NCBI GenBank assembly: GCA_020348925.1
Contig: CP070758.1
Coordinates: 2,145,408-2,209,407 of the forward strand
DNA from: Gemmatimonadota bacterium
GTDB taxonomy: Bacteria > JBHIER01 > G020348925
Length of the DNA: 64,000 nt
Reading direction: 5' to 3'
Shown one piece after another: positions 1 through 64,000 of the stretch; position 1 is the stretch's first letter; every line of letters starts with the position of its first letter. A model generated the notes under the pieces. The model was not told where the DNA came from. It saw nothing but the letters and a program-made list of their open reading frames with translations, and searched no databases. The position numbers and the translations under genes were made by a program.

Positions 1-1
1 T

Positions 2-121
2 GATTCCTCGGGTGCCGTTTCTGAGTATTTTGAGATTGAATCTGCGGTTGTTATTCTGCGAAAAAATGGGTGGAAGTTTCTCAATGGCCAAACTTTTTTT
101 GCGCCTGTGCAATCGGAATAA
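2..121 (+). CDS. C-terminal end of an unknown protein (partial, starts before the window)
   Basis: Reading in frame from base 2 gives about 39 codons ending in TAA at 119-121, with ordinary protein-like composition (acidic, then a KNGWKF segment and a short polar end). No start lies inside the window, so this would be the last part of a gene that begins upstream. The family is not recognisable from this fragment. A chance open frame of this length is possible, so the call is tentative. Confidence 0.4.
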   Translation, partial: DSSGAVSEYFEIESAVVILRKNGWKFLNGQTFFAPVQSE

Positions 122-499
122 TTTCTTTGGTTATCAGTTTTTGATGTTCAGACCTTAACGGCTCACAAAGCGGTTCAAGGGGACGAGAAGATGTCTAATG
201 TAGATTCAAAGATTTTAAAAGCTAATGTGTAAGATTTAAAGCTCGTCGCTTCTTTGCCGCTTCTGAGCTTTGTCGTTAGGTATTGTATAGATATCTTTTC
301 GTAATTTATGTGAATTTTGGGGAAATCAGGGAGTTTGGTTAAAATCCGGCACTGTAGAACATCTTTGATAACATTCACTTTGAGAGAGAGGATTAATTTA
401 GTATCCTCCAGGGAATAAGCGATAGATTTCTCCACGTGAAATAAAAAATGGCGGCCGGAAGGCCGCCTTTGGAAGGATACGTGTGGCGGACAAAATCCT
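122..499. other. Intergenic stretch with no supported gene
   Basis: AT-rich sequence between the partial gene at the left edge and the stop of the DUF4412-like gene. It holds a minus-strand terminator near 441-467. An open frame of 86 codons (175-435, minus) exists but has no ribosome binding site and no recognisable protein character, so it is not called. Confidence 0.6.
441..467 (-). terminator. Rho-independent terminator after the DUF4412-like gene
   Basis: A perfect 7-bp GC stem (GGCGGCC / GGCCGCC, loop of four) at 450-467 is followed on the minus strand by a T-rich tract (441-448). It sits about 30 bases past the stop of the minus-strand gene ending at 500, the right place to end that transcript. 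Confidence 0.85.
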
Positions 500-1327
500 T
501 TACTCGGGTCTGATCATCATATTTTCATCTTTTTCCAATCGCAAGCCTTTGGGCAGCTCGAATTCACTATCTTTTAACGAAGTTTTTACTACCTCAGAAA
601 CCGTGGTAACGTTCCTCATCGTGCCCATGCCCATGTTTATGGTGAAGATGGTTTTCATGGGAAAACTTTTGAACGTGTTCATATCCTCACTGGGCTTGTA
701 TTTGAAAAGATTCATCTTCTCGTAGATCGTGAAGAGCTCGCCTCCCAGCTCGTACTCATCCGTCACCCACATCTCGACAAAAGGGTCATCATCAATGGTT
801 ACGACAACCTGCTGGCAATCATGGCCGCTTATCTTCTCCTTCTTTCCCGTGCGTTCCAGGATCAATTCCCCGGTTTCATCACCACCACCCAACATTTTGG
901 ACATCTGGCTGCCCATCATCTTTTCCACCATGGCCCGTTCTTCGGGAGACATGTCCTTCATCTGCTGCTCCATTTCCACCCGTGCCGCCGCCATCTGCTT
1001 TTTGCCCTCTTCGGACATCTTCTCCATCTGGGCAAAGGTCATTTCCGTGTACGTCGAGTCCTCGACACGAATGTCCCAGACCAATTCCTTATCCATTCGA
1101 ACAATCGTGATCTCATCCTCGCCAAGATCGACAATCTTGATCATACCGGGCTTGTAAAAAACCTTCTGCTTCGTTTTCTCAGAACTCTTTCCCGTCATTG
1201 ACATTTCAGACTCTGAAATCGTTGTCTGCAGCCAATACCCTTCAAATCCGGCATACCCAGGTGTGGCTAAAAACGAAGCAGCCACGAGCACAACAATACC
1301 GACCGCGAACCATCGAACAAAACGCAT
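500..1327 (-). CDS. Exported DUF4412-like protein
   Basis: A 275-residue protein with an N-terminal signal peptide (MRFVRWFAVG followed by a hydrophobic core and an AGFEG cleavage region), so probably periplasmic or outer-membrane associated. The body matches the style of DUF4412 proteins: a beta-rich domain that begins with a conserved K/Y-rich strand, a Met/Glu/Lys-rich helical insert (about residues 100-150, with EKMSEEGKKQM and MVEKMMGSQMSKM), then strands containing SGHDCQQVVV and EMWVTDE. Function of the family is unknown. The start at 1327 was chosen because a good ribosome binding site (AAAGGAGGT) lies 8 bases upstream; a GTG at 1348 would put that site inside the coding region. The gene stands alone with its own terminator. 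Confidence 0.75.
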   Translation of the reverse strand: MRFVRWFAVGIVVLVAASFLATPGYAGFEGYWLQTTISESEMSMTGKSSEKTKQKVFYKPGMIKIVDLGEDEITIVRMDKELVWDIRVEDSTYTEMTFAQMEKMSEEGKKQMAAARVEMEQQMKDMSPEERAMVEKMMGSQMSKMLGGGDETGELILERTGKKEKISGHDCQQVVVTIDDDPFVEMWVTDEYELGGELFTIYEKMNLFKYKPSEDMNTFKSFPMKTIFTINMGMGTMRNVTTVSEVVKTSLKDSEFELPKGLRLEKDENMMIRPE

Positions 1328-1480
1328 TGACAAACCTCCTTTGGACACAAGTAAAAACCCGCGTATCGTAGAAAAAAGATTTGAATACTCTTGATCATCA
1401 CAGCGCGCTCTTTAAGTATATGGAAAAACATGAAGAAAAACAAGAACTGTTTTTCAGTCATGAGATCGATCCAAGTACAA

Positions 1481-1505
1481 AAGGGAGATCCGACCGATCT
1501 CCCTT
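1481..1505 (-). terminator. Probable terminator after the HPF-like gene
   Basis: A perfect 10-bp stem (AAGGGAGATC / GATCTCCCTT, loop CGACC) lies 31 bases beyond the stop of the minus-strand gene ending at 1536. The U-tract is short (TTTTG), so termination strength is uncertain. Confidence 0.6.
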
Positions 1506-1535
1506 CGTAAACGTATGTATGTAATAAAAGCCTCT

Positions 1536-1937
1536 TTATGTCACATTGAACTCCTCCTCAAATTCCATCTCCTCTTCCGGAGCGGGTTCAGGGGGCGTTT
1601 TTATGGTTTGAGCGCGGCCCTTCTTCCAAAATTGTTCTCGCCGGAGCTGTGTTCTGTACTTTTCGAATTGCGTAGTGATATCATCAAAAGCCGTATCCAG
1701 TGACTCGAGGATCTTATACCCCTCGTTGGTCGTATGGAGGGTTTTCCTCGGCAGTCGAAGCGTCAGAGTGCATGATTTCAACTCCTTTCCGATGCGTGCC
1801 TCGATGACGCCGCTCAACTGAACACCATCCTCTGGAAAATGGTTCAACCGACGCTTCAGTTTTTTTACCTCACGGTCGAAACGCTGGCGAATCTCGTCGG
1901 TCGAGTCAACGTGCTTGAAGGTGAGTTCACTGAACAT
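1536..1937 (-). CDS. Ribosome hibernation-promoting factor (HPF/RaiA)-like protein
   Basis: A 133-residue cytosolic protein. The N-terminal 95 or so residues look like the HPF/RaiA (sigma-54 modulation protein) fold: a first strand, an amphipathic helix with EIRQRFDREVKKLKRRL, paired strands (QLSGVIEARIGKE, SCTLTLRLPRKTL) and a second helix (GYKILESLDTAFDDITTQFEKYRTQL, residues about 75-100). The tail is proline- and glutamate-rich (PPEPAPEEEMEFEEE), unlike the dimerising C-terminal domain of long HPF. Members bind the small ribosomal subunit and silence ribosomes in stationary phase. Start at 1937 is supported by AAGGAGGTG just upstream; a longer frame to 1997 lacks such a site. Family assignment is by pattern only. 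Confidence 0.6.
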   Translation of the reverse strand: MFSELTFKHVDSTDEIRQRFDREVKKLKRRLNHFPEDGVQLSGVIEARIGKELKSCTLTLRLPRKTLHTTNEGYKILESLDTAFDDITTQFEKYRTQLRREQFWKKGRAQTIKTPPEPAPEEEMEFEEEFNVT

Positions 1938-2388
1938 TGACACCTCCTTGTGAAAGTGAAATGAAACTGGGCCTCGCTGTGTATTTCTTATTTTCAATGT
2001 TCCAAAGAATTAAACGGAATAAACGGCATTTCGTTCCTCTTGAGTAATGACACGATCTTCTGTCAGGATGAATATCACGTTCTTGACTTAGGCGATCCAT
2101 CCTGGTAAGATCCAAATCCTAATGTAATCATTCCGAAAAAGGAATGCAAGAGAATTGTTGCGGAAATGGTACGAAAACGACCCCACCGCTTTCGTTTTAT
2201 AAGGCGTTACAGTACAATAAGTAAGATGGAAGAAGGGGGCACAATAAGGATTCTTTTAAAGAAACCTCAAAGGGGGAAAGGCTCATCGCAGCTTCAAAAT
2301 ATCTTGCCAGTATCTCCTTGACTTTCGTAGACTAATGACATTATTTTGTTGCATGTCAGGAAGTTGTCCTTAAACGAAAGGGGTCACT
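1938..2388. other. Divergent intergenic region
   Basis: No gene is seen. It separates the minus-strand HPF-like gene from the rightward TPR-DUF362-DUF6599 operon. On the plus strand there is a promoter candidate at 2083-2111 and a small inverted repeat (AAAACGA 2174-2180 with TCGTTTT 2192-2198) in what would be the leader. Confidence 0.6.
2083..2111 (+). promoter_or_regulatory. Candidate sigma-70 promoter for the TPR operon
   Basis: TTGACT (2083-2088), 17-base spacer, TAAGAT (2106-2111). It would give a leader of about 270 bases before the ATG at 2389. A weaker alternative (TTGACT at 2318, poor -10) lies closer to the gene. Sequence match only. Confidence 0.4.
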
Positions 2389-3822
2389 ATGAAAAATATT
2401 GCCGTATATTTTGGGCTGTTTTTCTTCTTTGCAGCCCACACGATCTGCATGGCAGAACAATTCCAGGAAGCGGAAACGGCCCTGAAACAAAGAGACTTCG
2501 ATCAGGCGGCGGAGGGCTTCCTCGGCTTTGTCCGGAGCGAATCCGATCACGAAAATGCGCCTCTGGCTCTCTACACAGCCGCGCGTATTCGTGCCCTTGT
2601 CCAGGATCGTCTCGAGGAAGGGAAAGCCCTGTTTCGCGAACTCATCGATGGATATCCTGAGAACGAATGGGCTTTTTACGGGGCTATGAGGCTGGCTGAG
2701 TATGCCATCGAACAGGGGGATTCACTCCAGGCGGCGAAGGTCTATGAGGAGGTCGCGACTATCGGTGAGACCATCTTCCATCCTGTCACCGATGTCAGTG
2801 ATGCGCAATTTGGGGCCCTCAAGAAGTGCGGAGAAACCTACCTCAATCTCCGCCGGTATCATCAGGCCGAACCCTATTTCTCAAAACTCCTGGAAACGAA
2901 CATCAATGATCGCAGAACCATGCCCGACGTCTACGCCAAACTTGCCGCCTGCCTCGAAGGTGAGGGGGAAGGAGCCCGGGCCGCCGAAACCTATCTCAAG
3001 CTCATTGAAACGTACCCCACTGCCCGGGAGGCCTGCGGACTGTGCCAGACGAAGGAGAAGATCGATCCGTACGCGTCCTTTGACTGGGAGCCGTACGAAT
3101 ATTTTGTCGAAGGGTACACGGTCTTTCGAACCTGGCCTTCCAAGGCGGCGAAACATATGATCAATCTGGAAACCATGGGCGGATCACCGGACTTGGTCCA
3201 AACCGCGCTCAGACTTCTTCCCTGGGTCTATTACTATTCCTCCGATTTTAAAAAGGCACGGCAGGCCCATCAGAATTTTGTGAACAGATATCCTGATGAT
3301 ACTGACATCTATGTCCGGTACTTTCCCATGTATCTGGACTCTTATAAGGAGGAGTTTGAGTTCAAACAATTCCTGACATCTGTCTCCTTTCTTGTTGCCG
3401 AAGCCGATACGACGGCGTCCTCGACTCCGCAGGAGGAATATGTCTCCATCTCCAGAGCAGACGGCTGGAGAGAACTGGATTTAACGCCTCATTACGGTTA
3501 CTACAACCAACTCCTCTATGTGGATCGACCTCTGAATCCAACAGATCTGGCGTATATTCGGATTTTCGTGAAGTCTGACAGTGAGCGAAGGACAAATATG
3601 GAGGTCGGTAACGACGACCCCTGGATACTCTGGCACAACGGCAGTCTTCTCGGTGAATTCACAGGAAATCCGGGAAAAGCGCCCCTCGATTTCATCCCCG
3701 GGTGGAACGAGATCATGATCAAACTGACCCAGCGGGAGGGTGACATGACGGCTACTCTCCGCTTTGTAAATGATGAGGACGAATCCGAACAGGATCTCAC
3801 CTGCAGCGCAGTAAAGGATTGA
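2389..3822 (+). CDS. Exported tetratricopeptide-repeat protein
   Basis: A 477-residue protein with a clear signal peptide (MKNIAVYFGLFFFFAAHTICMA). Residues about 25-330 are helical TPR/Sel1-type pairs: repeated units such as EAETALKQRDFDQAAEGFL, LAEYAIEQGDSLQAAKVYEE and CGETYLNLRRYHQAEPYFSK, a typical scaffold for periplasmic protein-protein contacts. The last 130 residues are beta-rich, with aromatic-rich patches (GWRELDLTPHYGYYNQ, DDPWILWHNG), and look like a small binding domain. It is the first gene of a three-gene rightward operon with the DUF362 and DUF6599-like genes 27 bases downstream. Start chosen at an ATG preceded by GAAAGGGG. No enzyme motif was found; function unknown. Confidence 0.75.
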   Translation: MKNIAVYFGLFFFFAAHTICMAEQFQEAETALKQRDFDQAAEGFLGFVRSESDHENAPLALYTAARIRALVQDRLEEGKALFRELIDGYPENEWAFYGAMRLAEYAIEQGDSLQAAKVYEEVATIGETIFHPVTDVSDAQFGALKKCGETYLNLRRYHQAEPYFSKLLETNINDRRTMPDVYAKLAACLEGEGEGARAAETYLKLIETYPTAREACGLCQTKEKIDPYASFDWEPYEYFVEGYTVFRTWPSKAAKHMINLETMGGSPDLVQTALRLLPWVYYYSSDFKKARQAHQNFVNRYPDDTDIYVRYFPMYLDSYKEEFEFKQFLTSVSFLVAEADTTASSTPQEEYVSISRADGWRELDLTPHYGYYNQLLYVDRPLNPTDLAYIRIFVKSDSERRTNMEVGNDDPWILWHNGSLLGEFTGNPGKAPLDFIPGWNEIMIKLTQREGDMTATLRFVNDEDESEQDLTCSAVKD

Positions 3823-3849
3823 TATCAACGACACCGCAAGGAGAAAAGG

Positions 3850-4758
3850 ATGGAATTGAAAAATTTGAATCGCCGCCAATTTATTCAGACAGGCCTCATG
3901 ACGCTGGGGGCCGTCACCTCTGGTTTGGTAAGACCTCCATCAATACTCAGTCTATCACGCCCGGACTTGACGGTCGCCCACGGTTCCGATCCTTACAAGG
4001 CCACGGTCAAAGCCATCAATTTGCTCGGAGGGATCGAACGCTTCGTCACACCGGGAAAAAACGTCCTCCTGTTCCCCAATATCATCAGCCCCTCACCTCC
4101 AGAGTTCGCCATCAATACAAACCCGGATGTTGTCAAAGCTGTGGCCGAACTCTGCGTGAAGGCCGGCGGGAACGTTCAGGTCTACCATCACCACGATCCC
4201 GGGTACGCGAAGGTCCTTGGTATTCAGGACGGTGTCGCGTCCGTTGGCGCCAGGATGGTCCACATGCCTTCATCAGAGGAAGCGGCCGATCGCTATATCG
4301 AGGTCCCCGTACCCATGGGTCGAATCCTCAACAGGATTAAGGTCGCCGATCTTGTTCTGAAGGCCGATGTTTTTATCAATATGCCCATTGCCAAGCACCA
4401 CGCCGGTTCGGAACTGACCATGACCATGAAGAACCTCATGGGAGTGGTCAGCGACGCGAGATCCTACCATTATCTCGGACTTCACGACTGCATTGCCGAC
4501 GGGGCCACCGCCATTCGCTCCGATCTCGTGGTGATGGACGCCACGCGAATTCTCCTGAGCAACGGGCCCAGCGGTCCCGGGGAAACGAAGGTGGTGAATG
4601 AGGTCATCGCCTCCACCGACCCGGTGGCTGTTGATGCCTACGGCGCGTCTCTTTTCAAAAAAGACGTCCGCGACGTGCCCTTCATCACCCAGGCGTACAA
4701 GCAACGTCTCGGGGAAATGAGACTGAACCTCCTCACTGTCGAGAGGACCGATGCGTAG
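3850..4758 (+). CDS. Tat-exported DUF362 domain protein
   Basis: A 302-residue protein starting with a twin-arginine signal (LNRRQFIQTGLMTLGAVTSG, residues 6-25), so exported folded, probably with a bound cofactor or metal. The rest is a DUF362 domain: a start strand with KATVKAINLLGG, a V/A-G-GNV strand, the conserved NMPIAKHHAGSELTMTMKN segment (about residues 178-196), then SDARSYHYLGLHDCIAD and an ASTDPVAVDAYGASLF stretch, both characteristic. DUF362 proteins often carry a 4Fe-4S ferredoxin tail; none is present here. The biochemical role of the family is unknown. Its stop overlaps the next start by 8 bases, so the two are translationally coupled. Confidence 0.85.
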   Translation: MELKNLNRRQFIQTGLMTLGAVTSGLVRPPSILSLSRPDLTVAHGSDPYKATVKAINLLGGIERFVTPGKNVLLFPNIISPSPPEFAINTNPDVVKAVAELCVKAGGNVQVYHHHDPGYAKVLGIQDGVASVGARMVHMPSSEEAADRYIEVPVPMGRILNRIKVADLVLKADVFINMPIAKHHAGSELTMTMKNLMGVVSDARSYHYLGLHDCIADGATAIRSDLVVMDATRILLSNGPSGPGETKVVNEVIASTDPVAVDAYGASLFKKDVRDVPFITQAYKQRLGEMRLNLLTVERTDA

Positions 4759-5629
4759 ACATTTGATCATACCGGTCCTGTGTCTCTCCTTTCTATGTGC
4801 AGCACACCCTCTCTGGTCCGATCTTCTGCCGGACACGTTGGGTGATTGGAAGCTGACGGAACGGAAGACCTATCCCGGACAAACCCTCTACGACTACATC
4901 AATGGCGGCGCCGATGTGTATTACGAATACGGATTTTCAACGGTCGATGTGGGATATTACTCCAAGAGTGAACGAGAGATTCTGGTAGAAGTATACACTA
5001 TGTCCAGCCCACAGGCAGCCGCCGGAATCTACTCCTTCTTCAGAAGGTATGACGCTCCTTCACTCCCCGAACCCTATACGGGTAAACTCTATGATTTTCA
5101 CGTAGAATGCTTAAACGGCAGTCAGTACATAAAACTGATCAATTACGACTCCCTCGGTGTCGACGAACGTTTGGCTCTTTTAAAGGATCTTACCCCCAAA
5201 CCGACGCAGGATTTGAATTCGCTTCGTTTTGATGCGCTCCCTGAGAAACGACTCCAAGGCAGCGAGGTCTATTTCAACGGATTTCTTGCCCTGAAGAATT
5301 TTGCGGGACTTGGAAGAAAAAACTTCTTCGGAACCGGTGAAAGAGCTGCGGCCTATGGTTGTCTCATTGAAATCGACGGGAAACAGTTCAAATGGGTCAC
5401 CATCTGCGGTGATTCCCTCCAAATCGCCCAAGACTCAGAGCGGTTTCTTGCTTTTCAACGGAGAAATGATTACACGATCGAGGATCATTCAGAATATAGA
5501 TTGTTGGCGGATCAACTAACAGGAAATTATGTGGGAATAATTCAAAGAGGAAATTGCCTCCACTTTGTGTTCGGGTTTCGCGACGAAGAGAAAGAAAAGA
5601 TCATCAACCTTATCACATCTCAAAAATAA
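4751..5629 (+). CDS. Exported DUF6599-like protein
   Basis: A 292-residue protein with a signal peptide (MRRHLIIPVLCLSFLCAAHPLWS). The mature part has the pattern seen in DUF6599-type proteins: LGDWKLTERKTYPGQTLYDYINGGADVYYEYGF near the start, EILVEVYTMSSPQAAAGIYSFF, then GSQYIKLINYD and a late VTICGDSLQIAQDSE strand. These proteins are commonly found next to DUF362 genes, which agrees with the 8-base overlap here. Function unknown; the domain is likely a periplasmic sensor or maturation partner (inference). The gene ends 75 bases before the stop of the convergent GH57 gene. Confidence 0.7.
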   Translation: MRRHLIIPVLCLSFLCAAHPLWSDLLPDTLGDWKLTERKTYPGQTLYDYINGGADVYYEYGFSTVDVGYYSKSEREILVEVYTMSSPQAAAGIYSFFRRYDAPSLPEPYTGKLYDFHVECLNGSQYIKLINYDSLGVDERLALLKDLTPKPTQDLNSLRFDALPEKRLQGSEVYFNGFLALKNFAGLGRKNFFGTGERAAAYGCLIEIDGKQFKWVTICGDSLQIAQDSERFLAFQRRNDYTIEDHSEYRLLADQLTGNYVGIIQRGNCLHFVFGFRDEEKEKIINLITSQK

Positions 5630-5704
5630 GAGCAGGACAATACCCTCGCATTTGCCGCGGCACCTCATAATACGAGGATCGAGGGCAGGCTCATCAACGA
5701 TTAT

Positions 5705-7801
5705 TTATGTCAACGTTTTTTCAATCGCGAGAACAAAATTGATCCTCTTTTTCTCTCTCGGACCTATCTTTACCCGCCAATGAGGGAGAAGAGATATGCC
5801 CTGATATGTTTTCTCAATGCCGGATTCCGACTGGGATATTGTCTGCACGGGAAAAATCCACATCTTCGCCTCTTGAGAAAATTGAAATCGTATCTTGAGT
5901 TCTTCGGCCTCCCCAGTAAGCTCGAATTGTGAAGACTTACGAAACGACCGTGGCCGTTTACTCAACTCCGAATGCCACAGTGAAAAGTTGCACTCGCCGC
6001 CGAATACGAACTCAATCTCCTTTCGGCTGGGATTTGTTATAGTATACGTCACTCCAATCTCAGGGCGTCTGGCATGCAGAAGGATGTTTTTTTCAACAGA
6101 AACAGTTCTCTTCGCAACATGACCTTTTCGCTGAAAGTACAAAATTGCTTCAGTCGGTTTTGACGTATCGATGTTTTTTAAAGTGTATGACTGATCTGTG
6201 AAATCTCCCAATTCCCTGTATTGACCGAGAGAAAATTTTTGAAGTGTGACGTCCTTCCCCAGGAAGTGATCGATCAACATTCCCCGCCGATACGAGTCAT
6301 ACACCAGGAGCTTCTCCAATCCCTTCTCCTTTGAAACCGTAATGTCATGAATGGATTGAATCTTCCCCTCGGAATGTTTTTTCGGTTCCGGGATTGAAAC
6401 AAGGTGGCGATGGTACGCTTCAGGCCGACGGGAAAGCGTATTGGCAAGATTCACGGATCGAGGCCTAAAGTCCCATTCTGTAATCATCCCACCATTGACA
6501 TCCAAGCAGAGACCGCTGTGAGGCGTTGAGACGAGTATCTCCTCCTGACCATCGCAATTAAAGTCGAGCCGCTCAACGTCCAACCACATCCTTCTCTTGT
6601 GAAGAATTTTATCGGCCAGGGTCTCGGCCTTGATAAGGTGTTCGTAAATGGCCGAACGGAGATGCCCCAGATAGAGCCCCCCAAAGACACCGTGCCAGTA
6701 TGCACAGTTGCACTGGGCTCGGAAAAGCTCCTGCTGTGCCTTTTTCACCTTGACTCCGGTTACTTTTTTACGAGATGCTTTACTGACCTTATCGCTGACG
6801 TAGATCATGCGCTTGTGCATATGATTGGACTCGGGATATTTTGTCAGAAAATTGCGCCAGTAACCGCCTCTCAGGAACGGTCCGTAGACATCCCCATTGC
6901 CCTTATCCTTCACTTCCGTGAGAATATCTTCAAAAAGGGCTCCCATTTTAGCCGGAAGCGCCCAACCCATCATCTCATCATAGGAGGCGGTCGGAAGATA
7001 GACTCTGTCTGCTGGGGGATATTTCGAAAGGTACTCCGAAGGGGTCACAAGATGAATCCAATCCCGATGTTGCACAAGAATATTGAAGAAACGTTTCAAC
7101 CACCCTTGACCGAAGACCCACTTATGCGTCTCCGGCCAGAGTCCAAACTTTTCGGCGTCATCCCCATAGACCAATAATCTATGCCCATCCCTTGTCGAAA
7201 CGCGCTTCAGAAAGTATACTGTCTCATCAACCTCCTGAAAAGGAATGAAGTACCTTAACCTTTTGCTCGAAGGAAATACTGCTATGGCTTTGCCCTGATC
7301 TTCCGTCATGAAATAACCGTACGTCTTTTCCTCCTCCACTCCGGCATATTTCAGGAAATTTTCATCAATAATCGTGTACGTGACTCCTTTCTCGCCCAAA
7401 ATGCTTGGAAGGTGAGGTTCCCAAATTCGCTCCGCGTTCCAAGCACCAACAGGATGAATACCGAAACGTGAGTGGATATATTCCGTCAGGAGAGCTACCT
7501 GATTGAGGGCATCGCGCCGAGGGATTTGAGTCAAAATGGGCTCGTAAAAACCACCGGTCAGGAGTTCAACCTGTCCTCTCGTTACCAGATGAGATATTCT
7601 CTCCAAGAGATCGGCACGATGTTCCTCCAGCCATTCCAGAAGGCAGCCGGTGAAATGGAGAGCCATTCTCACAGCAGGATAGTCCGACAACATTTTCAGA
7701 AAAGGGCCATAACACACGTTGCAGGCTTTTTCGAAAACGTAATCATAATTGCCCACCGGTTGATGGAAGTGAATAACCATCGAAAGATGTATTGATTTCA
7801 C
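5705..7801 (-). CDS. GH57 4-alpha-glucanotransferase / alpha-amylase
   Basis: A 698-residue cytosolic protein without signal peptide. The N-terminal GH57 (beta/alpha)7 barrel carries all five family motifs: HFHQP (11-15), GGFYEP (83-88), WNAERIWEP (121-129) with the predicted nucleophile E124, YGDDAEKFGLWP (212-223) with the predicted acid/base D214, and SYDEMMGWALP further on. These positions line up closely with the 4-alpha-glucanotransferase of Thermococcus litoralis (E123, D214). The C-terminal half has the beta-sandwich domains that accompany this subfamily (DUF1925/DUF1926 type). It would disproportionate maltodextrins or trim glycogen. The start is a GTG that overlaps the glgA stop by 4 bases (GTGA), showing translational coupling. 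It is the last gene of the long minus-strand cluster. Confidence 0.9.
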   Translation of the reverse strand: MKSIHLSMVIHFHQPVGNYDYVFEKACNVCYGPFLKMLSDYPAVRMALHFTGCLLEWLEEHRADLLERISHLVTRGQVELLTGGFYEPILTQIPRRDALNQVALLTEYIHSRFGIHPVGAWNAERIWEPHLPSILGEKGVTYTIIDENFLKYAGVEEEKTYGYFMTEDQGKAIAVFPSSKRLRYFIPFQEVDETVYFLKRVSTRDGHRLLVYGDDAEKFGLWPETHKWVFGQGWLKRFFNILVQHRDWIHLVTPSEYLSKYPPADRVYLPTASYDEMMGWALPAKMGALFEDILTEVKDKGNGDVYGPFLRGGYWRNFLTKYPESNHMHKRMIYVSDKVSKASRKKVTGVKVKKAQQELFRAQCNCAYWHGVFGGLYLGHLRSAIYEHLIKAETLADKILHKRRMWLDVERLDFNCDGQEEILVSTPHSGLCLDVNGGMITEWDFRPRSVNLANTLSRRPEAYHRHLVSIPEPKKHSEGKIQSIHDITVSKEKGLEKLLVYDSYRRGMLIDHFLGKDVTLQKFSLGQYRELGDFTDQSYTLKNIDTSKPTEAILYFQRKGHVAKRTVSVEKNILLHARRPEIGVTYTITNPSRKEIEFVFGGECNFSLWHSELSKRPRSFRKSSQFELTGEAEELKIRFQFSQEAKMWIFPVQTISQSESGIEKTYQGISLLPHWRVKIGPREKKRINFVLAIEKTLT

Positions 7802-9282
7802 TGTGAAACTCCTTTCATCCGTTTTTCGATAGTGTTCTCATAAATTTCAAGATATCTCCGCGCAGATCTGGCCCATGAGAAATCAGTTTGCATAGCATTC
7901 CGCATGAGATGGCTCCAGGCCTCTCTGTCATGATAGAACTCAATCGCCTCTCTTATCTTCTTAAAAAGCTCATCTGCTGCATAATCGTAAAACTTGAACC
8001 CGTTGCCTCTGCCAGTCCTCGGATCATAGTGTTCGACGGTGTCATCCAAACCGCCCGTGGCTCTGACAAGCGGCACGGTGCCATATCTCAGACTGTACAT
8101 TTGGTTGAGACCGCAGGGTTCATACTTTGACGGCATCAGAAAGACATCACAACCAGCCTCTATTTTATGAGCCAATGCATTATCAAAAGCAATTCGAACA
8201 CCCATTTTCCCAGGATATCGCACGGCTATTTTTTGAAACATGTCTTGATATCGTTGGTCCCCGGTTCCCAGAAGGACAAGCCCCACATCCAGAGTCATCA
8301 GGTCGTCCATGATTTCTGCAAGCAAATCGAATCCCTTCTGATCGGCCAGCCTTGAAATAACACCGAAAAGAGGCGCCTTGCTCGAATCAATGTTCACCTT
8401 GAATGTTTCCAGAATGTCATCCTTACATTTCTTCTTCCCTGAAAGATCGTGCACACTATAATTCGCCTTTAGAAACCGATCGTTCTCTGGGTCCCAAACA
8501 TCCGTATCAATTCCATTCAGAATACCGAAGAGATCCTCGCTCCTCTCTCTCAGAACACTATCCAGTCCGTAACCGTACTCAGGTGTTTGAATTTCCCGGC
8601 TGTATTTCGGGCTGACGGTCGTAATGACATCCGAATAGTTGATGCCGGCTTTCATAAAATTGATCCTGCCCCAGAATTCCACACCAGCCGCAGTGAATTC
8701 CTCATCGGGCAAACCGATCAGGGCCATAACCTCCCGAGGAAAGAGCCCTTGATAGGCGAGATTGTGTATGGTATAACAACATGATGTGTTCGCAAAAAGG
8801 ATCTCATCACTCCATAGCGTTCTGACGTAGGAGGGAATAAGCCCTGTCTGCCAGTCGTGGCAGTGGATGATATCCGGTTTCAGATCAAGAGCATCGCACA
8901 CGGGCAGGAGTGACCGGCACAAGAAGGCAAACCGTTCCGCATTGTCGGGGTAATCTCCTTCTGGAGTTCCATACAGGTGGGCCCGATCAAAGTACGTATC
9001 CTGCCTCACACAGTAGACTTTCACATTACGATCGCTCTCAGCCTCGAACAGCTCTCCCTCTTTGATAGTCCCACTTATGGGAACTTCGAACTTCGATATC
9101 ACTTTTCGCACTTCGAAATTTCCCTCACCGACCACTCGGTAGAACGGGAGTATGACACGAACATCGTGGTCCAGAGAGGATTGAGCCGCCGGTAACGAAC
9201 CAACGACATCGGCCAAGCCACCGGTTTTGGCATACGGTGCGACCTCCGAGGATACGTGGAGAATGCTCAGTCTGTTTTTCAT
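7798..9282 (-). CDS. glgA: Glycogen synthase (GT5)
   Basis: A 494-residue cytosolic glycosyltransferase that adds glucose from ADP-glucose to the non-reducing end of alpha-1,4-glucan. Diagnostic features are the N-terminal KTGGLADVVGSLP loop (from residue 19, ADP-glucose/glucan binding), HCHDWQTGLIPSY in the N-terminal Rossmann domain, a FGVISRLADQKGFDLL hinge, and SKYEPCGLNQMYSLRYGTVP in the C-terminal Rossmann domain with the conserved EPCGL acid. Length is standard for bacterial GlgA. It overlaps the downstream GH57 glucanotransferase by 4 bases, so the pair likely controls glycogen build-up and remodelling after maltodextrin import. No glgC or glgB is in the window. Start ATG at 9282. Confidence 0.95.
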   Translation of the reverse strand: MKNRLSILHVSSEVAPYAKTGGLADVVGSLPAAQSSLDHDVRVILPFYRVVGEGNFEVRKVISKFEVPISGTIKEGELFEAESDRNVKVYCVRQDTYFDRAHLYGTPEGDYPDNAERFAFLCRSLLPVCDALDLKPDIIHCHDWQTGLIPSYVRTLWSDEILFANTSCCYTIHNLAYQGLFPREVMALIGLPDEEFTAAGVEFWGRINFMKAGINYSDVITTVSPKYSREIQTPEYGYGLDSVLRERSEDLFGILNGIDTDVWDPENDRFLKANYSVHDLSGKKKCKDDILETFKVNIDSSKAPLFGVISRLADQKGFDLLAEIMDDLMTLDVGLVLLGTGDQRYQDMFQKIAVRYPGKMGVRIAFDNALAHKIEAGCDVFLMPSKYEPCGLNQMYSLRYGTVPLVRATGGLDDTVEHYDPRTGRGNGFKFYDYAADELFKKIREAIEFYHDREAWSHLMRNAMQTDFSWARSARRYLEIYENTIEKRMKGVSQ

Positions 9283-9321
9283 CGTTCTCTCTTTCTTTTA
9301 ATGAACACCTGCATGTTCATT

Positions 9322-11217
9322 TCACTCGATCTTTACGGTTGTCTGACCCGCACTCGCCATCCTTGCGTAGGTTCTCTCTCCGATTGTGACTTTGAGAAGA
9401 AATCCCTTTTCAGACTCTATGTCCAATCGTGCCGGGTCACTCGCTGATGAACGAGCTCTGCAAAGAAGTGTGATCCACTGATCCCCTAACCGAACATGTT
9501 CGACTCCATGGCGATCGAGCCGGCGAAGGCGCCATCGGACCGTGTTGCGGAGCCCATCCAGTTCGATACCCATGACCGTCTCTATCAGCATCGCAATGGG
9601 TCCCAAGCCGGACCATCCCACAAAATCCTGTCGGGAGTAAAAGGTATTGTCCCAGCGGGTCGCCGGCTCCGGATAGTCCGGGGAATAACACTCCCAAATG
9701 GTGTGATAGCCATCGCCGTACCGTTCCTCAAAAGCGATCTTGTCCTCATCGGGACTGAATTCACGGAGGATACGGTCCATCATTCCAATATGATTTTCAG
9801 CAATGTCAGCAGCCACATCTCGATATCCATACCCTTCAAGCCCCCTGACGACCATGTAGTTCGTCGGGGCCCAGACGCTGCCTCTCCAGTAGTGGCCCCT
9901 CGGATCATAATCCGGATGATCCGCCGATAACGTTGGCACCAGGTGCTGTCTCCAAAACTCAGCAGGATTTTGTAAGTGTTCCACCATGCGGATCGCGCGA
10001 GGTTCAGTCGCAACACCGGAGAGGAGTGTCCAGAATGCTCCGATGTGCTTCGACGAGCACAAGGTATCATGGCGCGTTCGATCAAAGTAGAACCTTCGAC
10101 TCGGATCCCAGCATAACCGATTGATATCTGCAGCAATACGAGTGAAGTGGTTTTCAAAGGCGTCACGGATTTCATCATCTCCGATGAGTTCTCCTAATCG
10201 CGCGATACTCCTGGCAGCCAGGGCTTGCTGAGCCGAAAAATCGATCCAGATCGCCTGATCGATATCGGGTCGAGGGGCATTGTCCATTCCGCACCCGAGG
10301 TCAGTAGTGTAATACAAACCATACCCGTGGCGATCACGGCAATTCCCATCGATCCAATCATAGTATTTGATGAGAACTGGTAGGATCGATCGGACCCTCG
10401 ATGTGTCGCCGCTTAAAAGAACATACCGCAATTCCGCCCAGGCGAAAAGGGGTGGATTGACAACAGGCTCCTCCGGAGTCGGCAGGTCGACTTCCTCGCC
10501 GTTCTCCTCATAATAGACTCGCTGTATATATCCGTCGTCGCGCTGCTTCCGGTAGAAATTGTCCAGAGAAGGCATGACCGGAAAGAGGTGCCGGGCGTAC
10601 ATACCGAACATGGTCATGAAGACCGTGTCCCACTGGAAAATCATCTCATTAAAACCCTCATCCATAAATCTGTCTACGAAACCGTTGTCCGGACTGCCAA
10701 AGGAGATCTTCTCCCAGGCCATCTGCCAGGCGGCATAATAGAGATCGACCCATTCGGGATTTCCATCGAGGACCGGTCTCGGGAGTTTTTCAACCGGTAA
10801 GGGTCCCAATTCACCCACTTTTCTCTCAGGAGTCGCTGGATCTCCAACCTTGAGGATCGAATTGAAGCCGTCTCCCCCGTCATTCACTCGAACCGGGTTG
10901 TCGGGATCAGGAATCCATTCACCATCAACGACGAACTTGTAATAATAGTATCCGGTCGAAAGCATGGCCGATACGCTCCACCTTCCATTTGGATCTTTTT
11001 CCATTCTGAGATCAGGAATCCATCCATTAAAGCTCCCGGCGACAAAAATGGAATCAGCTTCAGGATTGTCATAGGAGAAGACGATGTGGACTGCTTGCAC
11101 TTGGTCTCCGGGGCTGCTCTTTCCCCGGAGAAGGGAAACAGAGAGAATGAGTGCTATGATTATCAACGGCTTTTTACAGAAGGGAACTTTACGCACTCCG
11201 TTTTTCGTCTTCTTCAT
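9322..11217 (-). CDS. Exported GH63/trehalase-like glycosidase with glycogen-binding domain
   Basis: About 631 residues. An N-terminal hydrophobic segment (CKKPLIIIALILSVSLLRG) acts as signal peptide or anchor. Residues about 35-125 form an AMPK/CBM48-type glycogen-binding domain (SIFVAGSFNGW, YYYYKFVVDGEWIPDPDNP). The rest is an (alpha/alpha)6 glycosidase of the GH63/GH37 clan: FQWDTVFMTMFG, YDWIDGNCRDRHGYGLY, WRGSVWAPTNYMVVRGL and a late ATRWDNTFYSRQDFVGWSGLGPIAML. This clan holds alpha-glucosidases, trehalases and mannosylglycerate hydrolases; an alpha-glucosidase acting on starch products fits the context. Start at 11217 was preferred because longer frames run into the preceding gene; 11232 is also possible. 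Follows the GH13 lipoprotein gene by about 25 bases. Confidence 0.8.
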   Translation of the reverse strand: MKKTKNGVRKVPFCKKPLIIIALILSVSLLRGKSSPGDQVQAVHIVFSYDNPEADSIFVAGSFNGWIPDLRMEKDPNGRWSVSAMLSTGYYYYKFVVDGEWIPDPDNPVRVNDGGDGFNSILKVGDPATPERKVGELGPLPVEKLPRPVLDGNPEWVDLYYAAWQMAWEKISFGSPDNGFVDRFMDEGFNEMIFQWDTVFMTMFGMYARHLFPVMPSLDNFYRKQRDDGYIQRVYYEENGEEVDLPTPEEPVVNPPLFAWAELRYVLLSGDTSRVRSILPVLIKYYDWIDGNCRDRHGYGLYYTTDLGCGMDNAPRPDIDQAIWIDFSAQQALAARSIARLGELIGDDEIRDAFENHFTRIAADINRLCWDPSRRFYFDRTRHDTLCSSKHIGAFWTLLSGVATEPRAIRMVEHLQNPAEFWRQHLVPTLSADHPDYDPRGHYWRGSVWAPTNYMVVRGLEGYGYRDVAADIAENHIGMMDRILREFSPDEDKIAFEERYGDGYHTIWECYSPDYPEPATRWDNTFYSRQDFVGWSGLGPIAMLIETVMGIELDGLRNTVRWRLRRLDRHGVEHVRLGDQWITLLCRARSSASDPARLDIESEKGFLLKVTIGERTYARMASAGQTTVKIE

Positions 11218-11242
11218 ACCAGGGTATTCCATTGAATGTGTA

Positions 11243-13132
11243 TTACAGTGAAGTCCTGAACAAAAAAATCTTCCCCTCACTGTACTCAAAATCAACGTCC
11301 TCTTCAGACGCCGAACTGATCTCCAGGGTATCACGTTTCAAATACTCAATCCACATTCCTGGTTTGGGAAAGGGAAGGGAGACATTCTCATTACCCTCCC
11401 TGTCATCTCCAAAGTTCAGAGCCACGAGAACGTCGTCATCCGCGGCATCATTTTTCACCACCCCTCTTGAATAGACAAAAATATGATGCTCAGAATCATT
11501 TTTCAACACCGTCAGATCTTCCGAGCGCAGACTTTCATAATCCTTTCGCAGTGAGGCCAGCCTTGTATAGAATTGAAAAAGTGAATCGTTGGCCTCCTTG
11601 AGATCCCAATCCACGGGATCGTATTCCCAGGCGAGATCATCGTCCGCCCCAAACTCCTGTCCTTGAAAGAGCATGATAGGACCTGGCAGCGTAAAAAGGA
11701 GCACACCGCCCAGCCGGGATCGAGCAAGGCTGCCGTTAGAGAGCGTATCGGGCAGGATGTCATCCCCATTGATGTCCAGCCAGCCCTGAGGCCCTCCGCC
11801 ATGCTGGGCGAGGACAGTTCCCCTGGCAATTCTCGGTGTGTCGTGGCTCTCCAGGAAACGGACCATCGGCTTGTGCGGTCCCCACGGAGCGTAGACATAG
11901 CCGGTCAGGTTTTCCTCAAGTTTATCCTGGGAGTTGACCGTGGAGCCGACGAAACCGTCGAAGTATGAGTAAGCCTCCCGCAGGAGAATGGCCCCGCACC
12001 ACTCGGCGAAGAAAAAATCCCAGCAGGAATCAAAGTCCGTGTTCCGGACAATTTCTGGGGTCGGATTCTCGGCGATGAGAATGATATCCGGCTTTACTGA
12101 TCTCAGTTGCTCGGTGAACCAGGCCCACGTCCCTCCGGGATACCACTCCACAGCCTCATCCTTATACTGATCGATCCAGTCCATGCGGAAGCCATCGATA
12201 TTATACTCCTGAATCCACAGTTGCGCCGCATCGAGCATGTACGTTCGCGCACCTTCATGGGACATATCAAACTCAATCATCCCCCAGGGATTGTCGGCCC
12301 TCTTCAGCCAATCGGTGTGGATCTCTCCAATAATCTGTCCCGATCCGTGACCCATGGAAAAATCGAGAAGAACAGCGATCCCTTCCCTGTGAGCGGCTTC
12401 GACCAGTTGCCTCAGGTCCTCGGGAGTCCCAAAATCACCGTTCAGTCCGTACCAGGTGATACAATTATACCCCCAGGGATCGCGCTCGAAACCGTCCCTA
12501 TCATAGCTGGTCCAGGCTGAAGAAAAGATCGGCATGAGCTCGATGGCATTGACTCCGAGTTCGGTGAAATATCCCCTCTCAATGGTCCGCGTGATGTCCC
12601 GAAATACGATCCCGAGTGTCTGCGCATTTGGATCGGTGGAGACTTCTGCGAAAGGAACCTGAGGATCCACAAACTCCCTCGGATTTAGCTCGTATATGAT
12701 CAGATCGGGTATCGACGGAGGTTTGAAAGGAGTGAAGTTTTTCTTTTGTCTCTTCATAATAACCACCGAATTTCTATTTTGCGAAGCATCAATGAGTTGA
12801 GCTTTGGGATCAGTAAGGGACAGCCAGACGTTCTGATCCGACCTGTGGATCATGAATTTATACTTGTAGTAGGACTGGCCTGGTGAGAGAGACAGCGTCG
12901 TCGTCCAGAACTGACCGGTCGAATCTCGCTTCATACCGATGGGCTTATTACCCGGCCCTGTTACCTCACCGACAAGCTGCACACTATCAACGACACCCTG
13001 ATCAACATCCAATTGAAAGATAACTGTCCTATTCTCCGCTGTTCCTGCGGTCGTGGATCCATCATCTCCTCTTTCACCACATCCACAGAAAGCGGATAAA
13101 AAGAGATTCAGAACGATAAAGAATTTCCACAT
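11243..13132 (-). CDS. GH13 alpha-amylase-family lipoprotein with CBM48-type domain
   Basis: About 629 residues. The signal ends at Cys residues (FLSAFCGCGE), suggesting a lipoprotein. Residues about 35-125 form a CBM48-like beta-sandwich (VQLVGEVTGPGNKPIGM, YYKYKFMIH). The GH13 barrel follows with all conserved regions: LLDFSMGHGSG (region I, with Gly-His instead of the usual Asn-His), DGFRMDWID (region II, nucleophile near D318), IILIAENP (region III, acid/base Glu) and FLESHDTPR (region IV). The arrangement resembles neopullulanase, branching or maltogenic enzymes; exact specificity cannot be read. The start at 13132 lies one base after the stop of the upstream gene; a GTG at 13156 is an alternative with a 23-base overlap. 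Confidence 0.87.
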   Translation of the reverse strand: MWKFFIVLNLFLSAFCGCGERGDDGSTTAGTAENRTVIFQLDVDQGVVDSVQLVGEVTGPGNKPIGMKRDSTGQFWTTTLSLSPGQSYYKYKFMIHRSDQNVWLSLTDPKAQLIDASQNRNSVVIMKRQKKNFTPFKPPSIPDLIIYELNPREFVDPQVPFAEVSTDPNAQTLGIVFRDITRTIERGYFTELGVNAIELMPIFSSAWTSYDRDGFERDPWGYNCITWYGLNGDFGTPEDLRQLVEAAHREGIAVLLDFSMGHGSGQIIGEIHTDWLKRADNPWGMIEFDMSHEGARTYMLDAAQLWIQEYNIDGFRMDWIDQYKDEAVEWYPGGTWAWFTEQLRSVKPDIILIAENPTPEIVRNTDFDSCWDFFFAEWCGAILLREAYSYFDGFVGSTVNSQDKLEENLTGYVYAPWGPHKPMVRFLESHDTPRIARGTVLAQHGGGPQGWLDINGDDILPDTLSNGSLARSRLGGVLLFTLPGPIMLFQGQEFGADDDLAWEYDPVDWDLKEANDSLFQFYTRLASLRKDYESLRSEDLTVLKNDSEHHIFVYSRGVVKNDAADDDVLVALNFGDDREGNENVSLPFPKPGMWIEYLKRDTLEISSASEEDVDFEYSEGKIFLFRTSL

Positions 13133-13133
13133 A

Positions 13134-15542
13134 TTACGCACGAGTTCGAGGCCCACAGTTTCCGATTCCCAGAATAACGTTCACAACGCTTACGGCATCC
13201 ACAGCATCCACCTCCCCATCACTATTGCAGTCGGCACACCAAAAACGGCTGCCCGTTAAGCTTTCGATCTCCAAAATGTGTCTCACGATAGCGATGACAT
13301 CCAGAACGTTCATGCTTCTGTCACCGTTCACGTCGCCCTTATCCGAAAGTGGTGCCGTGGTGAATTCAAAGACATCCTCGTGCGTAAACGGTTTCAGGGT
13401 TGCCAGCACAAATTCATCACCAAGTTCAGGCGGTGTGTACGAAGGATTGCCGGCAAAAAAAATCATCCACGTCAGGAATGGCCCACTCTGATCCTTCTCT
13501 TCGAGGATGTAAACCTCATCACGCGGGCTCAGCTCTCCGCTGCCATCCGCCTCGTTGAATACTATATCCACCTGACGATCCTCCGTCCTGTTCCAGACCG
13601 TGAAGAACATCGGCACGGCCAGGGCTCCTAAGAATGTGCTCGAGGTATCAACGATACGATCGTATATCTTCAGAACATAATCAGCCGGATAGGGGTATCC
13701 TCGAATAATCTCTGTTCCAAAGTCCAATTCGGGTAGCGAGATGGTGTGGGTCATGTTCGTCTGCCCGATCTCCCAACCTGTGCCAGCTTGATCGACCACA
13801 GCCCGCGGATAATCGAAGATGACCAATCGCAATCCATCGAAGGCGGGTCCTTCCGTAACGCCATCCATCTCTACAGCATTGCGCACGACGAACGTGTCCG
13901 CATCCAGATCATAAACACTGTAAGTCTTCTGCTCGGAGAGTGCGTCCTCAAACGTAATCCGATAGACGTGCCCGGTCAATTGTGATGCATCGATGATATT
14001 GCCGCCGACCGCACCACTCCCATCTCCCCCGATGTGAAGGAAAATGGACTCAGGAAGCCCGCTCCGCTCATTGTGAACGGTGAACGTCTGTGATGTATCC
14101 GCGACCTCAACGGATCCATCTGTGCAGCGGAGCCTCAAGCGATAAAACGGCGAATTCGGCATTCCTCTCGTGTCCCAAAGGTAAGAGCTATCATTCTGTT
14201 CATCGGTTACAATTGCTCTCCACGTAACTCCGTCATCACTGCTCACGTCGAGTGAAATAAGTAACGGATCACCGTCGGCATCGGCAGCGCTCCATCTGAT
14301 CTCGTATTCATCGTGCAGCAACTCGCCGCCCCGTGGATCATTCAGTTCGATCTCCGGAGGAGCATTTCCCGGATTATTGACAGTGAAGGGACCACTCGAC
14401 TCCGTCATACCGAAGCGTTCCTCTCCGAGGACTACGATGCGAAGCTTGTATTGAGTTCCATCGGGCACCGAAAGTGTGTTCCACGGATACGAATTGTTTT
14501 GTCTCTGACCGCTCCACAACTCATTCCAGCTCGCGCCGGCGTCATCGCTGACAAAGAGTGTCACGAACAGAGAATCCCCTGCATCTTCGAAGGTCCACGA
14601 GATATCGATCTGACCGGACACCTCATCACCAGCTAAGGGTGAGCGCAGACGGACATCCAAGGAAAGCAGGGTCGTCTCAAAGGTGCTGTACACGCCGATG
14701 TGATCCGAGGGATAGATTCCCCCAGAGCTCGGTCTGTTCAAAACCAATCGAGAATCAACCGCTCTGCTTTTGTCGCCATCTCTCAAAAAGACGTAATCGA
14801 TTCGGGCGTTCGGTGATTCGGCCGGGACAGTATACCCGGACCCTCCGGGATTGCTCTCGGCCCAACTGTCCAGGTAACGGATACCCTCCGCGTCGACCTC
14901 CGTCATGTTCCGAACCGGAGGAGCATCAGGAACCGCGTTGAAGTCACCACAGACAATATTCGCCGCAGGAACACCGTCAGCACTTTTCTCCTCAACATAC
15001 TCTTTGATCTGCCGCACCTGGGCCACGCGAACCTCCTCGTCCTGGGCGAGATGCGAGAGATGGGCATCAAAGAAGTTGACGATCCCTGCCGGGGTCAAGA
15101 TCCTGCAATACAATGCTTTTCTCTGAAAGACACCTACTGGTAAATCTCGCACACCTTCTTCAAGAATGATGTGTCGGGTCATGATCCCGAGACCCTCATC
15201 GTATCGCCCCCACCCTGTATGGGTCCGCTCAAAGATATACTCGTATCTGATTCCGGTCCTTCGATAGACCGAATCGGCGATCACCTTGGCGCTGTTGTCA
15301 CCACCTCCGGTCCCCGGTGTCTGAAGAACCTCCTGAAGGCCGATGAGATCCGGTTGAAGCTCCTCCAGCTCTTCAACAATCATACTCAATCGTGTCCCCC
15401 ACTCGATCTCCCAGCCGTGAAGGTTGAAGGTGAGAACAGTGAGTGAATCTCCGAGACTGCTCTGCACCTGTTGACCTTTACAGGGAATAATCCGGGCGAT
15501 GAGGAGAATACAGAGTATACCCCACAACAGTTTACTTTTCAT
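13134..15542 (-). CDS. Secreted endonuclease/exonuclease/phosphatase-fold protein with dockerin
   Basis: About 802 residues with a signal peptide (KLLWGILCILLIARIIPCKG). Residues about 30-290 are an EEP-superfamily domain: TFNLHGWE, PDLIGLQEV, FDAHLSHL, ANIVCGDFNAVPD, ARIDYVFLR and YPSDHIGV, all motifs for a metal-dependent phosphodiesterase. Two Ig-like domains follow (about 300-480), then a beta-rich region, and a dockerin type I pair at about 735-802 (GDVNGDRSMNVLDV and DCNSDGEVDAVDAV). The EEP fold includes DNases, sphingomyelinases and inositol phosphatases, so its substrate is open; it is odd company for starch enzymes. Start at 15542 has GAGGA about 8 bases upstream. Downstream gene begins one base after the stop. 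Confidence 0.83.
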   Translation of the reverse strand: MKSKLLWGILCILLIARIIPCKGQQVQSSLGDSLTVLTFNLHGWEIEWGTRLSMIVEELEELQPDLIGLQEVLQTPGTGGGDNSAKVIADSVYRRTGIRYEYIFERTHTGWGRYDEGLGIMTRHIILEEGVRDLPVGVFQRKALYCRILTPAGIVNFFDAHLSHLAQDEEVRVAQVRQIKEYVEEKSADGVPAANIVCGDFNAVPDAPPVRNMTEVDAEGIRYLDSWAESNPGGSGYTVPAESPNARIDYVFLRDGDKSRAVDSRLVLNRPSSGGIYPSDHIGVYSTFETTLLSLDVRLRSPLAGDEVSGQIDISWTFEDAGDSLFVTLFVSDDAGASWNELWSGQRQNNSYPWNTLSVPDGTQYKLRIVVLGEERFGMTESSGPFTVNNPGNAPPEIELNDPRGGELLHDEYEIRWSAADADGDPLLISLDVSSDDGVTWRAIVTDEQNDSSYLWDTRGMPNSPFYRLRLRCTDGSVEVADTSQTFTVHNERSGLPESIFLHIGGDGSGAVGGNIIDASQLTGHVYRITFEDALSEQKTYSVYDLDADTFVVRNAVEMDGVTEGPAFDGLRLVIFDYPRAVVDQAGTGWEIGQTNMTHTISLPELDFGTEIIRGYPYPADYVLKIYDRIVDTSSTFLGALAVPMFFTVWNRTEDRQVDIVFNEADGSGELSPRDEVYILEEKDQSGPFLTWMIFFAGNPSYTPPELGDEFVLATLKPFTHEDVFEFTTAPLSDKGDVNGDRSMNVLDVIAIVRHILEIESLTGSRFWCADCNSDGEVDAVDAVSVVNVILGIGNCGPRTRA

Positions 15543-15583
15543 GAGCTCAATTCCTCGGGTATCACCATACAACCAGCACCTTT

Positions 15584-18214
15584 TCACGGACACTCCGGAA
15601 TAATACCCAGAACAACATTGACGATAGAAACGACGTCCGTAACATCCACCCGACCATTACCGTCACAGTCAGCCCGCCAAAGGGCGCTCCCCCCCAACAC
15701 CTGTATACCTAAAATATGCCTGATGACCGCAATCACGTCCAAAACATCGAGGTGCCCATCACCGTTCACGTCACCCTTGTCACCGACGAATGAGAGGTCC
15801 TGACCGTACAACACCAACGCATCCTGCGTCTCCGGCACGTTCTGTATCATTATCAGGACCACATCCTCATCCGAATGATACCACCAGCCTTCCCCCCCAC
15901 CCCAGAATTGACCGGCCGAGTCATACTCGGAGATCCTCCCTCCATTTTTCAGAAGGGAATCGGGCGGGGTCGGGACACGGTTGACGCGGCAGATGTACAC
16001 CCGGCCGGGACGTCTTCCGGAGAAGCCTCCCTGGGCCGGTCCAATATCGATCGTTATCTTTCCTGGGTGCACCTGACACGTATATTGTGTCGTATCCCAA
16101 TCGCCGGACTCGTAACCGCAGCTCTTTCCATCGTCCTCGTAGACTATGGCGGAGGAAAATCCGGAGGGATAGATATCCAGGGTCAACGTGTCCAGGGGTA
16201 TCTGATCCGAATAGTCCATTTCAGGGCCCATGGGGATGATGGCCCCTGCTTTGATAAAAAGCGGCATGACATCCAAAGGTGACGGAACAGTGTGGTATCC
16301 CTGCGTATATATGTCCTTGGTCCAGTAATCGATCCATTCGCCCCGGGGAAGATAGACCGTTTTTGAGGTTGCACCCTCCTCGGTAACAGGAGCGACCAGA
16401 ATATCGTCACCCCAGAGATATTCCCATCCGAGATTGACGACCTCGGGATCGTCGGGATATTCCAGCACGAGAGGCCGGGCCAAAGGTAAGCCCACGGACA
16501 TATTTCTGTAGGCCATTGTGTAAATATATGGCAGCAATCTGTACCTCAGTTTGATGTACTTCTTACAAATAGCTTCAACCTCAGGACCATAACCCCAGGG
16601 TTCCGTCGTATGGCCGACACCGTGGGGCCGGGTAATAGGACAGAAGGTGCCGAACTGCATCCAGCGTGCATACAGTTCACCGCTCGGTGTTCCCCAAAAT
16701 CCGCTTATGTCGGAATGTTGATACCCGACACCCGACAGACTCATGCCCAGCATGATGGGAATCTGGTTCCTCAAACCTTTGAAGGTACAGGAGACATCCC
16801 CGGACCAGGGCGCCGTACCGTAGCGCTGCATCCCGGCATATCCCGACCGTGTCACAATGAACACACGCTCATCCGGACGATAGGCGCGATACCCGTCGTA
16901 CAGCGTCTTACTCCACAGTAGATTCAGAATATTATGGGCCTTGGCTGCGGAGCCAAGGTGGTGAACCATATCCTCCGGATGGGTCTCCGGCTCTCCCAGA
17001 TCGGTCCACCACCCGGCAACACCTTGATCCAAGAACGGCTCGTGCTTCGACCACCACCACTGACGGGCTTCCGGGTTGGTAAAATCGATAAGCCCGGCGG
17101 GGCCGGCCCACATATTGACGATATAAGTGGCTCCGGAAGGGTCCATGCCGAAATAACCGTTCGACGAACCCTCACTGAAATTGGGCGTCCAGTCCCTGAC
17201 ATACGGCTCCTCGATGAGGATGGTCTTAATCCCCACATCCTGAAACTCCCCCAACATCCTTGTTGGATCGGGCCAGTTACTCAAATTCCAGGCAAAACGG
17301 CCCATATCTCCGGGATACCCGAACCAGTAGAGATCCAGGATGATGGCATCGATGGGGATATCTTTCTCCCACATGGTCGAGATCATAGCCTTGGCCTGAT
17401 TTTCGTTCTCATACCCGTACTTTGACTGGAGATATCCCAAGGCCCAGCGGGGCGGCAGCGGTGCTCGGCCCGTCAGCCACGTGTATCTTTCAAGTATCCT
17501 TTTCATATCAGGACCGTAAATCATGTAGTAGGTCATTTGGCCTCCGTCTGCCCGATAAAACCAGTAATCAGAACTCTCCTCCCCGAAGTCAAAATTGCCG
17601 GTATAGGTATTATCGAAATAGAGGCCGTATCCGGAATTCGTGCAGACAAAGGGAATATTTATGCCCATGGTTGGATGCTCATCATCTCCGGAGCCATGCC
17701 GGTTATAGGTGTCAAAGCTCCAGCCCTTTCGATCCAGGTCGATGGCTCGCATACCGAGGCCGTAAAAATGATCGTCTTGGGTTTGTGAGAAATAGACATA
17801 CTGATTTGGCCTCTCCCACCCCAGACCTCCTTCAGGACGCTCTTGCAGAAGTAATTGACCCGACCTATCGGAGAAAGAGAGGCGGAACGGATATTTCTGA
17901 CAATGGATGTCAAATGTCTGGGATAGGATATGAAGACTACTATCCTCGTCCTCAACTGTAAAACTCACGCCAGGCCAGGATGAGTGCATCACAACGAATG
18001 AGCTGTCTTCCAGTGGATTCCAGATAAAAGAGAGCATCACCTTTACGATATCTTCAGTGCAGAACTCGAGGGACACAAAAGCCGGCAAACATTCGAAGAC
18101 AATCTTGTTGCCATCAACTTCGTGAGATCCGTAATCTCCCACAAACTCGACAGCCTCGAGCCTCATGTTTAAGGCAACAACAAAAAACGCTGTAAATATT
18201 ATTTTCGCTCGCAT
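15584..18214 (-). CDS. Secreted GH31 alpha-glucosidase with C-terminal dockerin
   Basis: An 876-residue exported enzyme (signal MRAKIIFTAFFVVALNMRLE). A GH31 N-terminal sandwich is followed by the barrel with WALGYLQSKYGY, ILDLYWFG and the nucleophile motif GWWTDLGEPE (D405 predicted), then the acid/base region PWSGDVSCTF. The distal beta domains contain LPRGEWIDYWT and VYEDDGKS as in family members. The last 65 residues are a dockerin type I duplicate (GDVNGDGHLDVLDV, DCDGNGRVDVTDV; about 812-876). GH31 enzymes remove terminal alpha-glucose from maltodextrins, isomaltose or related links; alpha-xylosidases share the family, so specificity is inferred from context. It follows the propeller gene by 12 bases and precedes the EEP gene by 41. 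Confidence 0.92.
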   Translation of the reverse strand: MRAKIIFTAFFVVALNMRLEAVEFVGDYGSHEVDGNKIVFECLPAFVSLEFCTEDIVKVMLSFIWNPLEDSSFVVMHSSWPGVSFTVEDEDSSLHILSQTFDIHCQKYPFRLSFSDRSGQLLLQERPEGGLGWERPNQYVYFSQTQDDHFYGLGMRAIDLDRKGWSFDTYNRHGSGDDEHPTMGINIPFVCTNSGYGLYFDNTYTGNFDFGEESSDYWFYRADGGQMTYYMIYGPDMKRILERYTWLTGRAPLPPRWALGYLQSKYGYENENQAKAMISTMWEKDIPIDAIILDLYWFGYPGDMGRFAWNLSNWPDPTRMLGEFQDVGIKTILIEEPYVRDWTPNFSEGSSNGYFGMDPSGATYIVNMWAGPAGLIDFTNPEARQWWWSKHEPFLDQGVAGWWTDLGEPETHPEDMVHHLGSAAKAHNILNLLWSKTLYDGYRAYRPDERVFIVTRSGYAGMQRYGTAPWSGDVSCTFKGLRNQIPIMLGMSLSGVGYQHSDISGFWGTPSGELYARWMQFGTFCPITRPHGVGHTTEPWGYGPEVEAICKKYIKLRYRLLPYIYTMAYRNMSVGLPLARPLVLEYPDDPEVVNLGWEYLWGDDILVAPVTEEGATSKTVYLPRGEWIDYWTKDIYTQGYHTVPSPLDVMPLFIKAGAIIPMGPEMDYSDQIPLDTLTLDIYPSGFSSAIVYEDDGKSCGYESGDWDTTQYTCQVHPGKITIDIGPAQGGFSGRRPGRVYICRVNRVPTPPDSLLKNGGRISEYDSAGQFWGGGEGWWYHSDEDVVLIMIQNVPETQDALVLYGQDLSFVGDKGDVNGDGHLDVLDVIAVIRHILGIQVLGGSALWRADCDGNGRVDVTDVVSIVNVVLGIIPECP

Positions 18215-18226
18215 TTTTACTCTCCA

Positions 18227-20287
18227 CTACGGCCAACAAGAACCACGACCCGTTATCACACTCACAACGAGAAGAATATCTCCTACATCAATAGTACTAT
18301 TGGCATCACAATCCCCACGCCAGAGAGTGCATGCGTCGGGCTCAATGATCCCAAGCGAAAGCCTGACCGCTGTGACAATATCGAGCACATTGATCACTCC
18401 ATCATTCGTGACATCGCCCTTCTGACCACATTCGTTGGCAATACCTCCCTCTCTGTAGACGGCCAATCCACCACCGGCAGTCCCTATCCACATGTTCCCC
18501 AGAGAATCCTCAGTCAGTGCCCAGATCCAGTTACTCGGCAACCCTGAATTACCCGTCATGAACACCTGCCACTCGGAATCGTCGAACCGCACAAGCCCCC
18601 TGCTGGTCCCGAACCACTTGTCCCCGTGAGAATCTATCGTCATGACCCAGACATGATTGTCAGGCAGGATCGAGTTCATCGTATCGTAGACCGTCCAGCC
18701 ATCACCATCAAACCGCGCCACTCCGCCATACGTACCAATCCACCGGTTTCCGAGGCTGTCGATGGCGATGTCATTGATCCTGTTATCCGGAAGACCCGAA
18801 TTGTCGGCCTGATAGACCGTCCAATGGAGACCATCAATGACAGCCAGCCCATTGAACGTTCCGATCCAAAGATCACCGATCTCATCAAAGGCCAGTGCGA
18901 GAACATCATTATCAGGCAGGTCGGAGTTTTGAGTGTTGAAAACAGTCCAACTCGTCCAGTCAAATCTGGCCAGTCCTCCACCAATGGTTCCCACCCACAG
19001 GGCACCGGACCAGTCAACGACCAGCTCGTAGATTGCGCTCCTCGGCAGACCGGAGTTCTGGGCCGTAAACGAATACCACTGTCCGCCATCGTAGAGACCG
19101 AGCCCACCCGGTGTCCCGAACCACTTGCTCCCTGAAATGTCGAAGGCGGACACCCACACCAGGTTGTCGAGGGAAACGGTTTTCTTGAGGTCGTAGGCGG
19201 TCCATGTGAATCCATCGTATTCCGTCAGGCCGTTTTCGGTCCCAATCCATCCGTGCCCATGTTCATCGAAAGATACTGTAAAAACGTCCTCATGCGGTAA
19301 GCCCGAATTCGCCGCGCTATACTCCCTCCACCTTTCACCGTCAAACCGCACAAGTCCCTCGTCCGTGCCAACCCATAGCATCCCGTCGTCATCCTCATCT
19401 ATTGCCCTCACTTCGTTACTTTGCAATCCGGAGGTGGCGGTGTTATAGACAGTCCATTGCCGTCCGTCGAATCGAGCGAGCCCACCACCCAGCGTCCCCA
19501 TCCATTTGTCACCCCGACTGTCAACAAAAACAGTCCAAATCCAGTTATGAGGCAAGCCGGAGTTGGAGGTGCTGTATACCGTCCACGAAGCACCGTCAAA
19601 TCGGGCCAAACCGTCTCCCGTCCCAACCCAGATATGTTCCTCTTCATCGAAGGCTATCGAATAGACATAATCGTTCGGTAAACCGGAATTCAGAGTATTG
19701 TAGCTCCTCCAGGCAGATCCATCGAAATGCGCCAATCCTCCCTGAGTACCGATCCACACCTCAAAGGAGTCTCTGACGGCCAAGGACCTTATTTCATTAT
19801 TTGGTAAGCCTGAATTCGAGGTTGTATACTGGATCCAGTCTTCCCCATCGAATTGGATCAAGCCGTCCTGCGTCCCGATCCACACAGTATTATAAAAGTC
19901 AATGGCCAGAGCTCTCACTCTGTTGTCCGGTAAACCGGAGTTCGATGTGCTGAACGTTGACCAATGCGCACCATCAAATCTGGCCAATCCCCCGGACGTT
20001 CCAATCCAGACACTCCCTCTCGAATCGACGGCGACGGTCCTCACCCCATTTTCCGGAAGACCGGCATTTGCCCGGTTGTAATGAACGACCTCATCGGTTG
20101 ATGTGCCGAGCTGTGTCAATCCGCAGCCACCAACCCAGAGATATCCGTTCACCGCAACGAGAGCATTGACATTCGGTGCTGTGTAATTGATCCATTCCGG
20201 GTCGTGCGCCACAACCGAAGGTACCCAGATGAAAACGAACACTCCATACAATAGAAATTTACAATCCAGTTGTATTGAGGATTTCAT
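18227..20287 (-). CDS. Secreted beta-propeller (Reg_prop-like repeats) with dockerin
   Basis: A 686-residue exported protein (hydrophobic signal LLYGVFVFIWVPSVVA). Residues about 30-610 consist of about 14 tandem repeats of roughly 42 residues, each with D..G..WIGT..GLARFDG..W..Y and NSGLPDN.V, the pattern of two-component-regulator propeller blades, which here would make two seven-bladed propellers. No histidine kinase or DNA-binding domain follows; instead the end is a dockerin pair (GDVTNDGVINVLDI, DCDANSTIDVGDI; about 623-686). It therefore looks like an extracellular binding or scaffolding component, not a sensor kinase. The start overlaps the end of the upstream GH13 gene by 29 bases, so expression is coupled. 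Confidence 0.85.
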   Translation of the reverse strand: MKSSIQLDCKFLLYGVFVFIWVPSVVAHDPEWINYTAPNVNALVAVNGYLWVGGCGLTQLGTSTDEVVHYNRANAGLPENGVRTVAVDSRGSVWIGTSGGLARFDGAHWSTFSTSNSGLPDNRVRALAIDFYNTVWIGTQDGLIQFDGEDWIQYTTSNSGLPNNEIRSLAVRDSFEVWIGTQGGLAHFDGSAWRSYNTLNSGLPNDYVYSIAFDEEEHIWVGTGDGLARFDGASWTVYSTSNSGLPHNWIWTVFVDSRGDKWMGTLGGGLARFDGRQWTVYNTATSGLQSNEVRAIDEDDDGMLWVGTDEGLVRFDGERWREYSAANSGLPHEDVFTVSFDEHGHGWIGTENGLTEYDGFTWTAYDLKKTVSLDNLVWVSAFDISGSKWFGTPGGLGLYDGGQWYSFTAQNSGLPRSAIYELVVDWSGALWVGTIGGGLARFDWTSWTVFNTQNSDLPDNDVLALAFDEIGDLWIGTFNGLAVIDGLHWTVYQADNSGLPDNRINDIAIDSLGNRWIGTYGGVARFDGDGWTVYDTMNSILPDNHVWVMTIDSHGDKWFGTSRGLVRFDDSEWQVFMTGNSGLPSNWIWALTEDSLGNMWIGTAGGGLAVYREGGIANECGQKGDVTNDGVINVLDIVTAVRLSLGIIEPDACTLWRGDCDANSTIDVGDILLVVSVITGRGSCWP
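18440..20130 (-). repeat. Tandem intragenic repeats coding propeller blades
   Basis: About 14 imperfect repeats with a period near 126 bases inside the propeller gene; each contains a WIGT..GL..FDG coding segment. Repetition at DNA level makes this stretch prone to recombination and assembly errors. Confidence 0.75.
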
Positions 20288-23200
20288 TCACCATCCCTAC
20301 GATGTCCAAAACGTTCACGGCCCCGTCGTCGTTGAAATCGGCGGCCCACAATTCATATTCTGTCGGGAGAGGGGGAAGTATCAGAATAATATTGACTGCC
20401 ATGACAACATCCACAACATCTATGGATCCGTCTCCATTCACGTCCCCTTTCAGTCCGAGATCAGTGTTGAGTGAGTCCCCTAAAACGAGAATCTGCGCCT
20501 GATACGGCTCAAGTTGGAAGTGGATCGTGTCAAGATTGGCCCCTCTGTACGGATACTGATGGTCGGCCAACACATCAGTCAGATAATACTGTTTCCCCGG
20601 ATCGACACTCCAATCCTCAAGGGGCAGGATCACATCGGCCGTCCGTACCTCATCGGCAAAATTGAGATTGACGACAACGGTCTCATCCCCTTCACGCCGG
20701 AAGAAGGAGTAGACGAAATTGCTGTTCCCGTTACTGAGCCGATCGATGGTCTGGTTGCGCATGGATGGGTACGTTTTCCGAACGAAGATGAGCTTCTGAT
20801 AGTAGGGTCGCAGCTCGTTGGGATCGCTCCAGTTAATGAGACCGCGCTGGCTGCTTTCCCCCACTTCCTGCCCGGCGTAGATGAGGGGTATCCCGGGGAT
20901 CGTCAGATTGAGAGCAGTCAGTATCTTCGCCTGGGGGACAGTATACTCGGACATGAGGCGCTGCTCATCGTGGTTCTCCAGAAAACGCAGGGGGTATGCA
21001 TTGTCCGGGAACCCGTACACGATCCCGTTGAACTCGTTGATGATCTTCTCATGCAGCCATCCCACGTCTCCACCGGAAAGAATGTTCCCGAATCCGTCCC
21101 AGAAGAGGGGCCAGTCGTAGGCCGAATCGAAACGCCGGTCGAAGAGTGTAAAATCAGTGGCACCGGCTTCGGCCAGGCACAGGATATCCGGCCTGGTCGT
21201 CTTCAACGCCTGCCGCCATTCAAGCCAGTAATCGGGATACCGGTCCTGGATGCCCCAGGCCACGTCGCACCTGAAGCCGTCAATCCCGAGGGAATCCGTG
21301 TAAAATTTGGCCATGTTGATGAAGTAATCCCGGGCATCCTCATCGCTCTGATTCAAATTGGGCAGGCTTGTCCAGTCATAGTAATAGGTGTAGAGACCGT
21401 TGGGGCTCAGCGTCCCTCCCAGCTCCTCCCTTCGCTCGTAGAAATCGTAATAAAAGGAATGCTGGCGGAACCTGGCCATATCCTGGAAGAAGGCATGATC
21501 GATGGAGGAATGGTTGACCACGTGATCGATGATGACGCGCAGGCCCAGGTCATGCGCCGTTTCGATAAATGCCACAAAATCATCCATGGTGCCGTAATCG
21601 GCCTCGATGGCCAGGTAATCATTGACCGCATAGCCGTGATCCGACGGTCCCTCGTTGATGGGCATGAGCCAGATGGCCGTTGCGCCCAAATCGGCGACAT
21701 CCCCAAGCCGTGCCGTCGCCCCGGCGAAATCCCTGCTGGAGCTGAAGGACCGGATGTAGATCTCGTAGAGTATGGCATCCTTGACCCACTGGGGGCTGTC
21801 GTTCATGCTGCCCCCCCAGGCACTGTCGGACGTCACGGAAACAAAGGTCCGCCCGTAAGACTCCTCACTGTCAATATCACTGGCGATGAGATCGAAATAG
21901 TATTCCCCCTCAACCTCGGGCTTGGGGAAAGAGGGCGTGGCCGACGTCGGATCGTCCAACACCACCAGCGACGGATTGTCCGAATCGACCAGCCACTGGT
22001 GAAACACTTTGGGACCGTTGGGATCATTACTCAGACTGGCATCAAGGCTGATCGTACTGTTGCTGAATATGGCCGGCGAAAATACGATGTTCGGCCGGGT
22101 ATAAAATTTTCTGAAGAAGATTAGATTCGCGGAGTAAATGGAATCGCCATCGCTGACGACCAGGGCGCGGAAAACGTTCTCCCCTGTTGTCAGAAAAGCC
22201 GCGTAGGCGAATTCATTCTCTATCACAGGAACGATAACGGGTGCTTCGTTGTGAAAAAGCGTTACCTCCACCACCGAACCACCCTCGACACTGCCGACGA
22301 TCTCGACGTTTTTCTTCAGCGTGGTTCCCCCTCTGGTCAGAAAGGACACGACGATATCCGATGCCTTCAGACTGCTGTCGATATCGCTGGGGCTGATGCC
22401 GACATATCCGCGTCCCTCATAATCAAGGGCCGCCTGGCGACTGCTGGTGAAGTTGTTGAACAAGCGAGTCTGGAGCTCGGGTGAATCACAGAACATGGCG
22501 TCAAATACATCCGCCTCACCCTCCTCAGCCACGCCACCCATATTCTCATCAACCTCCGTGACCATCCCCCCTGTTCCCGTCACATACGAATAGATGCAAC
22601 AGTACCACTTGTCCGTGAACGTCCCCAGCAGACCCGTCAAATCCGACAAAGAAAGCGAGAAGGCAAAGGTATCGGACGCAACCGCACCCGGGGGCATAGA
22701 AACCCGAAGATCCCCGATGAGTGGGTCTCTGGTCGTGTAGAGTATATTATGCATCTCCCCATCGCAGTGGGGAGACTCAGGAGATACAATGGGAACATAG
22801 ATACCGACACCGGTCCACTCAAGGTGACTCAATTCCGTACTGATAATATCCCCGACCAGGCCGGCATCGATGGAATTGGTCAGAATAAAGGAAAGGGCCG
22901 TATATTCCGTAATATCTGCCAGACCGATCCGAAAGTGCAATGAATCTTCAGCCCCCGTCAGCCTGATGTGCATACTGAGAAGATCAGCCGAACCATCCGG
23001 GACGCCTTCGGGATAGGTGTAGGTCCCGGTACCGGCATCGTCACCGTAGCTGTCAAGATAATGATATCCGGACTCCGACGGATAGACGCCGAAGACACTC
23101 GTTTTCCGGGGCGCGGCCCGACCCTCATTATCCGAAACGTCAAAGGTGAGAAGATGATCCCCCGGGGAGAGATCCGAAACGGAACCGGACAGCACTGACC

Positions 23201-24113
23201 AGAAAGGATCGTACGAGAAACCGAGGGGTTCGCTGTCCAAGGTGAGGGACAGGGTCGATTCGTCAATTCCGTCATCGTAATCCCCATCGATGACGGCCGC
23301 TGCAATTTCCGTCCCCGTAATATCAACCAGGATAGCCCCATCCTCGGGCACCGTGACCACGAAGGACGGCAGTGTATCGGCCACAACGATGATGATCGAA
23401 TTGTTGTACTCCGACGGATTCGTCTTCGGGTTGTCGGGATCCGAGAACCACTCCTCGTGATTGATCACGAACTTGTACTCGTAGTAGCCCTCCTCCAGAA
23501 TTTTCGTCATCGTATAGACGCCACTCTCATCTGGACCGTTCATGGTGTCGGAGTACCGGCTCCAGCTGTTGAAGGTCCCCGCCAGATTGGCCGTATTGAT
23601 CAACGACGGGCTGTAGCCGAACTGGGCGCTGCGGGTGTCCAACACGAATTCAACGTCAGCTGCCAACTGCTCCGGTTGCTCGACAAGCTGGATGTCCCAG
23701 TTGGCGTTATTGTTGTTATCCCACTGGGTACCGTTCGTGACGACGTAGTGCAGGGTTTGGGTTTCACTCTCCGTCTGGATCGAAATTCGCCACAAGCCGG
23801 GATTTGTCTTCGTCATAGGTGACTGGACGGCCAAATTGTCACTGTGCGGAACCGTCCCCTCTGGCCACATACTCTCCGGGGCTTTCTGCCAGGCCCCATG
23901 GGCCGTCTCATTGATACCCCAGTGGAGCTTCACACCGGTACCATCGTCAGGCAACGTGCCGGGAATATCGTTGTAATAGATCGTGAGCAGATCACCGGGA
24001 TTCGGGCTTTCGGGCTCCCACCAACTAACCTGTCCCCGGCCGCCCGATGCACTCACGAGAAGAACAACAAGAACGAATACACCCCGTCGTGTTGTTTTCA
24101 AGAATTTTTCCAT
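20259..24113 (-). CDS. Large secreted multidomain GH13 amylase with dockerin
   Basis: About 1284 residues, exported (RGVFVLVVLLVSASGGRG signal). In order: a starch-binding-like beta-sandwich (about 30-150, like CBM25/26: VKLHWGINETAHGAWQK), a CBM48/AMPK-type domain (about 155-265: ANLAGTFNSWSRYSD, YYEYKFVINHEEW), an Ig-like domain, a domain resembling the C-terminal part of glucodextranases (about 360-560), more beta domains, then the GH13 barrel with VIIDHVVNHSS, IDGFRCDVAWGIQ (nucleophile near residue 950), ILCLAEAG and FLENHDEQR, and finally a dockerin pair (about 1222-1284). It is built for attack on raw or branched starch at the cell surface. Start at 24113 is preceded by AAAGGTG; an in-frame extension to 24188 lacks a signal for initiation. 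Confidence 0.92.
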   Translation of the reverse strand: MEKFLKTTRRGVFVLVVLLVSASGGRGQVSWWEPESPNPGDLLTIYYNDIPGTLPDDGTGVKLHWGINETAHGAWQKAPESMWPEGTVPHSDNLAVQSPMTKTNPGLWRISIQTESETQTLHYVVTNGTQWDNNNNANWDIQLVEQPEQLAADVEFVLDTRSAQFGYSPSLINTANLAGTFNSWSRYSDTMNGPDESGVYTMTKILEEGYYEYKFVINHEEWFSDPDNPKTNPSEYNNSIIIVVADTLPSFVVTVPEDGAILVDITGTEIAAAVIDGDYDDGIDESTLSLTLDSEPLGFSYDPFWSVLSGSVSDLSPGDHLLTFDVSDNEGRAAPRKTSVFGVYPSESGYHYLDSYGDDAGTGTYTYPEGVPDGSADLLSMHIRLTGAEDSLHFRIGLADITEYTALSFILTNSIDAGLVGDIISTELSHLEWTGVGIYVPIVSPESPHCDGEMHNILYTTRDPLIGDLRVSMPPGAVASDTFAFSLSLSDLTGLLGTFTDKWYCCIYSYVTGTGGMVTEVDENMGGVAEEGEADVFDAMFCDSPELQTRLFNNFTSSRQAALDYEGRGYVGISPSDIDSSLKASDIVVSFLTRGGTTLKKNVEIVGSVEGGSVVEVTLFHNEAPVIVPVIENEFAYAAFLTTGENVFRALVVSDGDSIYSANLIFFRKFYTRPNIVFSPAIFSNSTISLDASLSNDPNGPKVFHQWLVDSDNPSLVVLDDPTSATPSFPKPEVEGEYYFDLIASDIDSEESYGRTFVSVTSDSAWGGSMNDSPQWVKDAILYEIYIRSFSSSRDFAGATARLGDVADLGATAIWLMPINEGPSDHGYAVNDYLAIEADYGTMDDFVAFIETAHDLGLRVIIDHVVNHSSIDHAFFQDMARFRQHSFYYDFYERREELGGTLSPNGLYTYYYDWTSLPNLNQSDEDARDYFINMAKFYTDSLGIDGFRCDVAWGIQDRYPDYWLEWRQALKTTRPDILCLAEAGATDFTLFDRRFDSAYDWPLFWDGFGNILSGGDVGWLHEKIINEFNGIVYGFPDNAYPLRFLENHDEQRLMSEYTVPQAKILTALNLTIPGIPLIYAGQEVGESSQRGLINWSDPNELRPYYQKLIFVRKTYPSMRNQTIDRLSNGNSNFVYSFFRREGDETVVVNLNFADEVRTADVILPLEDWSVDPGKQYYLTDVLADHQYPYRGANLDTIHFQLEPYQAQILVLGDSLNTDLGLKGDVNGDGSIDVVDVVMAVNIILILPPLPTEYELWAADFNDDGAVNVLDIVGMVNEILNTTGL

Positions 24114-24205
24114 TTGACACACCTTTCTTCTGAGAGTGAAAAACTTTCGCACTCCTTGTCTTGAAATCATGAATAATCGTCTCCTCATTCACCCTCGGTC
24201 CGACT

Positions 24206-25633
24206 TCATTCTGAGAGAAAAACCATTGACTCATAAGGTTTCAAAGCTATTTGATGGGTCGGCTTTGATAAGAGCTGAACGGGCTTCTCTTTGCCTCGGA
24301 TGAATTTCTCGCCGTCCCGCCCACTTCTCAATTCTTCGGGGAACTGAAGTGTCGCAGTCATCTCCCTGTCGGAAAAATTGAGAGCAACGACAGCCGTGCG
24401 GTCACCTGTCATTCGAGCGTAGGCCACAATTTCGGAGGGACGATCCGTAGGGATCTTCATCGTCTCTCCATGGACGAATACTGTATGGTCCTTTCGCAAA
24501 CGAATCAGTTGTTTATAAAAACGTCTGACTGCGTAATCGGCATCTCCCCAATGGACTTCAACCTTATCGAAGAGCGCCGGCTTGACCGTATCGGCCACTT
24601 CCTGGCCGGCGTACAGCATGGGCAGACCCCTGAGGGTGAAAACGAACGTCGCATACGGCTCGAATCCCGGAACGCCAAACACTTTTGCCGCCCGTTGCTC
24701 GTCATGATTCTCAAGAAACCGCAGCCTGAGTGCGCCTTTGGGGAATTCCCTCTCCTTTTTCAGGACAAGATCGATCGCCTCCTCGGCTTTCGCCTCTCCC
24801 CTACGAATCTCTTTCAAAGTATGATAAAGGCTCCAATCGTACGTCGCATCGAACTGATTGATGTGCATTTTGGGATCTTCCCACTCAGCCAGCAGAAAGA
24901 AGGTGGGCTTCATTTTACGCAATTGCGCCCGCACATCCACCCAGAAATCCCCCGGAACCATGCCGGCGACGTCGCAGCGATACCCATCAATATTGAAATC
25001 TCTGATCCAGTACTGGAGAGCGTTATGCATATAGCTACGCATCTCGCGGTTATGGTAATCGAAATCAGTTACATCCCACCAGTCATCGACTTCACGGGTA
25101 AAATTTCCCTTTCTGTCCCGGACAAACCAGTCCGGATGTCTGCCCATCTCAATATGATCATTGGCCGAGTGATTGGCCACCCAGTCCAGGATGACTTTCA
25201 TTCCCAACTCGTGGGCCGTAATCACGAGTTGCCGCAGGTCGGTCCCCCGTCCAAACTCGGGATTGATGGCCCGATAGTCTCTGACTGCGTAGGGACTGCC
25301 CAAGGTTCCTTTTCGCCCGACTGTGCCGATCGGATAGATAGGCATCAACCAGACGGTTTCAACACCCAACTCCTTGAGTTCCGGCAATCTCTCCGTCACC
25401 TTCTGGAACGTGCCCTCCGGACTGAACGCTCGGACGAACACTTCGTATACGATGGTTCCGGGAACCCATGAGGGACTCGTGACGCTGTGAAACGTGCCGA
25501 AGTCTTGAGGCTCTTCTTGCTCCGGAGCCCGTTGACAACCCCAGGGGAATATCAAGAGCGTGCTGGCGAAAAGAACCAGCAGCGTCACGGCGATAGAGAT
25601 ACGAAACCTTTTCATAAGAACGCTCACTTTCAT
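24206..25633 (-). CDS. GH13 alpha-amylase-family lipoprotein
   Basis: A 475-residue compact alpha-amylase. The signal ends in FPWGC (Cys33), a likely lipidation site. GH13 regions: VILDWVANHS (I), DGYRCDVAG (II, nucleophile D221), FFLLAEWED (III, acid/base E250) and FLENHDEQR (IV). No carbohydrate-binding module or dockerin is attached, so anchoring is by lipid. Close in motif style to the catalytic domain of the large dockerin-bearing GH13 just downstream. The ATG at 25633 overlaps the stop of the GH57 gene by 4 bases (ATGA), which supports this start; ATG at 25615 is a weaker choice. Likely makes short maltodextrins for import. Confidence 0.9.
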   Translation of the reverse strand: MKVSVLMKRFRISIAVTLLVLFASTLLIFPWGCQRAPEQEEPQDFGTFHSVTSPSWVPGTIVYEVFVRAFSPEGTFQKVTERLPELKELGVETVWLMPIYPIGTVGRKGTLGSPYAVRDYRAINPEFGRGTDLRQLVITAHELGMKVILDWVANHSANDHIEMGRHPDWFVRDRKGNFTREVDDWWDVTDFDYHNREMRSYMHNALQYWIRDFNIDGYRCDVAGMVPGDFWVDVRAQLRKMKPTFFLLAEWEDPKMHINQFDATYDWSLYHTLKEIRRGEAKAEEAIDLVLKKEREFPKGALRLRFLENHDEQRAAKVFGVPGFEPYATFVFTLRGLPMLYAGQEVADTVKPALFDKVEVHWGDADYAVRRFYKQLIRLRKDHTVFVHGETMKIPTDRPSEIVAYARMTGDRTAVVALNFSDREMTATLQFPEELRSGRDGEKFIRGKEKPVQLLSKPTHQIALKPYESMVFLSE

Positions 25634-27621
25634 TTTGAAATGATTGGATCGAACCGGGGAATTTCCATTTGAGCACCCGCTAAATTGGCATATCTGTAAA
25701 CATTGGTCAGGTGAAGTCTGAAGTTTTCGTCGAACAGCAGATCGCCTCCGCCTCCGGCTGTTTCATCTGCTCCATACCACCAGAACCAATCGGATCCCTC
25801 CGCAGCGTACATCTCCTCCCAGGCCTGATACGTGTACCACGCTTTCGAGTACCTCTCCCCAGGTTCGTCAACCTCAGGGTCCGGCGGTGTCAGTCCGCTC
25901 TTCTCCAGATCCCTCCTCGTTCTCAACAGGAGCTCCCAGCCTGCATTTTCCTCGTCTTCACCGATCCAGTTGGAAAAGTGCGGCAGAAACCAGGAGGCCG
26001 GATACAGGGGATCGATTCTGGTGGCCTGTGCAACAGGATGAGGCTTCACCCCCCTCTCGGGATTGCCGTCAATAAATTCGGAAGGCGTTACGCTTATGAT
26101 CCGACCCTCCTCATATCTTTTTTCCAACTCCGCATACAGTTTATGAAAAAACTTCGAACCGTCGTTATCCTTCTCAAAATACTCCCAGGCATTTTCACCG
26201 TCCAAGAGAATTGTCAACAACCGGTCGCCCTCTCCGGGCGCAGGCAAATACTCCTCCACGGCTTGAAAGAAGTGTCCCACATTCTCCTCGGCCGTCCGTC
26301 TCGAGTAATCGAATGCGATCTGGTCCGATATTCCTAAATCACGAAAGACAATGGCCAGTTTCTCACCACTCTGGCCATCAACGGAATACATTCTGGCCAG
26401 TTCTTCTTTCGTGAGATCCTCAGGTCCATCCTTGCCCAAGGATTTTGCTAAAACGTGTGGTCCGGTGGCGATCCAACGGACACCACTGTTGAGAAAAAGA
26501 GGAACGACCTCCTCTGCCACAGAACCCTCGGCCGGCCACATACCGTTGGGAGGTTCCCCGAATATCCGTTCAAACATCGTGACACCTTTACGGACTTGAT
26601 TCTCGGCATCAAAAGGATAGGAATAGCGCTCGGGAAGCGGGTCCTGGGGTTGGCATTTCAATGCAATATCACTATCATAGATCAGTGGAAGGATAGGATG
26701 ATAGAAGGGCGTCGTGATGAGCTCGATTTGTCCCAGCCTGGTCTCCGGATGATACATCAATTTCTTGTGAATCGGGATCACATTGGCCATCACTTTGTAC
26801 GCTTCGGCCACGAGTCGCTGGCAATCCTCCTCGGTCACATCCCGTTTCAAGATGAAACTGTCATCGGAATCGTCCTCCGGGGAACCGGCGGCATCGTACA
26901 GAACCAGATCGGAAAGGTCAACAACCATCGGAGAACCATCGGGATTCTGCAGCGGGAGTGTCACAGGGCCTTTCAAAAAGGATGGATCGAACAGGGCCAG
27001 GAAGAAAAAAGTCTTGATCCGGATTTTCTGCTGCAGCGTGTACGATTCCCAGGGTTTTCTCCCTTGAAAAGACCCCACATTTCTTCCTATAGGAAGGAGC
27101 GTGTTGTACTGGGGAAAACGTCGAATAATCTGCTCGGTGAGGGAGAAACACGACCAAGCCTGGTCTCCGCTTTTATTGAATAAATAATCCAAATCCCGGC
27201 TATTGAAATTGCGCGTATCCATCAGCATGAGGTCAATCCAGGGATCGGTCTTGCCTCGCCATTCCGACAGAAAACCTTCGGCATCAATCCGATTTGCTCC
27301 CGTATCAACATACGGACCGAGCCGATCCACATAATACTCCTGCAACTGCCGCAGGAGCACTGAGGTGAGATCTATGGTCAGATGCACTTTCGGATACTTC
27401 TCCAGAACGGCGGCCATGTCATAATAATCCTTAGTGGAATGCGTTCTCACCCACGGACCGATGAGCTGATCCTTTGTGGCATCGAGATACGATGGCTGGT
27501 GCTGATGCCAGATGATATTCAGGTACAACTTTCCGGGTTCCTTGGGCCCACAGGATACGATTAGAAGAAGCAACAGAAGACCAATCCCCAAAAATCGAGA
27601 TCGTTTTTTATATTTTTTCAT
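25630..27621 (-). CDS. GH57 amylopullulanase-like lipoprotein
   Basis: About 663 residues. The signal peptide ends in a classical lipobox (LLLLLIVSCG). The GH57 barrel begins with WHQHQP, then shows the family motifs: WPAEGSVAEEVVPL with the likely nucleophile Glu, and ILLDGENAWEYF with the likely acid/base Asp. Motif style and length agree with the amylopullulanase-like branch of GH57, which cleaves alpha-1,4 and alpha-1,6 bonds; this needs assay. The start at 27621 is set by GAGGAG 8 bases upstream. It sits between the ABC importer genes and the GH13 lipoprotein, with a 4-base overlap to the latter, so it belongs to the same transcription unit. Unlike the other GH57 of the cluster, this one is extracytoplasmic. 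Confidence 0.87.
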   Translation of the reverse strand: MKKYKKRSRFLGIGLLLLLLIVSCGPKEPGKLYLNIIWHQHQPSYLDATKDQLIGPWVRTHSTKDYYDMAAVLEKYPKVHLTIDLTSVLLRQLQEYYVDRLGPYVDTGANRIDAEGFLSEWRGKTDPWIDLMLMDTRNFNSRDLDYLFNKSGDQAWSCFSLTEQIIRRFPQYNTLLPIGRNVGSFQGRKPWESYTLQQKIRIKTFFFLALFDPSFLKGPVTLPLQNPDGSPMVVDLSDLVLYDAAGSPEDDSDDSFILKRDVTEEDCQRLVAEAYKVMANVIPIHKKLMYHPETRLGQIELITTPFYHPILPLIYDSDIALKCQPQDPLPERYSYPFDAENQVRKGVTMFERIFGEPPNGMWPAEGSVAEEVVPLFLNSGVRWIATGPHVLAKSLGKDGPEDLTKEELARMYSVDGQSGEKLAIVFRDLGISDQIAFDYSRRTAEENVGHFFQAVEEYLPAPGEGDRLLTILLDGENAWEYFEKDNDGSKFFHKLYAELEKRYEEGRIISVTPSEFIDGNPERGVKPHPVAQATRIDPLYPASWFLPHFSNWIGEDEENAGWELLLRTRRDLEKSGLTPPDPEVDEPGERYSKAWYTYQAWEEMYAAEGSDWFWWYGADETAGGGGDLLFDENFRLHLTNVYRYANLAGAQMEIPRFDPIISK

Positions 27622-27738
27622 GGTGTTCTCCTCGAGCACCCTTCGTCACAGAGAGAAAGTTTTCCGTTTTGGATATTGAATTTTGGATCTTTCATTTTCC
27701 TGCTTTGATTTTGCAGTTTTCATTTTGAATTTCACATT

Positions 27739-28581
27739 CTATCCCTTCACACTTCCCAGTGTCAGTCCTGAGACGAGCCACCGACTCAGAAACAGAAAAA
27801 GAGCGACAACAGGGATGCTGACAACAACAGCCCCGGCCGAGTACAATCCCCAGGAGACCTCCATATTCGACTGAAACATCTTGAGGCCGAGAGGGAGCGT
27901 AAAGAGGTTCTGGTCCTGAATGAGAACGGCGGCCACCAAATACTCCGACCAGGCCGTCATGAATGAAAACAGAGCCGTAATCACAAGCGCCGGTGCGGCC
28001 AAGGGGAGGACAATGCGCCAGAATATGCCGATTTGCGAACACCCGTCGATGGCTGCCGCCTCCTCGAGACTGTAGGGAATCGTATCGTAATACCCTTTCA
28101 TCTGCCACACAATGAAGGGCAAGGCCGTGGCAGAATAGGCGATGATGAGGGCAAAGTACGAATCATACGCCTTGAGTTTGATCAGCACAATAAACAAGGG
28201 CAGCAGAAGCATGGTCAGTGGAAACATCTGTGTCGTAATGAGACCGATCATGGCCGTATCACGCCCTCTGAACTTGTATCGGGAAAAACCGTATCCGGCC
28301 GTTGCGGCCAGGGCCACACCAAACAATGTGACGGCCGCGGAGACGATGATGCTATTTCCCAGCCATCTCAGAAAGGGCTCTTCCAGAAAGAGACGGACGT
28401 AGGTGTTCAACGTGGCATCCGGAGGAATAACGGCCAGTGATTTATCCAGAAGTCGATCCCCCGGCCGAAGGGAAATAGCCCGTACCCGCAAGATCGGATA
28501 CGCGGCGAAGAGGGTGAATATCGTTACAATTACATAGCTGGCGATTCGCGCCGGTGATGAAAGTGTTCTCGGTCCTCTCAT
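27739..28581 (-). CDS. Maltodextrin-type ABC transporter permease, MalG-like
   Basis: About 280 residues with six predicted membrane helices. The EAA loop that contacts the ATPase reads EEAAAIDGCSQIGIFWRIVLPLAAP, standard for the MalG/CUT1 family. N-terminal region RIASYVIVTIFTLFAAYPILRV matches the first helix. It pairs with the MalF-like permease 16 bases upstream and the binding protein before that. Start at 28581 is preceded by GAGGAG; an extension to 28665 overlaps the malF-like gene without a ribosome binding site. No ATP-binding subunit gene is nearby, so a shared ATPase must come from elsewhere. Confidence 0.9.
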   Translation of the reverse strand: MRGPRTLSSPARIASYVIVTIFTLFAAYPILRVRAISLRPGDRLLDKSLAVIPPDATLNTYVRLFLEEPFLRWLGNSIIVSAAVTLFGVALAATAGYGFSRYKFRGRDTAMIGLITTQMFPLTMLLLPLFIVLIKLKAYDSYFALIIAYSATALPFIVWQMKGYYDTIPYSLEEAAAIDGCSQIGIFWRIVLPLAAPALVITALFSFMTAWSEYLVAAVLIQDQNLFTLPLGLKMFQSNMEVSWGLYSAGAVVVSIPVVALFLFLSRWLVSGLTLGSVKG

Positions 28582-28597
28582 GTGTCTCCTCGACAGA

Positions 28598-29527
28598 TCA
28601 ATACACAGCCTGTGTCGCCTGCGTCCTTTTGATGAAGTTCCAGCTGAAAACGAGCAAGATGGCAAAAATAATCATGGAAAAGGCCGCCGCATACCCGGTC
28701 CGGAAATAGGTGAAGCCGACCTTGTACACCCAGGAAACGAGAATATGCGTCTTATCGGATGGCTCACCTCCGTTGCTGACGAGCCAGACCACATTGAAAT
28801 TGTTGAATGTCCAGATGATTCCCAGTGTGATAGCCGGAATCATGACAGGTTTCAGTAAGGGAATGGTGATGTTTTTCAGCTTCTGATACCACGAAGCGCC
28901 GTCGATGTCCGCAGCCTCATAGAGCTCGTCCGGAATGCTCTGCAGTCCCCCCAGGGCAATAATCATCATAAAGGGAAATCCCAGCCAGATGTTCGTGATC
29001 AGGCAGGCGGTGAAGGCCCCCCACTCAGTGGTCAGCCATGGTACCTGGAGTCCGAGAAATCTATCCAGGATGATGCTGATGGCCCCGTATTCGGAGTTGA
29101 ACATGCCCCGCCACGTCAGGGCCGTGATATACTGCGGTACGGCCCACGGGAGTATGAGCAGGGTCCGGAAGAAAGTCTTGCCCTTGAGGTCTTTGTTCAA
29201 GATGATGGCCAAAAAGACACCGATGGTGACATGAAAAAAGACGTTGATGACGGTCCACAGAATCGTCTTCACGAAGAAATACCAGAAATCGGGAACTTCG
29301 ATGCCGAGTAATTTCAAATTCATCGTAGTATCGGTCAAAACGGTCCAGAAGTTGCCCGGCCCAATGAGGCGCCAATCACGGAAGTGGGTCAAGTTCATGT
29401 TCGAAAGGGAAAGTATGATATTGTAGATGAAAGGATATACGATCACCAGGGCCATAATCATAAGAGCGGGCATGGTGTACACGTACGCCAATCGATTATC
29501 TCTTCTTTCTCCGATTCCTACTGCCAT
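28598..29527 (-). CDS. Maltodextrin-type ABC transporter permease, MalF-like
   Basis: A 309-residue inner-membrane protein with about six transmembrane helices. It shows the CUT1 pattern: an initial helix (AYVYTMPALMIMALVIVYPFIYNIILS), a periplasmic loop, ILPWAVPQYITALTWRGMFN, and the EAA loop YEAADIDGASWYQKLKNITIP. It lacks the long extra periplasmic loop of E. coli MalF. With the MalG-like partner it would form the channel for maltodextrins bound by the lipoprotein encoded upstream. Start at 29527 has AAGGAAAGG directly upstream. Confidence 0.9.
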   Translation of the reverse strand: MAVGIGERRDNRLAYVYTMPALMIMALVIVYPFIYNIILSLSNMNLTHFRDWRLIGPGNFWTVLTDTTMNLKLLGIEVPDFWYFFVKTILWTVINVFFHVTIGVFLAIILNKDLKGKTFFRTLLILPWAVPQYITALTWRGMFNSEYGAISIILDRFLGLQVPWLTTEWGAFTACLITNIWLGFPFMMIIALGGLQSIPDELYEAADIDGASWYQKLKNITIPLLKPVMIPAITLGIIWTFNNFNVVWLVSNGGEPSDKTHILVSWVYKVGFTYFRTGYAAAFSMIIFAILLVFSWNFIKRTQATQAVY

Positions 29528-29583
29528 TTCCTTTCCTTAGAGGATATTTCGAATTCCTGAAGATTTCGGAAGTCCCGTTATTC

Positions 29584-30903
29584 CTACTCCCTGTTCTCCT
29601 CGATCAATTTTAAGGCCAGGCGTTGCATACTCTCCGCCGCCTGCTCCGGTGTCTTCTCCCCAGTAAATATGGCCTGATAGCTCGGTCTCATGGCATCCCA
29701 GATCCAGCGCAGCTCGGTCACGACCGGCATTGTCTTTCCGACCATCAGCTGGTAAACAGACTGCTGAAGGAGCTCATTATCCTTCACAATGGAACTCCGA
29801 AAGGCCTCTTTTCTCGAAGGAATGGAAGCCGTCGCCCGTGTAAATATCAACTCAACCTCGGGAGAAGTGAGGAATTGCATCAATGCAACCGCCACCCTCA
29901 ACCGCTCACCCCTGACGTTGACGTTCAGTGAATAGCCCAGGGGAGAAATCATCGGCGAGGGCCACAGGTCGGTCTCATCTATTTTCGGAATCCGGGTGAT
30001 GCCGATATCGATATTGTTCTCAATGTACGTTCCCCACGACCAGGGTCCGTTGATAATCATGGCTGAATACCCATCCTTAAACAGAGCGTTGGCTATCTCG
30101 TAATCGCATTCACGGGGAATGATCCGATGGGTATTGGCCAGATCGTAAATCAGTTGCGCAGCGTCTACTACGGCGTCAGTGTCCAGGGTAGGTCGACTCT
30201 CTGCGTCCATGATCCATCCGCCGAAACCTCCGATAAAGGGTATGGCGAAAAAAGGCTCCGTATAGTTCCAGGCCAAGGCGTAGCGATCCGGTTTGCCGTC
30301 CCCGTTTGTATCCTTGGTCAACGCAACGCCCATCTCAATGAGCTCATTCATGGTTTCAGGAGGTTCGGGGACCATATCCTTGTTATAGACAAGACAGAGA
30401 TGATTCCCCACGCGGTCGGCGATCTGATAGAGATGATCCTGAAACCAGGTGTTGGCCTCTATCGGATCGGTTAAGAAGCTGTCAAGGTAAGCTTGGTTCA
30501 CATGGGGCTCGATAGGCTGGATGACCTGCAATTCCACGAGCGGGCCAATATTGTCGCTGGCACCCCACAAGAGTGCAGGGCCGCTTCCTCCCAGGGCGGA
30601 GATGATAAAGTTCGTGCGAGCCGTCTCAGGAGCGTAAAACAGCTCCCCAAACTCCCACTCGGGATGTTGTTTCCCGAATTCCTTGAGCTGCTCCCGAAGA
30701 ATCTCTCGCTCAATCGGCCGCAAGGAGTGCCAGACCATGATGCGTTTTTCGTTGTGGGAACAGCTTAAAATACTGAGAGCAAAGAATACGAATACCACAA
30801 GGTACTTGACCTTCAAGATCTTCGAATCCCACAATAGGTTTTGCCTCAGTGGAGCACCGTGTGTTGTTTTCGTTTCAAATCTTGAAACCATAGTCTTAAC
30901 CAT
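29584..30903 (-). CDS. Extracellular sugar-binding lipoprotein (MalE-like)
   Basis: A family 1 solute-binding protein of up to 439 residues, the capture component of the MalFG-like importer. Typical parts: IMVWHSLRPIEREILREQLKEFGKQHP near the start, GSGPALLWGASDNIGPLVE, VYNKDMVPEPPETMNELIEMG, and DGYSAMIINGPWSW. A lipobox (ALSILSC) shows membrane anchoring, unusual for E. coli MalE but common outside proteobacteria. The listed start is the longest ATG; a TTG at 30816 would give a classical signal (KVKYLVVFVFFALSILSC) and may be the true start, since 33 residues before the hydrophobic core is unusual. Neither has a strong ribosome binding site. The mature protein is the same either way. Confidence 0.88.
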   Translation of the reverse strand: MVKTMVSRFETKTTHGAPLRQNLLWDSKILKVKYLVVFVFFALSILSCSHNEKRIMVWHSLRPIEREILREQLKEFGKQHPEWEFGELFYAPETARTNFIISALGGSGPALLWGASDNIGPLVELQVIQPIEPHVNQAYLDSFLTDPIEANTWFQDHLYQIADRVGNHLCLVYNKDMVPEPPETMNELIEMGVALTKDTNGDGKPDRYALAWNYTEPFFAIPFIGGFGGWIMDAESRPTLDTDAVVDAAQLIYDLANTHRIIPRECDYEIANALFKDGYSAMIINGPWSWGTYIENNIDIGITRIPKIDETDLWPSPMISPLGYSLNVNVRGERLRVAVALMQFLTSPEVELIFTRATASIPSRKEAFRSSIVKDNELLQQSVYQLMVGKTMPVVTELRWIWDAMRPSYQAIFTGEKTPEQAAESMQRLALKLIEENRE

Positions 30904-30940
30904 ACTTCCGAAGTCTTAGAGATTTCGGAATTCTTCTCAC

Positions 30941-32776
30941 TCACACTATTTTCTCATCCCCCACGGCTTCAACCTTCACCTCCGATGAGAGATGCCTGAA
31001 CCAGGTAAAATAGAGACCGGTTGAAAGGGCGATTAGTATGACAAAAAGAACGCTGACGGTATCCCATCGTTTCATGATAACCATCATGAAGGTCAGAAAG
31101 AGGATGACCTGCCACGGCACGGCAAAGAAAGTCGATACGATATCACGCTTGTTCTCTTTGTTGACTTCCTCCATAACGTTTTGCGGGATCTGCCTCCGGA
31201 TATGCCCCCAGAATCCGAAAGGCCGGGTCCTTTTGTAAAACTCAAAAAGGACGGCATCGTTCGTCGGTTTGGTGGCAAAGGTTCCCACCAGCATGGCAAC
31301 AAAGGAGATGCCGCTGGCAAAGGAGAACGCCACATACTCCGGGACGTTCGGGAACAGGAGCCGCTGCAGGATGGCGGCCATCATGCCGGCTCCGGTGCCG
31401 ATGGCAAAACCATACCCGTTCAACCGCCACCAGTACCAGCGCACCAGTGTGGGAATAATCATGCCCGCTCCGATGCTCATGGTGATCCAGCCCCATATTT
31501 CATTGATGTTGGTGATGGCCAATGTAAAGAGCAAACCAAGAATGACCATAATAATGCTGGCCATGCGACTGTGCAGCATCAATTGCTTCTCCGTGGCCTT
31601 CGGATTGATGTACGCCTGATAAATATCTTTGACCCAGTAGGAGGCTCCGGCATTGACCGTCGAATCGAAGGTGGACATGGCGGCGGCCATCAATCCCGCG
31701 ATGAGAAATCCTTTGATGCCAATAGGGACCAGCTCGTTGACGACCACGGGGAGGACGGTTTCAGGATCGTTGATCACCCCTCGGCTGGCTCCCATGGCAA
31801 CCCCCATCAGGGCGATGGCGGCGATGAAGGGCCAGCGAAAGGAGAGCAGAAAGGTCCAGAAGAGGGACAGCAGTCCCGCCTCCCGGTCGCTCCGCGCCGC
31901 GAAATAGCGCTGGATCATGTAGCCGCTGGTTCCGCCACTGCCTTCAATCGTCACCTTGATGAGATAGAAGAGGATGGCTATTCCGAAGAGGTTGTATATC
32001 GAATAGGAGGACCCTGCCGGCATGTTCAATTTCCACTGGGGAAGAACGCTGGTCCAGGCCTCCTTCGTGGTTTGAATGGCTTGAAAGGTCCCGTCCCTCA
32101 TGGGAACGGAAATGGAAAACACATCGGGGATGTTGAACTTGGTGAGGGCCATAATACAGATGAAGAGAATGGTCCCGAAAATGAGAACCCCCTGAAAGAC
32201 ATCGGTCCAGACCACACCGTACAGCCCGCTGGCCACGGTGTAGATCATGGCCAGAACAATCATGAGGGTGGCTGCCCAGAATTGGCCGGACAAACCCATG
32301 AACGACGGGATGCCGAGAAACTCGGCCACGAACTTTCCGGACCCGATGGCAAAGTAGGTGATCATGGCAATGGTCACCACCATGATGGAGACGGCCGCCA
32401 GCAGGCGGGCGACATCACCCTCCCTGTCTTTGCCGAAGCGAAAGCGCATCCACTCGGCCATCGTCATCACCTGCGCCCGCCGGTTCCATTTTCCCATGAA
32501 GATCATGAGAAAGGCCATGATGAGGGTCACACCGCCGCGGATTTCGATGAAAAATCCCATGGCCCCCAGGGCGAAGATCCAGGCCGTATTGATCATGGTG
32601 CCGCTCACATCGAGGTTTGAAGCCATCCCGGAGGCACCCAACACCCACCAGGGAAGTTTCCGATTGCCCAGGAAATAGGAGTCTATCCCAGCCGATGCCC
32701 TTCGCTGCATGAGCAGACCGATGGTCACAATTCCGGTGAGATAGAGAACAACAATGACATAATCAATCCAGCCCAT
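30941..32776 (-). CDS. Sodium:solute symporter (SSS family), probably for sugar
   Basis: A 611-residue integral membrane protein with about 14 helices. The start (DYVIVVLYLTGIVTIGLLMQRR..SIDSYFLGNRKLPWW-like region) and ASGLYGVVWTDVFQGVLIFG are typical of the SSS/SGLT family; the SGTMINTAW and AAAMSTFDSTVNAGASYWVKDIY segments carry residues of the Na2 site region. Its position inside the starch cluster suggests a glucose or maltose symporter, giving a second entry route beside the ABC importer. Start at 32776 is set by AAGGAGGG. A 127-base gap separates it from the debranching-enzyme gene upstream. Confidence 0.88.
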   Translation of the reverse strand: MGWIDYVIVVLYLTGIVTIGLLMQRRASAGIDSYFLGNRKLPWWVLGASGMASNLDVSGTMINTAWIFALGAMGFFIEIRGGVTLIMAFLMIFMGKWNRRAQVMTMAEWMRFRFGKDREGDVARLLAAVSIMVVTIAMITYFAIGSGKFVAEFLGIPSFMGLSGQFWAATLMIVLAMIYTVASGLYGVVWTDVFQGVLIFGTILFICIMALTKFNIPDVFSISVPMRDGTFQAIQTTKEAWTSVLPQWKLNMPAGSSYSIYNLFGIAILFYLIKVTIEGSGGTSGYMIQRYFAARSDREAGLLSLFWTFLLSFRWPFIAAIALMGVAMGASRGVINDPETVLPVVVNELVPIGIKGFLIAGLMAAAMSTFDSTVNAGASYWVKDIYQAYINPKATEKQLMLHSRMASIIMVILGLLFTLAITNINEIWGWITMSIGAGMIIPTLVRWYWWRLNGYGFAIGTGAGMMAAILQRLLFPNVPEYVAFSFASGISFVAMLVGTFATKPTNDAVLFEFYKRTRPFGFWGHIRRQIPQNVMEEVNKENKRDIVSTFFAVPWQVILFLTFMMVIMKRWDTVSVLFVILIALSTGLYFTWFRHLSSEVKVEAVGDEKIV

Positions 32777-32789
32777 AATCCCTCCTTAT

Positions 32790-32900
32790 TATACCTGCCA
32801 TTGCGAGTGATAACGAAGCAATCACATGCCCAAGGGACATTATTCCCTAAGGGAGTCAGGAATCCTCCTCATTGTGCGCGCCTCGCCATGACTTGAAAAA
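32790..32900. repeat. Dispersed-repeat-like segment between debranching enzyme and symporter genes
   Basis: The gap contains ATTGCGAGTGATAACGAAGC (32801-32820) and nearby short palindromes (GGGACATTATTCCC). The same style of sequence (ATTGC...GCGA) occurs again around 53840-53880. Likely a short dispersed genomic repeat; no gene is seen. Confidence 0.4.
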
Positions 32901-32903
32901 CGA

Positions 32904-35276
32904 TTATTTAAACTCTCTCTTTCTCCAGTCCCTTCTCAATTTCGTCTCAAGAAAATCCTTTATCATCAGGCATTGTACGTTTTCAGGCACCTCGGTCTCG
33001 GCCAGCATACTCGCTCCTTCGGGCTCAAGTACCATTTCAGGGAAAGACAAGGTCAATATACCATCAGGCTCCAAAATGTACTCCGTGTCATAAAACACAA
33101 CAGGAAGCGCTTCCGTCAGATCGGAGGCAGCCACAAGCGCTTTTCCATCATCGAAGTCATACCTCATCTGTATACGACCCAACTTTGTCAGGATGACAAA
33201 CTGAAGTGTCCGGTAATACTTTAAAACAGCCGATGGTTGAAGTCGGAGACCATACCTGTCAAAGAACGGAGAGACACCGAGGAAATCCTGATAGAAATTT
33301 CGCACATATTCCGCCAGACTCCAGGCCTGGGTAAAGGTGCCGGTCACTTCCGGCTCAGTGTGATCGGGCTTCGGGGCCGCATCAACCAGCTCAGCAATTG
33401 TCCCCACAGCCCCTCTATTCAGTATCTGTTCGGTGAGTGCGTCGAAGAGAACATGGGGTACGAACGTCCGCCCACGACGACAGAATGCGGTGACAACCGG
33501 CCCGCTGTTCCACGTCCAGATGATGCCGTTGTGATAGGACGCATCGTAGTGGTAGTTGGGATGGTGGTGATAGGGATGATAATTGACCTCTTCCTTCCAC
33601 AACGATCCAACGCCGAAAGGATAGACCAGTCGCTCAGCGAACAGATCAAGATCGACACGACCGAGACCGCCGTTCAGACCGGCATACAGGCTCCCTTTCG
33701 GAAACGGGTCTGTAAAGGGAACCGTCAGGCAGAACACCTGATTGGGCCGGTACTGTAAATCCGGCGTTCCGTCCGGATCGAGGTGGTCGTAAATTCCCGA
33801 ACGGTCGGTTGTAATAAAATGGGTTGAAAAGTTCTGGCGAATCCTCTCTGCGACATTGAGCCATCTCTCCATCACATCTGTTCTCTCCGCTGCAAGTTCC
33901 CCCAGCTTCACCCCGGCAATCAGCTGCGTATACCACAGGGCCTGGATGTCGCAGGCCCGATCCCCGCGTGAGGACCAGGGGACGGTTCCTTCGATCTTGG
34001 CATCCATCCACGTATCAGCACCATCGTGCACCAGAAATCCGTTCTCATCAAGCCGATACCGGATCGTCCCTTCAATGGACCGTTTGACCACCGGAAAGAT
34101 CTGTGAGGCGAAGGCCGTATCTCCTGAGTAGAGAACATACTCGTACGCCCCCCTCACAAACCACGGCGTTCCATCGGCCGTGTTGTAAATCACCTCGTCG
34201 GGACGAACCCGATTCGGAATCCGTCCGTCCAGGAAATCGGTATCATCGGTCATTTGGTAGGTGCCGAAATCCAGGAGAATCTCTCGTGCCCGTTCAAACT
34301 GACCTGTAACGAGCAAGGCGCCCGGTAGCGAGATAAAGGTATCACGACCCCAGTAATCGTTGAACCAGGGCAACCCGGCGAAGATGCCTCTTTTATCCTG
34401 ATTCATGACCAGGGCGTCCAGGGAAATCTTGGCCCAGGAGAGGGCCGTGTTGAGATCCTCATTATTTGTATGAATGTAAGTCTCACGCAGAAGGTTTTCG
34501 AGGCGCGCGCTCTTTGTATCGACGCCGATATTCGGCGATTGAAGAGTTTCTTGTATCAAACGGGCAACCGTATTCTTATCATGATCGGCCGCGAAAATAA
34601 TATGAGCTTTCCCGTGAGATTGCACACTGAGACTTCCCAGGGTCTGAAGGTTATGAGGGACATACTCCGGCACACCAGGTTCGAATACACCCGACGCACC
34701 TGTGGATATGCCCAGCCATCGCGGCCTGCCGGGCTCATCCGGCAGAGTGAGCCAATCATCTTGTGTGACAAAGAGGACACCCTGTTCATCATCCCACTCG
34801 GCATTGCATTGGGCTTCACCCCTCGGAAAAACCGGCGTCAGTTTGAGCCCGCTGCCCCCTTCTACCTCGACGAGCAAAACCGTCCTATCATCAAGCAATG
34901 TCACCCTCTCTGTAATCTCACCATAATCCCTCACCAACTGGTGGAAACAGACCGATGCATTGGCTTCGGATCGAGGGAGGAGACGATCATCAACGGATAG
35001 ATAGTAATCATCAAGGAGTTTCACCCTGTAATCGGTCAGACCTTGAAAAAAGTGATCGTTATAACCGTTCGTATTGCCGTAATAAAAAGCGGCTTGTTTG
35101 TTGGTGTACGAGAACTCCCGGTTGTTGCCAGGGTGAACCTCTATCTTCATGGACTCCGTCAATTGACGGCCCTCAGGGATTTCAAAAAGCACGGCTTTGG
35201 TCGCTCCTCTCCATGAAGTAAGAATTAGGATACAAAAACTCAAACGTAGTATTGAGGTAGAAAATCCTGCTCTCAC
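32904..35276 (-). CDS. Exported amylo-alpha-1,6-glucosidase / debranching-type hydrolase
   Basis: About 790 residues with an N-terminal export signal (LRLSFCILILTSWRGATKA). The N-terminal beta-sandwich (about 30-240) and C-terminal (alpha/alpha)6 barrel follow the glycogen-debranching (GDE C-terminal, GH133-like) plan: GLPWFNDYWGRDTFISLPG, DGRIPNRVRP, TADGTPWFVRGAYEYV, DGADTWMDAKIEG, and YHNGIIWTWNSGPVV. The enzyme would remove alpha-1,6 branches or stubs from starch outside the cytoplasm, which is unusual since most GDE proteins are cytosolic. The GTG start at 35276 is preceded by GGGAG at good spacing; a TTG at 35309 is possible. Two operator-like palindromes lie inside the 3' part (33103-33142). 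Confidence 0.85.
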   Translation of the reverse strand: MRAGFSTSILRLSFCILILTSWRGATKAVLFEIPEGRQLTESMKIEVHPGNNREFSYTNKQAAFYYGNTNGYNDHFFQGLTDYRVKLLDDYYLSVDDRLLPRSEANASVCFHQLVRDYGEITERVTLLDDRTVLLVEVEGGSGLKLTPVFPRGEAQCNAEWDDEQGVLFVTQDDWLTLPDEPGRPRWLGISTGASGVFEPGVPEYVPHNLQTLGSLSVQSHGKAHIIFAADHDKNTVARLIQETLQSPNIGVDTKSARLENLLRETYIHTNNEDLNTALSWAKISLDALVMNQDKRGIFAGLPWFNDYWGRDTFISLPGALLVTGQFERAREILLDFGTYQMTDDTDFLDGRIPNRVRPDEVIYNTADGTPWFVRGAYEYVLYSGDTAFASQIFPVVKRSIEGTIRYRLDENGFLVHDGADTWMDAKIEGTVPWSSRGDRACDIQALWYTQLIAGVKLGELAAERTDVMERWLNVAERIRQNFSTHFITTDRSGIYDHLDPDGTPDLQYRPNQVFCLTVPFTDPFPKGSLYAGLNGGLGRVDLDLFAERLVYPFGVGSLWKEEVNYHPYHHHPNYHYDASYHNGIIWTWNSGPVVTAFCRRGRTFVPHVLFDALTEQILNRGAVGTIAELVDAAPKPDHTEPEVTGTFTQAWSLAEYVRNFYQDFLGVSPFFDRYGLRLQPSAVLKYYRTLQFVILTKLGRIQMRYDFDDGKALVAASDLTEALPVVFYDTEYILEPDGILTLSFPEMVLEPEGASMLAETEVPENVQCLMIKDFLETKLRRDWRKREFK
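33103..33142. promoter_or_regulatory. Possible intragenic LacI-type operators
   Basis: GGAAGCGCTTCC (33103-33114) is identical to the core of the operator in front of the lacI-type gene, and AAGCGCTT (33135-33142) repeats the centre 30 bases (about three helical turns) further on. Both lie inside the debranching-enzyme gene, which could be coincidence. Confidence 0.35.
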
Positions 35277-35339
35277 ATTAATGCTCCCACCCTGCCAGCC
35301 TCTCGCCAAGGCTTCTGCATGTCATTCCGGCTTCAGTGA

Positions 35340-35447
35340 TGTCATTCCGGTCGGAGTACCGGAATCTCCTCAATATAAAGGAACGTCTCATCTCTCTCCA
35401 CTGCTGTCATTGTCGGTCGGAGATTCCTGGACAAGCCAGGAATGACA
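35340..35447. repeat. REPIN-like inverted pair of short palindromes
   Basis: Begins TGTCATTCCGG and ends GGAATGACA. Inside are two hairpins, ATTCCGGT/ACCGGAAT (35344-35365) and ATTCCTGG/CCAGGAAT (35423-35443), facing each other with GGAATCTCC and GGAGATTCC on the inner sides. A further half copy starts at 35320. The same layout recurs at 55541-55625. Confidence 0.75.
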
Positions 35448-35497
35448 GGCACAATTAAAAATGACTCAACGTAGTGATTAAAACCCCTTGCAAAGAA

Positions 35498-35525
35498 GGG
35501 AGGAGGTCCTTTCAAACCTCCTCCC
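35498..35525 (-). terminator. Probable terminator or attenuator inside the glucan locus
   Basis: A perfect 10-bp stem GGGAGGAGGT/ACCTCCTCCC with an 8-base loop lies about 80 bases past the stop of the dockerin/tail surface protein. The following minus-strand tract is only moderately T-rich (TTCTTTG), so it may reduce instead of stop transcription into the enzyme genes. Confidence 0.55.
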
Positions 35526-35607
35526 TCCTTCCGTTCGACTCAGGGCCGAGTCTCGAAATGAGGCACGTATGTCAACCGAGACATAGCTTGCCCCGTTCGA
35601 TACCGTT

Positions 35608-37947
35608 CTACTTCATCAGCACCATCTTTCTGGTCATAACAGAGTTGTCAGTTTGGAGCCGATAGAAGTAGATGCCACTGGCCATGTCACTTCCATCAAA
35701 GGTCACACTGTGAAAACCGGCTTCCATCTGGCTGTCAACCAGAACCTTCACCTCCTGACCCAGGACGTTGAAGACGCTCAACTTCACTTTGCCTGAGAGA
35801 GGCAAGGCGTACGCAATCGACGTCTCCGGGTTGAAGGGATTGGGATAGTTCTGGGCCAGGCTGTACTCCCCCGGCATCCCTATTTCGGCCTTGACGAGCG
35901 CCATGAACCTGGAGAAATCCTCCGGAGCCATATAGTCAGCCAGGGATTGCAGGAATTTCATAGCTTCCGCAGACACCTCAAGCTTCGCCGCGGCAGGCGG
36001 GCACGTGCCAATACCCAGGACAACGTTGACGATGCCCAGAGCATCCAACACATCCCAGGCCCCGTCTTCGTTGCAGTCCGCAGTCCATATACCGGGAAGA
36101 GTCGTCGGGTCAGGCTCCGTGGCCAGGATAATATTCACGACATGAAGCACATCCAGGATGTCGACAGCGTGATCGAGATTGGCATCGCCCTTCAGCCAGG
36201 GCCGCTTCGCGTTGAAATCCCAGGTCCAGTACTGGGGCGGAGCGATATCTCCAAACTGGGCGTCAACTTGAGATTCCGCCTGACTGTCGTTGATATTCTC
36301 GATGTGGTTGTTCCCGTAACCACCCTCGTTATCACCACCGTTGACGCCGAACTTGAACTCCTGACCGACCACGTCGGAACTGTCCACAAAATATGACTCG
36401 ATACGGGTGTAGATACTGTCGCCGGCTGTCTCGTCCCCGTTGGTCCCGTCATCCACCATCCGCTTGTAGTCCAGGGTCATGAGATGGGCGCCCCAATCGG
36501 AGAACCCCTCGCCGTTGGACCATCCAAACTCCGTCGCCGGCCCGTTCATGGCCACACCATAGGCAATAACATCATCCGGATTGCTGATATCCAGCGATCC
36601 CTGGATGTCGTAGAGGGTACTGCCCACGGCCACCTGGTAGATGGCCGGCCTGACGTCGCAGGTGAAGGTCACCCTCACATCCATGGCAATCACCGACGTG
36701 TTACGGAACAGGGGCATGCGGTGAACGTCATCCTCGCTGTCCACGATATCCTGAATGACGATGTTATTCCCCTCGACAGGATCATACACCCGCCGCTCCG
36801 CCTCACCGGCTGTCAAGCCAGTATAGTAGAAGTTGTAGTATATCTCGCGGTAGTCGATATCATTCACGTTCTTGTAGTACTGGTAGTCCAGGAACTCGCC
36901 GATCGTCGTCATGATGGTGTCCGTGGCCGCGTAGATGTTGGTGAAGCCCTGACGCGTCATCGTCGCCGCATAAACCTCAGACGCCGTCCCGTAGTACCCA
37001 CAGTTGACCACCAGAGGCTGGCCGTGGGCAAAACCATTGTTGGCAATGGCGTTGGACATGTCCGCCTCAAACCGGACGATAACCTCGTCCTCATGGATGG
37101 CGGTCACCGGACGGAGATTGTCGAACCAGAACCAGTGCAGGGTCGTGTCGGCACCGGTCAAGTCAATACGAAGCTGCTGCTGACTGGGATTGTAGACCAT
37201 GTCGCCCCAGTCCTCCTCACAGGGGGCCCCAGCATTGTGCACCACCACCTTGAATTCGATCCCTGCACCAGCGTACGTATCAGGCACATGGATCGCGCCG
37301 CTGTAAAGGAATCGACCCGAATACTGCTGGCTGCCGCCGTTGACATGATCCGGCTCCGGACTGAGCCAGTGGGTGCAGCCCCAGCTGAGCTCGCCGGTCT
37401 GGCCCCAGTCGACGTAGTTGGAGCCCCGGATACCCACCTGATGAGTCGGCGAGAGATCCTCCCAACCCTGCATGTTCACCCGAACCCAGACCGCAAAGGT
37501 GCCTTCCACATCCTCCCAGGGCGTCGCCTCCGGATCACCAGAAAAAGTACCGTACACGAACTGCAGGGGAAGAACCGTGGCATCATCGGGAACGGTCAGT
37601 GTCCTGTTCGGATCGCCTTCCCAGCCCTGGTGTTCCCACTCCGCTCCCCCATAGACAGTGTCGTGGGAGGCGTTGGTGAAAAATTTGTACTGGATATTAC
37701 TTCCTGCGGCGAAGTCCCACGAACCTTCCCAGTAATCCCCGCCGACATTGTGCAGAAAAACCTCGGACGTCCCGTCCCACTCCAAGCCCCCGGCCACACC
37801 ATCATCACCACGCATCTGAACGACGGAGTTCGGTCCCATGGTATCAGGCACCGTGGCCGTATTCCCCACAAACGTAATCTGAACCGCACTGGCGGCCGTA
37901 AAAGCGGCCAACACGGTGAAAACTGCAAACAAAGAAACCTTTCTCAT
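35608..37947 (-). CDS. Starch-binding-like surface protein with dockerin and type IX tail
   Basis: About 779 residues with a signal peptide (MRKVSLFAVFTVLAAFTAASA). An N-terminal beta-sandwich (about 25-130; VQMRGDDGVAGGLEWDG, IQYKFFTNASHDTVYGG) resembles starch-binding modules, followed by a second such region, then a 300-residue domain shared with the next gene upstream, a dockerin pair (about 585-655; GDANLDHAVDILDV, DCNEDGAWDVLDAL) and an 85-residue tail (NYPNPFNPETSIAYALP ... GIYFYRL ... MVLMK) typical of type IX sorting. No catalytic motif was found. A surface glucan-binding role like SusE/SusF is inferred. Start at 37947 follows GAGGGGGA; a longer frame to 38040 has no signal peptide at its front. 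Confidence 0.82.
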   Translation of the reverse strand: MRKVSLFAVFTVLAAFTAASAVQITFVGNTATVPDTMGPNSVVQMRGDDGVAGGLEWDGTSEVFLHNVGGDYWEGSWDFAAGSNIQYKFFTNASHDTVYGGAEWEHQGWEGDPNRTLTVPDDATVLPLQFVYGTFSGDPEATPWEDVEGTFAVWVRVNMQGWEDLSPTHQVGIRGSNYVDWGQTGELSWGCTHWLSPEPDHVNGGSQQYSGRFLYSGAIHVPDTYAGAGIEFKVVVHNAGAPCEEDWGDMVYNPSQQQLRIDLTGADTTLHWFWFDNLRPVTAIHEDEVIVRFEADMSNAIANNGFAHGQPLVVNCGYYGTASEVYAATMTRQGFTNIYAATDTIMTTIGEFLDYQYYKNVNDIDYREIYYNFYYTGLTAGEAERRVYDPVEGNNIVIQDIVDSEDDVHRMPLFRNTSVIAMDVRVTFTCDVRPAIYQVAVGSTLYDIQGSLDISNPDDVIAYGVAMNGPATEFGWSNGEGFSDWGAHLMTLDYKRMVDDGTNGDETAGDSIYTRIESYFVDSSDVVGQEFKFGVNGGDNEGGYGNNHIENINDSQAESQVDAQFGDIAPPQYWTWDFNAKRPWLKGDANLDHAVDILDVLHVVNIILATEPDPTTLPGIWTADCNEDGAWDVLDALGIVNVVLGIGTCPPAAAKLEVSAEAMKFLQSLADYMAPEDFSRFMALVKAEIGMPGEYSLAQNYPNPFNPETSIAYALPLSGKVKLSVFNVLGQEVKVLVDSQMEAGFHSVTFDGSDMASGIYFYRLQTDNSVMTRKMVLMK

Positions 37948-38101
37948 CGCTTTGTCCCCCTCAACATCTGAAGATTGAAAAAATAATTGGATGAACAAAG
38001 AAACCTCACCGTTTTGATCTGTGACCTCACCTCCTTTCACATATAATGTAAACCCTGAGTCTCTATCGCGGCATCACCTCCTTAGCACGTGTTCCTTTCG
38101 C

Positions 38102-39355
38102 TTACTTAAAGAACACCAATTTTTTAAGATCCTTAAAATTTACAGTCTCCAGCTGACACCAATAGACTCCCGACGGCAGGTGGGATGGTGCTTCCCATTC
38201 GAACAGGTACTGGCCGGAGGCCAACTCTCCTTCGAAGAGCGTCTCGATCTCCTGACCCAGGAGATTGTAGATTTTCAAAGACATGTACCCCCCTTCGGAT
38301 AAAGAGAACGGTATCGTGGTGGCCGGATTGAAGGGGTTCGGGTAATTCTGTAAAAGTTGAAACGTTTCGGGCATCATCTCGGAGGGCTGTGGATGAACGG
38401 AGGTCATCTGATGTTCATCGTAATCCCATTCGCTGTAAAAGTTCGGATCGACCTCTCCCCAGGCGAACCGAACCGTCACCTCGGGCTGTGTATCACTGAG
38501 GTTCACCATGTGCAGCGCACCGGAACCGCCCTCATTGTCACCGCCGTTGATACTCATCTTGAAATAATGGCTGATGAGATACTCGGTATTGTTTCCGGGA
38601 TACGACAACCGGATCGTGTAGATGGAGTCTCCGGAAATCATATCGCCGTGAGACCCATCGTCATAGAGTCGAAAGGGGGAAAGTTCGATCCGTCTCCAGA
38701 ATTGCCACTTGCCGGTGGGCGTTCCGTTGATAAAGACACCCAAGCTGTCGATACGATCAGGGTCGGTGATAGGATCGATGGGAAATTCTATCTCCCTGTT
38801 CACAAACTCTTTTCCCGCCGACAAGGCGTAATATGCCGGGCGCATATCGCACTCCCAGACAACGACCACGTCCTGGGAGAGCGTATTCGGATTGGGAAAG
38901 AGGGGCATTCGGTGGGATGTGACGATGCTGGGCTCAAAATCCTCGACGAATACCTCTTCTCCGGCCAAAAGAGCCTTGCGTTTGTATTTGGGCGAACGAA
39001 ATTGAGACCCGTCATAATAGTCGAAGAAGTACTCCTCCTGCTCCTCATCATTAAAAGAGGTCACATAGCGATAGAACAGGGTATCTCCGATAACCGCATC
39101 AATCCGGGCAGAACCTTGATACCGAGAGGTGAAGCCGGAGCGCACAAGTGGAATATCGTACTCCTGGGCGGCAGTGGAATCGTACCCGCACCGGACGTGA
39201 AGGGGCTGTCCGATGATGAAGGAATTATTTTCATTAGCCCGCTGCGTATCGACCTGGAAGGTGATGTCAATCGTATCACCGGAGCTTACGGGCAGCAGGC
39301 AGAATACAAGGACAAGACCTATGGAAATCATTTGAAGACTATGGGGAAGTTTCAT
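38102..39355 (-). CDS. Surface protein with type IX tail, paralogue of the neighbouring starch-binding-like protein
   Basis: About 417 residues with a signal peptide (SLQMISIGLVLVFCLLPVSS). The body (about 25-330) is related to the central domain of the protein encoded next: both have GQPL.V.CGY, an aromatic YY-rich segment, SHRMPLF/VHRMPLF, C D[MV]RPA.Y, D GDSIYT and NGGDNEGG. The tail (about 335-417; NYPNPFNPATTIPFSL, LLGQEIETL, SGVYWCQL) is the type IX sorting/FlgD-like fold. No dockerin and no starch-binding front module, so this is the stripped-down paralogue. Start at 39355 has AAGGAG. Function unknown beyond likely surface binding. Confidence 0.75.
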   Translation of the reverse strand: MKLPHSLQMISIGLVLVFCLLPVSSGDTIDITFQVDTQRANENNSFIIGQPLHVRCGYDSTAAQEYDIPLVRSGFTSRYQGSARIDAVIGDTLFYRYVTSFNDEEQEEYFFDYYDGSQFRSPKYKRKALLAGEEVFVEDFEPSIVTSHRMPLFPNPNTLSQDVVVVWECDMRPAYYALSAGKEFVNREIEFPIDPITDPDRIDSLGVFINGTPTGKWQFWRRIELSPFRLYDDGSHGDMISGDSIYTIRLSYPGNNTEYLISHYFKMSINGGDNEGGSGALHMVNLSDTQPEVTVRFAWGEVDPNFYSEWDYDEHQMTSVHPQPSEMMPETFQLLQNYPNPFNPATTIPFSLSEGGYMSLKIYNLLGQEIETLFEGELASGQYLFEWEAPSHLPSGVYWCQLETVNFKDLKKLVFFK

Positions 39356-39420
39356 CGTTCTCCTTACTCGTGTCTCGTGAGAGATGGTGACATGGTCCTT
39401 ATCAGACTCGATCTCAAGAT

Positions 39421-40473
39421 TCAAAATCCTATTCCGAGAGAAAAAATATGCACGTCCTGAAGGACGTCGTAACTTGTGTAGGCGTAGTCCACGTTCAGGG
39501 ACCAGCCCTGGGCTTTATCGTACAAAAAACCGGCGCCGAAGGTGAGACCCTCGTAGCTGTCCTGTCTGAAGAGTGATTTATATCCTCCCCTGAGGAACAG
39601 AAGATCGTTGATGGCAAATTCGCCGCCGATGTTGAGGGTTTCGGAATTGTCCGTCGGCCTCAGTGCGTCCGCCGTTACGGTGAATCGACGATTTTCGAGA
39701 TTGACGAGATCATAGGCCAGCCCCACCCGAAAGAGTAATGGAAGAGGCCACGAATCGGTCTTGAGCTTGGAGACAATCGTCTCATTGTGTCCTTGAGTCT
39801 CCGGGTCAAGGTCCACCCTCTGCAGCAGATCTTTACCATCGAGCTGCATGTCCGATCCAAAGTTGCAAATACTCATGCCCAACCTCATGTTATTGAAGTC
39901 AGTTATAAATAACAGACCGACGTCGAAGGCGATACCGCTGGCGGTTTCGTTCCAGACCCTCTGCTGTATAAATTTCCACGTACCGCCGATGGAGAAGGCG
40001 GATGTCAGATTTCTTGCGTAGGACAGGCCTACTGCCAGATCGTACGCCCCCCACTCTTCACCGGTGTCCTCCTCATAAACATAGGTAACGCGTTCTTGGC
40101 CGTAATCGAGCTGGGTGAAGCTGACCCCCATCGTGCCCAGATTTCCCATATTCAACATGAGGCCGGCCCAGTTAAAATCCGTCCCCAGGAACCATTCGGC
40201 ATGAGACACCATGAATTGCGATCGTCCCACTTCGAACTGGGAGAGCCCCACTCTGGAGAGTGCCCCGGGGTTCCAGTAGAGACAGCTGGCGTCATAGTGG
40301 GCCGCCACGCCCGCCCCTCCCATGGCCGCCGCTCTCGGTCCGACACCGATACCCAAAAACGGCGCTGCCGTTGTCCCGACTTTTTTCTGTGCCTGTGCGA
40401 AGCCGAAACAGAGAAGGAGACACAAAACCGCCGTAGATGCAACTGTTACTGCTCTCACTTTTCCAGTTTTCAT
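39421..40473 (-). CDS. PorV/PorQ-family outer-membrane protein
   Basis: A 350-residue exported protein (signal AVTVASTAVLCLLLCFGFAQA). The mature start KKVGTTAAPFLGIGVGPRAAAMGGAGVA, followed by alternating beta strands ending in an aromatic-rich C-terminus (SYDVLQDVHIFSLGIGF), is the pattern of the PorV/PorQ (UPF0164) family, beta-barrels related to FadL. In type IX systems PorV hands tail-bearing cargo to the sortase. Located among tail-bearing surface proteins, it could serve this locus, but family members also occur as general porins. Start at 40473 has GGAGTGACC upstream. Confidence 0.85.
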   Translation of the reverse strand: MKTGKVRAVTVASTAVLCLLLCFGFAQAQKKVGTTAAPFLGIGVGPRAAAMGGAGVAAHYDASCLYWNPGALSRVGLSQFEVGRSQFMVSHAEWFLGTDFNWAGLMLNMGNLGTMGVSFTQLDYGQERVTYVYEEDTGEEWGAYDLAVGLSYARNLTSAFSIGGTWKFIQQRVWNETASGIAFDVGLLFITDFNNMRLGMSICNFGSDMQLDGKDLLQRVDLDPETQGHNETIVSKLKTDSWPLPLLFRVGLAYDLVNLENRRFTVTADALRPTDNSETLNIGGEFAINDLLFLRGGYKSLFRQDSYEGLTFGAGFLYDKAQGWSLNVDYAYTSYDVLQDVHIFSLGIGF

Positions 40474-40489
40474 AGGTCACTCCGTTTTT

Positions 40490-43400
40490 TCACTTGATAA
40501 TGGCAATTTTGCCCCTTTTGGTTCCTACTTTGGACTCCACGACGTAGAAGTAAACGCCATAGGCAATATCGAGATTTTCCTTTGTCTTGAGATCCCAAGA
40601 AACGGTCCCATCGTAGATATTATTATCATGATACAATGTTTTGACATGCTCTCCCCTGCTTGTAAAAATATAGATCGTCGCTCCTTTCGGGAGATGTCGA
40701 AACTCGATGAGCCGGGTTCCACGCCCGCTGGTGATCCCAGGAGGCAGCGGAGGCTCGTGAGAGGTCCCGACGACGTAAGGATTCGGGACGACCCTGATGG
40801 CATCCAGCTCCTCTTGCGCCTCTTCTTCTTCATACGATGGCGTCTCTGTGGTAAATTCGAAAACATCGCCGCGTCGGAAGGGTTTCAACATGCTCAATGT
40901 ATACGTGTCCCCATCCCCGTAGGTGTACGTTGTTCCCGCTCCACTGACAAAGGTTAGGTCCCATGTGAGTATGAGAGAATCATTCGGTCCCGGCTCGACA
41001 AGGATGACCTCGTCTTGATGAGAGAGCATTTGATTCATATCGATCTCAACCAGGAGAAAATCGACATAGCGCTCATCGGTCATGTTGTACACTCTGAAGT
41101 TCACGGGGGTGGGCGGGGGGAGCCAATTGGGAGGGATGCCCCCAATTTCATTGGTGGTCGTATCGACGATATCGTCTGAGAACTGTATTTGATAGTCACT
41201 GGGGTGGCGCAGGCCTCGAATCAAACCCGAGGGAAACTCACCCTCCGCTACCGTGACATTCACCTGGTAGGCCCTCGTCGGATCCGACCACTTCGACAAG
41301 GTATCTCTCTTATCCACACTCCAATGGTTGTTGAAGTTGAGAGTGAGACCGTCGAATATGTCCGTATCCATGGTCTCATCGACATAAGGGCTGTTCTGAA
41401 TGTTAGGGCTCTTGTAGATAGGATAGTATTGAAAGGAGATCGTGTAATTTTTCCTCTCAAACGGTTCTGGGAATATCCCCCTTTCATCTCCCCGAATTCT
41501 TCCTCTCTCGAGATCAATCCTGTAGTCCTGTTCCGGCACGACGTTTCCCTCATCGTCCCTCACCGTTATCGTACCCTCGATAAGGTGTGCATGTTTGAGC
41601 CGGACGTAGTTCGTGTCATTCGGTACGAACGTTTCCGTTATGCCAGTGGAGTCTCGGACAGAATACGAGGTGGTTATGGGAACCAAGAACTCCTCCGCAT
41701 CGCTCTCATCTAAGTTCGGTTCCCCGGCATCCGGCAGTCCGTTTCCCTGGGACCCGTCCTCATCGATGGTGCTCGCATCGCCGTCCCGGCCCACATCATC
41801 CGTCACGATATCCCAATCGCCGTCATTGTCGATCCCGTCGTTGGATGTGTCGAAGAAATCCAGGATGTACTTGTGGCCGGTCAGCAATGAGTCGTGGAGC
41901 ACCTTGGAATAAACGTCACCCGTCCCCACGATTGATTGGGCCCTGAGCGTATCGGCTCCCGGAGGAGGAACATATCCGATCACTTCGGCTCGGGGCACGA
42001 CGACAGCCGTATTCTGAAAGGTCAATATCTCACCCGTAGACTTGAAATCGATCCGAAAATCGTTTTCAGCGGGCAAAATATCCTTGCCTTCATCGCCCCG
42101 ATCATAGGCAACGAGAGCGTAGTAGTATCTCCGACCGTTTTCCACCAACGAGTCGACGTAGCTGTGCTCGAGTCCGCTGTCATCGCCCAAAAAGTACGTG
42201 TAGCCCCTGGTCTGAGGATACAGTTCCTCACTTGCCCTGAAATAATCCCTTATGCCATTGTCGAGATCAAATTGGGCCAGGGGTGCATATCCTTGCAACG
42301 TCCCATCGGCATCGGTGATCTGAAAGACATCATTGAAGTTATGGTCAGTGGCCCGGTAGATTTTATATCCCTCGAAATCGTGAACCCTGAGCACCGGATC
42401 AAAGGAAGCCTCGGCTCTCCGATCCCAGTACAGGGTGACCTTTCCGTCGCCGGGCACAGCGGTCAGCGTCGGCTTTTCAGGGGCCGGTGGGAAACGATAA
42501 TCACTGTTATAAATATCTTGAACAGTCTCCCGATTCTTCAGGAGATCATCGATATCAACCCCCGGACCGCCGCCCTCACCGTAAACAAGTGCCAGTGAAA
42601 TTCGTTCCGTCTGCCCCGCTCTGAGGGGAAAGTATCCGGAGCCGTATATGAAATCACCATCCTCCCCGCGCTCCGGCTTGTTATTAATTATGGAGCTCGG
42701 GACTTCGAAAAAACCGGGTGCTAACCGATCCCACATCTCCTCGTCATTGCCCATGGCAAACTCTCCGGCCGGTGTAAAGTACTCAAAACTCGTCAACCCG
42801 ATCTGATCGGACTCATCCACGTCCGTCTGATCAAAGTTGGGTTCACCGGCTGTCGGAACGCCATCCCCCTCCCCGAAATCACCCGAACCGATGAGACCGT
42901 CGGCGCCGACATCGTCGAATTCAAAATCCCAATCCCCGTCGTTATCAATACCGTCGTCGCGCCGCTCGTCAATAAGGTCATCAAAGACGCCCAAGCCGGA
43001 GACATAATCGATATAATGTGTCGGCGTGAGCTTATCGATCAGGGTATTGCCCTCCTGATCCCTCCGGATCTGACGATAGTGCAGGAAAAAATTCTCGTCG
43101 ATGAGGCCATCCAGGTCGTTGTCAATGCCGTCGTAAGCATTGGAATTGACATAATCCCTCCTTCTCCCCCCCTCTATCCGATAGAGAACATTTCCTTCAG
43201 CCAGCTTGGTCAGCCCGGGGGAAACGAAAATATCCGCACCGCGCGTGTGAAAGGTGGTGTCGTTCGTGGAAACTGTGACCACCGTTCTCTGAAACGCATC
43301 GTCGATAAGAACGATCTGATCCCCCGCATTGATGAGGGTTGAATCGAAGTCGGAGGCTTCAAAAAGCGGACCGGTGGCCGGTATGGTAGGATGTGAATCC

Positions 43401-44407
43401 GCATCACGGTCATTGTCAATACCATCGAAAGGATTGCCCGGACTCTCTAAAAAGGCGTACCCCACGACACCGACTTCGCCGGTCCACAACGGATTCCTGG
43501 AGGCGTTATCGTCAAAATCGGCCGTATACGTCAGATCGCGCTCAACGTCGAAGAAAGAGTAGTCGTCGTCATACTCGCTGTAATCCTCTGTGGAGGTCAC
43601 CCCGACATAGGTCCCGACGAGCATTCCGAAAACCACCTTGCTGTAATCCGTCGTACTGGTGTTCGTGATCTCATAGAGCCAAAAGATACAATCCTGGGCC
43701 AGAAATTGCCGCCACTGCATGCCCCGAACCTTCACCTCAAGCCCCAAACCGTGTCGATTGGGATCGGTGGCATCGGGTTGAAACGCGACACCCCAGCGAT
43801 TGTTGCCGGCGACGTTGAACTCGTCGTCATTGTTGTCGTCCATGACGAAATAACTCTCCTCCGAGGCCGTCGTCGTCTTCCCGAAATATCCGTTCCAGGA
43901 ATCCACCCAGCCGGGATCTTCGGGATCGTTCCTCTTATCCGGCCACCCTCCCAATTCAGCCGGGGGCCAGGAGTCTGGATCCGAATAGAGTGCGACACTG
44001 ACTTCATTCGGATCGCGATTTGAATTGAAGTATCCCTCCACAGGTTCAAATCCCCACTGCTTACCCGTCGTTGATACCTCCGGCTGGCTGGTCGGCCGTT
44101 GCACCGGGCACACGACAACGGAATGAAAGACCTGGTCGCCCTCGACGATCTCCGCGCCCACCAGGGGGCTGACATCGCCCACGTAACCGTTGTTTTCATA
44201 AATCCACGCCCCCCTACTCCCCGCCGACGTGGGTTGACCTATGACACCCCAGTTCCCGAAGACCGTCTTGACCAGGTTCCCTTTCATTATGGCCGAACTC
44301 CTATATTCCCTCCCGCTCCTTCCGGTCTGACCTGATACGAGTCCAGACGCAACCAACACAACAAGTGAGAGGCTGACAATATGAACCGTTGTTCCTATAC
44401 GTCTCAT
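40490..44407 (-). CDS. Large surface protein with calcium-binding-like acidic repeats
   Basis: A 1305-residue exported protein (signal VHIVSLSLVVLVASGLVSG). It contains several Asp-rich loops of the form DGIDND.D..(D/E) (four places, e.g. DGIDNDLDGLIDE and NDGIDNDGDWD), likely calcium sites, an Fn3-like domain (about 670-760), and a C-terminal beta domain with RVVPNPYVVG, ending GVYFYVVESKVGTKRGKIAIIK, like a type IX tail variant. It lies between the receptor and the PorV-like gene with gaps of 22 and 16 bases. Such proteins are frequent beside PorV-like genes in FCB bacteria, but no function is established. Start at 44407 has AAGGAG. A stretch near residues 1090-1240 resembles one in the EEP-dockerin protein. 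Confidence 0.78.
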   Translation of the reverse strand: MRRIGTTVHIVSLSLVVLVASGLVSGQTGRSGREYRSSAIMKGNLVKTVFGNWGVIGQPTSAGSRGAWIYENNGYVGDVSPLVGAEIVEGDQVFHSVVVCPVQRPTSQPEVSTTGKQWGFEPVEGYFNSNRDPNEVSVALYSDPDSWPPAELGGWPDKRNDPEDPGWVDSWNGYFGKTTTASEESYFVMDDNNDDEFNVAGNNRWGVAFQPDATDPNRHGLGLEVKVRGMQWRQFLAQDCIFWLYEITNTSTTDYSKVVFGMLVGTYVGVTSTEDYSEYDDDYSFFDVERDLTYTADFDDNASRNPLWTGEVGVVGYAFLESPGNPFDGIDNDRDADSHPTIPATGPLFEASDFDSTLINAGDQIVLIDDAFQRTVVTVSTNDTTFHTRGADIFVSPGLTKLAEGNVLYRIEGGRRRDYVNSNAYDGIDNDLDGLIDENFFLHYRQIRRDQEGNTLIDKLTPTHYIDYVSGLGVFDDLIDERRDDGIDNDGDWDFEFDDVGADGLIGSGDFGEGDGVPTAGEPNFDQTDVDESDQIGLTSFEYFTPAGEFAMGNDEEMWDRLAPGFFEVPSSIINNKPERGEDGDFIYGSGYFPLRAGQTERISLALVYGEGGGPGVDIDDLLKNRETVQDIYNSDYRFPPAPEKPTLTAVPGDGKVTLYWDRRAEASFDPVLRVHDFEGYKIYRATDHNFNDVFQITDADGTLQGYAPLAQFDLDNGIRDYFRASEELYPQTRGYTYFLGDDSGLEHSYVDSLVENGRRYYYALVAYDRGDEGKDILPAENDFRIDFKSTGEILTFQNTAVVVPRAEVIGYVPPPGADTLRAQSIVGTGDVYSKVLHDSLLTGHKYILDFFDTSNDGIDNDGDWDIVTDDVGRDGDASTIDEDGSQGNGLPDAGEPNLDESDAEEFLVPITTSYSVRDSTGITETFVPNDTNYVRLKHAHLIEGTITVRDDEGNVVPEQDYRIDLERGRIRGDERGIFPEPFERKNYTISFQYYPIYKSPNIQNSPYVDETMDTDIFDGLTLNFNNHWSVDKRDTLSKWSDPTRAYQVNVTVAEGEFPSGLIRGLRHPSDYQIQFSDDIVDTTTNEIGGIPPNWLPPPTPVNFRVYNMTDERYVDFLLVEIDMNQMLSHQDEVILVEPGPNDSLILTWDLTFVSGAGTTYTYGDGDTYTLSMLKPFRRGDVFEFTTETPSYEEEEAQEELDAIRVVPNPYVVGTSHEPPLPPGITSGRGTRLIEFRHLPKGATIYIFTSRGEHVKTLYHDNNIYDGTVSWDLKTKENLDIAYGVYFYVVESKVGTKRGKIAIIK

Positions 44408-44429
44408 GCGATTCTCCTTAATTTTATCA

Positions 44430-47400
44430 TTAAAAGGAATACACGAAACCCAATTCGATTCTTCTTGGTTCCGAGTAGTGGGTCGTATTCGTAAACCATT
44501 CGCCGACGCTATTCACCGTTTGAACGGGATTCGAGCTCTCAGCTGTCCGCTGTTGCAATGAGAAACCCGCCCTGCCCGTATCATCGTATACGTTGATCTC
44601 ATTGAGTCTGTCAAATATATTGTAAACCTTAAGAAAGAGGGTCAGTTTCGTAGGTCCAAAATTAAAATCCTTGTAAGCGCGGGCATCGACATTGAGGAAG
44701 TAGGGCTTCTTTTGACTGTTGGTCAATAAAGCCGTGATGTCTTTGGATCGGCGGGGGGTGTACGGCATTCCGCTTCCATATTGTCCGATGACACTGAACC
44801 CCCATGCCGAGCCAGCATATGAAAAGGTCGAATTGACCGTGTGCGTTTGATCCCAATCCATGTGCGTCATTTGTATCTCCGGCAGAGCCCCACCGGCTCT
44901 GGCGTTGCGGGCAGCCTCTGGATCCGAGTTGGACGCTTTGGCGACCTGATAGGTGTAATCGACGGACGCGGAGTACCCACCCACGAACCGCTTGCTCAAG
45001 GCCAGTACGACGCCCCTCACCAATCCAAAATCACTGTTTGAAATCTTACTGTATCTGTCCCGAATACTGAAGATCTCGATATCCTCCGCCGAGGTCCCGG
45101 CCAGATCTCGGATGTCTCTGAAGTAGGCCGTCACGTCGAGAAGAACGTCCTCGCTCAACTGCTGCTGCAATCCGATTTCACCGCTCACGGTTTTTTCAGG
45201 TTTCAGATCTGCGTTTCCGATAACGCCTGTATGCGCTTCCGTATGATCCAGTTCAAACTCCGGATTTTGATAGAGTCGCTCGAAACGGGGGATTTGAATG
45301 AAGTGTCCGTAGGAGAAATGAATGACACCACCCTCCATAAAAGGGAACGCCGCTCCAAACCTCGGACTCACAAAAACTTTCGTGTCCGCATCTTTGTACC
45401 AATATGTTGCTCTGTCCTCGACACTCTTGGCACTATCCCCCTCATCCCCGTAAAACCCATTCCCGTTCGAATCCCAATACTTATTCTCATCCTTGACCGG
45501 ATGGTAAATTTCCGGATCGGTCTCATCGGTGAGGATGCGGGCATCCGGATCGAAGTAGTCAACGCGGAAGCCTATATTGACTATAAAATTCTTGAATTCG
45601 ATTTTATCCTGAATATATCCCGAGAACTCGATCGGATTGTATTCGTAACGACTCGTATGAATGGTCGTATCGGAATATATCTGAGGATGAATTTACGGAT
45701 TTTCCCAAAAGAGATTTTTGTCGATCTCCAACGAGTCCGGTTGCACTGTTATATCCTCAAAAAACAAAGAATGATGGCGGACTTCGGTACCCCATTTGAG
45801 TTGATGGATCCGTGTCACTTGGGCGGTCCAGTCGGTTTTTCCCAGCCACGTCTTGGTGTCACGCTTGAAGCGCTGATTATTCGTGCCACCCGTATGGAAA
45901 CTGTACGGGTCGAGATCTATCAACAAGTAGTCGTGCACATAGCTCGTATCATCCCGGTTATCGTAAACAGAATGCCAATATCTCTTTAAGAAATACGACA
46001 GCGAGCTTTCATAAAACACTTTGGAGTTCAACGTATGGGTGAATTTTAGAATGTTAACGTAGCCCCGGCGGTGCCGCTCCACATCCCCATCCGGGTTGTA
46101 CTGATACATCCGTTCGTAATCCCGGTAGTCAACACCGTCATAGATGAAGTTGTACGAAAGCTGGGCCTGGGGTGTTATTTTATAGATCAACTTCGTCTGA
46201 TTGTAAAGTTTCTCACTCCAGTTCATGGGCACGTATTCCCCGTCTCCCATTCCACCCTTGTGAACTTGGCGAAAATAGTCCACGATCTCTCCGGTATAAG
46301 CGGCAATCGTGTCAGGATTATTTCTATGTTCCGGGGGAATAATTGCGTCGAGGATTTCCTCATACATCCAATCATTAATGACCAGATGTGAATCGATAAC
46401 GGCGTTTGAGCCTAAAATATATTGCACCGACTGAAAATGACCTTCCGCGTCTGTCGCTCGACCAAGGGAAAGATACTCCGGCGCAAATGCTTCCAAATAC
46501 CAGGTGGGCAGACCGTAAACCGGGAGGTCGTACACGACGGTATCAACACACTCGTCTTCTTCCCATATACACCGTACATAATCTGAGCTATCTATTTCTT
46601 CCAAGTCCCAATACCATGAGGGAATACGTTCGACCGGGAAGCTATCCACCTCGGTATTCTCGAGTTCAAAAAGTGGTCCGGTCACCGCACTCGGATCATA
46701 GCGCCGCTGTCCGTACTGCCACCCGTCAAAATGGATACCCCGCCCGTTCACGAAAAAGAAAAGCTTGTCCTTGATAATGGCCCCACTCAGGTTCCCCTCA
46801 AAATTTCGAATGGCAAAGGGATCGACACGGCTGATGGCTCTGAAGATATGATCGTTATCGCTGGCATAGTCTCCGATATACCCTGTTATCGAGCCACTGA
46901 ATTCGTTGCTCCCCTGTTTGGTCGCAATGTTCACAATGCCGGACATGGCCTGACCGTATTCGGCATTGTACGCCCCGCTCACAAGCTGCATCTCCTGCAC
47001 CATGCCTTTGCCCACTTCAACCACTTGATTGCCGTCATAGACATCAGTCACAGGCACGCCGTCAATCCAGTAGGCGATCTCCCCGCTCCTCCCCCCTCTC
47101 AGGTGCAGACCGTCCCGATCCACAATGCCGGCCTGAAGCTGGAGAGCCTCACTGACCTCAGTAATGGGCAGGGCCTCCATCTGCTTGGCCTCGACAATAG
47201 CCGTGGAGGCGGTCAGATCTTTCACCACCATTTGCCGCTCGGCCGTTACCGTAATGGCCTCACCAAGGGCGATCACCTGGGATTGGAGCTGAAAATCGAC
47301 GGTTGTCGTCAGATCGAGAGAGACATTGATATTTTCGATCCGCATGGATTGATAGCCGATCATTGAAGCTCTGAGGGTATACGCGCCTGGGGGGATATTG

Positions 47401-47612
47401 AGCATCACGTAATACCCGTCAAAATCCGAAGCCGCTCCCATTGAGGTTCCCTCGACGATGACATTGGCGAAGGGGAGCGGTTCACCGCTCTCCGTATCGA
47501 CGATCCTGCCGGCAATTTTCCCTGTTGTTCCCCACAATGAAACGCCCGCCCAGGAGAGTACGAGCAGAACTGTAAAAATGGAAAGACAAGAGAAAGCTCT
47601 TTTTTCTCGCAT
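44430..47612 (-). pseudogene. TonB-dependent receptor (SusC-like) interrupted by one in-frame TAA
   Basis: The gene encodes a receptor of about 1060 codons. The start (47612, AAAGGAAAT upstream) has a signal peptide, then a carboxypeptidase-regulatory-like domain (about 30-110; GKIAGRIVDTESGEPLPFANV), a plug domain (about 115-240; EALQLQAGIVDRDGLHLRGG, YNAEYGQAMSGIVNIATKQG) and a beta-barrel ending in RRIELGFVYSF. A TAA at 45693-45695 stops it after 639 residues. Reading the same frame onward, sense codons continue without a shift through receptor-like sequence to 44430, so a single base accounts for the break. Either the gene is freshly inactivated, the base is an assembly error, or the stop is read through. 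In function it would import maltodextrins through the outer membrane. No SusD gene is adjacent. Confidence 0.88.
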
Positions 47613-47629
47613 CGTGATTTCCTTTGGTT

Positions 47630-48670
47630 CTAAGTGATTTGGTTATGGGATTGGTGTCTCAGGGCACCGCACGTATTTCTTACGATCAATGATGTATGAA
47701 AAACCTTTTTAAAACCATTTGTGACGACATCCGTAATGCATTCAACCAATCTGTCTACGGCCAGTTTCCCCATTTCGAACATCGGTTGTCGCATCGTCGT
47801 CAGGCCGATATATTGAGCCAATTCTATATCATCAAATCCCACAATAGCCATATCGTTGGGAACGTTTAAACCGTCCTCTTCAATGGCTTTCATGGCACCA
47901 ATGGCCTGAATGTCACTCGACACGAACACAGCGGTGGGCCTATTGCTTCCAAGATGCAGCAACTGCTTCATGGCCTGGTAGCCCGCTTTTCTATTAAACC
48001 CGTCTTCACCGGTGACATAGTCGCTGATGACAAGATACTCCCGCCTGAAACCGATATCATGGTCTCGGAGTGCATTCTTATATCCTTCGAGTCTTACTCG
48101 GGCCGGTGAGCTTTTCAGGTGCCCGTCGATCATACCTATTCTTGAATGACCCTGACGAATGAGATGCTGCGTGGCCACATAGGCCCCCCGCCTGTTCTCA
48201 ACCGTGACAGAATCCAAGTCAGGGTGATAACTGTCAACAAGAACGATGGGCAGGCGAGAGCGGCGAAGTTCCCACACTTCATTATTGGTCATTTCAAGGG
48301 AGATGAGGAGCATCCCGTCCACTTTTCGCTCCTGCAGAACCTTCCTCAGAATCATCTCCTTCTTGTTTGTCTCATCGACATTATAGAGAATTAAATCGTA
48401 CTGAAATTTGGATACTTCCCCCTGAATACCCCTGAGCAATTCCACAAAAAAATAGCCCGTAAAAAACGGAACAACAACTCCGATCGTGTTCGTCCTTCTA
48501 CGGGCCAATCCACGGGCCGAGGCGTGAGGCCGATAGCCCAATTCTTTCACAACAGCCAGGACTTTTTCCTTCGTCCTGGGAGCTATAGAGCCGCTATTGT
48601 TTATTGCTCGTGAAACCGTGCCAATCCCGACACCGGCTCTCTTGGCGACATCATAAATGGTGACTGACAT
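47630..48670 (-). CDS. LacI-family transcriptional regulator of the glucan locus
   Basis: About 346 residues. The N-terminal helix-turn-helix reads VTIYDVAKRAGVGIGTVSRAINN, with the hinge GYRPHASARGLARRRTNTIGVVVP. The rest is the periplasmic-binding-like sensor domain (IGVVVPFFTGYFFVELLRGIQ, DGMLLISLE, IGMIDGHLKSSPARVRLEGY, MAIVGFDDIELAQYIGLTTMRQP). Such proteins release DNA when a sugar binds. The start at 48670 gives AGGAG with best spacing; upstream frames to 48742 run through the promoter. It is the first gene of the 21-gene series and carries its own operator over the transcription start, so it is autoregulated (inference). Confidence 0.93.
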   Translation of the reverse strand: MSVTIYDVAKRAGVGIGTVSRAINNSGSIAPRTKEKVLAVVKELGYRPHASARGLARRRTNTIGVVVPFFTGYFFVELLRGIQGEVSKFQYDLILYNVDETNKKEMILRKVLQERKVDGMLLISLEMTNNEVWELRRSRLPIVLVDSYHPDLDSVTVENRRGAYVATQHLIRQGHSRIGMIDGHLKSSPARVRLEGYKNALRDHDIGFRREYLVISDYVTGEDGFNRKAGYQAMKQLLHLGSNRPTAVFVSSDIQAIGAMKAIEEDGLNVPNDMAIVGFDDIELAQYIGLTTMRQPMFEMGKLAVDRLVECITDVVTNGFKKVFHTSLIVRNTCGALRHQSHNQIT

Positions 48671-48685
48671 CAACATTCTCTCCTT

Positions 48686-48703
48686 TGTGGAAGCGCTTCC
48701 ACA
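48686..48703. promoter_or_regulatory. LacI-family operator (perfect 18-bp palindrome)
   Basis: TGTGGAAGCGCTTCCACA is fully symmetric and has the central GCGC with GGAA arms typical of LacI/CcpA-type operators. It lies just downstream of the -10 element (48710-48715), overlapping the expected transcription start, where a bound repressor would block initiation. Confidence 0.9.
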
Positions 48704-48709
48704 TTTGGA

Positions 48710-48738
48710 AGTATACAAAAAACCGTGTACCGTGTCAA
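48710..48738 (-). promoter_or_regulatory. Near-consensus sigma-70 promoter of the glucan locus
   Basis: On the minus strand: TTGACA (48738-48733), 17-base spacer, TATACT (48715-48710). Both hexamers match the consensus almost fully (6/6 and 5/6), and the operator follows directly. It drives the regulator and potentially the genes after it. Confidence 0.88.
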
Positions 48739-49236
48739 GCACTTTTTTTAAAAAAATGAATTATTATTAAAAAAAAAGGTGATAGTATCATTACGGCGAG
48801 AACGACCTTCCTTTCAGATTATTTTATTAATAATCAGATAATTACGATTAACACAGGATTACCGATACGGATCCTGAAAAGATTTTGAGTGGCCGACAAC
48901 TCAATACTCCGAGTCATTTCTTGTCCTTGTAGATACGGAGTTGGTGAAAGAATTCGTCGACGTAAGTCAAAAATTGAAATTTACCGGATTTTCATGCAAT
49001 GTTCATGTTGTTAGGAGTTGTACGATGTTCTGAAAAATACGCAGAACCCATGAGCTGAAACTCTTGACCACCCAGTATATCTATCCCATTCCCTCCCCTG
49101 CCATGGCTTCGGCGAAGAACGGTTCGCAAAGTGAGGAGACTAAAAATGTTCTGCAAAAGGAAGATGCACTTACGAATTCGAATCCTACAAATCACTCGAG
49201 TACATGAACAAGCGGAACCTTTTCTAACACCCCCAT
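48739..49236. other. AT-rich intergenic region between the regulator and dapA
   Basis: No gene is supported. It holds A/T homopolymer runs near 48743-48778 just upstream of the promoter (UP-element-like), a small palindrome GATTATT/AATAATC (48817-48835), and no clear terminator for dapA. An open frame of 67 codons at 48992-49195 has no ribosome binding site. Confidence 0.6.
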
Positions 49237-50115
49237 CTATTTAAGAAGATCGTAACTCCGGAGAACTGATTTCAGCTTTTCTCTGTTCTCCGGCAGCATG
49301 CGGACGAGGGGAAGACGCACATCGCCCACGTCCCAGCCTGTCATATTCATGGCCTCTTTGACCGGCATGGGATTGGTCTCGATAAACATGGCCTCACACA
49401 GAGGGAACAGCTTGTGATGCCACGTTGTCGCCTCGTGAATATCGCCGCGCTCAAAGGCCGTGATCATGGCCTTCATATCCTGGGGAACAATGTTGCCCAC
49501 GACCGACACGACGCCTTTTCCGCCCACGGCCATGGCCGGGAGAGTCAACCCATCATCACCGGAGAGCATCGTCACTCTGTCACCGCACGTCAGCACCACG
49601 TCCGTCATCTGCGTCAGACTGCCGCTGGCCTCTTTCACGGCCGCTATGTTGTCGTGATCTGCCAGAGCTCCAAGTGTTTTGGGCAGCAGGTTCACACCGG
49701 TCCGACCGGGGACGTTATAGATCAACAGGGGTATATCCGTCGAGTCTGCAAGAGTGAGAAAGTGAGCCTTCAAGCCTTCCTGGGTCGGTTTGTTGTAATA
49801 CGGCGTGATCGTCATAGCCCCGTCAGCGCCCAGGTCTTTGACCTTCTTCACATTTTCGATCGACTTCGTCGTGGAAAAGGTCCCGGCGTTGGCCACCACC
49901 TTCAGCTTCCCCTTGGCCTCATCGACCACGACCTCGACAACGCGAAAATGCTCCTCCCAGGTGAAGGTGGGATTCTCGCCGGTCGTGCCGCAGGGAACGA
50001 GGCCGTTGGTGCCATTTTCGATGTGAAAGCGAACCATCTCGCGTATCTTCTCTTCATTCACCTTTCCGTCTCTATCGAAAGGTGTCACCATGGCGACGTA
50101 GAGTCCTGTGAACAT
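49237..50115 (-). CDS. dapA: 4-hydroxy-tetrahydrodipicolinate synthase
   Basis: A 292-residue cytosolic enzyme joining pyruvate and aspartate semialdehyde in lysine and diaminopimelate synthesis. Key residues line up with E. coli numbering: GTTGE at 43-47 (T44, T45), Y133 and R138 in YNVPGRTG, and the Schiff-base lysine K161 in AAVKEASGS. GDD and GGKGVVSVVGN motifs follow as expected. Length is standard. N-acetylneuraminate lyase and related aldolases share the fold, but the GTTGE and R138 pattern favours DapA. It stands alone with its own promoter, outside the glucan cluster. Confidence 0.93.
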   Translation of the reverse strand: MFTGLYVAMVTPFDRDGKVNEEKIREMVRFHIENGTNGLVPCGTTGENPTFTWEEHFRVVEVVVDEAKGKLKVVANAGTFSTTKSIENVKKVKDLGADGAMTITPYYNKPTQEGLKAHFLTLADSTDIPLLIYNVPGRTGVNLLPKTLGALADHDNIAAVKEASGSLTQMTDVVLTCGDRVTMLSGDDGLTLPAMAVGGKGVVSVVGNIVPQDMKAMITAFERGDIHEATTWHHKLFPLCEAMFIETNPMPVKEAMNMTGWDVGDVRLPLVRMLPENREKLKSVLRSYDLLK

Positions 50116-50209
50116 TTTACCTCCTTACTCCAGCAAAAGTGATTGGGAACTTTCCCATTTAAATAATTGCATTGACCTCCACAAAATGGTTTTAAGGAAC
50201 ACGGGATTC

Positions 50210-50237
50210 ATAATATAGTCTTTTTCGAAAAAGTCAA
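50210..50237 (-). promoter_or_regulatory. Sigma-70 promoter for dapA
   Basis: On the minus strand: TTGACT (50237-50232), 16-base spacer, TATTAT (50215-50210), about 95 bases before the ATG. The leader is too short for a lysine riboswitch. Confidence 0.65.
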
Positions 50238-50644
50238 GGGTTTTTTGGAGAACGCACCGAAAATATTTCGTATATAGAACTCAATTCACTTTTTTTTATT
50301 TGCTCCAGTGTCTCGGAGGCAAAGAATCCCAATTCGCCTTCGGCCTTCTCATCCCCTCGAAATCATAATAGTATGACACCAGGACGGATCGCAATAAAGT
50401 AAAGACGTGGGATAATAACCTTGCACATTTTTCTCAAATGTTTACATTAATAATTGTCAATTCATTATCAAAAAAAGGTCAACTTCGCAACCTCTATATT
50501 AGTAAAACACTATATTACAATTTCTTACAGAATATAAAGAAAAGCAAAAAAAAATATAAGAATATATCATACTGAATATAATTAATTTAGAGATATCTAT
50601 GCTGCTTATTATAAAAAAGATTTGCTAATATAATATTTTTTTAC

Positions 50645-50673
50645 TTGACATATTAACGGAGATGTACTAATAT
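50645..50673 (+). promoter_or_regulatory. Strong promoter-like sequence without a gene directly downstream
   Basis: TTGACA (50645-50650), exact 17-base spacer, TAATAT (50668-50673) on the plus strand. The next rightward gene starts at 51923. Confidence 0.5.
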
Positions 50674-51006
50674 ATTAGAAGTCAGAGAATCCGTAAGAAT
50701 CAGGTAGGCTTAAAACGGAGGGAGACGAACGTCATAAAATTTCTGTGTAATAAATTCCGTTTCGTTCTCGTTCAATGAGAGACGTTTTTCTCTGCTCCGG
50801 TTTGGAATCGGAACTGTGAGTGAGAGATCTTTTGTACATGAACAAGTGAAACACGTATGATCCGAAGGTTGTTTAGACACAACCTTTGGACTGGAGGTCA
50901 CGACGCCTCTACGATGTTTCCCCGATGTTCCACATTGAAGAAGAAAGGGGGTCCTTCACTTTTCAACAATTGAATAGGTTTGGTAATTAGGGCATGCAGC
51001 TTATAA

Positions 51007-51203
51007 CCTGATTCATTCATGAAATGCTATTCCAACTGAAGCGAACCTATTGCAGACCGCTGCCACAAACAGATTTCTCCACTCCGATCGAAACGACAGA
51101 ATGTGTCATTCTGAGCGGAGCGTAGCGGAGTCGAAGAATCTGTATGGCAATATTTTGCAGAGTACGGGATGACAGCCTTGGTTTTCTTCATGAATAATTC
51201 AGG
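51007..51203. mobile_element. MITE-like element, copy 1
   Basis: A 197-base segment bounded by inverted repeats CCTGATTCATTCATGAA (left) and the complement of CCTGAATTATTCATGAA (right), 15 of 17 matching. ATAA flanks both ends, a possible target duplication. The core holds TCATTCTGAGCGGAGCG and GTCGAAGAATCT, shared with copy 2. No coding capacity. Confidence 0.65.
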
Positions 51204-51373
51204 ATAAAGACACCCAGGCCAAAAGCGTGTCGTAGAGCTGGTCACGACGCCTTCTTTACGCTCGTTTGATATACTTCGGTTATTGTGTTATGGTACACTA
51301 ATCGAAGTAGAATGAGTGAGGGGGCGTTTTTTATTTTTCAACCTTCTTCAATTTTGTCGGAGGTTATGTCTAA

Positions 51374-51594
51374 CCCGATTAATTCATGAAATGCTATTCT
51401 GACCAAAGTATAGCCATTGCGAAACCGTTGCTGAAAAAAGGTGCCTTCACGGAGTCTGCTCCGGGCTTATCCTTGGGATTGAAATGACAGAATAGTCATT
51501 CTGAGTGGAGCGAAGCGTAGTCGAAGAATCTAAAGTGCAACAACCTCCAGTTTGCTGGAATGGCAAACCGCGTTCTGTTTGTGAATGATTCAGG
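51374..51594. mobile_element. MITE-like element, copy 2
   Basis: A 221-base relative of the element at 51007-51203: the first 26 bases match at 24 positions, the core (TCATTCTGAGTGGAGCG, GTCGAAGAATCT) is shared, and the right end (TGAATGATTCAGG) pairs imperfectly with the left (12 of 17). It looks older than copy 1. No coding capacity. Confidence 0.6.
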
Positions 51595-51657
51595 CGAAAA
51601 CACCACGAAAATCTTGAATATGAAGAAAGTTTGACGTTTTGAGATCGATGTGACGAT

Positions 51658-51692
51658 GCTTCTTTTTCTTTGCTGGCCAAAGAAAAAGAAGC
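51658..51692. repeat. Perfect 15-bp-arm hairpin
   Basis: GCTTCTTTTTCTTTG and its exact complement CAAAGAAAAAGAAGC flank a 5-base loop CTGGC. It could end transcripts in either direction, though it is richer in A/T than a usual terminator stem. Confidence 0.7.
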
Positions 51693-51711
51693 AAAAAGAA
51701 AATCCAGCCGC

Positions 51712-51838
51712 AAGCCTTCACCGGGACCATCGTCGGCTCGCTTCGCTGTTTTTCCGAAACTCGTCCCCGCTTATGCGGTGACTCAGACAGCCGGAAAAAC
51801 GACGCTTCGCTTGTCGGATGGTCCAGCGGTTCAGGCTT
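51712..51838. repeat. Large imperfect inverted repeat
   Basis: About 55-base arms, beginning AAGCCT and ending AGGCTT, with matching blocks GGACCATC/GATGGTCC and GTTTTTCCG/CGGAAAAAC. A transcript would fold into one long stem. It may be a dispersed structured element or a structured RNA. Confidence 0.6.
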
Positions 51839-51922
51839 CAGGGCATCTGAGTTGCATTATATGCCATAGAGACTCGACCCCCTGGATTGGCAATATCCAA
51901 CGGAGGGGGTGACACAGAGAAA

Positions 51923-52642
51923 ATGGTACGAAGGGATCATTGCAAAGGGAGCCGTTCTGGCAAGCGTGTTACTGGTGCCAACCTGATCATTTTGGTAGCG
52001 GCATTAATGGGTAGTGCATATGTGCTGGCGATGGCCTTACGTTCGTCGGAGTATTGGTGGGTAGCCTGGATTTGCTTGCTACCACTATTTTGGGCAATTC
52101 GTACTTTGAAGCCGATAGGAGCCTCTCTCTCAGGTGCCATCTGGGGCATCGGCTTTTTCCTCTTTTCAATTTTTGGCACAGAAGCTGTACTATCGTCAAC
52201 CTCCATTTCCCTAACTCTCTTAGCAATAGTACCTGCTCTTTATTGCGGTCTCGGCTCATTGCTAACTCGACGAGTCGGCTTCAATCCACTGCTACTGGCA
52301 CTCAGCTGGATCGGGGTGGAGTTCGCCTTCAAACCACTTGGACTACAAAACGGTCTTTTAGCCGAGACACAAGCTGATAGCACCCATTTTCATTGGATCG
52401 GTCGCTTACTCGGTTACATTTTCATAGCTTTCCTTGTCGCCTGCATAAACGCAACACTCCTCGCTGTTCTAAGTAATGTCCGTATATCTATTCCTCACGA
52501 GAAATCAATATTTAAGGGATTGTCTAATTCTGAAATATGCCCCGCAGTACTAACATTCCTGTTATGTCAACTTTCGACTCTTCATCAGATATATCCCCGT
52601 GCTCCTCCGATTCCGAATAGGATTAGGATCTGGCACATTTAA
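51923..52642 (+). CDS. Apolipoprotein N-acyltransferase-like membrane protein without catalytic domain
   Basis: About 239 residues with about six membrane helices. The order and wording match the membrane half of Lnt: EYWWVAWICLLPLFWAIR, GASLSGAIWGIGFFLFSIFGTEA, ALSWIGVEFAFKPLG, and WIGRLLGYIFIAFLVACINATLLAVL. Full Lnt has about 500 residues, with a nitrilase-like domain holding the Glu-Lys-Cys triad; here the frame ends in a short basic tail and no nitrilase sequence follows. Whether this is a decayed lnt or a distinct small family is open. The start at 51923 was chosen over a TTG at 51887; a GGAGGGGG lies 13-14 bases before it. It is 53 bases upstream of the IPTL-type substrate gene, so the two may be co-transcribed. 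Confidence 0.6.
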   Translation: MVRRDHCKGSRSGKRVTGANLIILVAALMGSAYVLAMALRSSEYWWVAWICLLPLFWAIRTLKPIGASLSGAIWGIGFFLFSIFGTEAVLSSTSISLTLLAIVPALYCGLGSLLTRRVGFNPLLLALSWIGVEFAFKPLGLQNGLLAETQADSTHFHWIGRLLGYIFIAFLVACINATLLAVLSNVRISIPHEKSIFKGLSNSEICPAVLTFLLCQLSTLHQIYPRAPPIPNRIRIWHI

Positions 52643-52695
52643 GTTTTTTATAAATTGAAATCAAGAATAGATCAAACAAAGCGGAGGTGAGGAGA

Positions 52696-53556
52696 ATGAA
52701 ATCAATGAAATTGGCCATTTCGTTGATTGGTGTAGTGTTCATAGTTGGAACCTTGCCAGAAAATGGCTTTACCCATATTACAGGATGCCCTCATACACAT
52801 ACGGCTATTCGAACAAGAGTCGAATGTAATCCACGTTTTGGTGGACAAGCTTGCACTTGCCCTACATGTGGGGGGGCTGGAACTTGTAGAGAAGTGGTAG
52901 GCAATCTTTGGCGAGATTGTCTCTGTATTTGTTCTGGATATCCTCATAACAAGAAGAGTGCTGGGACGATAGTCTATGGAAGCAACGTTTCAATAACTAT
53001 TCCAGGAACTTCTTACTTTGAATTGGATGAATTGTCCCAAGAAAATGAGATAGTAATATGGTTAGGTGATGACTATGAAAATCCCATTTTAGATGTTACA
53101 GACGGGATTTCAGGCACTGTTACTCTTCAGTTTGGGGAAAGTGATGTTGCTACTCACATACCTGTTCAACTTCTCGACTTTACTTTTACTTTCCCGTCCT
53201 TTAAGGTACAAAAGAACGAAACAGGTGTAAATAGTGCTTACCTTGATCCAAATTTTGCCGCTATCTTAGTATATAACCGTGAAACAGGCGAACTTAGTAC
53301 TGAAGAACCTTTGCATGTCGTAACAATTAATGATTTATACACCGATCTTAATCCACTGAAAGGTCTTGCCAGCATAAATGGCACTATAGACGAAGAGACC
53401 GGCGAACTGTTCGCTTTTATTTTTGAGGAAGCAACGATTACTTCAAGGCCTCCAGTACCCGCTCTCACCAAATGGTCCATCTTAGTCTTGCTACTAATGC
53501 TTCTCATAGTTGCAGCTTGGTTCCTTTGGAGAAAGGAAAGAGTGGCTACGGCGTAA
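52696..53556 (+). CDS. Cys-rich exported protein with IPTL-type exosortase sorting signal
   Basis: About 286 residues. The N-terminal signal (MKLAISLIGVVFIVGTLPENG) is followed by a cysteine-rich segment (about residues 30-80) with ten Cys including CTCPTCGGAGTC and DCLCICSG, suggesting disulfides or metal. A beta-rich domain follows (about 95-245; FELDELSQENEIVIWLGD, PLKGLASINGTIDEETGEL). The end (253-286) is a tripartite sorting tail: PVPALTKW, then a hydrophobic helix, then RKER. This matches the IPTL-CTERM pattern (P.L..W), the substrate signal of exosortase H. The exosortase gene lies 0.7 kb downstream. Start at 52696 is supported by GGAGGTGA; a GTG at 52687 overlaps that site. Probably cell-surface or exported; function of the mature protein unknown. 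Confidence 0.78.
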   Translation: MKSMKLAISLIGVVFIVGTLPENGFTHITGCPHTHTAIRTRVECNPRFGGQACTCPTCGGAGTCREVVGNLWRDCLCICSGYPHNKKSAGTIVYGSNVSITIPGTSYFELDELSQENEIVIWLGDDYENPILDVTDGISGTVTLQFGESDVATHIPVQLLDFTFTFPSFKVQKNETGVNSAYLDPNFAAILVYNRETGELSTEEPLHVVTINDLYTDLNPLKGLASINGTIDEETGELFAFIFEEATITSRPPVPALTKWSILVLLLMLLIVAAWFLWRKERVATA

Positions 53557-53585
53557 TCCATACAAGAAGCAAGATTTTTAGAGAA

Positions 53586-53618
53586 AAAGCCCTCGCTGTT
53601 CTTAGCGGTGGGGGCTTT
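53586..53618 (+). terminator. Terminator-like hairpin after the IPTL-type gene
   Basis: AAAGCCC and GGGGGCTTT arms with an imperfect inner stem (CGCT/AGCG) lie about 30 bases past the stop, followed by TTTCTC. The U-tract is short. Confidence 0.6.
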
Positions 53619-53693
53619 CTCTACGTTTGGACTCTAACTTTTCGAAAATTATCTTGGCGTTTCAATGTATGGAAATAGAGGACAAATTTTTTA

Positions 53694-53722
53694 TTGACTT
53701 TCAATTTCAATTTTACTATCAT
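53694..53722 (+). promoter_or_regulatory. Candidate promoter for the exosortase pair
   Basis: TTGACT (53694-53699), 17-base spacer, TATCAT (53717-53722). It implies a leader of about 510 bases including the palindromic repeats. Confidence 0.45.
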
Positions 53723-53848
53723 AACACAAATCAAAATTTAAGAAAAAAGCAGCTTTCGAGATATTAAAGGATGTAGATCGGATTTTGACGAAGATACCCT
53801 CCGTCATAGTGGTTTTGTTTTCGATCGTTAAATACGAAGATTGCCACG

Positions 53849-53945
53849 CTATGAACCATTACGGTTCATAGCTCGCAACGACAGACAGAAAAGAATCCCT
53901 CTCAGCTCCTCCTTCGACTGAGTTTATCCCGAGCGAAGTCGAAGG
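53849..53945. repeat. Two adjacent palindromic dispersed repeats
   Basis: A 9-bp-arm hairpin CTATGAACC/GGTTCATAG inside an ATTGCC...CGCAACGACA context, then a 9-bp-arm hairpin CCTTCGACT/AGTCGAAGG followed by GGCTCAGGACAGGC. Both resemble common intergenic dispersed repeats. Confidence 0.6.
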
Positions 53946-54240
53946 GCTCAGGACAGGCTTTACAAAAGGGAGAAGGTTACACCTCTTGAAATCTCCACTT
54001 CATAGGGGAGACTTTTTCCCTCCTGTCCCAAAGAGAGGGATAGGGAGGTTGTTTGAGATAGAAAAGTAACGAGGTTTTAATGGCGTTGACTTGAAAGCAT
54101 TAATTGGCTCAAGCATTAGCCACTTATACAGTCCGGCGAGTAAAGCCCTTCGACGAAGTTTTAGATTGAACGAATTTAAACTACTCAGCATAAACTCGTA
54201 CATCACCGTAGGTTCGAATTAAAATTCTTCGCTATAGGAT

Positions 54241-54810
54241 ATGACAAAAAAAATCAAAAAAATTCCCTTAGCCGAGAGGATCTCCAGTCTGCTGCGTATG
54301 CACAGAGAGATTGTGAAATTCTGCCTTCTCTTCACTTTATACATTGGTACCTTTTTCGGTCTCTTTATCCTCGCAACGGTGTATATGTTGAAACCACTCG
54401 TTGCCCTCAATGTATTCACTGCCAAATCCGTTCAGATTGCAGCGAAATTGCTTGGCATGCACGCATCAGCAAGCTCCAGCTACCTCACAGTGAAAGGCTT
54501 TTCAATCGAGGTTATTACCGAATGCACAGGGCTGTTCGCAGCTTTCGTCTTCCTGGCCTGCGTCCTGGCCTATCCTACAAAAATCATGAAAAAAGTTTTC
54601 GGCATAATCGCTGGTATCTTCGTCATTTATATTTTAAATATTATGAGAATGATCTGCCTGATCATGGTCGGCATTTGGACGCCGCAGCACTTTGACTTCG
54701 TCCATGTCTACCTATGGGAAGGAGTCTTTATCATCGTCGTTCTCATGCTCTGGCTGGTGTGGCTCGATAAGGTGGTGAAAGATGTCAGAAAGGTTGCAGT
54801 TTCTGGGTAG
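54241..54810 (+). CDS. xrtH: Exosortase, XrtH type
   Basis: A 189-residue inner-membrane protein with about six helices, the short form of the exosortase/archaeosortase family. The three predicted active-site residues are present: Cys95 in ITECTGLFA, Arg136 in LNIMRMICL and His155 in FDFVHVYLW. Size and the ECTGLFA/FDFVH wording fit exosortase H, which recognises IPTL-CTERM tails; a protein with such a tail is encoded just upstream at 52696-53556. The enzyme would cut the tail at the membrane and release or transfer the protein. The following gene overlaps its end by 29 bases. Subfamily is judged by motif and neighbour, not by search. Confidence 0.82.
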   Translation: MTKKIKKIPLAERISSLLRMHREIVKFCLLFTLYIGTFFGLFILATVYMLKPLVALNVFTAKSVQIAAKLLGMHASASSSYLTVKGFSIEVITECTGLFAAFVFLACVLAYPTKIMKKVFGIIAGIFVIYILNIMRMICLIMVGIWTPQHFDFVHVYLWEGVFIIVVLMLWLVWLDKVVKDVRKVAVSG

Positions 54811-55369
54811 ATTTCTCATATTTGTTTCAGTCATTTTTGTTCTCTTTTATTTCTTCGTTAATCCGTACTACCGTCAGATCTTCAACAAGATCGCCTGGCT
54901 GCTGTATAAATCCAAGACACCATACGGGGAATACGTGACCTTTCACGTCCGCTTTTTCAACATCATCCCCTTCCTGGCCCTCATGCTGGCAACTCCCAAA
55001 ATAAAGATCCTCGAACGGCTCAAATTGATCGGTATGGGACTGGTCATTATCTTTATCATCCACTTCCTCTTCCTCCTCATCGGGCATGCTTACACCCACC
55101 AGGCCCAAACTTTTCTGCAGCGGATGCTCTCATCGACCTCCAACGCCATCGGTCAGGTGGCCGTCCCTCTTCTGGTGTGGTTTGGGCTTGCACATAAATA
55201 TATTATAAAAACCTTCAGGCCGAGAACGGTCCCCACACCTCCATCCAGTTCAACGGAACAAAAATGCCCCTTCTGCGGGAAGAAGAAAAAAGGATTGAAG
55301 GAACATATACGGTCGGTTCATGGGCAGGAGGACGGGAGCGAGAAGGCTATGAAGAGGTATGGGAGGTAA
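54782..55369 (+). CDS. Exosortase-associated membrane protein with zinc-finger-like tail
   Basis: A 195-residue protein with about four membrane helices (about 10-26, 58-72, 82-104, 122-142). The ending is soluble and basic with CPFCGKKKKGLKEHIRSVHG (Cys162, Cys165, His175, His180; C-x2-C-x9-H-x4-H), a zinc-finger-like pattern. The start ATG overlaps the exosortase gene by 29 bases, with AAGGTGG upstream, so both are made together. Small membrane partners next to exosortase H genes are known, but the role is not established, and the finger is an unusual addition. It could bind metal, RNA or the substrate tail (inference). Confidence 0.75.
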   Translation: MSERLQFLGRFLIFVSVIFVLFYFFVNPYYRQIFNKIAWLLYKSKTPYGEYVTFHVRFFNIIPFLALMLATPKIKILERLKLIGMGLVIIFIIHFLFLLIGHAYTHQAQTFLQRMLSSTSNAIGQVAVPLLVWFGLAHKYIIKTFRPRTVPTPPSSSTEQKCPFCGKKKKGLKEHIRSVHGQEDGSEKAMKRYGR

Positions 55370-55540
55370 TGTTGTAGCAACCGGTTATTTCTATCAAGAA
55401 GATTCCGGCATGGAGTTTACCCCGTATTCAATTTCGGGGATCGGAATGACAAAAAGTGGAACTGTATGTCTTAAACAACGTCTCGACGGAGTCTCGCCCT
55501 CCCCCACTATAATGGGATCAATTCTGCTTAATTCATAGGC

Positions 55541-55625
55541 TGTCATTCCTGCGTATGCAGGAATCTCCTCGTTCAGGGTAACCTGCTTTATTTCGAGGAG
55601 ATTCCGGGATAAACCCGGAATGACA
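55541..55625. repeat. REPIN-like inverted pair, second copy
   Basis: Starts TGTCATTCC and ends GGAATGACA, with inner GGAATCTCC and GGAGATTCC and two hairpins (TTCCTGC/GCAGGAA and ATTCCGGG/CCCGGAAT). The plan is the same as at 35340-35447. Confidence 0.78.
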
Positions 55626-55742
55626 GGCTGGATGAAATTGTGAGCTTTTGAAACTGAGTTAAAAACCATTGATTATCGTAAGCTACATAACACTTAATTG
55701 TTACATATGATTCTGCAAAGTTCTATGAATAACCCAGGCAAC

Positions 55743-55775
55743 AAAAAAGCCGCCGAGTAGAGAATACCCGGCGGC
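55743..55775 (-). terminator. Rho-independent terminator after the protease gene
   Basis: GCCGCCG/CGGCGGC stem (55749-55775) followed on the minus strand by six T (55748-55743), 30 bases past the stop at 55805. Confidence 0.88.
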
Positions 55776-55804
55776 TGTTGATACCGACTATTGATGAAAG
55801 CTCA

Positions 55805-58800
55805 CTACTTCATGAGCACCATGCTCTTGGTCGCCGACCATCGGCCGCGATCAACAGACAGCCGATAGAAATAGATTCCACTGGAGACCTCGTTCCCCAG
55901 GCCGTCCCTGCCGTCCCATGTCACCGTGTAGTACCCCGGCTTCCTAAATTCATCCACCAGAGTCCGCACCTCCTGCCCCAAGACATTATAAATCTTCAGG
56001 GTCGTGTGGAGTGGGGATCCACCATCAACTATCTGATATCTAATATCTGTCGCAGGGTTGAAGGGATTGGGATAGTTCTGAGCGAGGGAGAACTCCTGAG
56101 GCACCTGGCCGCCCTCCACGTCCGAGGAGGTTTTCATCTCTTCGATTTGGAATGCTCTGCCGCTAACGTCGACCAGAATCAACTCGTCGAGCAAAACGTC
56201 ACTGGATTCCGAAGATATGTCGTAGGGGACGGTAACCATCGGTTCGTCGCCTGGAGTCATGGCTCGACCATCGGTACTGTATAAGACAAAGATCGTCCCG
56301 TCGTCCTTTCGATTCGAGGCTACGGTCATTCCTGGATTCCGGTGACTCCAGACGGGTTCTCCGACCGATACTCCATCTCCATATTTGAGACGGAACTGGA
56401 CACCGGCAATAGGCACGTCCGCCTGCACATACATCGCACACTCGCCTCGGGTGTCGCACGTCATCGGAGCAGTCCGAACCTCAACCCGGGCCGACGCCCG
56501 CCCCTCCGGTATGACCGCTTTGGGGTTGAGGATCCTGTTGACGATATTGATGGCGTCAATAATGTCCACCCCCCCGTCCTCATTGAAATCGGCCGCCCAC
56601 TGCGCGTAGGCACTGGTCTCCACCCCCAGCACGACATTGACGGCACCAAGCACATCGATGATATCGATGTTGCCATCGCAATTGACATCACCCCGCTCAA
56701 CCTTGGACCAGATCATAATATCGTCGACCGTCCAGCCATCAGCCGTCCCGGCCTCATCGCTCACCACACGAAAGCGAATGCGGACCTCTTCATTGCCTGG
56801 GCCACAGAATCCCTCCAGGAGAGTGCACCGCTTCTTGACCGGATAACCGTCGAAGCCGGTAAAACTCTCCAAAGCCGTCCAGCTCTCACCGTCACTACTG
56901 GCCTCCACGTAACCGAAATCATTGCCATCCTCAAAGGAGTAAAAATGCCAGAATGTGAGGGCCGCTTCCGTACAGGAAGAGAGATCAAAGGCCTCCTGAT
57001 ACATCAGAGGGTTATCCTCATTGTCCTCGTAATCCCCTTGCGGGCTGTCGACAATGGATGTGGAGTTGTTGACACCGAAGCCACCCAGCCCCGACCCTGT
57101 TCCCAGATCCCATCCTCCAGTCCCGGTCTCAAAATCGCCCAAGACGAGATAGGGAATAAGTTCGAAAGCGAAGACGTCAGAAGTCGCCGTATTGTGGTTG
57201 CTGGACGCATCGACGACCTCAACATAGTAATTGACAATATCTCCGAATTGTCCGGACCATTCTAACGTCGCTCCGTATTCTTCGGGTATGCCTGTGCCCG
57301 TCATCAATACTCCAGTAAACGGCTCGTCATTGAGCTGATAATACAACGTCACCTCTCCAACCCCCAGATTGTCGGTCACTTTGGCGGTGACCTCTCTTTC
57401 CCCGGAGAGGAGATAGGTATCCGGCAACTGATCGACCCTCAAAATCTCAGGCGCAGTCACATCCGGTTGAACAGCGAAGGCATGGACCTTCGTGGGAGCT
57501 CCCAGAGGCGATTGCCATTCGTAATACGGATTTTCCGTGGTGACATAATATTGGATTGTGGTCTCGGTTCCGGGAGGAGGTATCGTCCCGGCGTACACTC
57601 CATCTCCCCGATGCGTCATGGTCACCGTGGAGAAGGACGGCGATGTTTCCTTCTTCCAGTAGAGCGTAACACCCGTGAGATCGCTGATGTCACCGGTCAC
57701 GGTCACCTCAACCGGATAGGAACTGCTCGGATCCTCACTATCTTTCAGCGGATCGTGCCAGATGAAGTTCACCCAGTTGAGGATCCTGGTCATCACTTCT
57801 GTCCTGACGGCCGATGGTTGTGACGGATCCAGTTCAGGCGTCGCATCAATAGCCTCAAAACCGAAACCGAAATATATGACCCGGTGATCACCCTGGTATT
57901 TGATACCACCCTTGTGATGCAGGCCACCTGCATATTCAAAGACACCACTGGCCCCGGGGCCGGGCTCAATTTCGTCAGGGTACTGTTGATCAGCATCCCG
58001 ACCAGGATGATAGATATCGAAACTGAGGCCGTCACCGATTTCGTCCCCGAGGATACCATCAACGCTCTGAATACCGCTGTTATCGGCATAATAGACGGCG
58101 TGCAAATAGTTTTCGTAGAAATCGACGAATCCGGAACGATCGCCCTCGTTGAAATCCCAGCCGACATCCTGGCCGGAGATAAAGAGGTTTCCGCCGTTGT
58201 CCAAATAGTCCTCTACGGCGGCCATGTCTCCAACGTCCAGACTGGGGAAGGTCCACTCGCAGGCCCAGATGACGATGGGGACATTGGAGAGAATAAACGG
58301 GGTCGGGCTTCCCAGGCTGGCGTGATCCCAGACCGCATACAACACGTTCAAGCCGTCCAGGATGTTGGTGTAGTACCCCTCAACGTTGTTCTCGCCATCG
58401 TCGTCATCGACCAGGAGAACGGGCATCTTGCCAAGAATAACCGCGAAAGTATCCGTACCGCTGATGCCACCATCAGCGAGAAACTGTAAGAAAAGCCTGG
58501 CCATGTGTGGCTCAGCATCCGGGGCTATGGAAAAGACCAAAGGATCCGAAGTCGCCTGAAAGGTGTCCGCAGGAAACGTTCCCACAAAGGAACTGCCATC
58601 GTCGATCGTCAGATCAGGATCGTCAGTGTCCAGAGAGACCTGAAAATTGGTCGCAGCCCCCAGCGAGTAATTTCGGTATTGGGCAGTGACGTTGATTGTC
58701 TCACCTCGCTCGAAAAGGCCGTCACCGTCACCGTTGACCGCATCGTCCGGTGTCACGTTAAAATTGAGAATCTTTGGCGGGACCTCCGTCAAGACCGTAG

Positions 58801-60235
58801 CAGTGACAGCATTGTACGCATTGACGCGCCCGCTGCCCAGAAGCCCCTCGAGACCGGGATTCTGCGCGTCGATATTGTCTGCCGTGAGAGCCACCTGTCT
58901 GACAATACGGTCGTTAGACCAGCCCGGATGCTGGGATTTCACCAGCCCGCACAGACCGGCCACGATGGGACAGGACATGGAGCTTCCGTTGGCGGAACCG
59001 TACGAGCCGCCAACGACAGGTATGGTCGTTAGCGTCTGCGTTCCGGGGGCACAGACGTCGATGGAAATACCGTACGTGGCTTCTCGCCTGTCCTGATTAT
59101 TGATCCATCCCGCGCTGAGAACATTGACATAGCTGGAAGGATAGTGTAAAAGATCGGTATCGTCATTCCCCCCGGAGGCCACGACAATACTGCCCAGGCC
59201 GTAAACATAATCGATCACATCCTGATTCGCCTGGGAATAACTGCCGAAGCCACCCCAACTGCAGCTGATGATATCCGCCCCATTTTCGGCCGCGTAAATG
59301 ATTCCCTGATACCCGAAGGAGACGAAACGAGGACTGTCGTCGTAACTGCACTTGATGGCCATGACCCTGCAGTTCCACGACACTCCGGCGACCCCTGTAC
59401 CATTGTTCGTCACGGCGGCGGCCAGTCCGGAGGTTAAAGTACCGTGATCATAATAGCCCTGAGCATCCGGAGTGGGGTGTGTCGGATTGTTGTCCTCTTC
59501 AGCCAGGTCGTAGCCGATGAGATCGTACACATACGTCTCCGAATTGTTGTCCCAATCGTCATCGTCGACACCGTTGAGATCGCCGGGGTCCAGGACCCAG
59601 CCGCCGTCCACCCACTCGAGAGTATGGCCGTCCCCGTCGGCATCCTCCCCCAAGTTCTGCCAGATGTTATCGAGCAGATCAGGATGCTCCCAATCAGGTC
59701 CGTTGTCAACTATGGCAATAACTATAGCATCGTCACCATGCTGGATGTCCCAGGCTTGGGCGGCCCGTATGCGGGTCATAAACGTCTGCTGACCGAACAT
59801 CGGATCATCCGGTGTTTCTTCAATGACCGGCACGGAGATGGGCTCGGCGTACTCGACGTTCGGATCCTGCGCAAATGCACGCGCCACCGATTCCGGATCA
59901 AGGTGCGGTGGAAACGAAAGAGAATAGATCCGAGACAGATCCGGCAGACCGGAGCCGTCAGGGATGGGCCTGTGTTGAAACCGTTTTCTCACTTCCTGGA
60001 CGGAGAACCGGTCCATCTTTTCGTCGAAAGAGCTCATTCCAGTGACGGTGAAACGCTCCGTCCCTTTGGCTACCACATGAGGTTTCAACTTCACGACCAC
60101 CTTCCCGGGCTCGAGTGTGGCCGACGCTGGGCCCGACAGTGTATGGGACTTTGTATATTGACTTCCCACCCCCGGTATTGAAATACTTAGAATGAAAAAG
60201 CTGAAAATCATAGTACCGGCTATTATACGTCTCAT
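55805..60235 (-). CDS. Large secreted subtilisin-family protease with dockerin, cohesin-like module and type IX tail
   Basis: A 1476-residue exported protein. A signal peptide (about 1-25) and an inhibitor-like propeptide (about 40-135; LEPGKVVVKLKPHV) precede the S8 domain: D177 in AIVDNGPDW, H264 in YYDHGTLTSG and S419 in GSANGSSMSCP, the expected order and spacing, with a variant His motif. Further Ig-like and jelly-roll domains follow (about 490-1180; the last with DGWTVDDIMI), then a dockerin pair (1182-1241), a cohesin-like beta domain (about 1260-1370; GVQFRLKYGDGVSV, PMVTVPYDI) and a type IX tail (1383-1476; NYPNPFNPATDIRY, GIYFYRL). Start at 60235 has AAGGAG. It would act outside the cell, anchored or released by the tail system. 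Separate unit with its own terminator. Confidence 0.92.
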   Translation of the reverse strand: MRRIIAGTMIFSFFILSISIPGVGSQYTKSHTLSGPASATLEPGKVVVKLKPHVVAKGTERFTVTGMSSFDEKMDRFSVQEVRKRFQHRPIPDGSGLPDLSRIYSLSFPPHLDPESVARAFAQDPNVEYAEPISVPVIEETPDDPMFGQQTFMTRIRAAQAWDIQHGDDAIVIAIVDNGPDWEHPDLLDNIWQNLGEDADGDGHTLEWVDGGWVLDPGDLNGVDDDDWDNNSETYVYDLIGYDLAEEDNNPTHPTPDAQGYYDHGTLTSGLAAAVTNNGTGVAGVSWNCRVMAIKCSYDDSPRFVSFGYQGIIYAAENGADIISCSWGGFGSYSQANQDVIDYVYGLGSIVVASGGNDDTDLLHYPSSYVNVLSAGWINNQDRREATYGISIDVCAPGTQTLTTIPVVGGSYGSANGSSMSCPIVAGLCGLVKSQHPGWSNDRIVRQVALTADNIDAQNPGLEGLLGSGRVNAYNAVTATVLTEVPPKILNFNVTPDDAVNGDGDGLFERGETINVTAQYRNYSLGAATNFQVSLDTDDPDLTIDDGSSFVGTFPADTFQATSDPLVFSIAPDAEPHMARLFLQFLADGGISGTDTFAVILGKMPVLLVDDDDGENNVEGYYTNILDGLNVLYAVWDHASLGSPTPFILSNVPIVIWACEWTFPSLDVGDMAAVEDYLDNGGNLFISGQDVGWDFNEGDRSGFVDFYENYLHAVYYADNSGIQSVDGILGDEIGDGLSFDIYHPGRDADQQYPDEIEPGPGASGVFEYAGGLHHKGGIKYQGDHRVIYFGFGFEAIDATPELDPSQPSAVRTEVMTRILNWVNFIWHDPLKDSEDPSSSYPVEVTVTGDISDLTGVTLYWKKETSPSFSTVTMTHRGDGVYAGTIPPPGTETTIQYYVTTENPYYEWQSPLGAPTKVHAFAVQPDVTAPEILRVDQLPDTYLLSGEREVTAKVTDNLGVGEVTLYYQLNDEPFTGVLMTGTGIPEEYGATLEWSGQFGDIVNYYVEVVDASSNHNTATSDVFAFELIPYLVLGDFETGTGGWDLGTGSGLGGFGVNNSTSIVDSPQGDYEDNEDNPLMYQEAFDLSSCTEAALTFWHFYSFEDGNDFGYVEASSDGESWTALESFTGFDGYPVKKRCTLLEGFCGPGNEEVRIRFRVVSDEAGTADGWTVDDIMIWSKVERGDVNCDGNIDIIDVLGAVNVVLGVETSAYAQWAADFNEDGGVDIIDAINIVNRILNPKAVIPEGRASARVEVRTAPMTCDTRGECAMYVQADVPIAGVQFRLKYGDGVSVGEPVWSHRNPGMTVASNRKDDGTIFVLYSTDGRAMTPGDEPMVTVPYDISSESSDVLLDELILVDVSGRAFQIEEMKTSSDVEGGQVPQEFSLAQNYPNPFNPATDIRYQIVDGGSPLHTTLKIYNVLGQEVRTLVDEFRKPGYYTVTWDGRDGLGNEVSSGIYFYRLSVDRGRWSATKSMVLMK

Positions 60236-60707
60236 TATACTCTTCTCCTTAAAATTCCCTCGATTTTAATGTCAGTGACATGACATTCGGATTGACCGCG
60301 TGTCGCAGTCGGTTTCGTAATCCTCCCCCTAAACCGTCACACATGCTTCCCCTTTCACCCAACCCTCAATACTTCCATTGAACTGCAAAGGTTTCACGTT
60401 TCTATGGTGGCTCCCTCCTTTTTATGATTTTTTTAATTTGGTTGGTTTATCAGCATCATCGTCAGCATCTTCCCCGGCGTCGTCTTAATATATATCCTTT
60501 GAGCCATATGAAACAACCGCAACACAATCATAGGTATTGAATGATATACAATGACAGGACAATAATCCTTGACTTAAATCAAAACACTGAAAATGAGCCA
60601 TACGGGTGACGTGTCCGGGTTGACTGCACCATAATGAGAAAAAAGCCACTGAGTCCTCTGGACCCAGTGGCTTTCCTCATATTCTGACCTTTCGATCAGA
60701 AGGTCGG
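60236..60707. other. Intergenic region between two surface-protein genes
   Basis: No gene is seen. It contains an inverted repeat AATGTCA/TGACATT (60268-60287) shortly upstream of the protease start and a terminator for the gene at 60708 (60637-60674). Confidence 0.6.
60637..60674 (-). terminator. Rho-independent terminator after the surface-protein gene
   Basis: AAAGCCACTG/CAGTGGCTTT arms (60642-60651, 60665-60674) followed on the minus strand by a T tract, 34 bases past the stop at 60708. Confidence 0.85.
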
Positions 60708-62948
60708 CTATTTCATCAGAATCATCCGTTTCGTACTCGTGAAGGTGCTGGTTTCGAGACGATAGAAATAAACACCACTGGCCACATCCAGTCCGGCATC
60801 ATCTCTACCATTCCAAAGAACGCTGTAGGTTCCAGCGACATGCTCACCGGCCTTCAGAGTCCGAACCTTCTGACCCAATACGTTGTACACGGCCAACTCG
60901 ACAAAGCCATCCTCGGCCAATTGATAGTCGATCCTGGTCTCCGGGTTGAAGGGATTGGGATAGTTCTGAGCCAAGTGATGACTCTGCGGAATGGCGGCAT
61001 CACCACGGGCGGGGTTCACACCAGTGCTTGTTTCGAACCACTCGAAGACCTTCTCGATCGTCTGCGTCAATCCCGCTCTCGGTAAGAGATCACCGTTCTC
61101 CAGAGAGTCAAAAGCAAAGAAGTCGGCCCACGGGAGAAAACACGTCTTGTATCCGCCCCCGTCCTTGCGCACACCGGCTCCAAAGCCCGTGCCCACAGCG
61201 GGATCAGGGTCATACTGAAATATCTGCTCGGCACCTTCCGTTATAGCGACGATCCAGTCCGGCCACAGGTCAAGCGCCGGGTCAGTCGGATCCCAGGCAT
61301 CGGGCAGAAAGTTCACACGAATACCCTCGAAATCCCCCATTCCCACGGCCACACTGTCGTATCCACCGTCGTCGGCACCGTGGTTATCGCTGATGGCATG
61401 GGCGACACCGAAGTAGTCGTACATGAACTCACCCACATCATGCTCCTCGTCCCAGTCGCAGTCATACTCCTGGTCGTGTATACAGTAATAGTCCTGGTCG
61501 ATGTACAGCAGGTTATGGGGGTTCTCGCTCGTTCCTGCATCGAGCCAATCGACAAAGGGGTTACCGGCATAGCTCCCACCGCCGGGTAGGGTGTTCCCAC
61601 AGCCCCACCCCGAGATGTAGATGGTGCTCCAGCCGTAGTTGAGGACGCTGGCATCGATGCCCTGCATCTCAGCGTTGTTCCACAATTCGTACTCGTACTG
61701 CGTCCCCAGACTGGCCATCAGATCGACGAAGAACGTATCAAGGTCCGGTGTCGATTCATAATCCCAAACGAGGAGAACATCCGCACCGGGATGCTCTGGG
61801 GCAGTCCGAGCGAAGGTGATCCTGCTTGAGGCTCCCACGAGGCCGGGAGTATCCGTCGCCTCGAGCCAATACGAGACCACATCTCCAGGATTCAGGGCAG
61901 GGATCGTGGCCATGAAGGTGTCCGCTTCGCCCTCTTCCATCGGCAGCTCGTTGACGGTTCCGTTGAGATCGTACTTAAGTGTTGCCGAAACCACCCCGGC
62001 CCGAGTCGGATCCTCGGCATCCAGATCCTCAATGACCGCTTTGATGGGAAAAGGCCCTGCACCGTACGTATAGTTCTGCGCTTGAATATACGGATACGTG
62101 GGCGGAGTGTTTTCGTAGTATACGATCACGGCGTCGTACCACATGAAGTACTGCCGGATGAACCATCCATCGTGAGGACCGGGTCCTTCGCCCGCTGAGT
62201 AGAACTTGAAGAAGTTAAAGGGTGTTGTCCAGTCGTACTGGGAGTAGAAACCCCATCCAGCCGTCTGGTAGTAAACCATGCCAATGTAAAAGGGGTCACG
62301 GCCCAAATCGATCTCGCCCTGCAAACCATATGCGGCGGGAATCTCAATCCACACATCAGCATGATCCCTGGTCACGGTGAACGGAAACGGTCCCCAGTAA
62401 TGGTCGAGGTCGTCATCAACAGGATTGGTGATATCATCAAGAGCACTCAATCCGAGCGGGGAGTGACCAACAATATCACCCGGAATCCACCCGTTGGGAT
62501 CCGTGATCGGCTCAAAAGTACCCCACCATCCACTGGCATCCGTGCTATCCGTGGAGTAGATGAGAGGATCGTAGTTTCTGGCATCCCAGATATCAACGAG
62601 CAAATTCCCCTCCCAGTTGATGGGTCGGAAACGAATGGCCAGCAGGCTGCAAGCGGCCGCCGGTTTCAGGTAAACAAGTGATGAGTCGCCGGGATTGAGG
62701 AACCCGAAGTTCACCAGTGTCGAGGCACCCGGATTCCGCCACGTCAAGGTGTCGATGATACCCGTGGTTCCCAAAACCCCCGGTGTCCTGTGGGGTGTAG
62801 GCAGAGGTTTTTTCTGGTGTATGGATTTGAATGCTTTCACATCGTTGTCCTGCCCAGGCCTCAGAATGGCAATCTCACCCGCATACGCAGCCACCGTCAG
62901 ACCGAAGAAAATTGCACACAGTAAAAGAAAAGCAGGTAATCTTCTCAT
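60708..62948 (-). CDS. Secreted protein with type IX tail, function unknown
   Basis: About 746 residues with a signal peptide (PAFLLLCAIFFGLTVAAYAG). Residues about 50-260 form a beta-rich region (YLKPAAACSLLAIRFRP). A Fn3/Ig-like domain follows (about 285-375; YTYGAGPFPIKAVIEDLD, VVSYWLEATDTPGLVG), then a Rossmann-like region (about 380-610; ADVLLVWDYES, STIYISGWGCGN, DQDYYCIHDQEYDCDWDEE) similar in style to the peptidase-associated domain seen in the neighbouring protease (VLLVDDDDGENN, FISGQDVGWD). The tail (about 660-746; NYPNPFNPETRIDYQL, GVYFYRL) directs type IX export. Three ATGs stand in a row; 62948 gives the best distance to GGGAG. No catalytic motif was recognised. Confidence 0.78.
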   Translation of the reverse strand: MRRLPAFLLLCAIFFGLTVAAYAGEIAILRPGQDNDVKAFKSIHQKKPLPTPHRTPGVLGTTGIIDTLTWRNPGASTLVNFGFLNPGDSSLVYLKPAAACSLLAIRFRPINWEGNLLVDIWDARNYDPLIYSTDSTDASGWWGTFEPITDPNGWIPGDIVGHSPLGLSALDDITNPVDDDLDHYWGPFPFTVTRDHADVWIEIPAAYGLQGEIDLGRDPFYIGMVYYQTAGWGFYSQYDWTTPFNFFKFYSAGEGPGPHDGWFIRQYFMWYDAVIVYYENTPPTYPYIQAQNYTYGAGPFPIKAVIEDLDAEDPTRAGVVSATLKYDLNGTVNELPMEEGEADTFMATIPALNPGDVVSYWLEATDTPGLVGASSRITFARTAPEHPGADVLLVWDYESTPDLDTFFVDLMASLGTQYEYELWNNAEMQGIDASVLNYGWSTIYISGWGCGNTLPGGGSYAGNPFVDWLDAGTSENPHNLLYIDQDYYCIHDQEYDCDWDEEHDVGEFMYDYFGVAHAISDNHGADDGGYDSVAVGMGDFEGIRVNFLPDAWDPTDPALDLWPDWIVAITEGAEQIFQYDPDPAVGTGFGAGVRKDGGGYKTCFLPWADFFAFDSLENGDLLPRAGLTQTIEKVFEWFETSTGVNPARGDAAIPQSHHLAQNYPNPFNPETRIDYQLAEDGFVELAVYNVLGQKVRTLKAGEHVAGTYSVLWNGRDDAGLDVASGVYFYRLETSTFTSTKRMILMK

Positions 62949-63155
62949 CATCATTCTCCCTCATTAGTTTTTCATCTCAATAAAATTTCACGTCGTGCTG
63001 AAACAAAGACTTTAGAATTTTCGGAAACGTCGCCTCACCTCCTTTCAATGAAAAGAAAACCTCACACACCAGCTGTAGGAACAAAAAATCATCACCCCCT
63101 TTCTCAAATTGAAACAGATTTGTGCTACCCTCCTTCATGAACCATTGGTTTTCTC

Positions 63156-64000
63156 TCAGAAGAGTTCGTTAATCTTTTCCATTAAGTTCAATACAAAGTA
63201 ACCGAAATCATCGAAATATTTGTATTCTACGACGATCTCGTAATCGACCTCGCTAAAGAATTTCGTTCCTTTGACGAAGATCCTGTTTCCGTCCTTCACC
63301 TGATCGACCGTCAGTGGGGTATGTGCCGCTGTCGTGGCGAACGTATACGTATCACCCAGACTAAAATCCGGTCTGCCGTCACGAATCGTGAACGTCACCT
63401 TGCCACCATCAAACCTGCCCGTTTTGATATCATATATCCCCAACAGACCTGTTTCAGAACCCACCACACTAAATTTCCCGCCACTCTCCTCTGTTGTATC
63501 ACAGGTGACCGTCCAGTACTCGGTCAGGGTTTCCTCGTCCGAAACCCCGATCTCCGAAATACTGCCTCCGCCGATGTTGCCGGTTTTTGAGGCGGGAACC
63601 GAAGCCACCGCAGCCGCGGACTCCACAGACAGGACTTCATTCACCCCCGTGTGCCGCATCTCTAAGATGGCCCATGTCGAATCCGTTGACACCTCAGGCG
63701 ACTCAACCGTCTCCGTGGCATCCTGCGTGCTGAACTGAGTTGACCAGTCATGGTTGGGAACCAGTTCGTCGACCTTTTCCATGGCCTCTATATATCTTTT
63801 ACTCTTAAAGGAAACTTGAGCAATCAAGACATGCAAGTCGTAGAATGTGATGGTCGAGTCGCCATAAAATTTCCAATCGGGGTCGAAATGAAGAGTCGAA
63901 TCGGCCGCGTAGATGACGGCCAGGCTGTCATTTCCAGAGGCCGCATAATTTGTAGCCGTCCCGGCATTGACATGGAGTTTCCACAGAGACCAATCAGGTC
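63156..64000 (-). CDS. C-terminal part of an unknown protein (partial, runs off the window)
   Basis: The frame is open from the right edge (64000) to a stop at 63156, giving at least 281 codons. It has protein-like wording (a start with SLAVIYAADSTLHFDPDWKF, then SFKSKRYIEAMEKVDEL, GSISEIGVSDEETLTEYW, KVTFTIRDGRPDFSLGDTY, ending YFVLNLMEKINELF). The N-terminus and any signal lie outside. It looks like an extracytoplasmic beta-rich protein by composition; no family was recognised. A TTG at 63836 is not a convincing start, since coding continues upstream of it. Confidence 0.65.
   Translation of the reverse strand, partial: PDWSLWKLHVNAGTATNYAASGNDSLAVIYAADSTLHFDPDWKFYGDSTITFYDLHVLIAQVSFKSKRYIEAMEKVDELVPNHDWSTQFSTQDATETVESPEVSTDSTWAILEMRHTGVNEVLSVESAAAVASVPASKTGNIGGGSISEIGVSDEETLTEYWTVTCDTTEESGGKFSVVGSETGLLGIYDIKTGRFDGGKVTFTIRDGRPDFSLGDTYTFATTAAHTPLTVDQVKDGNRIFVKGTKFFSEVDYEIVVEYKYFDDFGYFVLNLMEKINELF

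Follow-up and report, generated by a model that had tools for sequence, protein, structure and literature searches.

The dockerin module is normally associated with cellulosomes, and cellulosome-like assembly is usually presented as a specialisation of Firmicutes on plant polymers. A run of alpha-glucan genes in an uncultured bacterium of another lineage raises the question of whether its dockerin-bearing enzymes form an amylosome-like complex, as an initial annotation of this DNA had proposed, or take part in something more general. The window, meaning the whole 64 kb stretch that was analysed, corresponds to positions 2145408-2209407 of a one-contig genome of 5,037,917 bases (5.04 Mb) that is 96.3% complete with 0.5% contamination. 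The reading that we regard as probable is that the window dockerins belong to a secretome-wide, T9SS-anchored cohesin-dockerin network, general and not starch-specific, with the starch enzymes predicted to be held at the surface.

Source organism and domain searches

The rpoB protein was 65% identical to that of Zixibacteria SM23_73_3 and 57-61% identical to those of KSB1, Calditrichales and Marinimicrobia, and in an rpoB tree the source organism joined Zixibacteria with 83% support. The host is thus outside Firmicutes, as the initial annotation had held, with Zixibacteria, KSB1 and Calditrichota as its nearest relatives by rpoB. It would be an uncultured Gram-negative bacterium of the FCB group near Zixibacteria, although by this marker its phylum placement is tentative. 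Among the papers searched, none links dockerins to Zixibacteria.

Domains were searched at two levels. Pfam models were applied with their cut-offs (22.9 bits for Dockerin_1), and dockerin and cohesin models built from the genome's own domains were run over 1.55 Mb (31% of the genome) around cohesin and dockerin matches, together with a random 400 kb of the remainder. Reversed and shuffled proteins were used as decoys and gave 0 dockerin, 0 cohesin and 0 tail matches, on which basis chance and over-detection were rejected as explanations of the domain calls.

The alpha-glucan locus and its dockerins

A tight run of alpha-glucan utilisation genes was identified with Pfam on the minus strand (11243..32776), in which adjacent ORFs overlap by a few bases. 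It contains a GH13 gene (11243), the dockerin genes, a further GH13 gene (24206), a GH57 gene (25630), two ABC permeases with a binding protein (27739-30903) and an SSF symporter (30941). The tight minus-strand run of alpha-glucan genes also takes in a second GH57, a GT5 of the starch/glycogen synthase type, a GH63/MGH1-like enzyme that has a glycogen-binding domain, and GDE_C. Past the glucan genes, the window encodes two proteins with T9SS tails, a PorV-like outer membrane protein of the T9SS (39421..40473, minus strand; Pfam PorV 30.2 bits, cut-off 27), a TonB-dependent receptor with plug/CarboxypepD_reg and barrel (44430..47612, minus strand) and a LacI-family regulator (47630..48742, minus strand; Pfam). 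The receptor reads as a single frame with one in-frame TAA, and this sole internal stop (45693-45695) may reflect a pseudogene, an assembly error or a strain variant. The locus is plausibly a maltodextrin/starch utilisation locus of a Gram-negative bacterium, and it contains no scaffoldin itself, as had been noted from the start.

Two-loop type I dockerins, all on the minus strand, were confirmed by Pfam or by the genome's own model in each of the five proteins for which they had been claimed. Four are C-terminal: that of the EEP (endonuclease/exonuclease/phosphatase) protein 13134-15593 (13146..13349; Pfam 39.1 bits, own model 89.8), that of the GH31 enzyme 15584-18214 (15590..15787; 36.7 and 77.7 bits), that of the Reg_prop beta-propeller protein 18227-20287 (18230..18430) and that of the GH13 enzyme 20259-24188 (20265..20459; 36.9 and 80.3 bits), in which it follows glycogen-binding-like, PKD-like and GH13 domains in this order. 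The propeller dockerin was found with the own model (50.9 bits) but was below the Pfam cut-off and absent at E<=0.001. As the fifth most divergent of 211 dockerins (rank 4, counted from 0), it may be degenerate or losing function. The CBM20-like protein 35608-38040, whose CBM20 match of 23.1 fell marginally short of the cut-off of 23.3, carries an internal dockerin (35992..36201; Pfam 25.9 bits, own model 82.5) and a T9SS C-terminal sorting domain on the same strand (35611..35868; Por_Secre_tail 40.2 bits).

A sixth dockerin, beyond the range of the initial annotation, was detected in the subtilase 55805-60235 (56507..56704, minus strand; Pfam 31.8 bits, own model 71.3). It is directly followed by a weak cohesin-like domain (56129..56497, minus strand; 21 bits with the own cohesin model and under the Pfam cut-off) and then by a T9SS tail. 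The description of the locus as one of 'dockerin-bearing amylases' stands as far as dockerin-bearing enzymes are concerned, while the plural was generous, given one GH13 enzyme and one GH31 enzyme of the alpha-glucosidase family.

Cohesins and dockerins across the genome

A complete lack of cohesins would have spoken against assembly on any scaffold. Instead, Pfam Cohesin gave 81 matches genome-wide, 73 of them above the cut-off and multi-cohesin scaffoldins among them. In the 1.55 Mb read with the own models, 146 cohesins were counted in 81 ORFs (at least two cohesins in 39 of these), along with 165 T9SS-like tails and at least 211 dockerins scoring 40 bits or higher. Because the random 400 kb added 6 further dockerins and 2 cohesins, the whole-genome totals are estimated, with a wide error, at around 260 for dockerins and around 160 for cohesins. 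A dockerin of a single type I class is found at the end of, or within, some 200 or more proteins, the majority of which have a secretion-like N terminus. Cohesins, between one and six per chain, occur in dozens of proteins, and many of these have a T9SS sorting domain at the C terminus. Among 58 other genomes, kin at the domain level only, the highest counts were 25 for dockerins and 11 for cohesins. Cohesin-dockerin sets of moderate size, in some cases with both domains in one frame, were seen in panel genomes G039 (11 cohesins, 25 dockerins), G009 and G016.

The 73 cohesins at the Pfam cut-off are half of those returned by the genome-tuned model, and such a doubling could be taken as the mark of an artefact of chance or over-sensitive domain calls. 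The zero decoy matches, the PDB and fold matches, which are annotated cohesins, and a single-contig genome with so little contamination all contradict this explanation. It is exceedingly improbable, and for the bulk of the domains it is refuted by these controls.

Two canonical calcium loops were present in 170 of the 211 dockerins, and recognition positions 10-11 were mostly [VI][LI] in both repeats, a conservation which points to a single broad class, perhaps able to bind in a dual mode. A Cys at position 2 of calcium loop 2 co-occurs with a Cys 25 residues later in a GxGxCxP tail: among 195 dockerins, 134 had both, 46 neither and 15 one (Fisher p 2.5e-29, paralogy ignored). Examples are the seeds L005, L012 and L018 and the window dockerins of the EEP and CBM20-like proteins, and a disulfide between the two cysteines is possible. 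The strong dockerin L003 (genome 4080164-4080334) has one internal TGA where others carry Trp or Leu.

Scaffoldins and the cohesin fold

The clearest scaffoldin cluster was located at genome positions 4334158-4340957, where a protein with six cohesins and a tail is followed by two proteins that each have three cohesins and a C-terminal dockerin. The first has 1241 residues, with HYDIN-like Ig domains and a T9SS-type tail, and a scan of named genomes with this protein turned up no relative. By its domain order the cluster has the layout of anchoring and adaptor scaffoldins. A further protein with three cohesins and a dockerin is encoded at 73096, and in further scaffoldins the number of cohesins ranges from two to five and a tail may be present or absent. 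Non-catalytic scaffoldins with multiple cohesins are present, and some proteins are composed almost solely of cohesins. Adaptor-scaffoldin dockerins stand out by their divergence (ranks 5, 11, 27 and 28 of 211) and the adaptor cohesins cluster, a pattern that fits a two-level assembly.

The identity of the cohesins was assessed with a profile built from 64 of them, which was searched against PDB sequences with an E limit of 0.01. It gave 36 matches, and every one of them was among the annotated cohesins or cohesin-bearing proteins (best E 1.5e-17). The fold predicted for a scaffoldin cohesin (pLDDT 97.6) aligned to cohesin crystal structures with a TM of about 0.85, and the best 50 Foldseek matches listed were all annotated cohesins. 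Predicted structures of this one scaffoldin cohesin and of one cohesin-dockerin dyad therefore indicate true cohesins by fold. In the dyad, an arrangement common at C termini, the prediction shows the cohesin together with the dockerin helices, and the dyad profile also matches R. bromii Amy12 and Amy10.

Cohesins directly adjoin a dockerin in the same protein at 39 places (before it in 21, after it in 18), and the dyad cohesins form nearly a single clade. This is what would be seen if the domains were mostly calcium-stabilised spacers or intrachain pairs that build no complexes. We consider this unlikely, since 107 dockerins (40 bits or more) stand at the C terminus of a chain without cohesin, almost-pure cohesin proteins exist and both recognition loops are conserved. 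The many cohesins that share a chain with a dockerin nevertheless make intramolecular use conceivable, which counts against the preferred reading of a network between proteins.

T9SS anchoring and export

The genome encodes the T9SS translocon SprA, and many scaffoldins have a T9SS CTD, so that both elements of a T9SS-anchored complex, the CTD on scaffoldins and the translocon, were found. SprA, the C25 peptidases and the PorV-like protein support a working T9SS. The C25 (gingipain-type) peptidases gave fourteen matches genome-wide, and at least three C25 proteins bear a dockerin.

A total of 117 dockerins stand at the C terminus of proteins that have no T9SS tail. An N-terminal hydrophobic stretch was found in 81% of the tail-less dockerin proteins, compared with 45% of background ORFs. 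T2SS export was considered as a route for these proteins and rejected: no T2SS secretin was found, the genome's only secretin belonging to a PilM-PilN-PilO type IV pilus locus (4463000-4478000; L289). The outer-membrane crossing of tail-less proteins with C-terminal dockerins is consequently not accounted for, which also counts against the network reading.

A tentative suggestion, which we think possible but would not presume, is that the dockerin is a general surface-retention tag: many tail-less secreted proteins would be held by T9SS-anchored cohesin scaffolds, and perhaps exported piggyback while docked on a T9SS-tailed cohesin protein. If this were true, cohesin-dockerin pairing would serve to secrete and display proteins and not to degrade polysaccharides.

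Cargo and the place of the starch enzymes

Among 195 dockerin proteins scanned with Pfam, peptidases were represented by M28 in 6, M14 in 5, S8 in at least 4, C25 in 3, M1 in 2 and S41 in 2. Other domains included LVIVD and other propellers, FG-GAP, TSP_3, PKD, LamG and Ig-like repeats. Not one of the glycoside hydrolase families ranked with the 25 commonest domains of any group of these 195 proteins, a ranking outside which singletons may lie. Peptidases, propellers and adhesion-like proteins are, judging from these domains, the main identifiable cargo of the network. One further dockerin protein resembles GH57. GH9 was not found in the genome, with control matches in two genomes, and GH48 had no match in the genome or in any control genome.

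The initial annotation's proposal implies a dedicated amylosome, in which four proteins of the locus (GH13, GH31, propeller and CBM20-like) would share a scaffold specific to starch, after the model of Ruminococcus bromii. Several dockerin proteins do lie within one alpha-glucan operon, the EEP and GH31 dockerins are near each other (0.63 identity), and R. bromii manages with five dockerin amylases and five scaffoldins (PMC5814915). Of the roughly six GH13 genes in this genome, a dockerin is found only in the one at 20259, where an amylosome of the R. bromii type would have several on extracellular GH13 enzymes. The dockerin density of the window (6 in 64 kb, where 3.3 would be expected; P 0.11) is not unusual and resembles that of the genome at large, the dockerins of the GH13 and CBM20-like proteins are most similar to ones encoded in other parts of the genome, and none of the scaffoldins was seen to carry a starch-binding module. 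With cargo that consists mostly of peptidases, propellers, adhesion-like and unknown proteins, the starch-specific part of the proposal was not supported, and a dedicated amylosome is improbable. Given the single dockerin GH13, the ordinary density and a cargo in which no GH family is among the commonest domains, the starch enzymes appear to be some of many proteins served by a general system.

The abundance of PKD, TSP_3, LamG, FG-GAP and HYDIN-like Ig domains in cargo and cohesin proteins would also suit a cell-free matrix, surface coat or adhesion layer in place of an enzyme-holding machine. Dockerins are, however, also carried by many enzymes (M28, M14, C25, S8, GH13, GH31), and many scaffoldins have T9SS tails, which makes this alternative very unlikely.

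In the general, T9SS-anchored network that we favour, the SprA-type T9SS would export the T9SS-tailed scaffoldins, which would be anchored on the outside and would receive adaptor scaffoldins with three cohesins and a divergent dockerin. Enzymes, the GH13 and GH31 of the window among them, would attach via their dockerins, so that through docking on anchored scaffoldins the starch enzymes would be held at the cell surface. Released sugars would then enter via the TonB receptor and the ABC and SSF transporters of the locus. A Gram-negative bacterium with one of the largest known cohesin and dockerin inventories, apparently T9SS-anchored and with a mainly peptidase and adhesion-like load, would broaden the role of this module pair. 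It also raises the question of how dockerin proteins without a T9SS tail pass the outer membrane, and the genome supplies new cohesin-dockerin pairs that engineering can draw on.

Comparison with known systems

The concept is not new, since Ca. Stygibacter, the planctosome and Pseudobacteroides cellulosolvens have already been published, and the first two are the nearest precedents. Ca. Stygibacter (Cloacimonadota) has a non-catalytic tandem-cohesin scaffoldin with a T9SS CTD, and dockerins on GH57, GH18, S8 and C25 enzymes (PMC8542988). The present system shares with it the Gram-negative host, the T9SS-tailed tandem-cohesin scaffoldin and the dockerin enzymes, but what was reported there is a single large scaffoldin with a few dockerin enzymes, compared with 81 cohesin ORFs, adaptors and 211 or more dockerins here, in another lineage. 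The planctosome of Nemodlikiaceae is a proposed peptidase complex (PMC6461901), similar in combining cohesins and dockerins with peptidases, including M14, in a Gram-negative; it has few components and a proposed lamin-tail-domain anchor, in contrast to the T9SS tails seen here.

As in the R. bromii amylosome (PMC5814915), a dockerin is found on an extracellular GH13 and the scaffoldins are separate, and the dyads resemble the Coh-Doc C terminus of R. bromii Amy4 (PMC5814915). That amylosome, however, is starch-specialised, Gram-positive and sortase-anchored and has 5 dockerin GH13 enzymes as against one here. P. cellulosolvens, with 78 cohesins, 31 scaffoldins and >200 dockerins, has been called the most extensive system (PMC5590126). 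The inventory described here is likewise very large and has putative anchoring and adaptor levels, and by the Pfam cut-off alone (73) its cohesin count is near that record, not above it. P. cellulosolvens has a cellulolytic clostridial system, whereas the cargo here is mostly non-CAZyme and lacks the GH9 enzymes of a cellulosome sensu stricto.

Known T9SS cargo proteins have the same Por_Secre_tail/FlgD-like CTD, SprA and PorV-like protein, but here the tail is combined with cohesins and dockerins, and the 117 C-terminal dockerins are in tail-less proteins. Compared with these published systems, the scale, the two scaffoldin levels and the general cargo appear to be new in this lineage.
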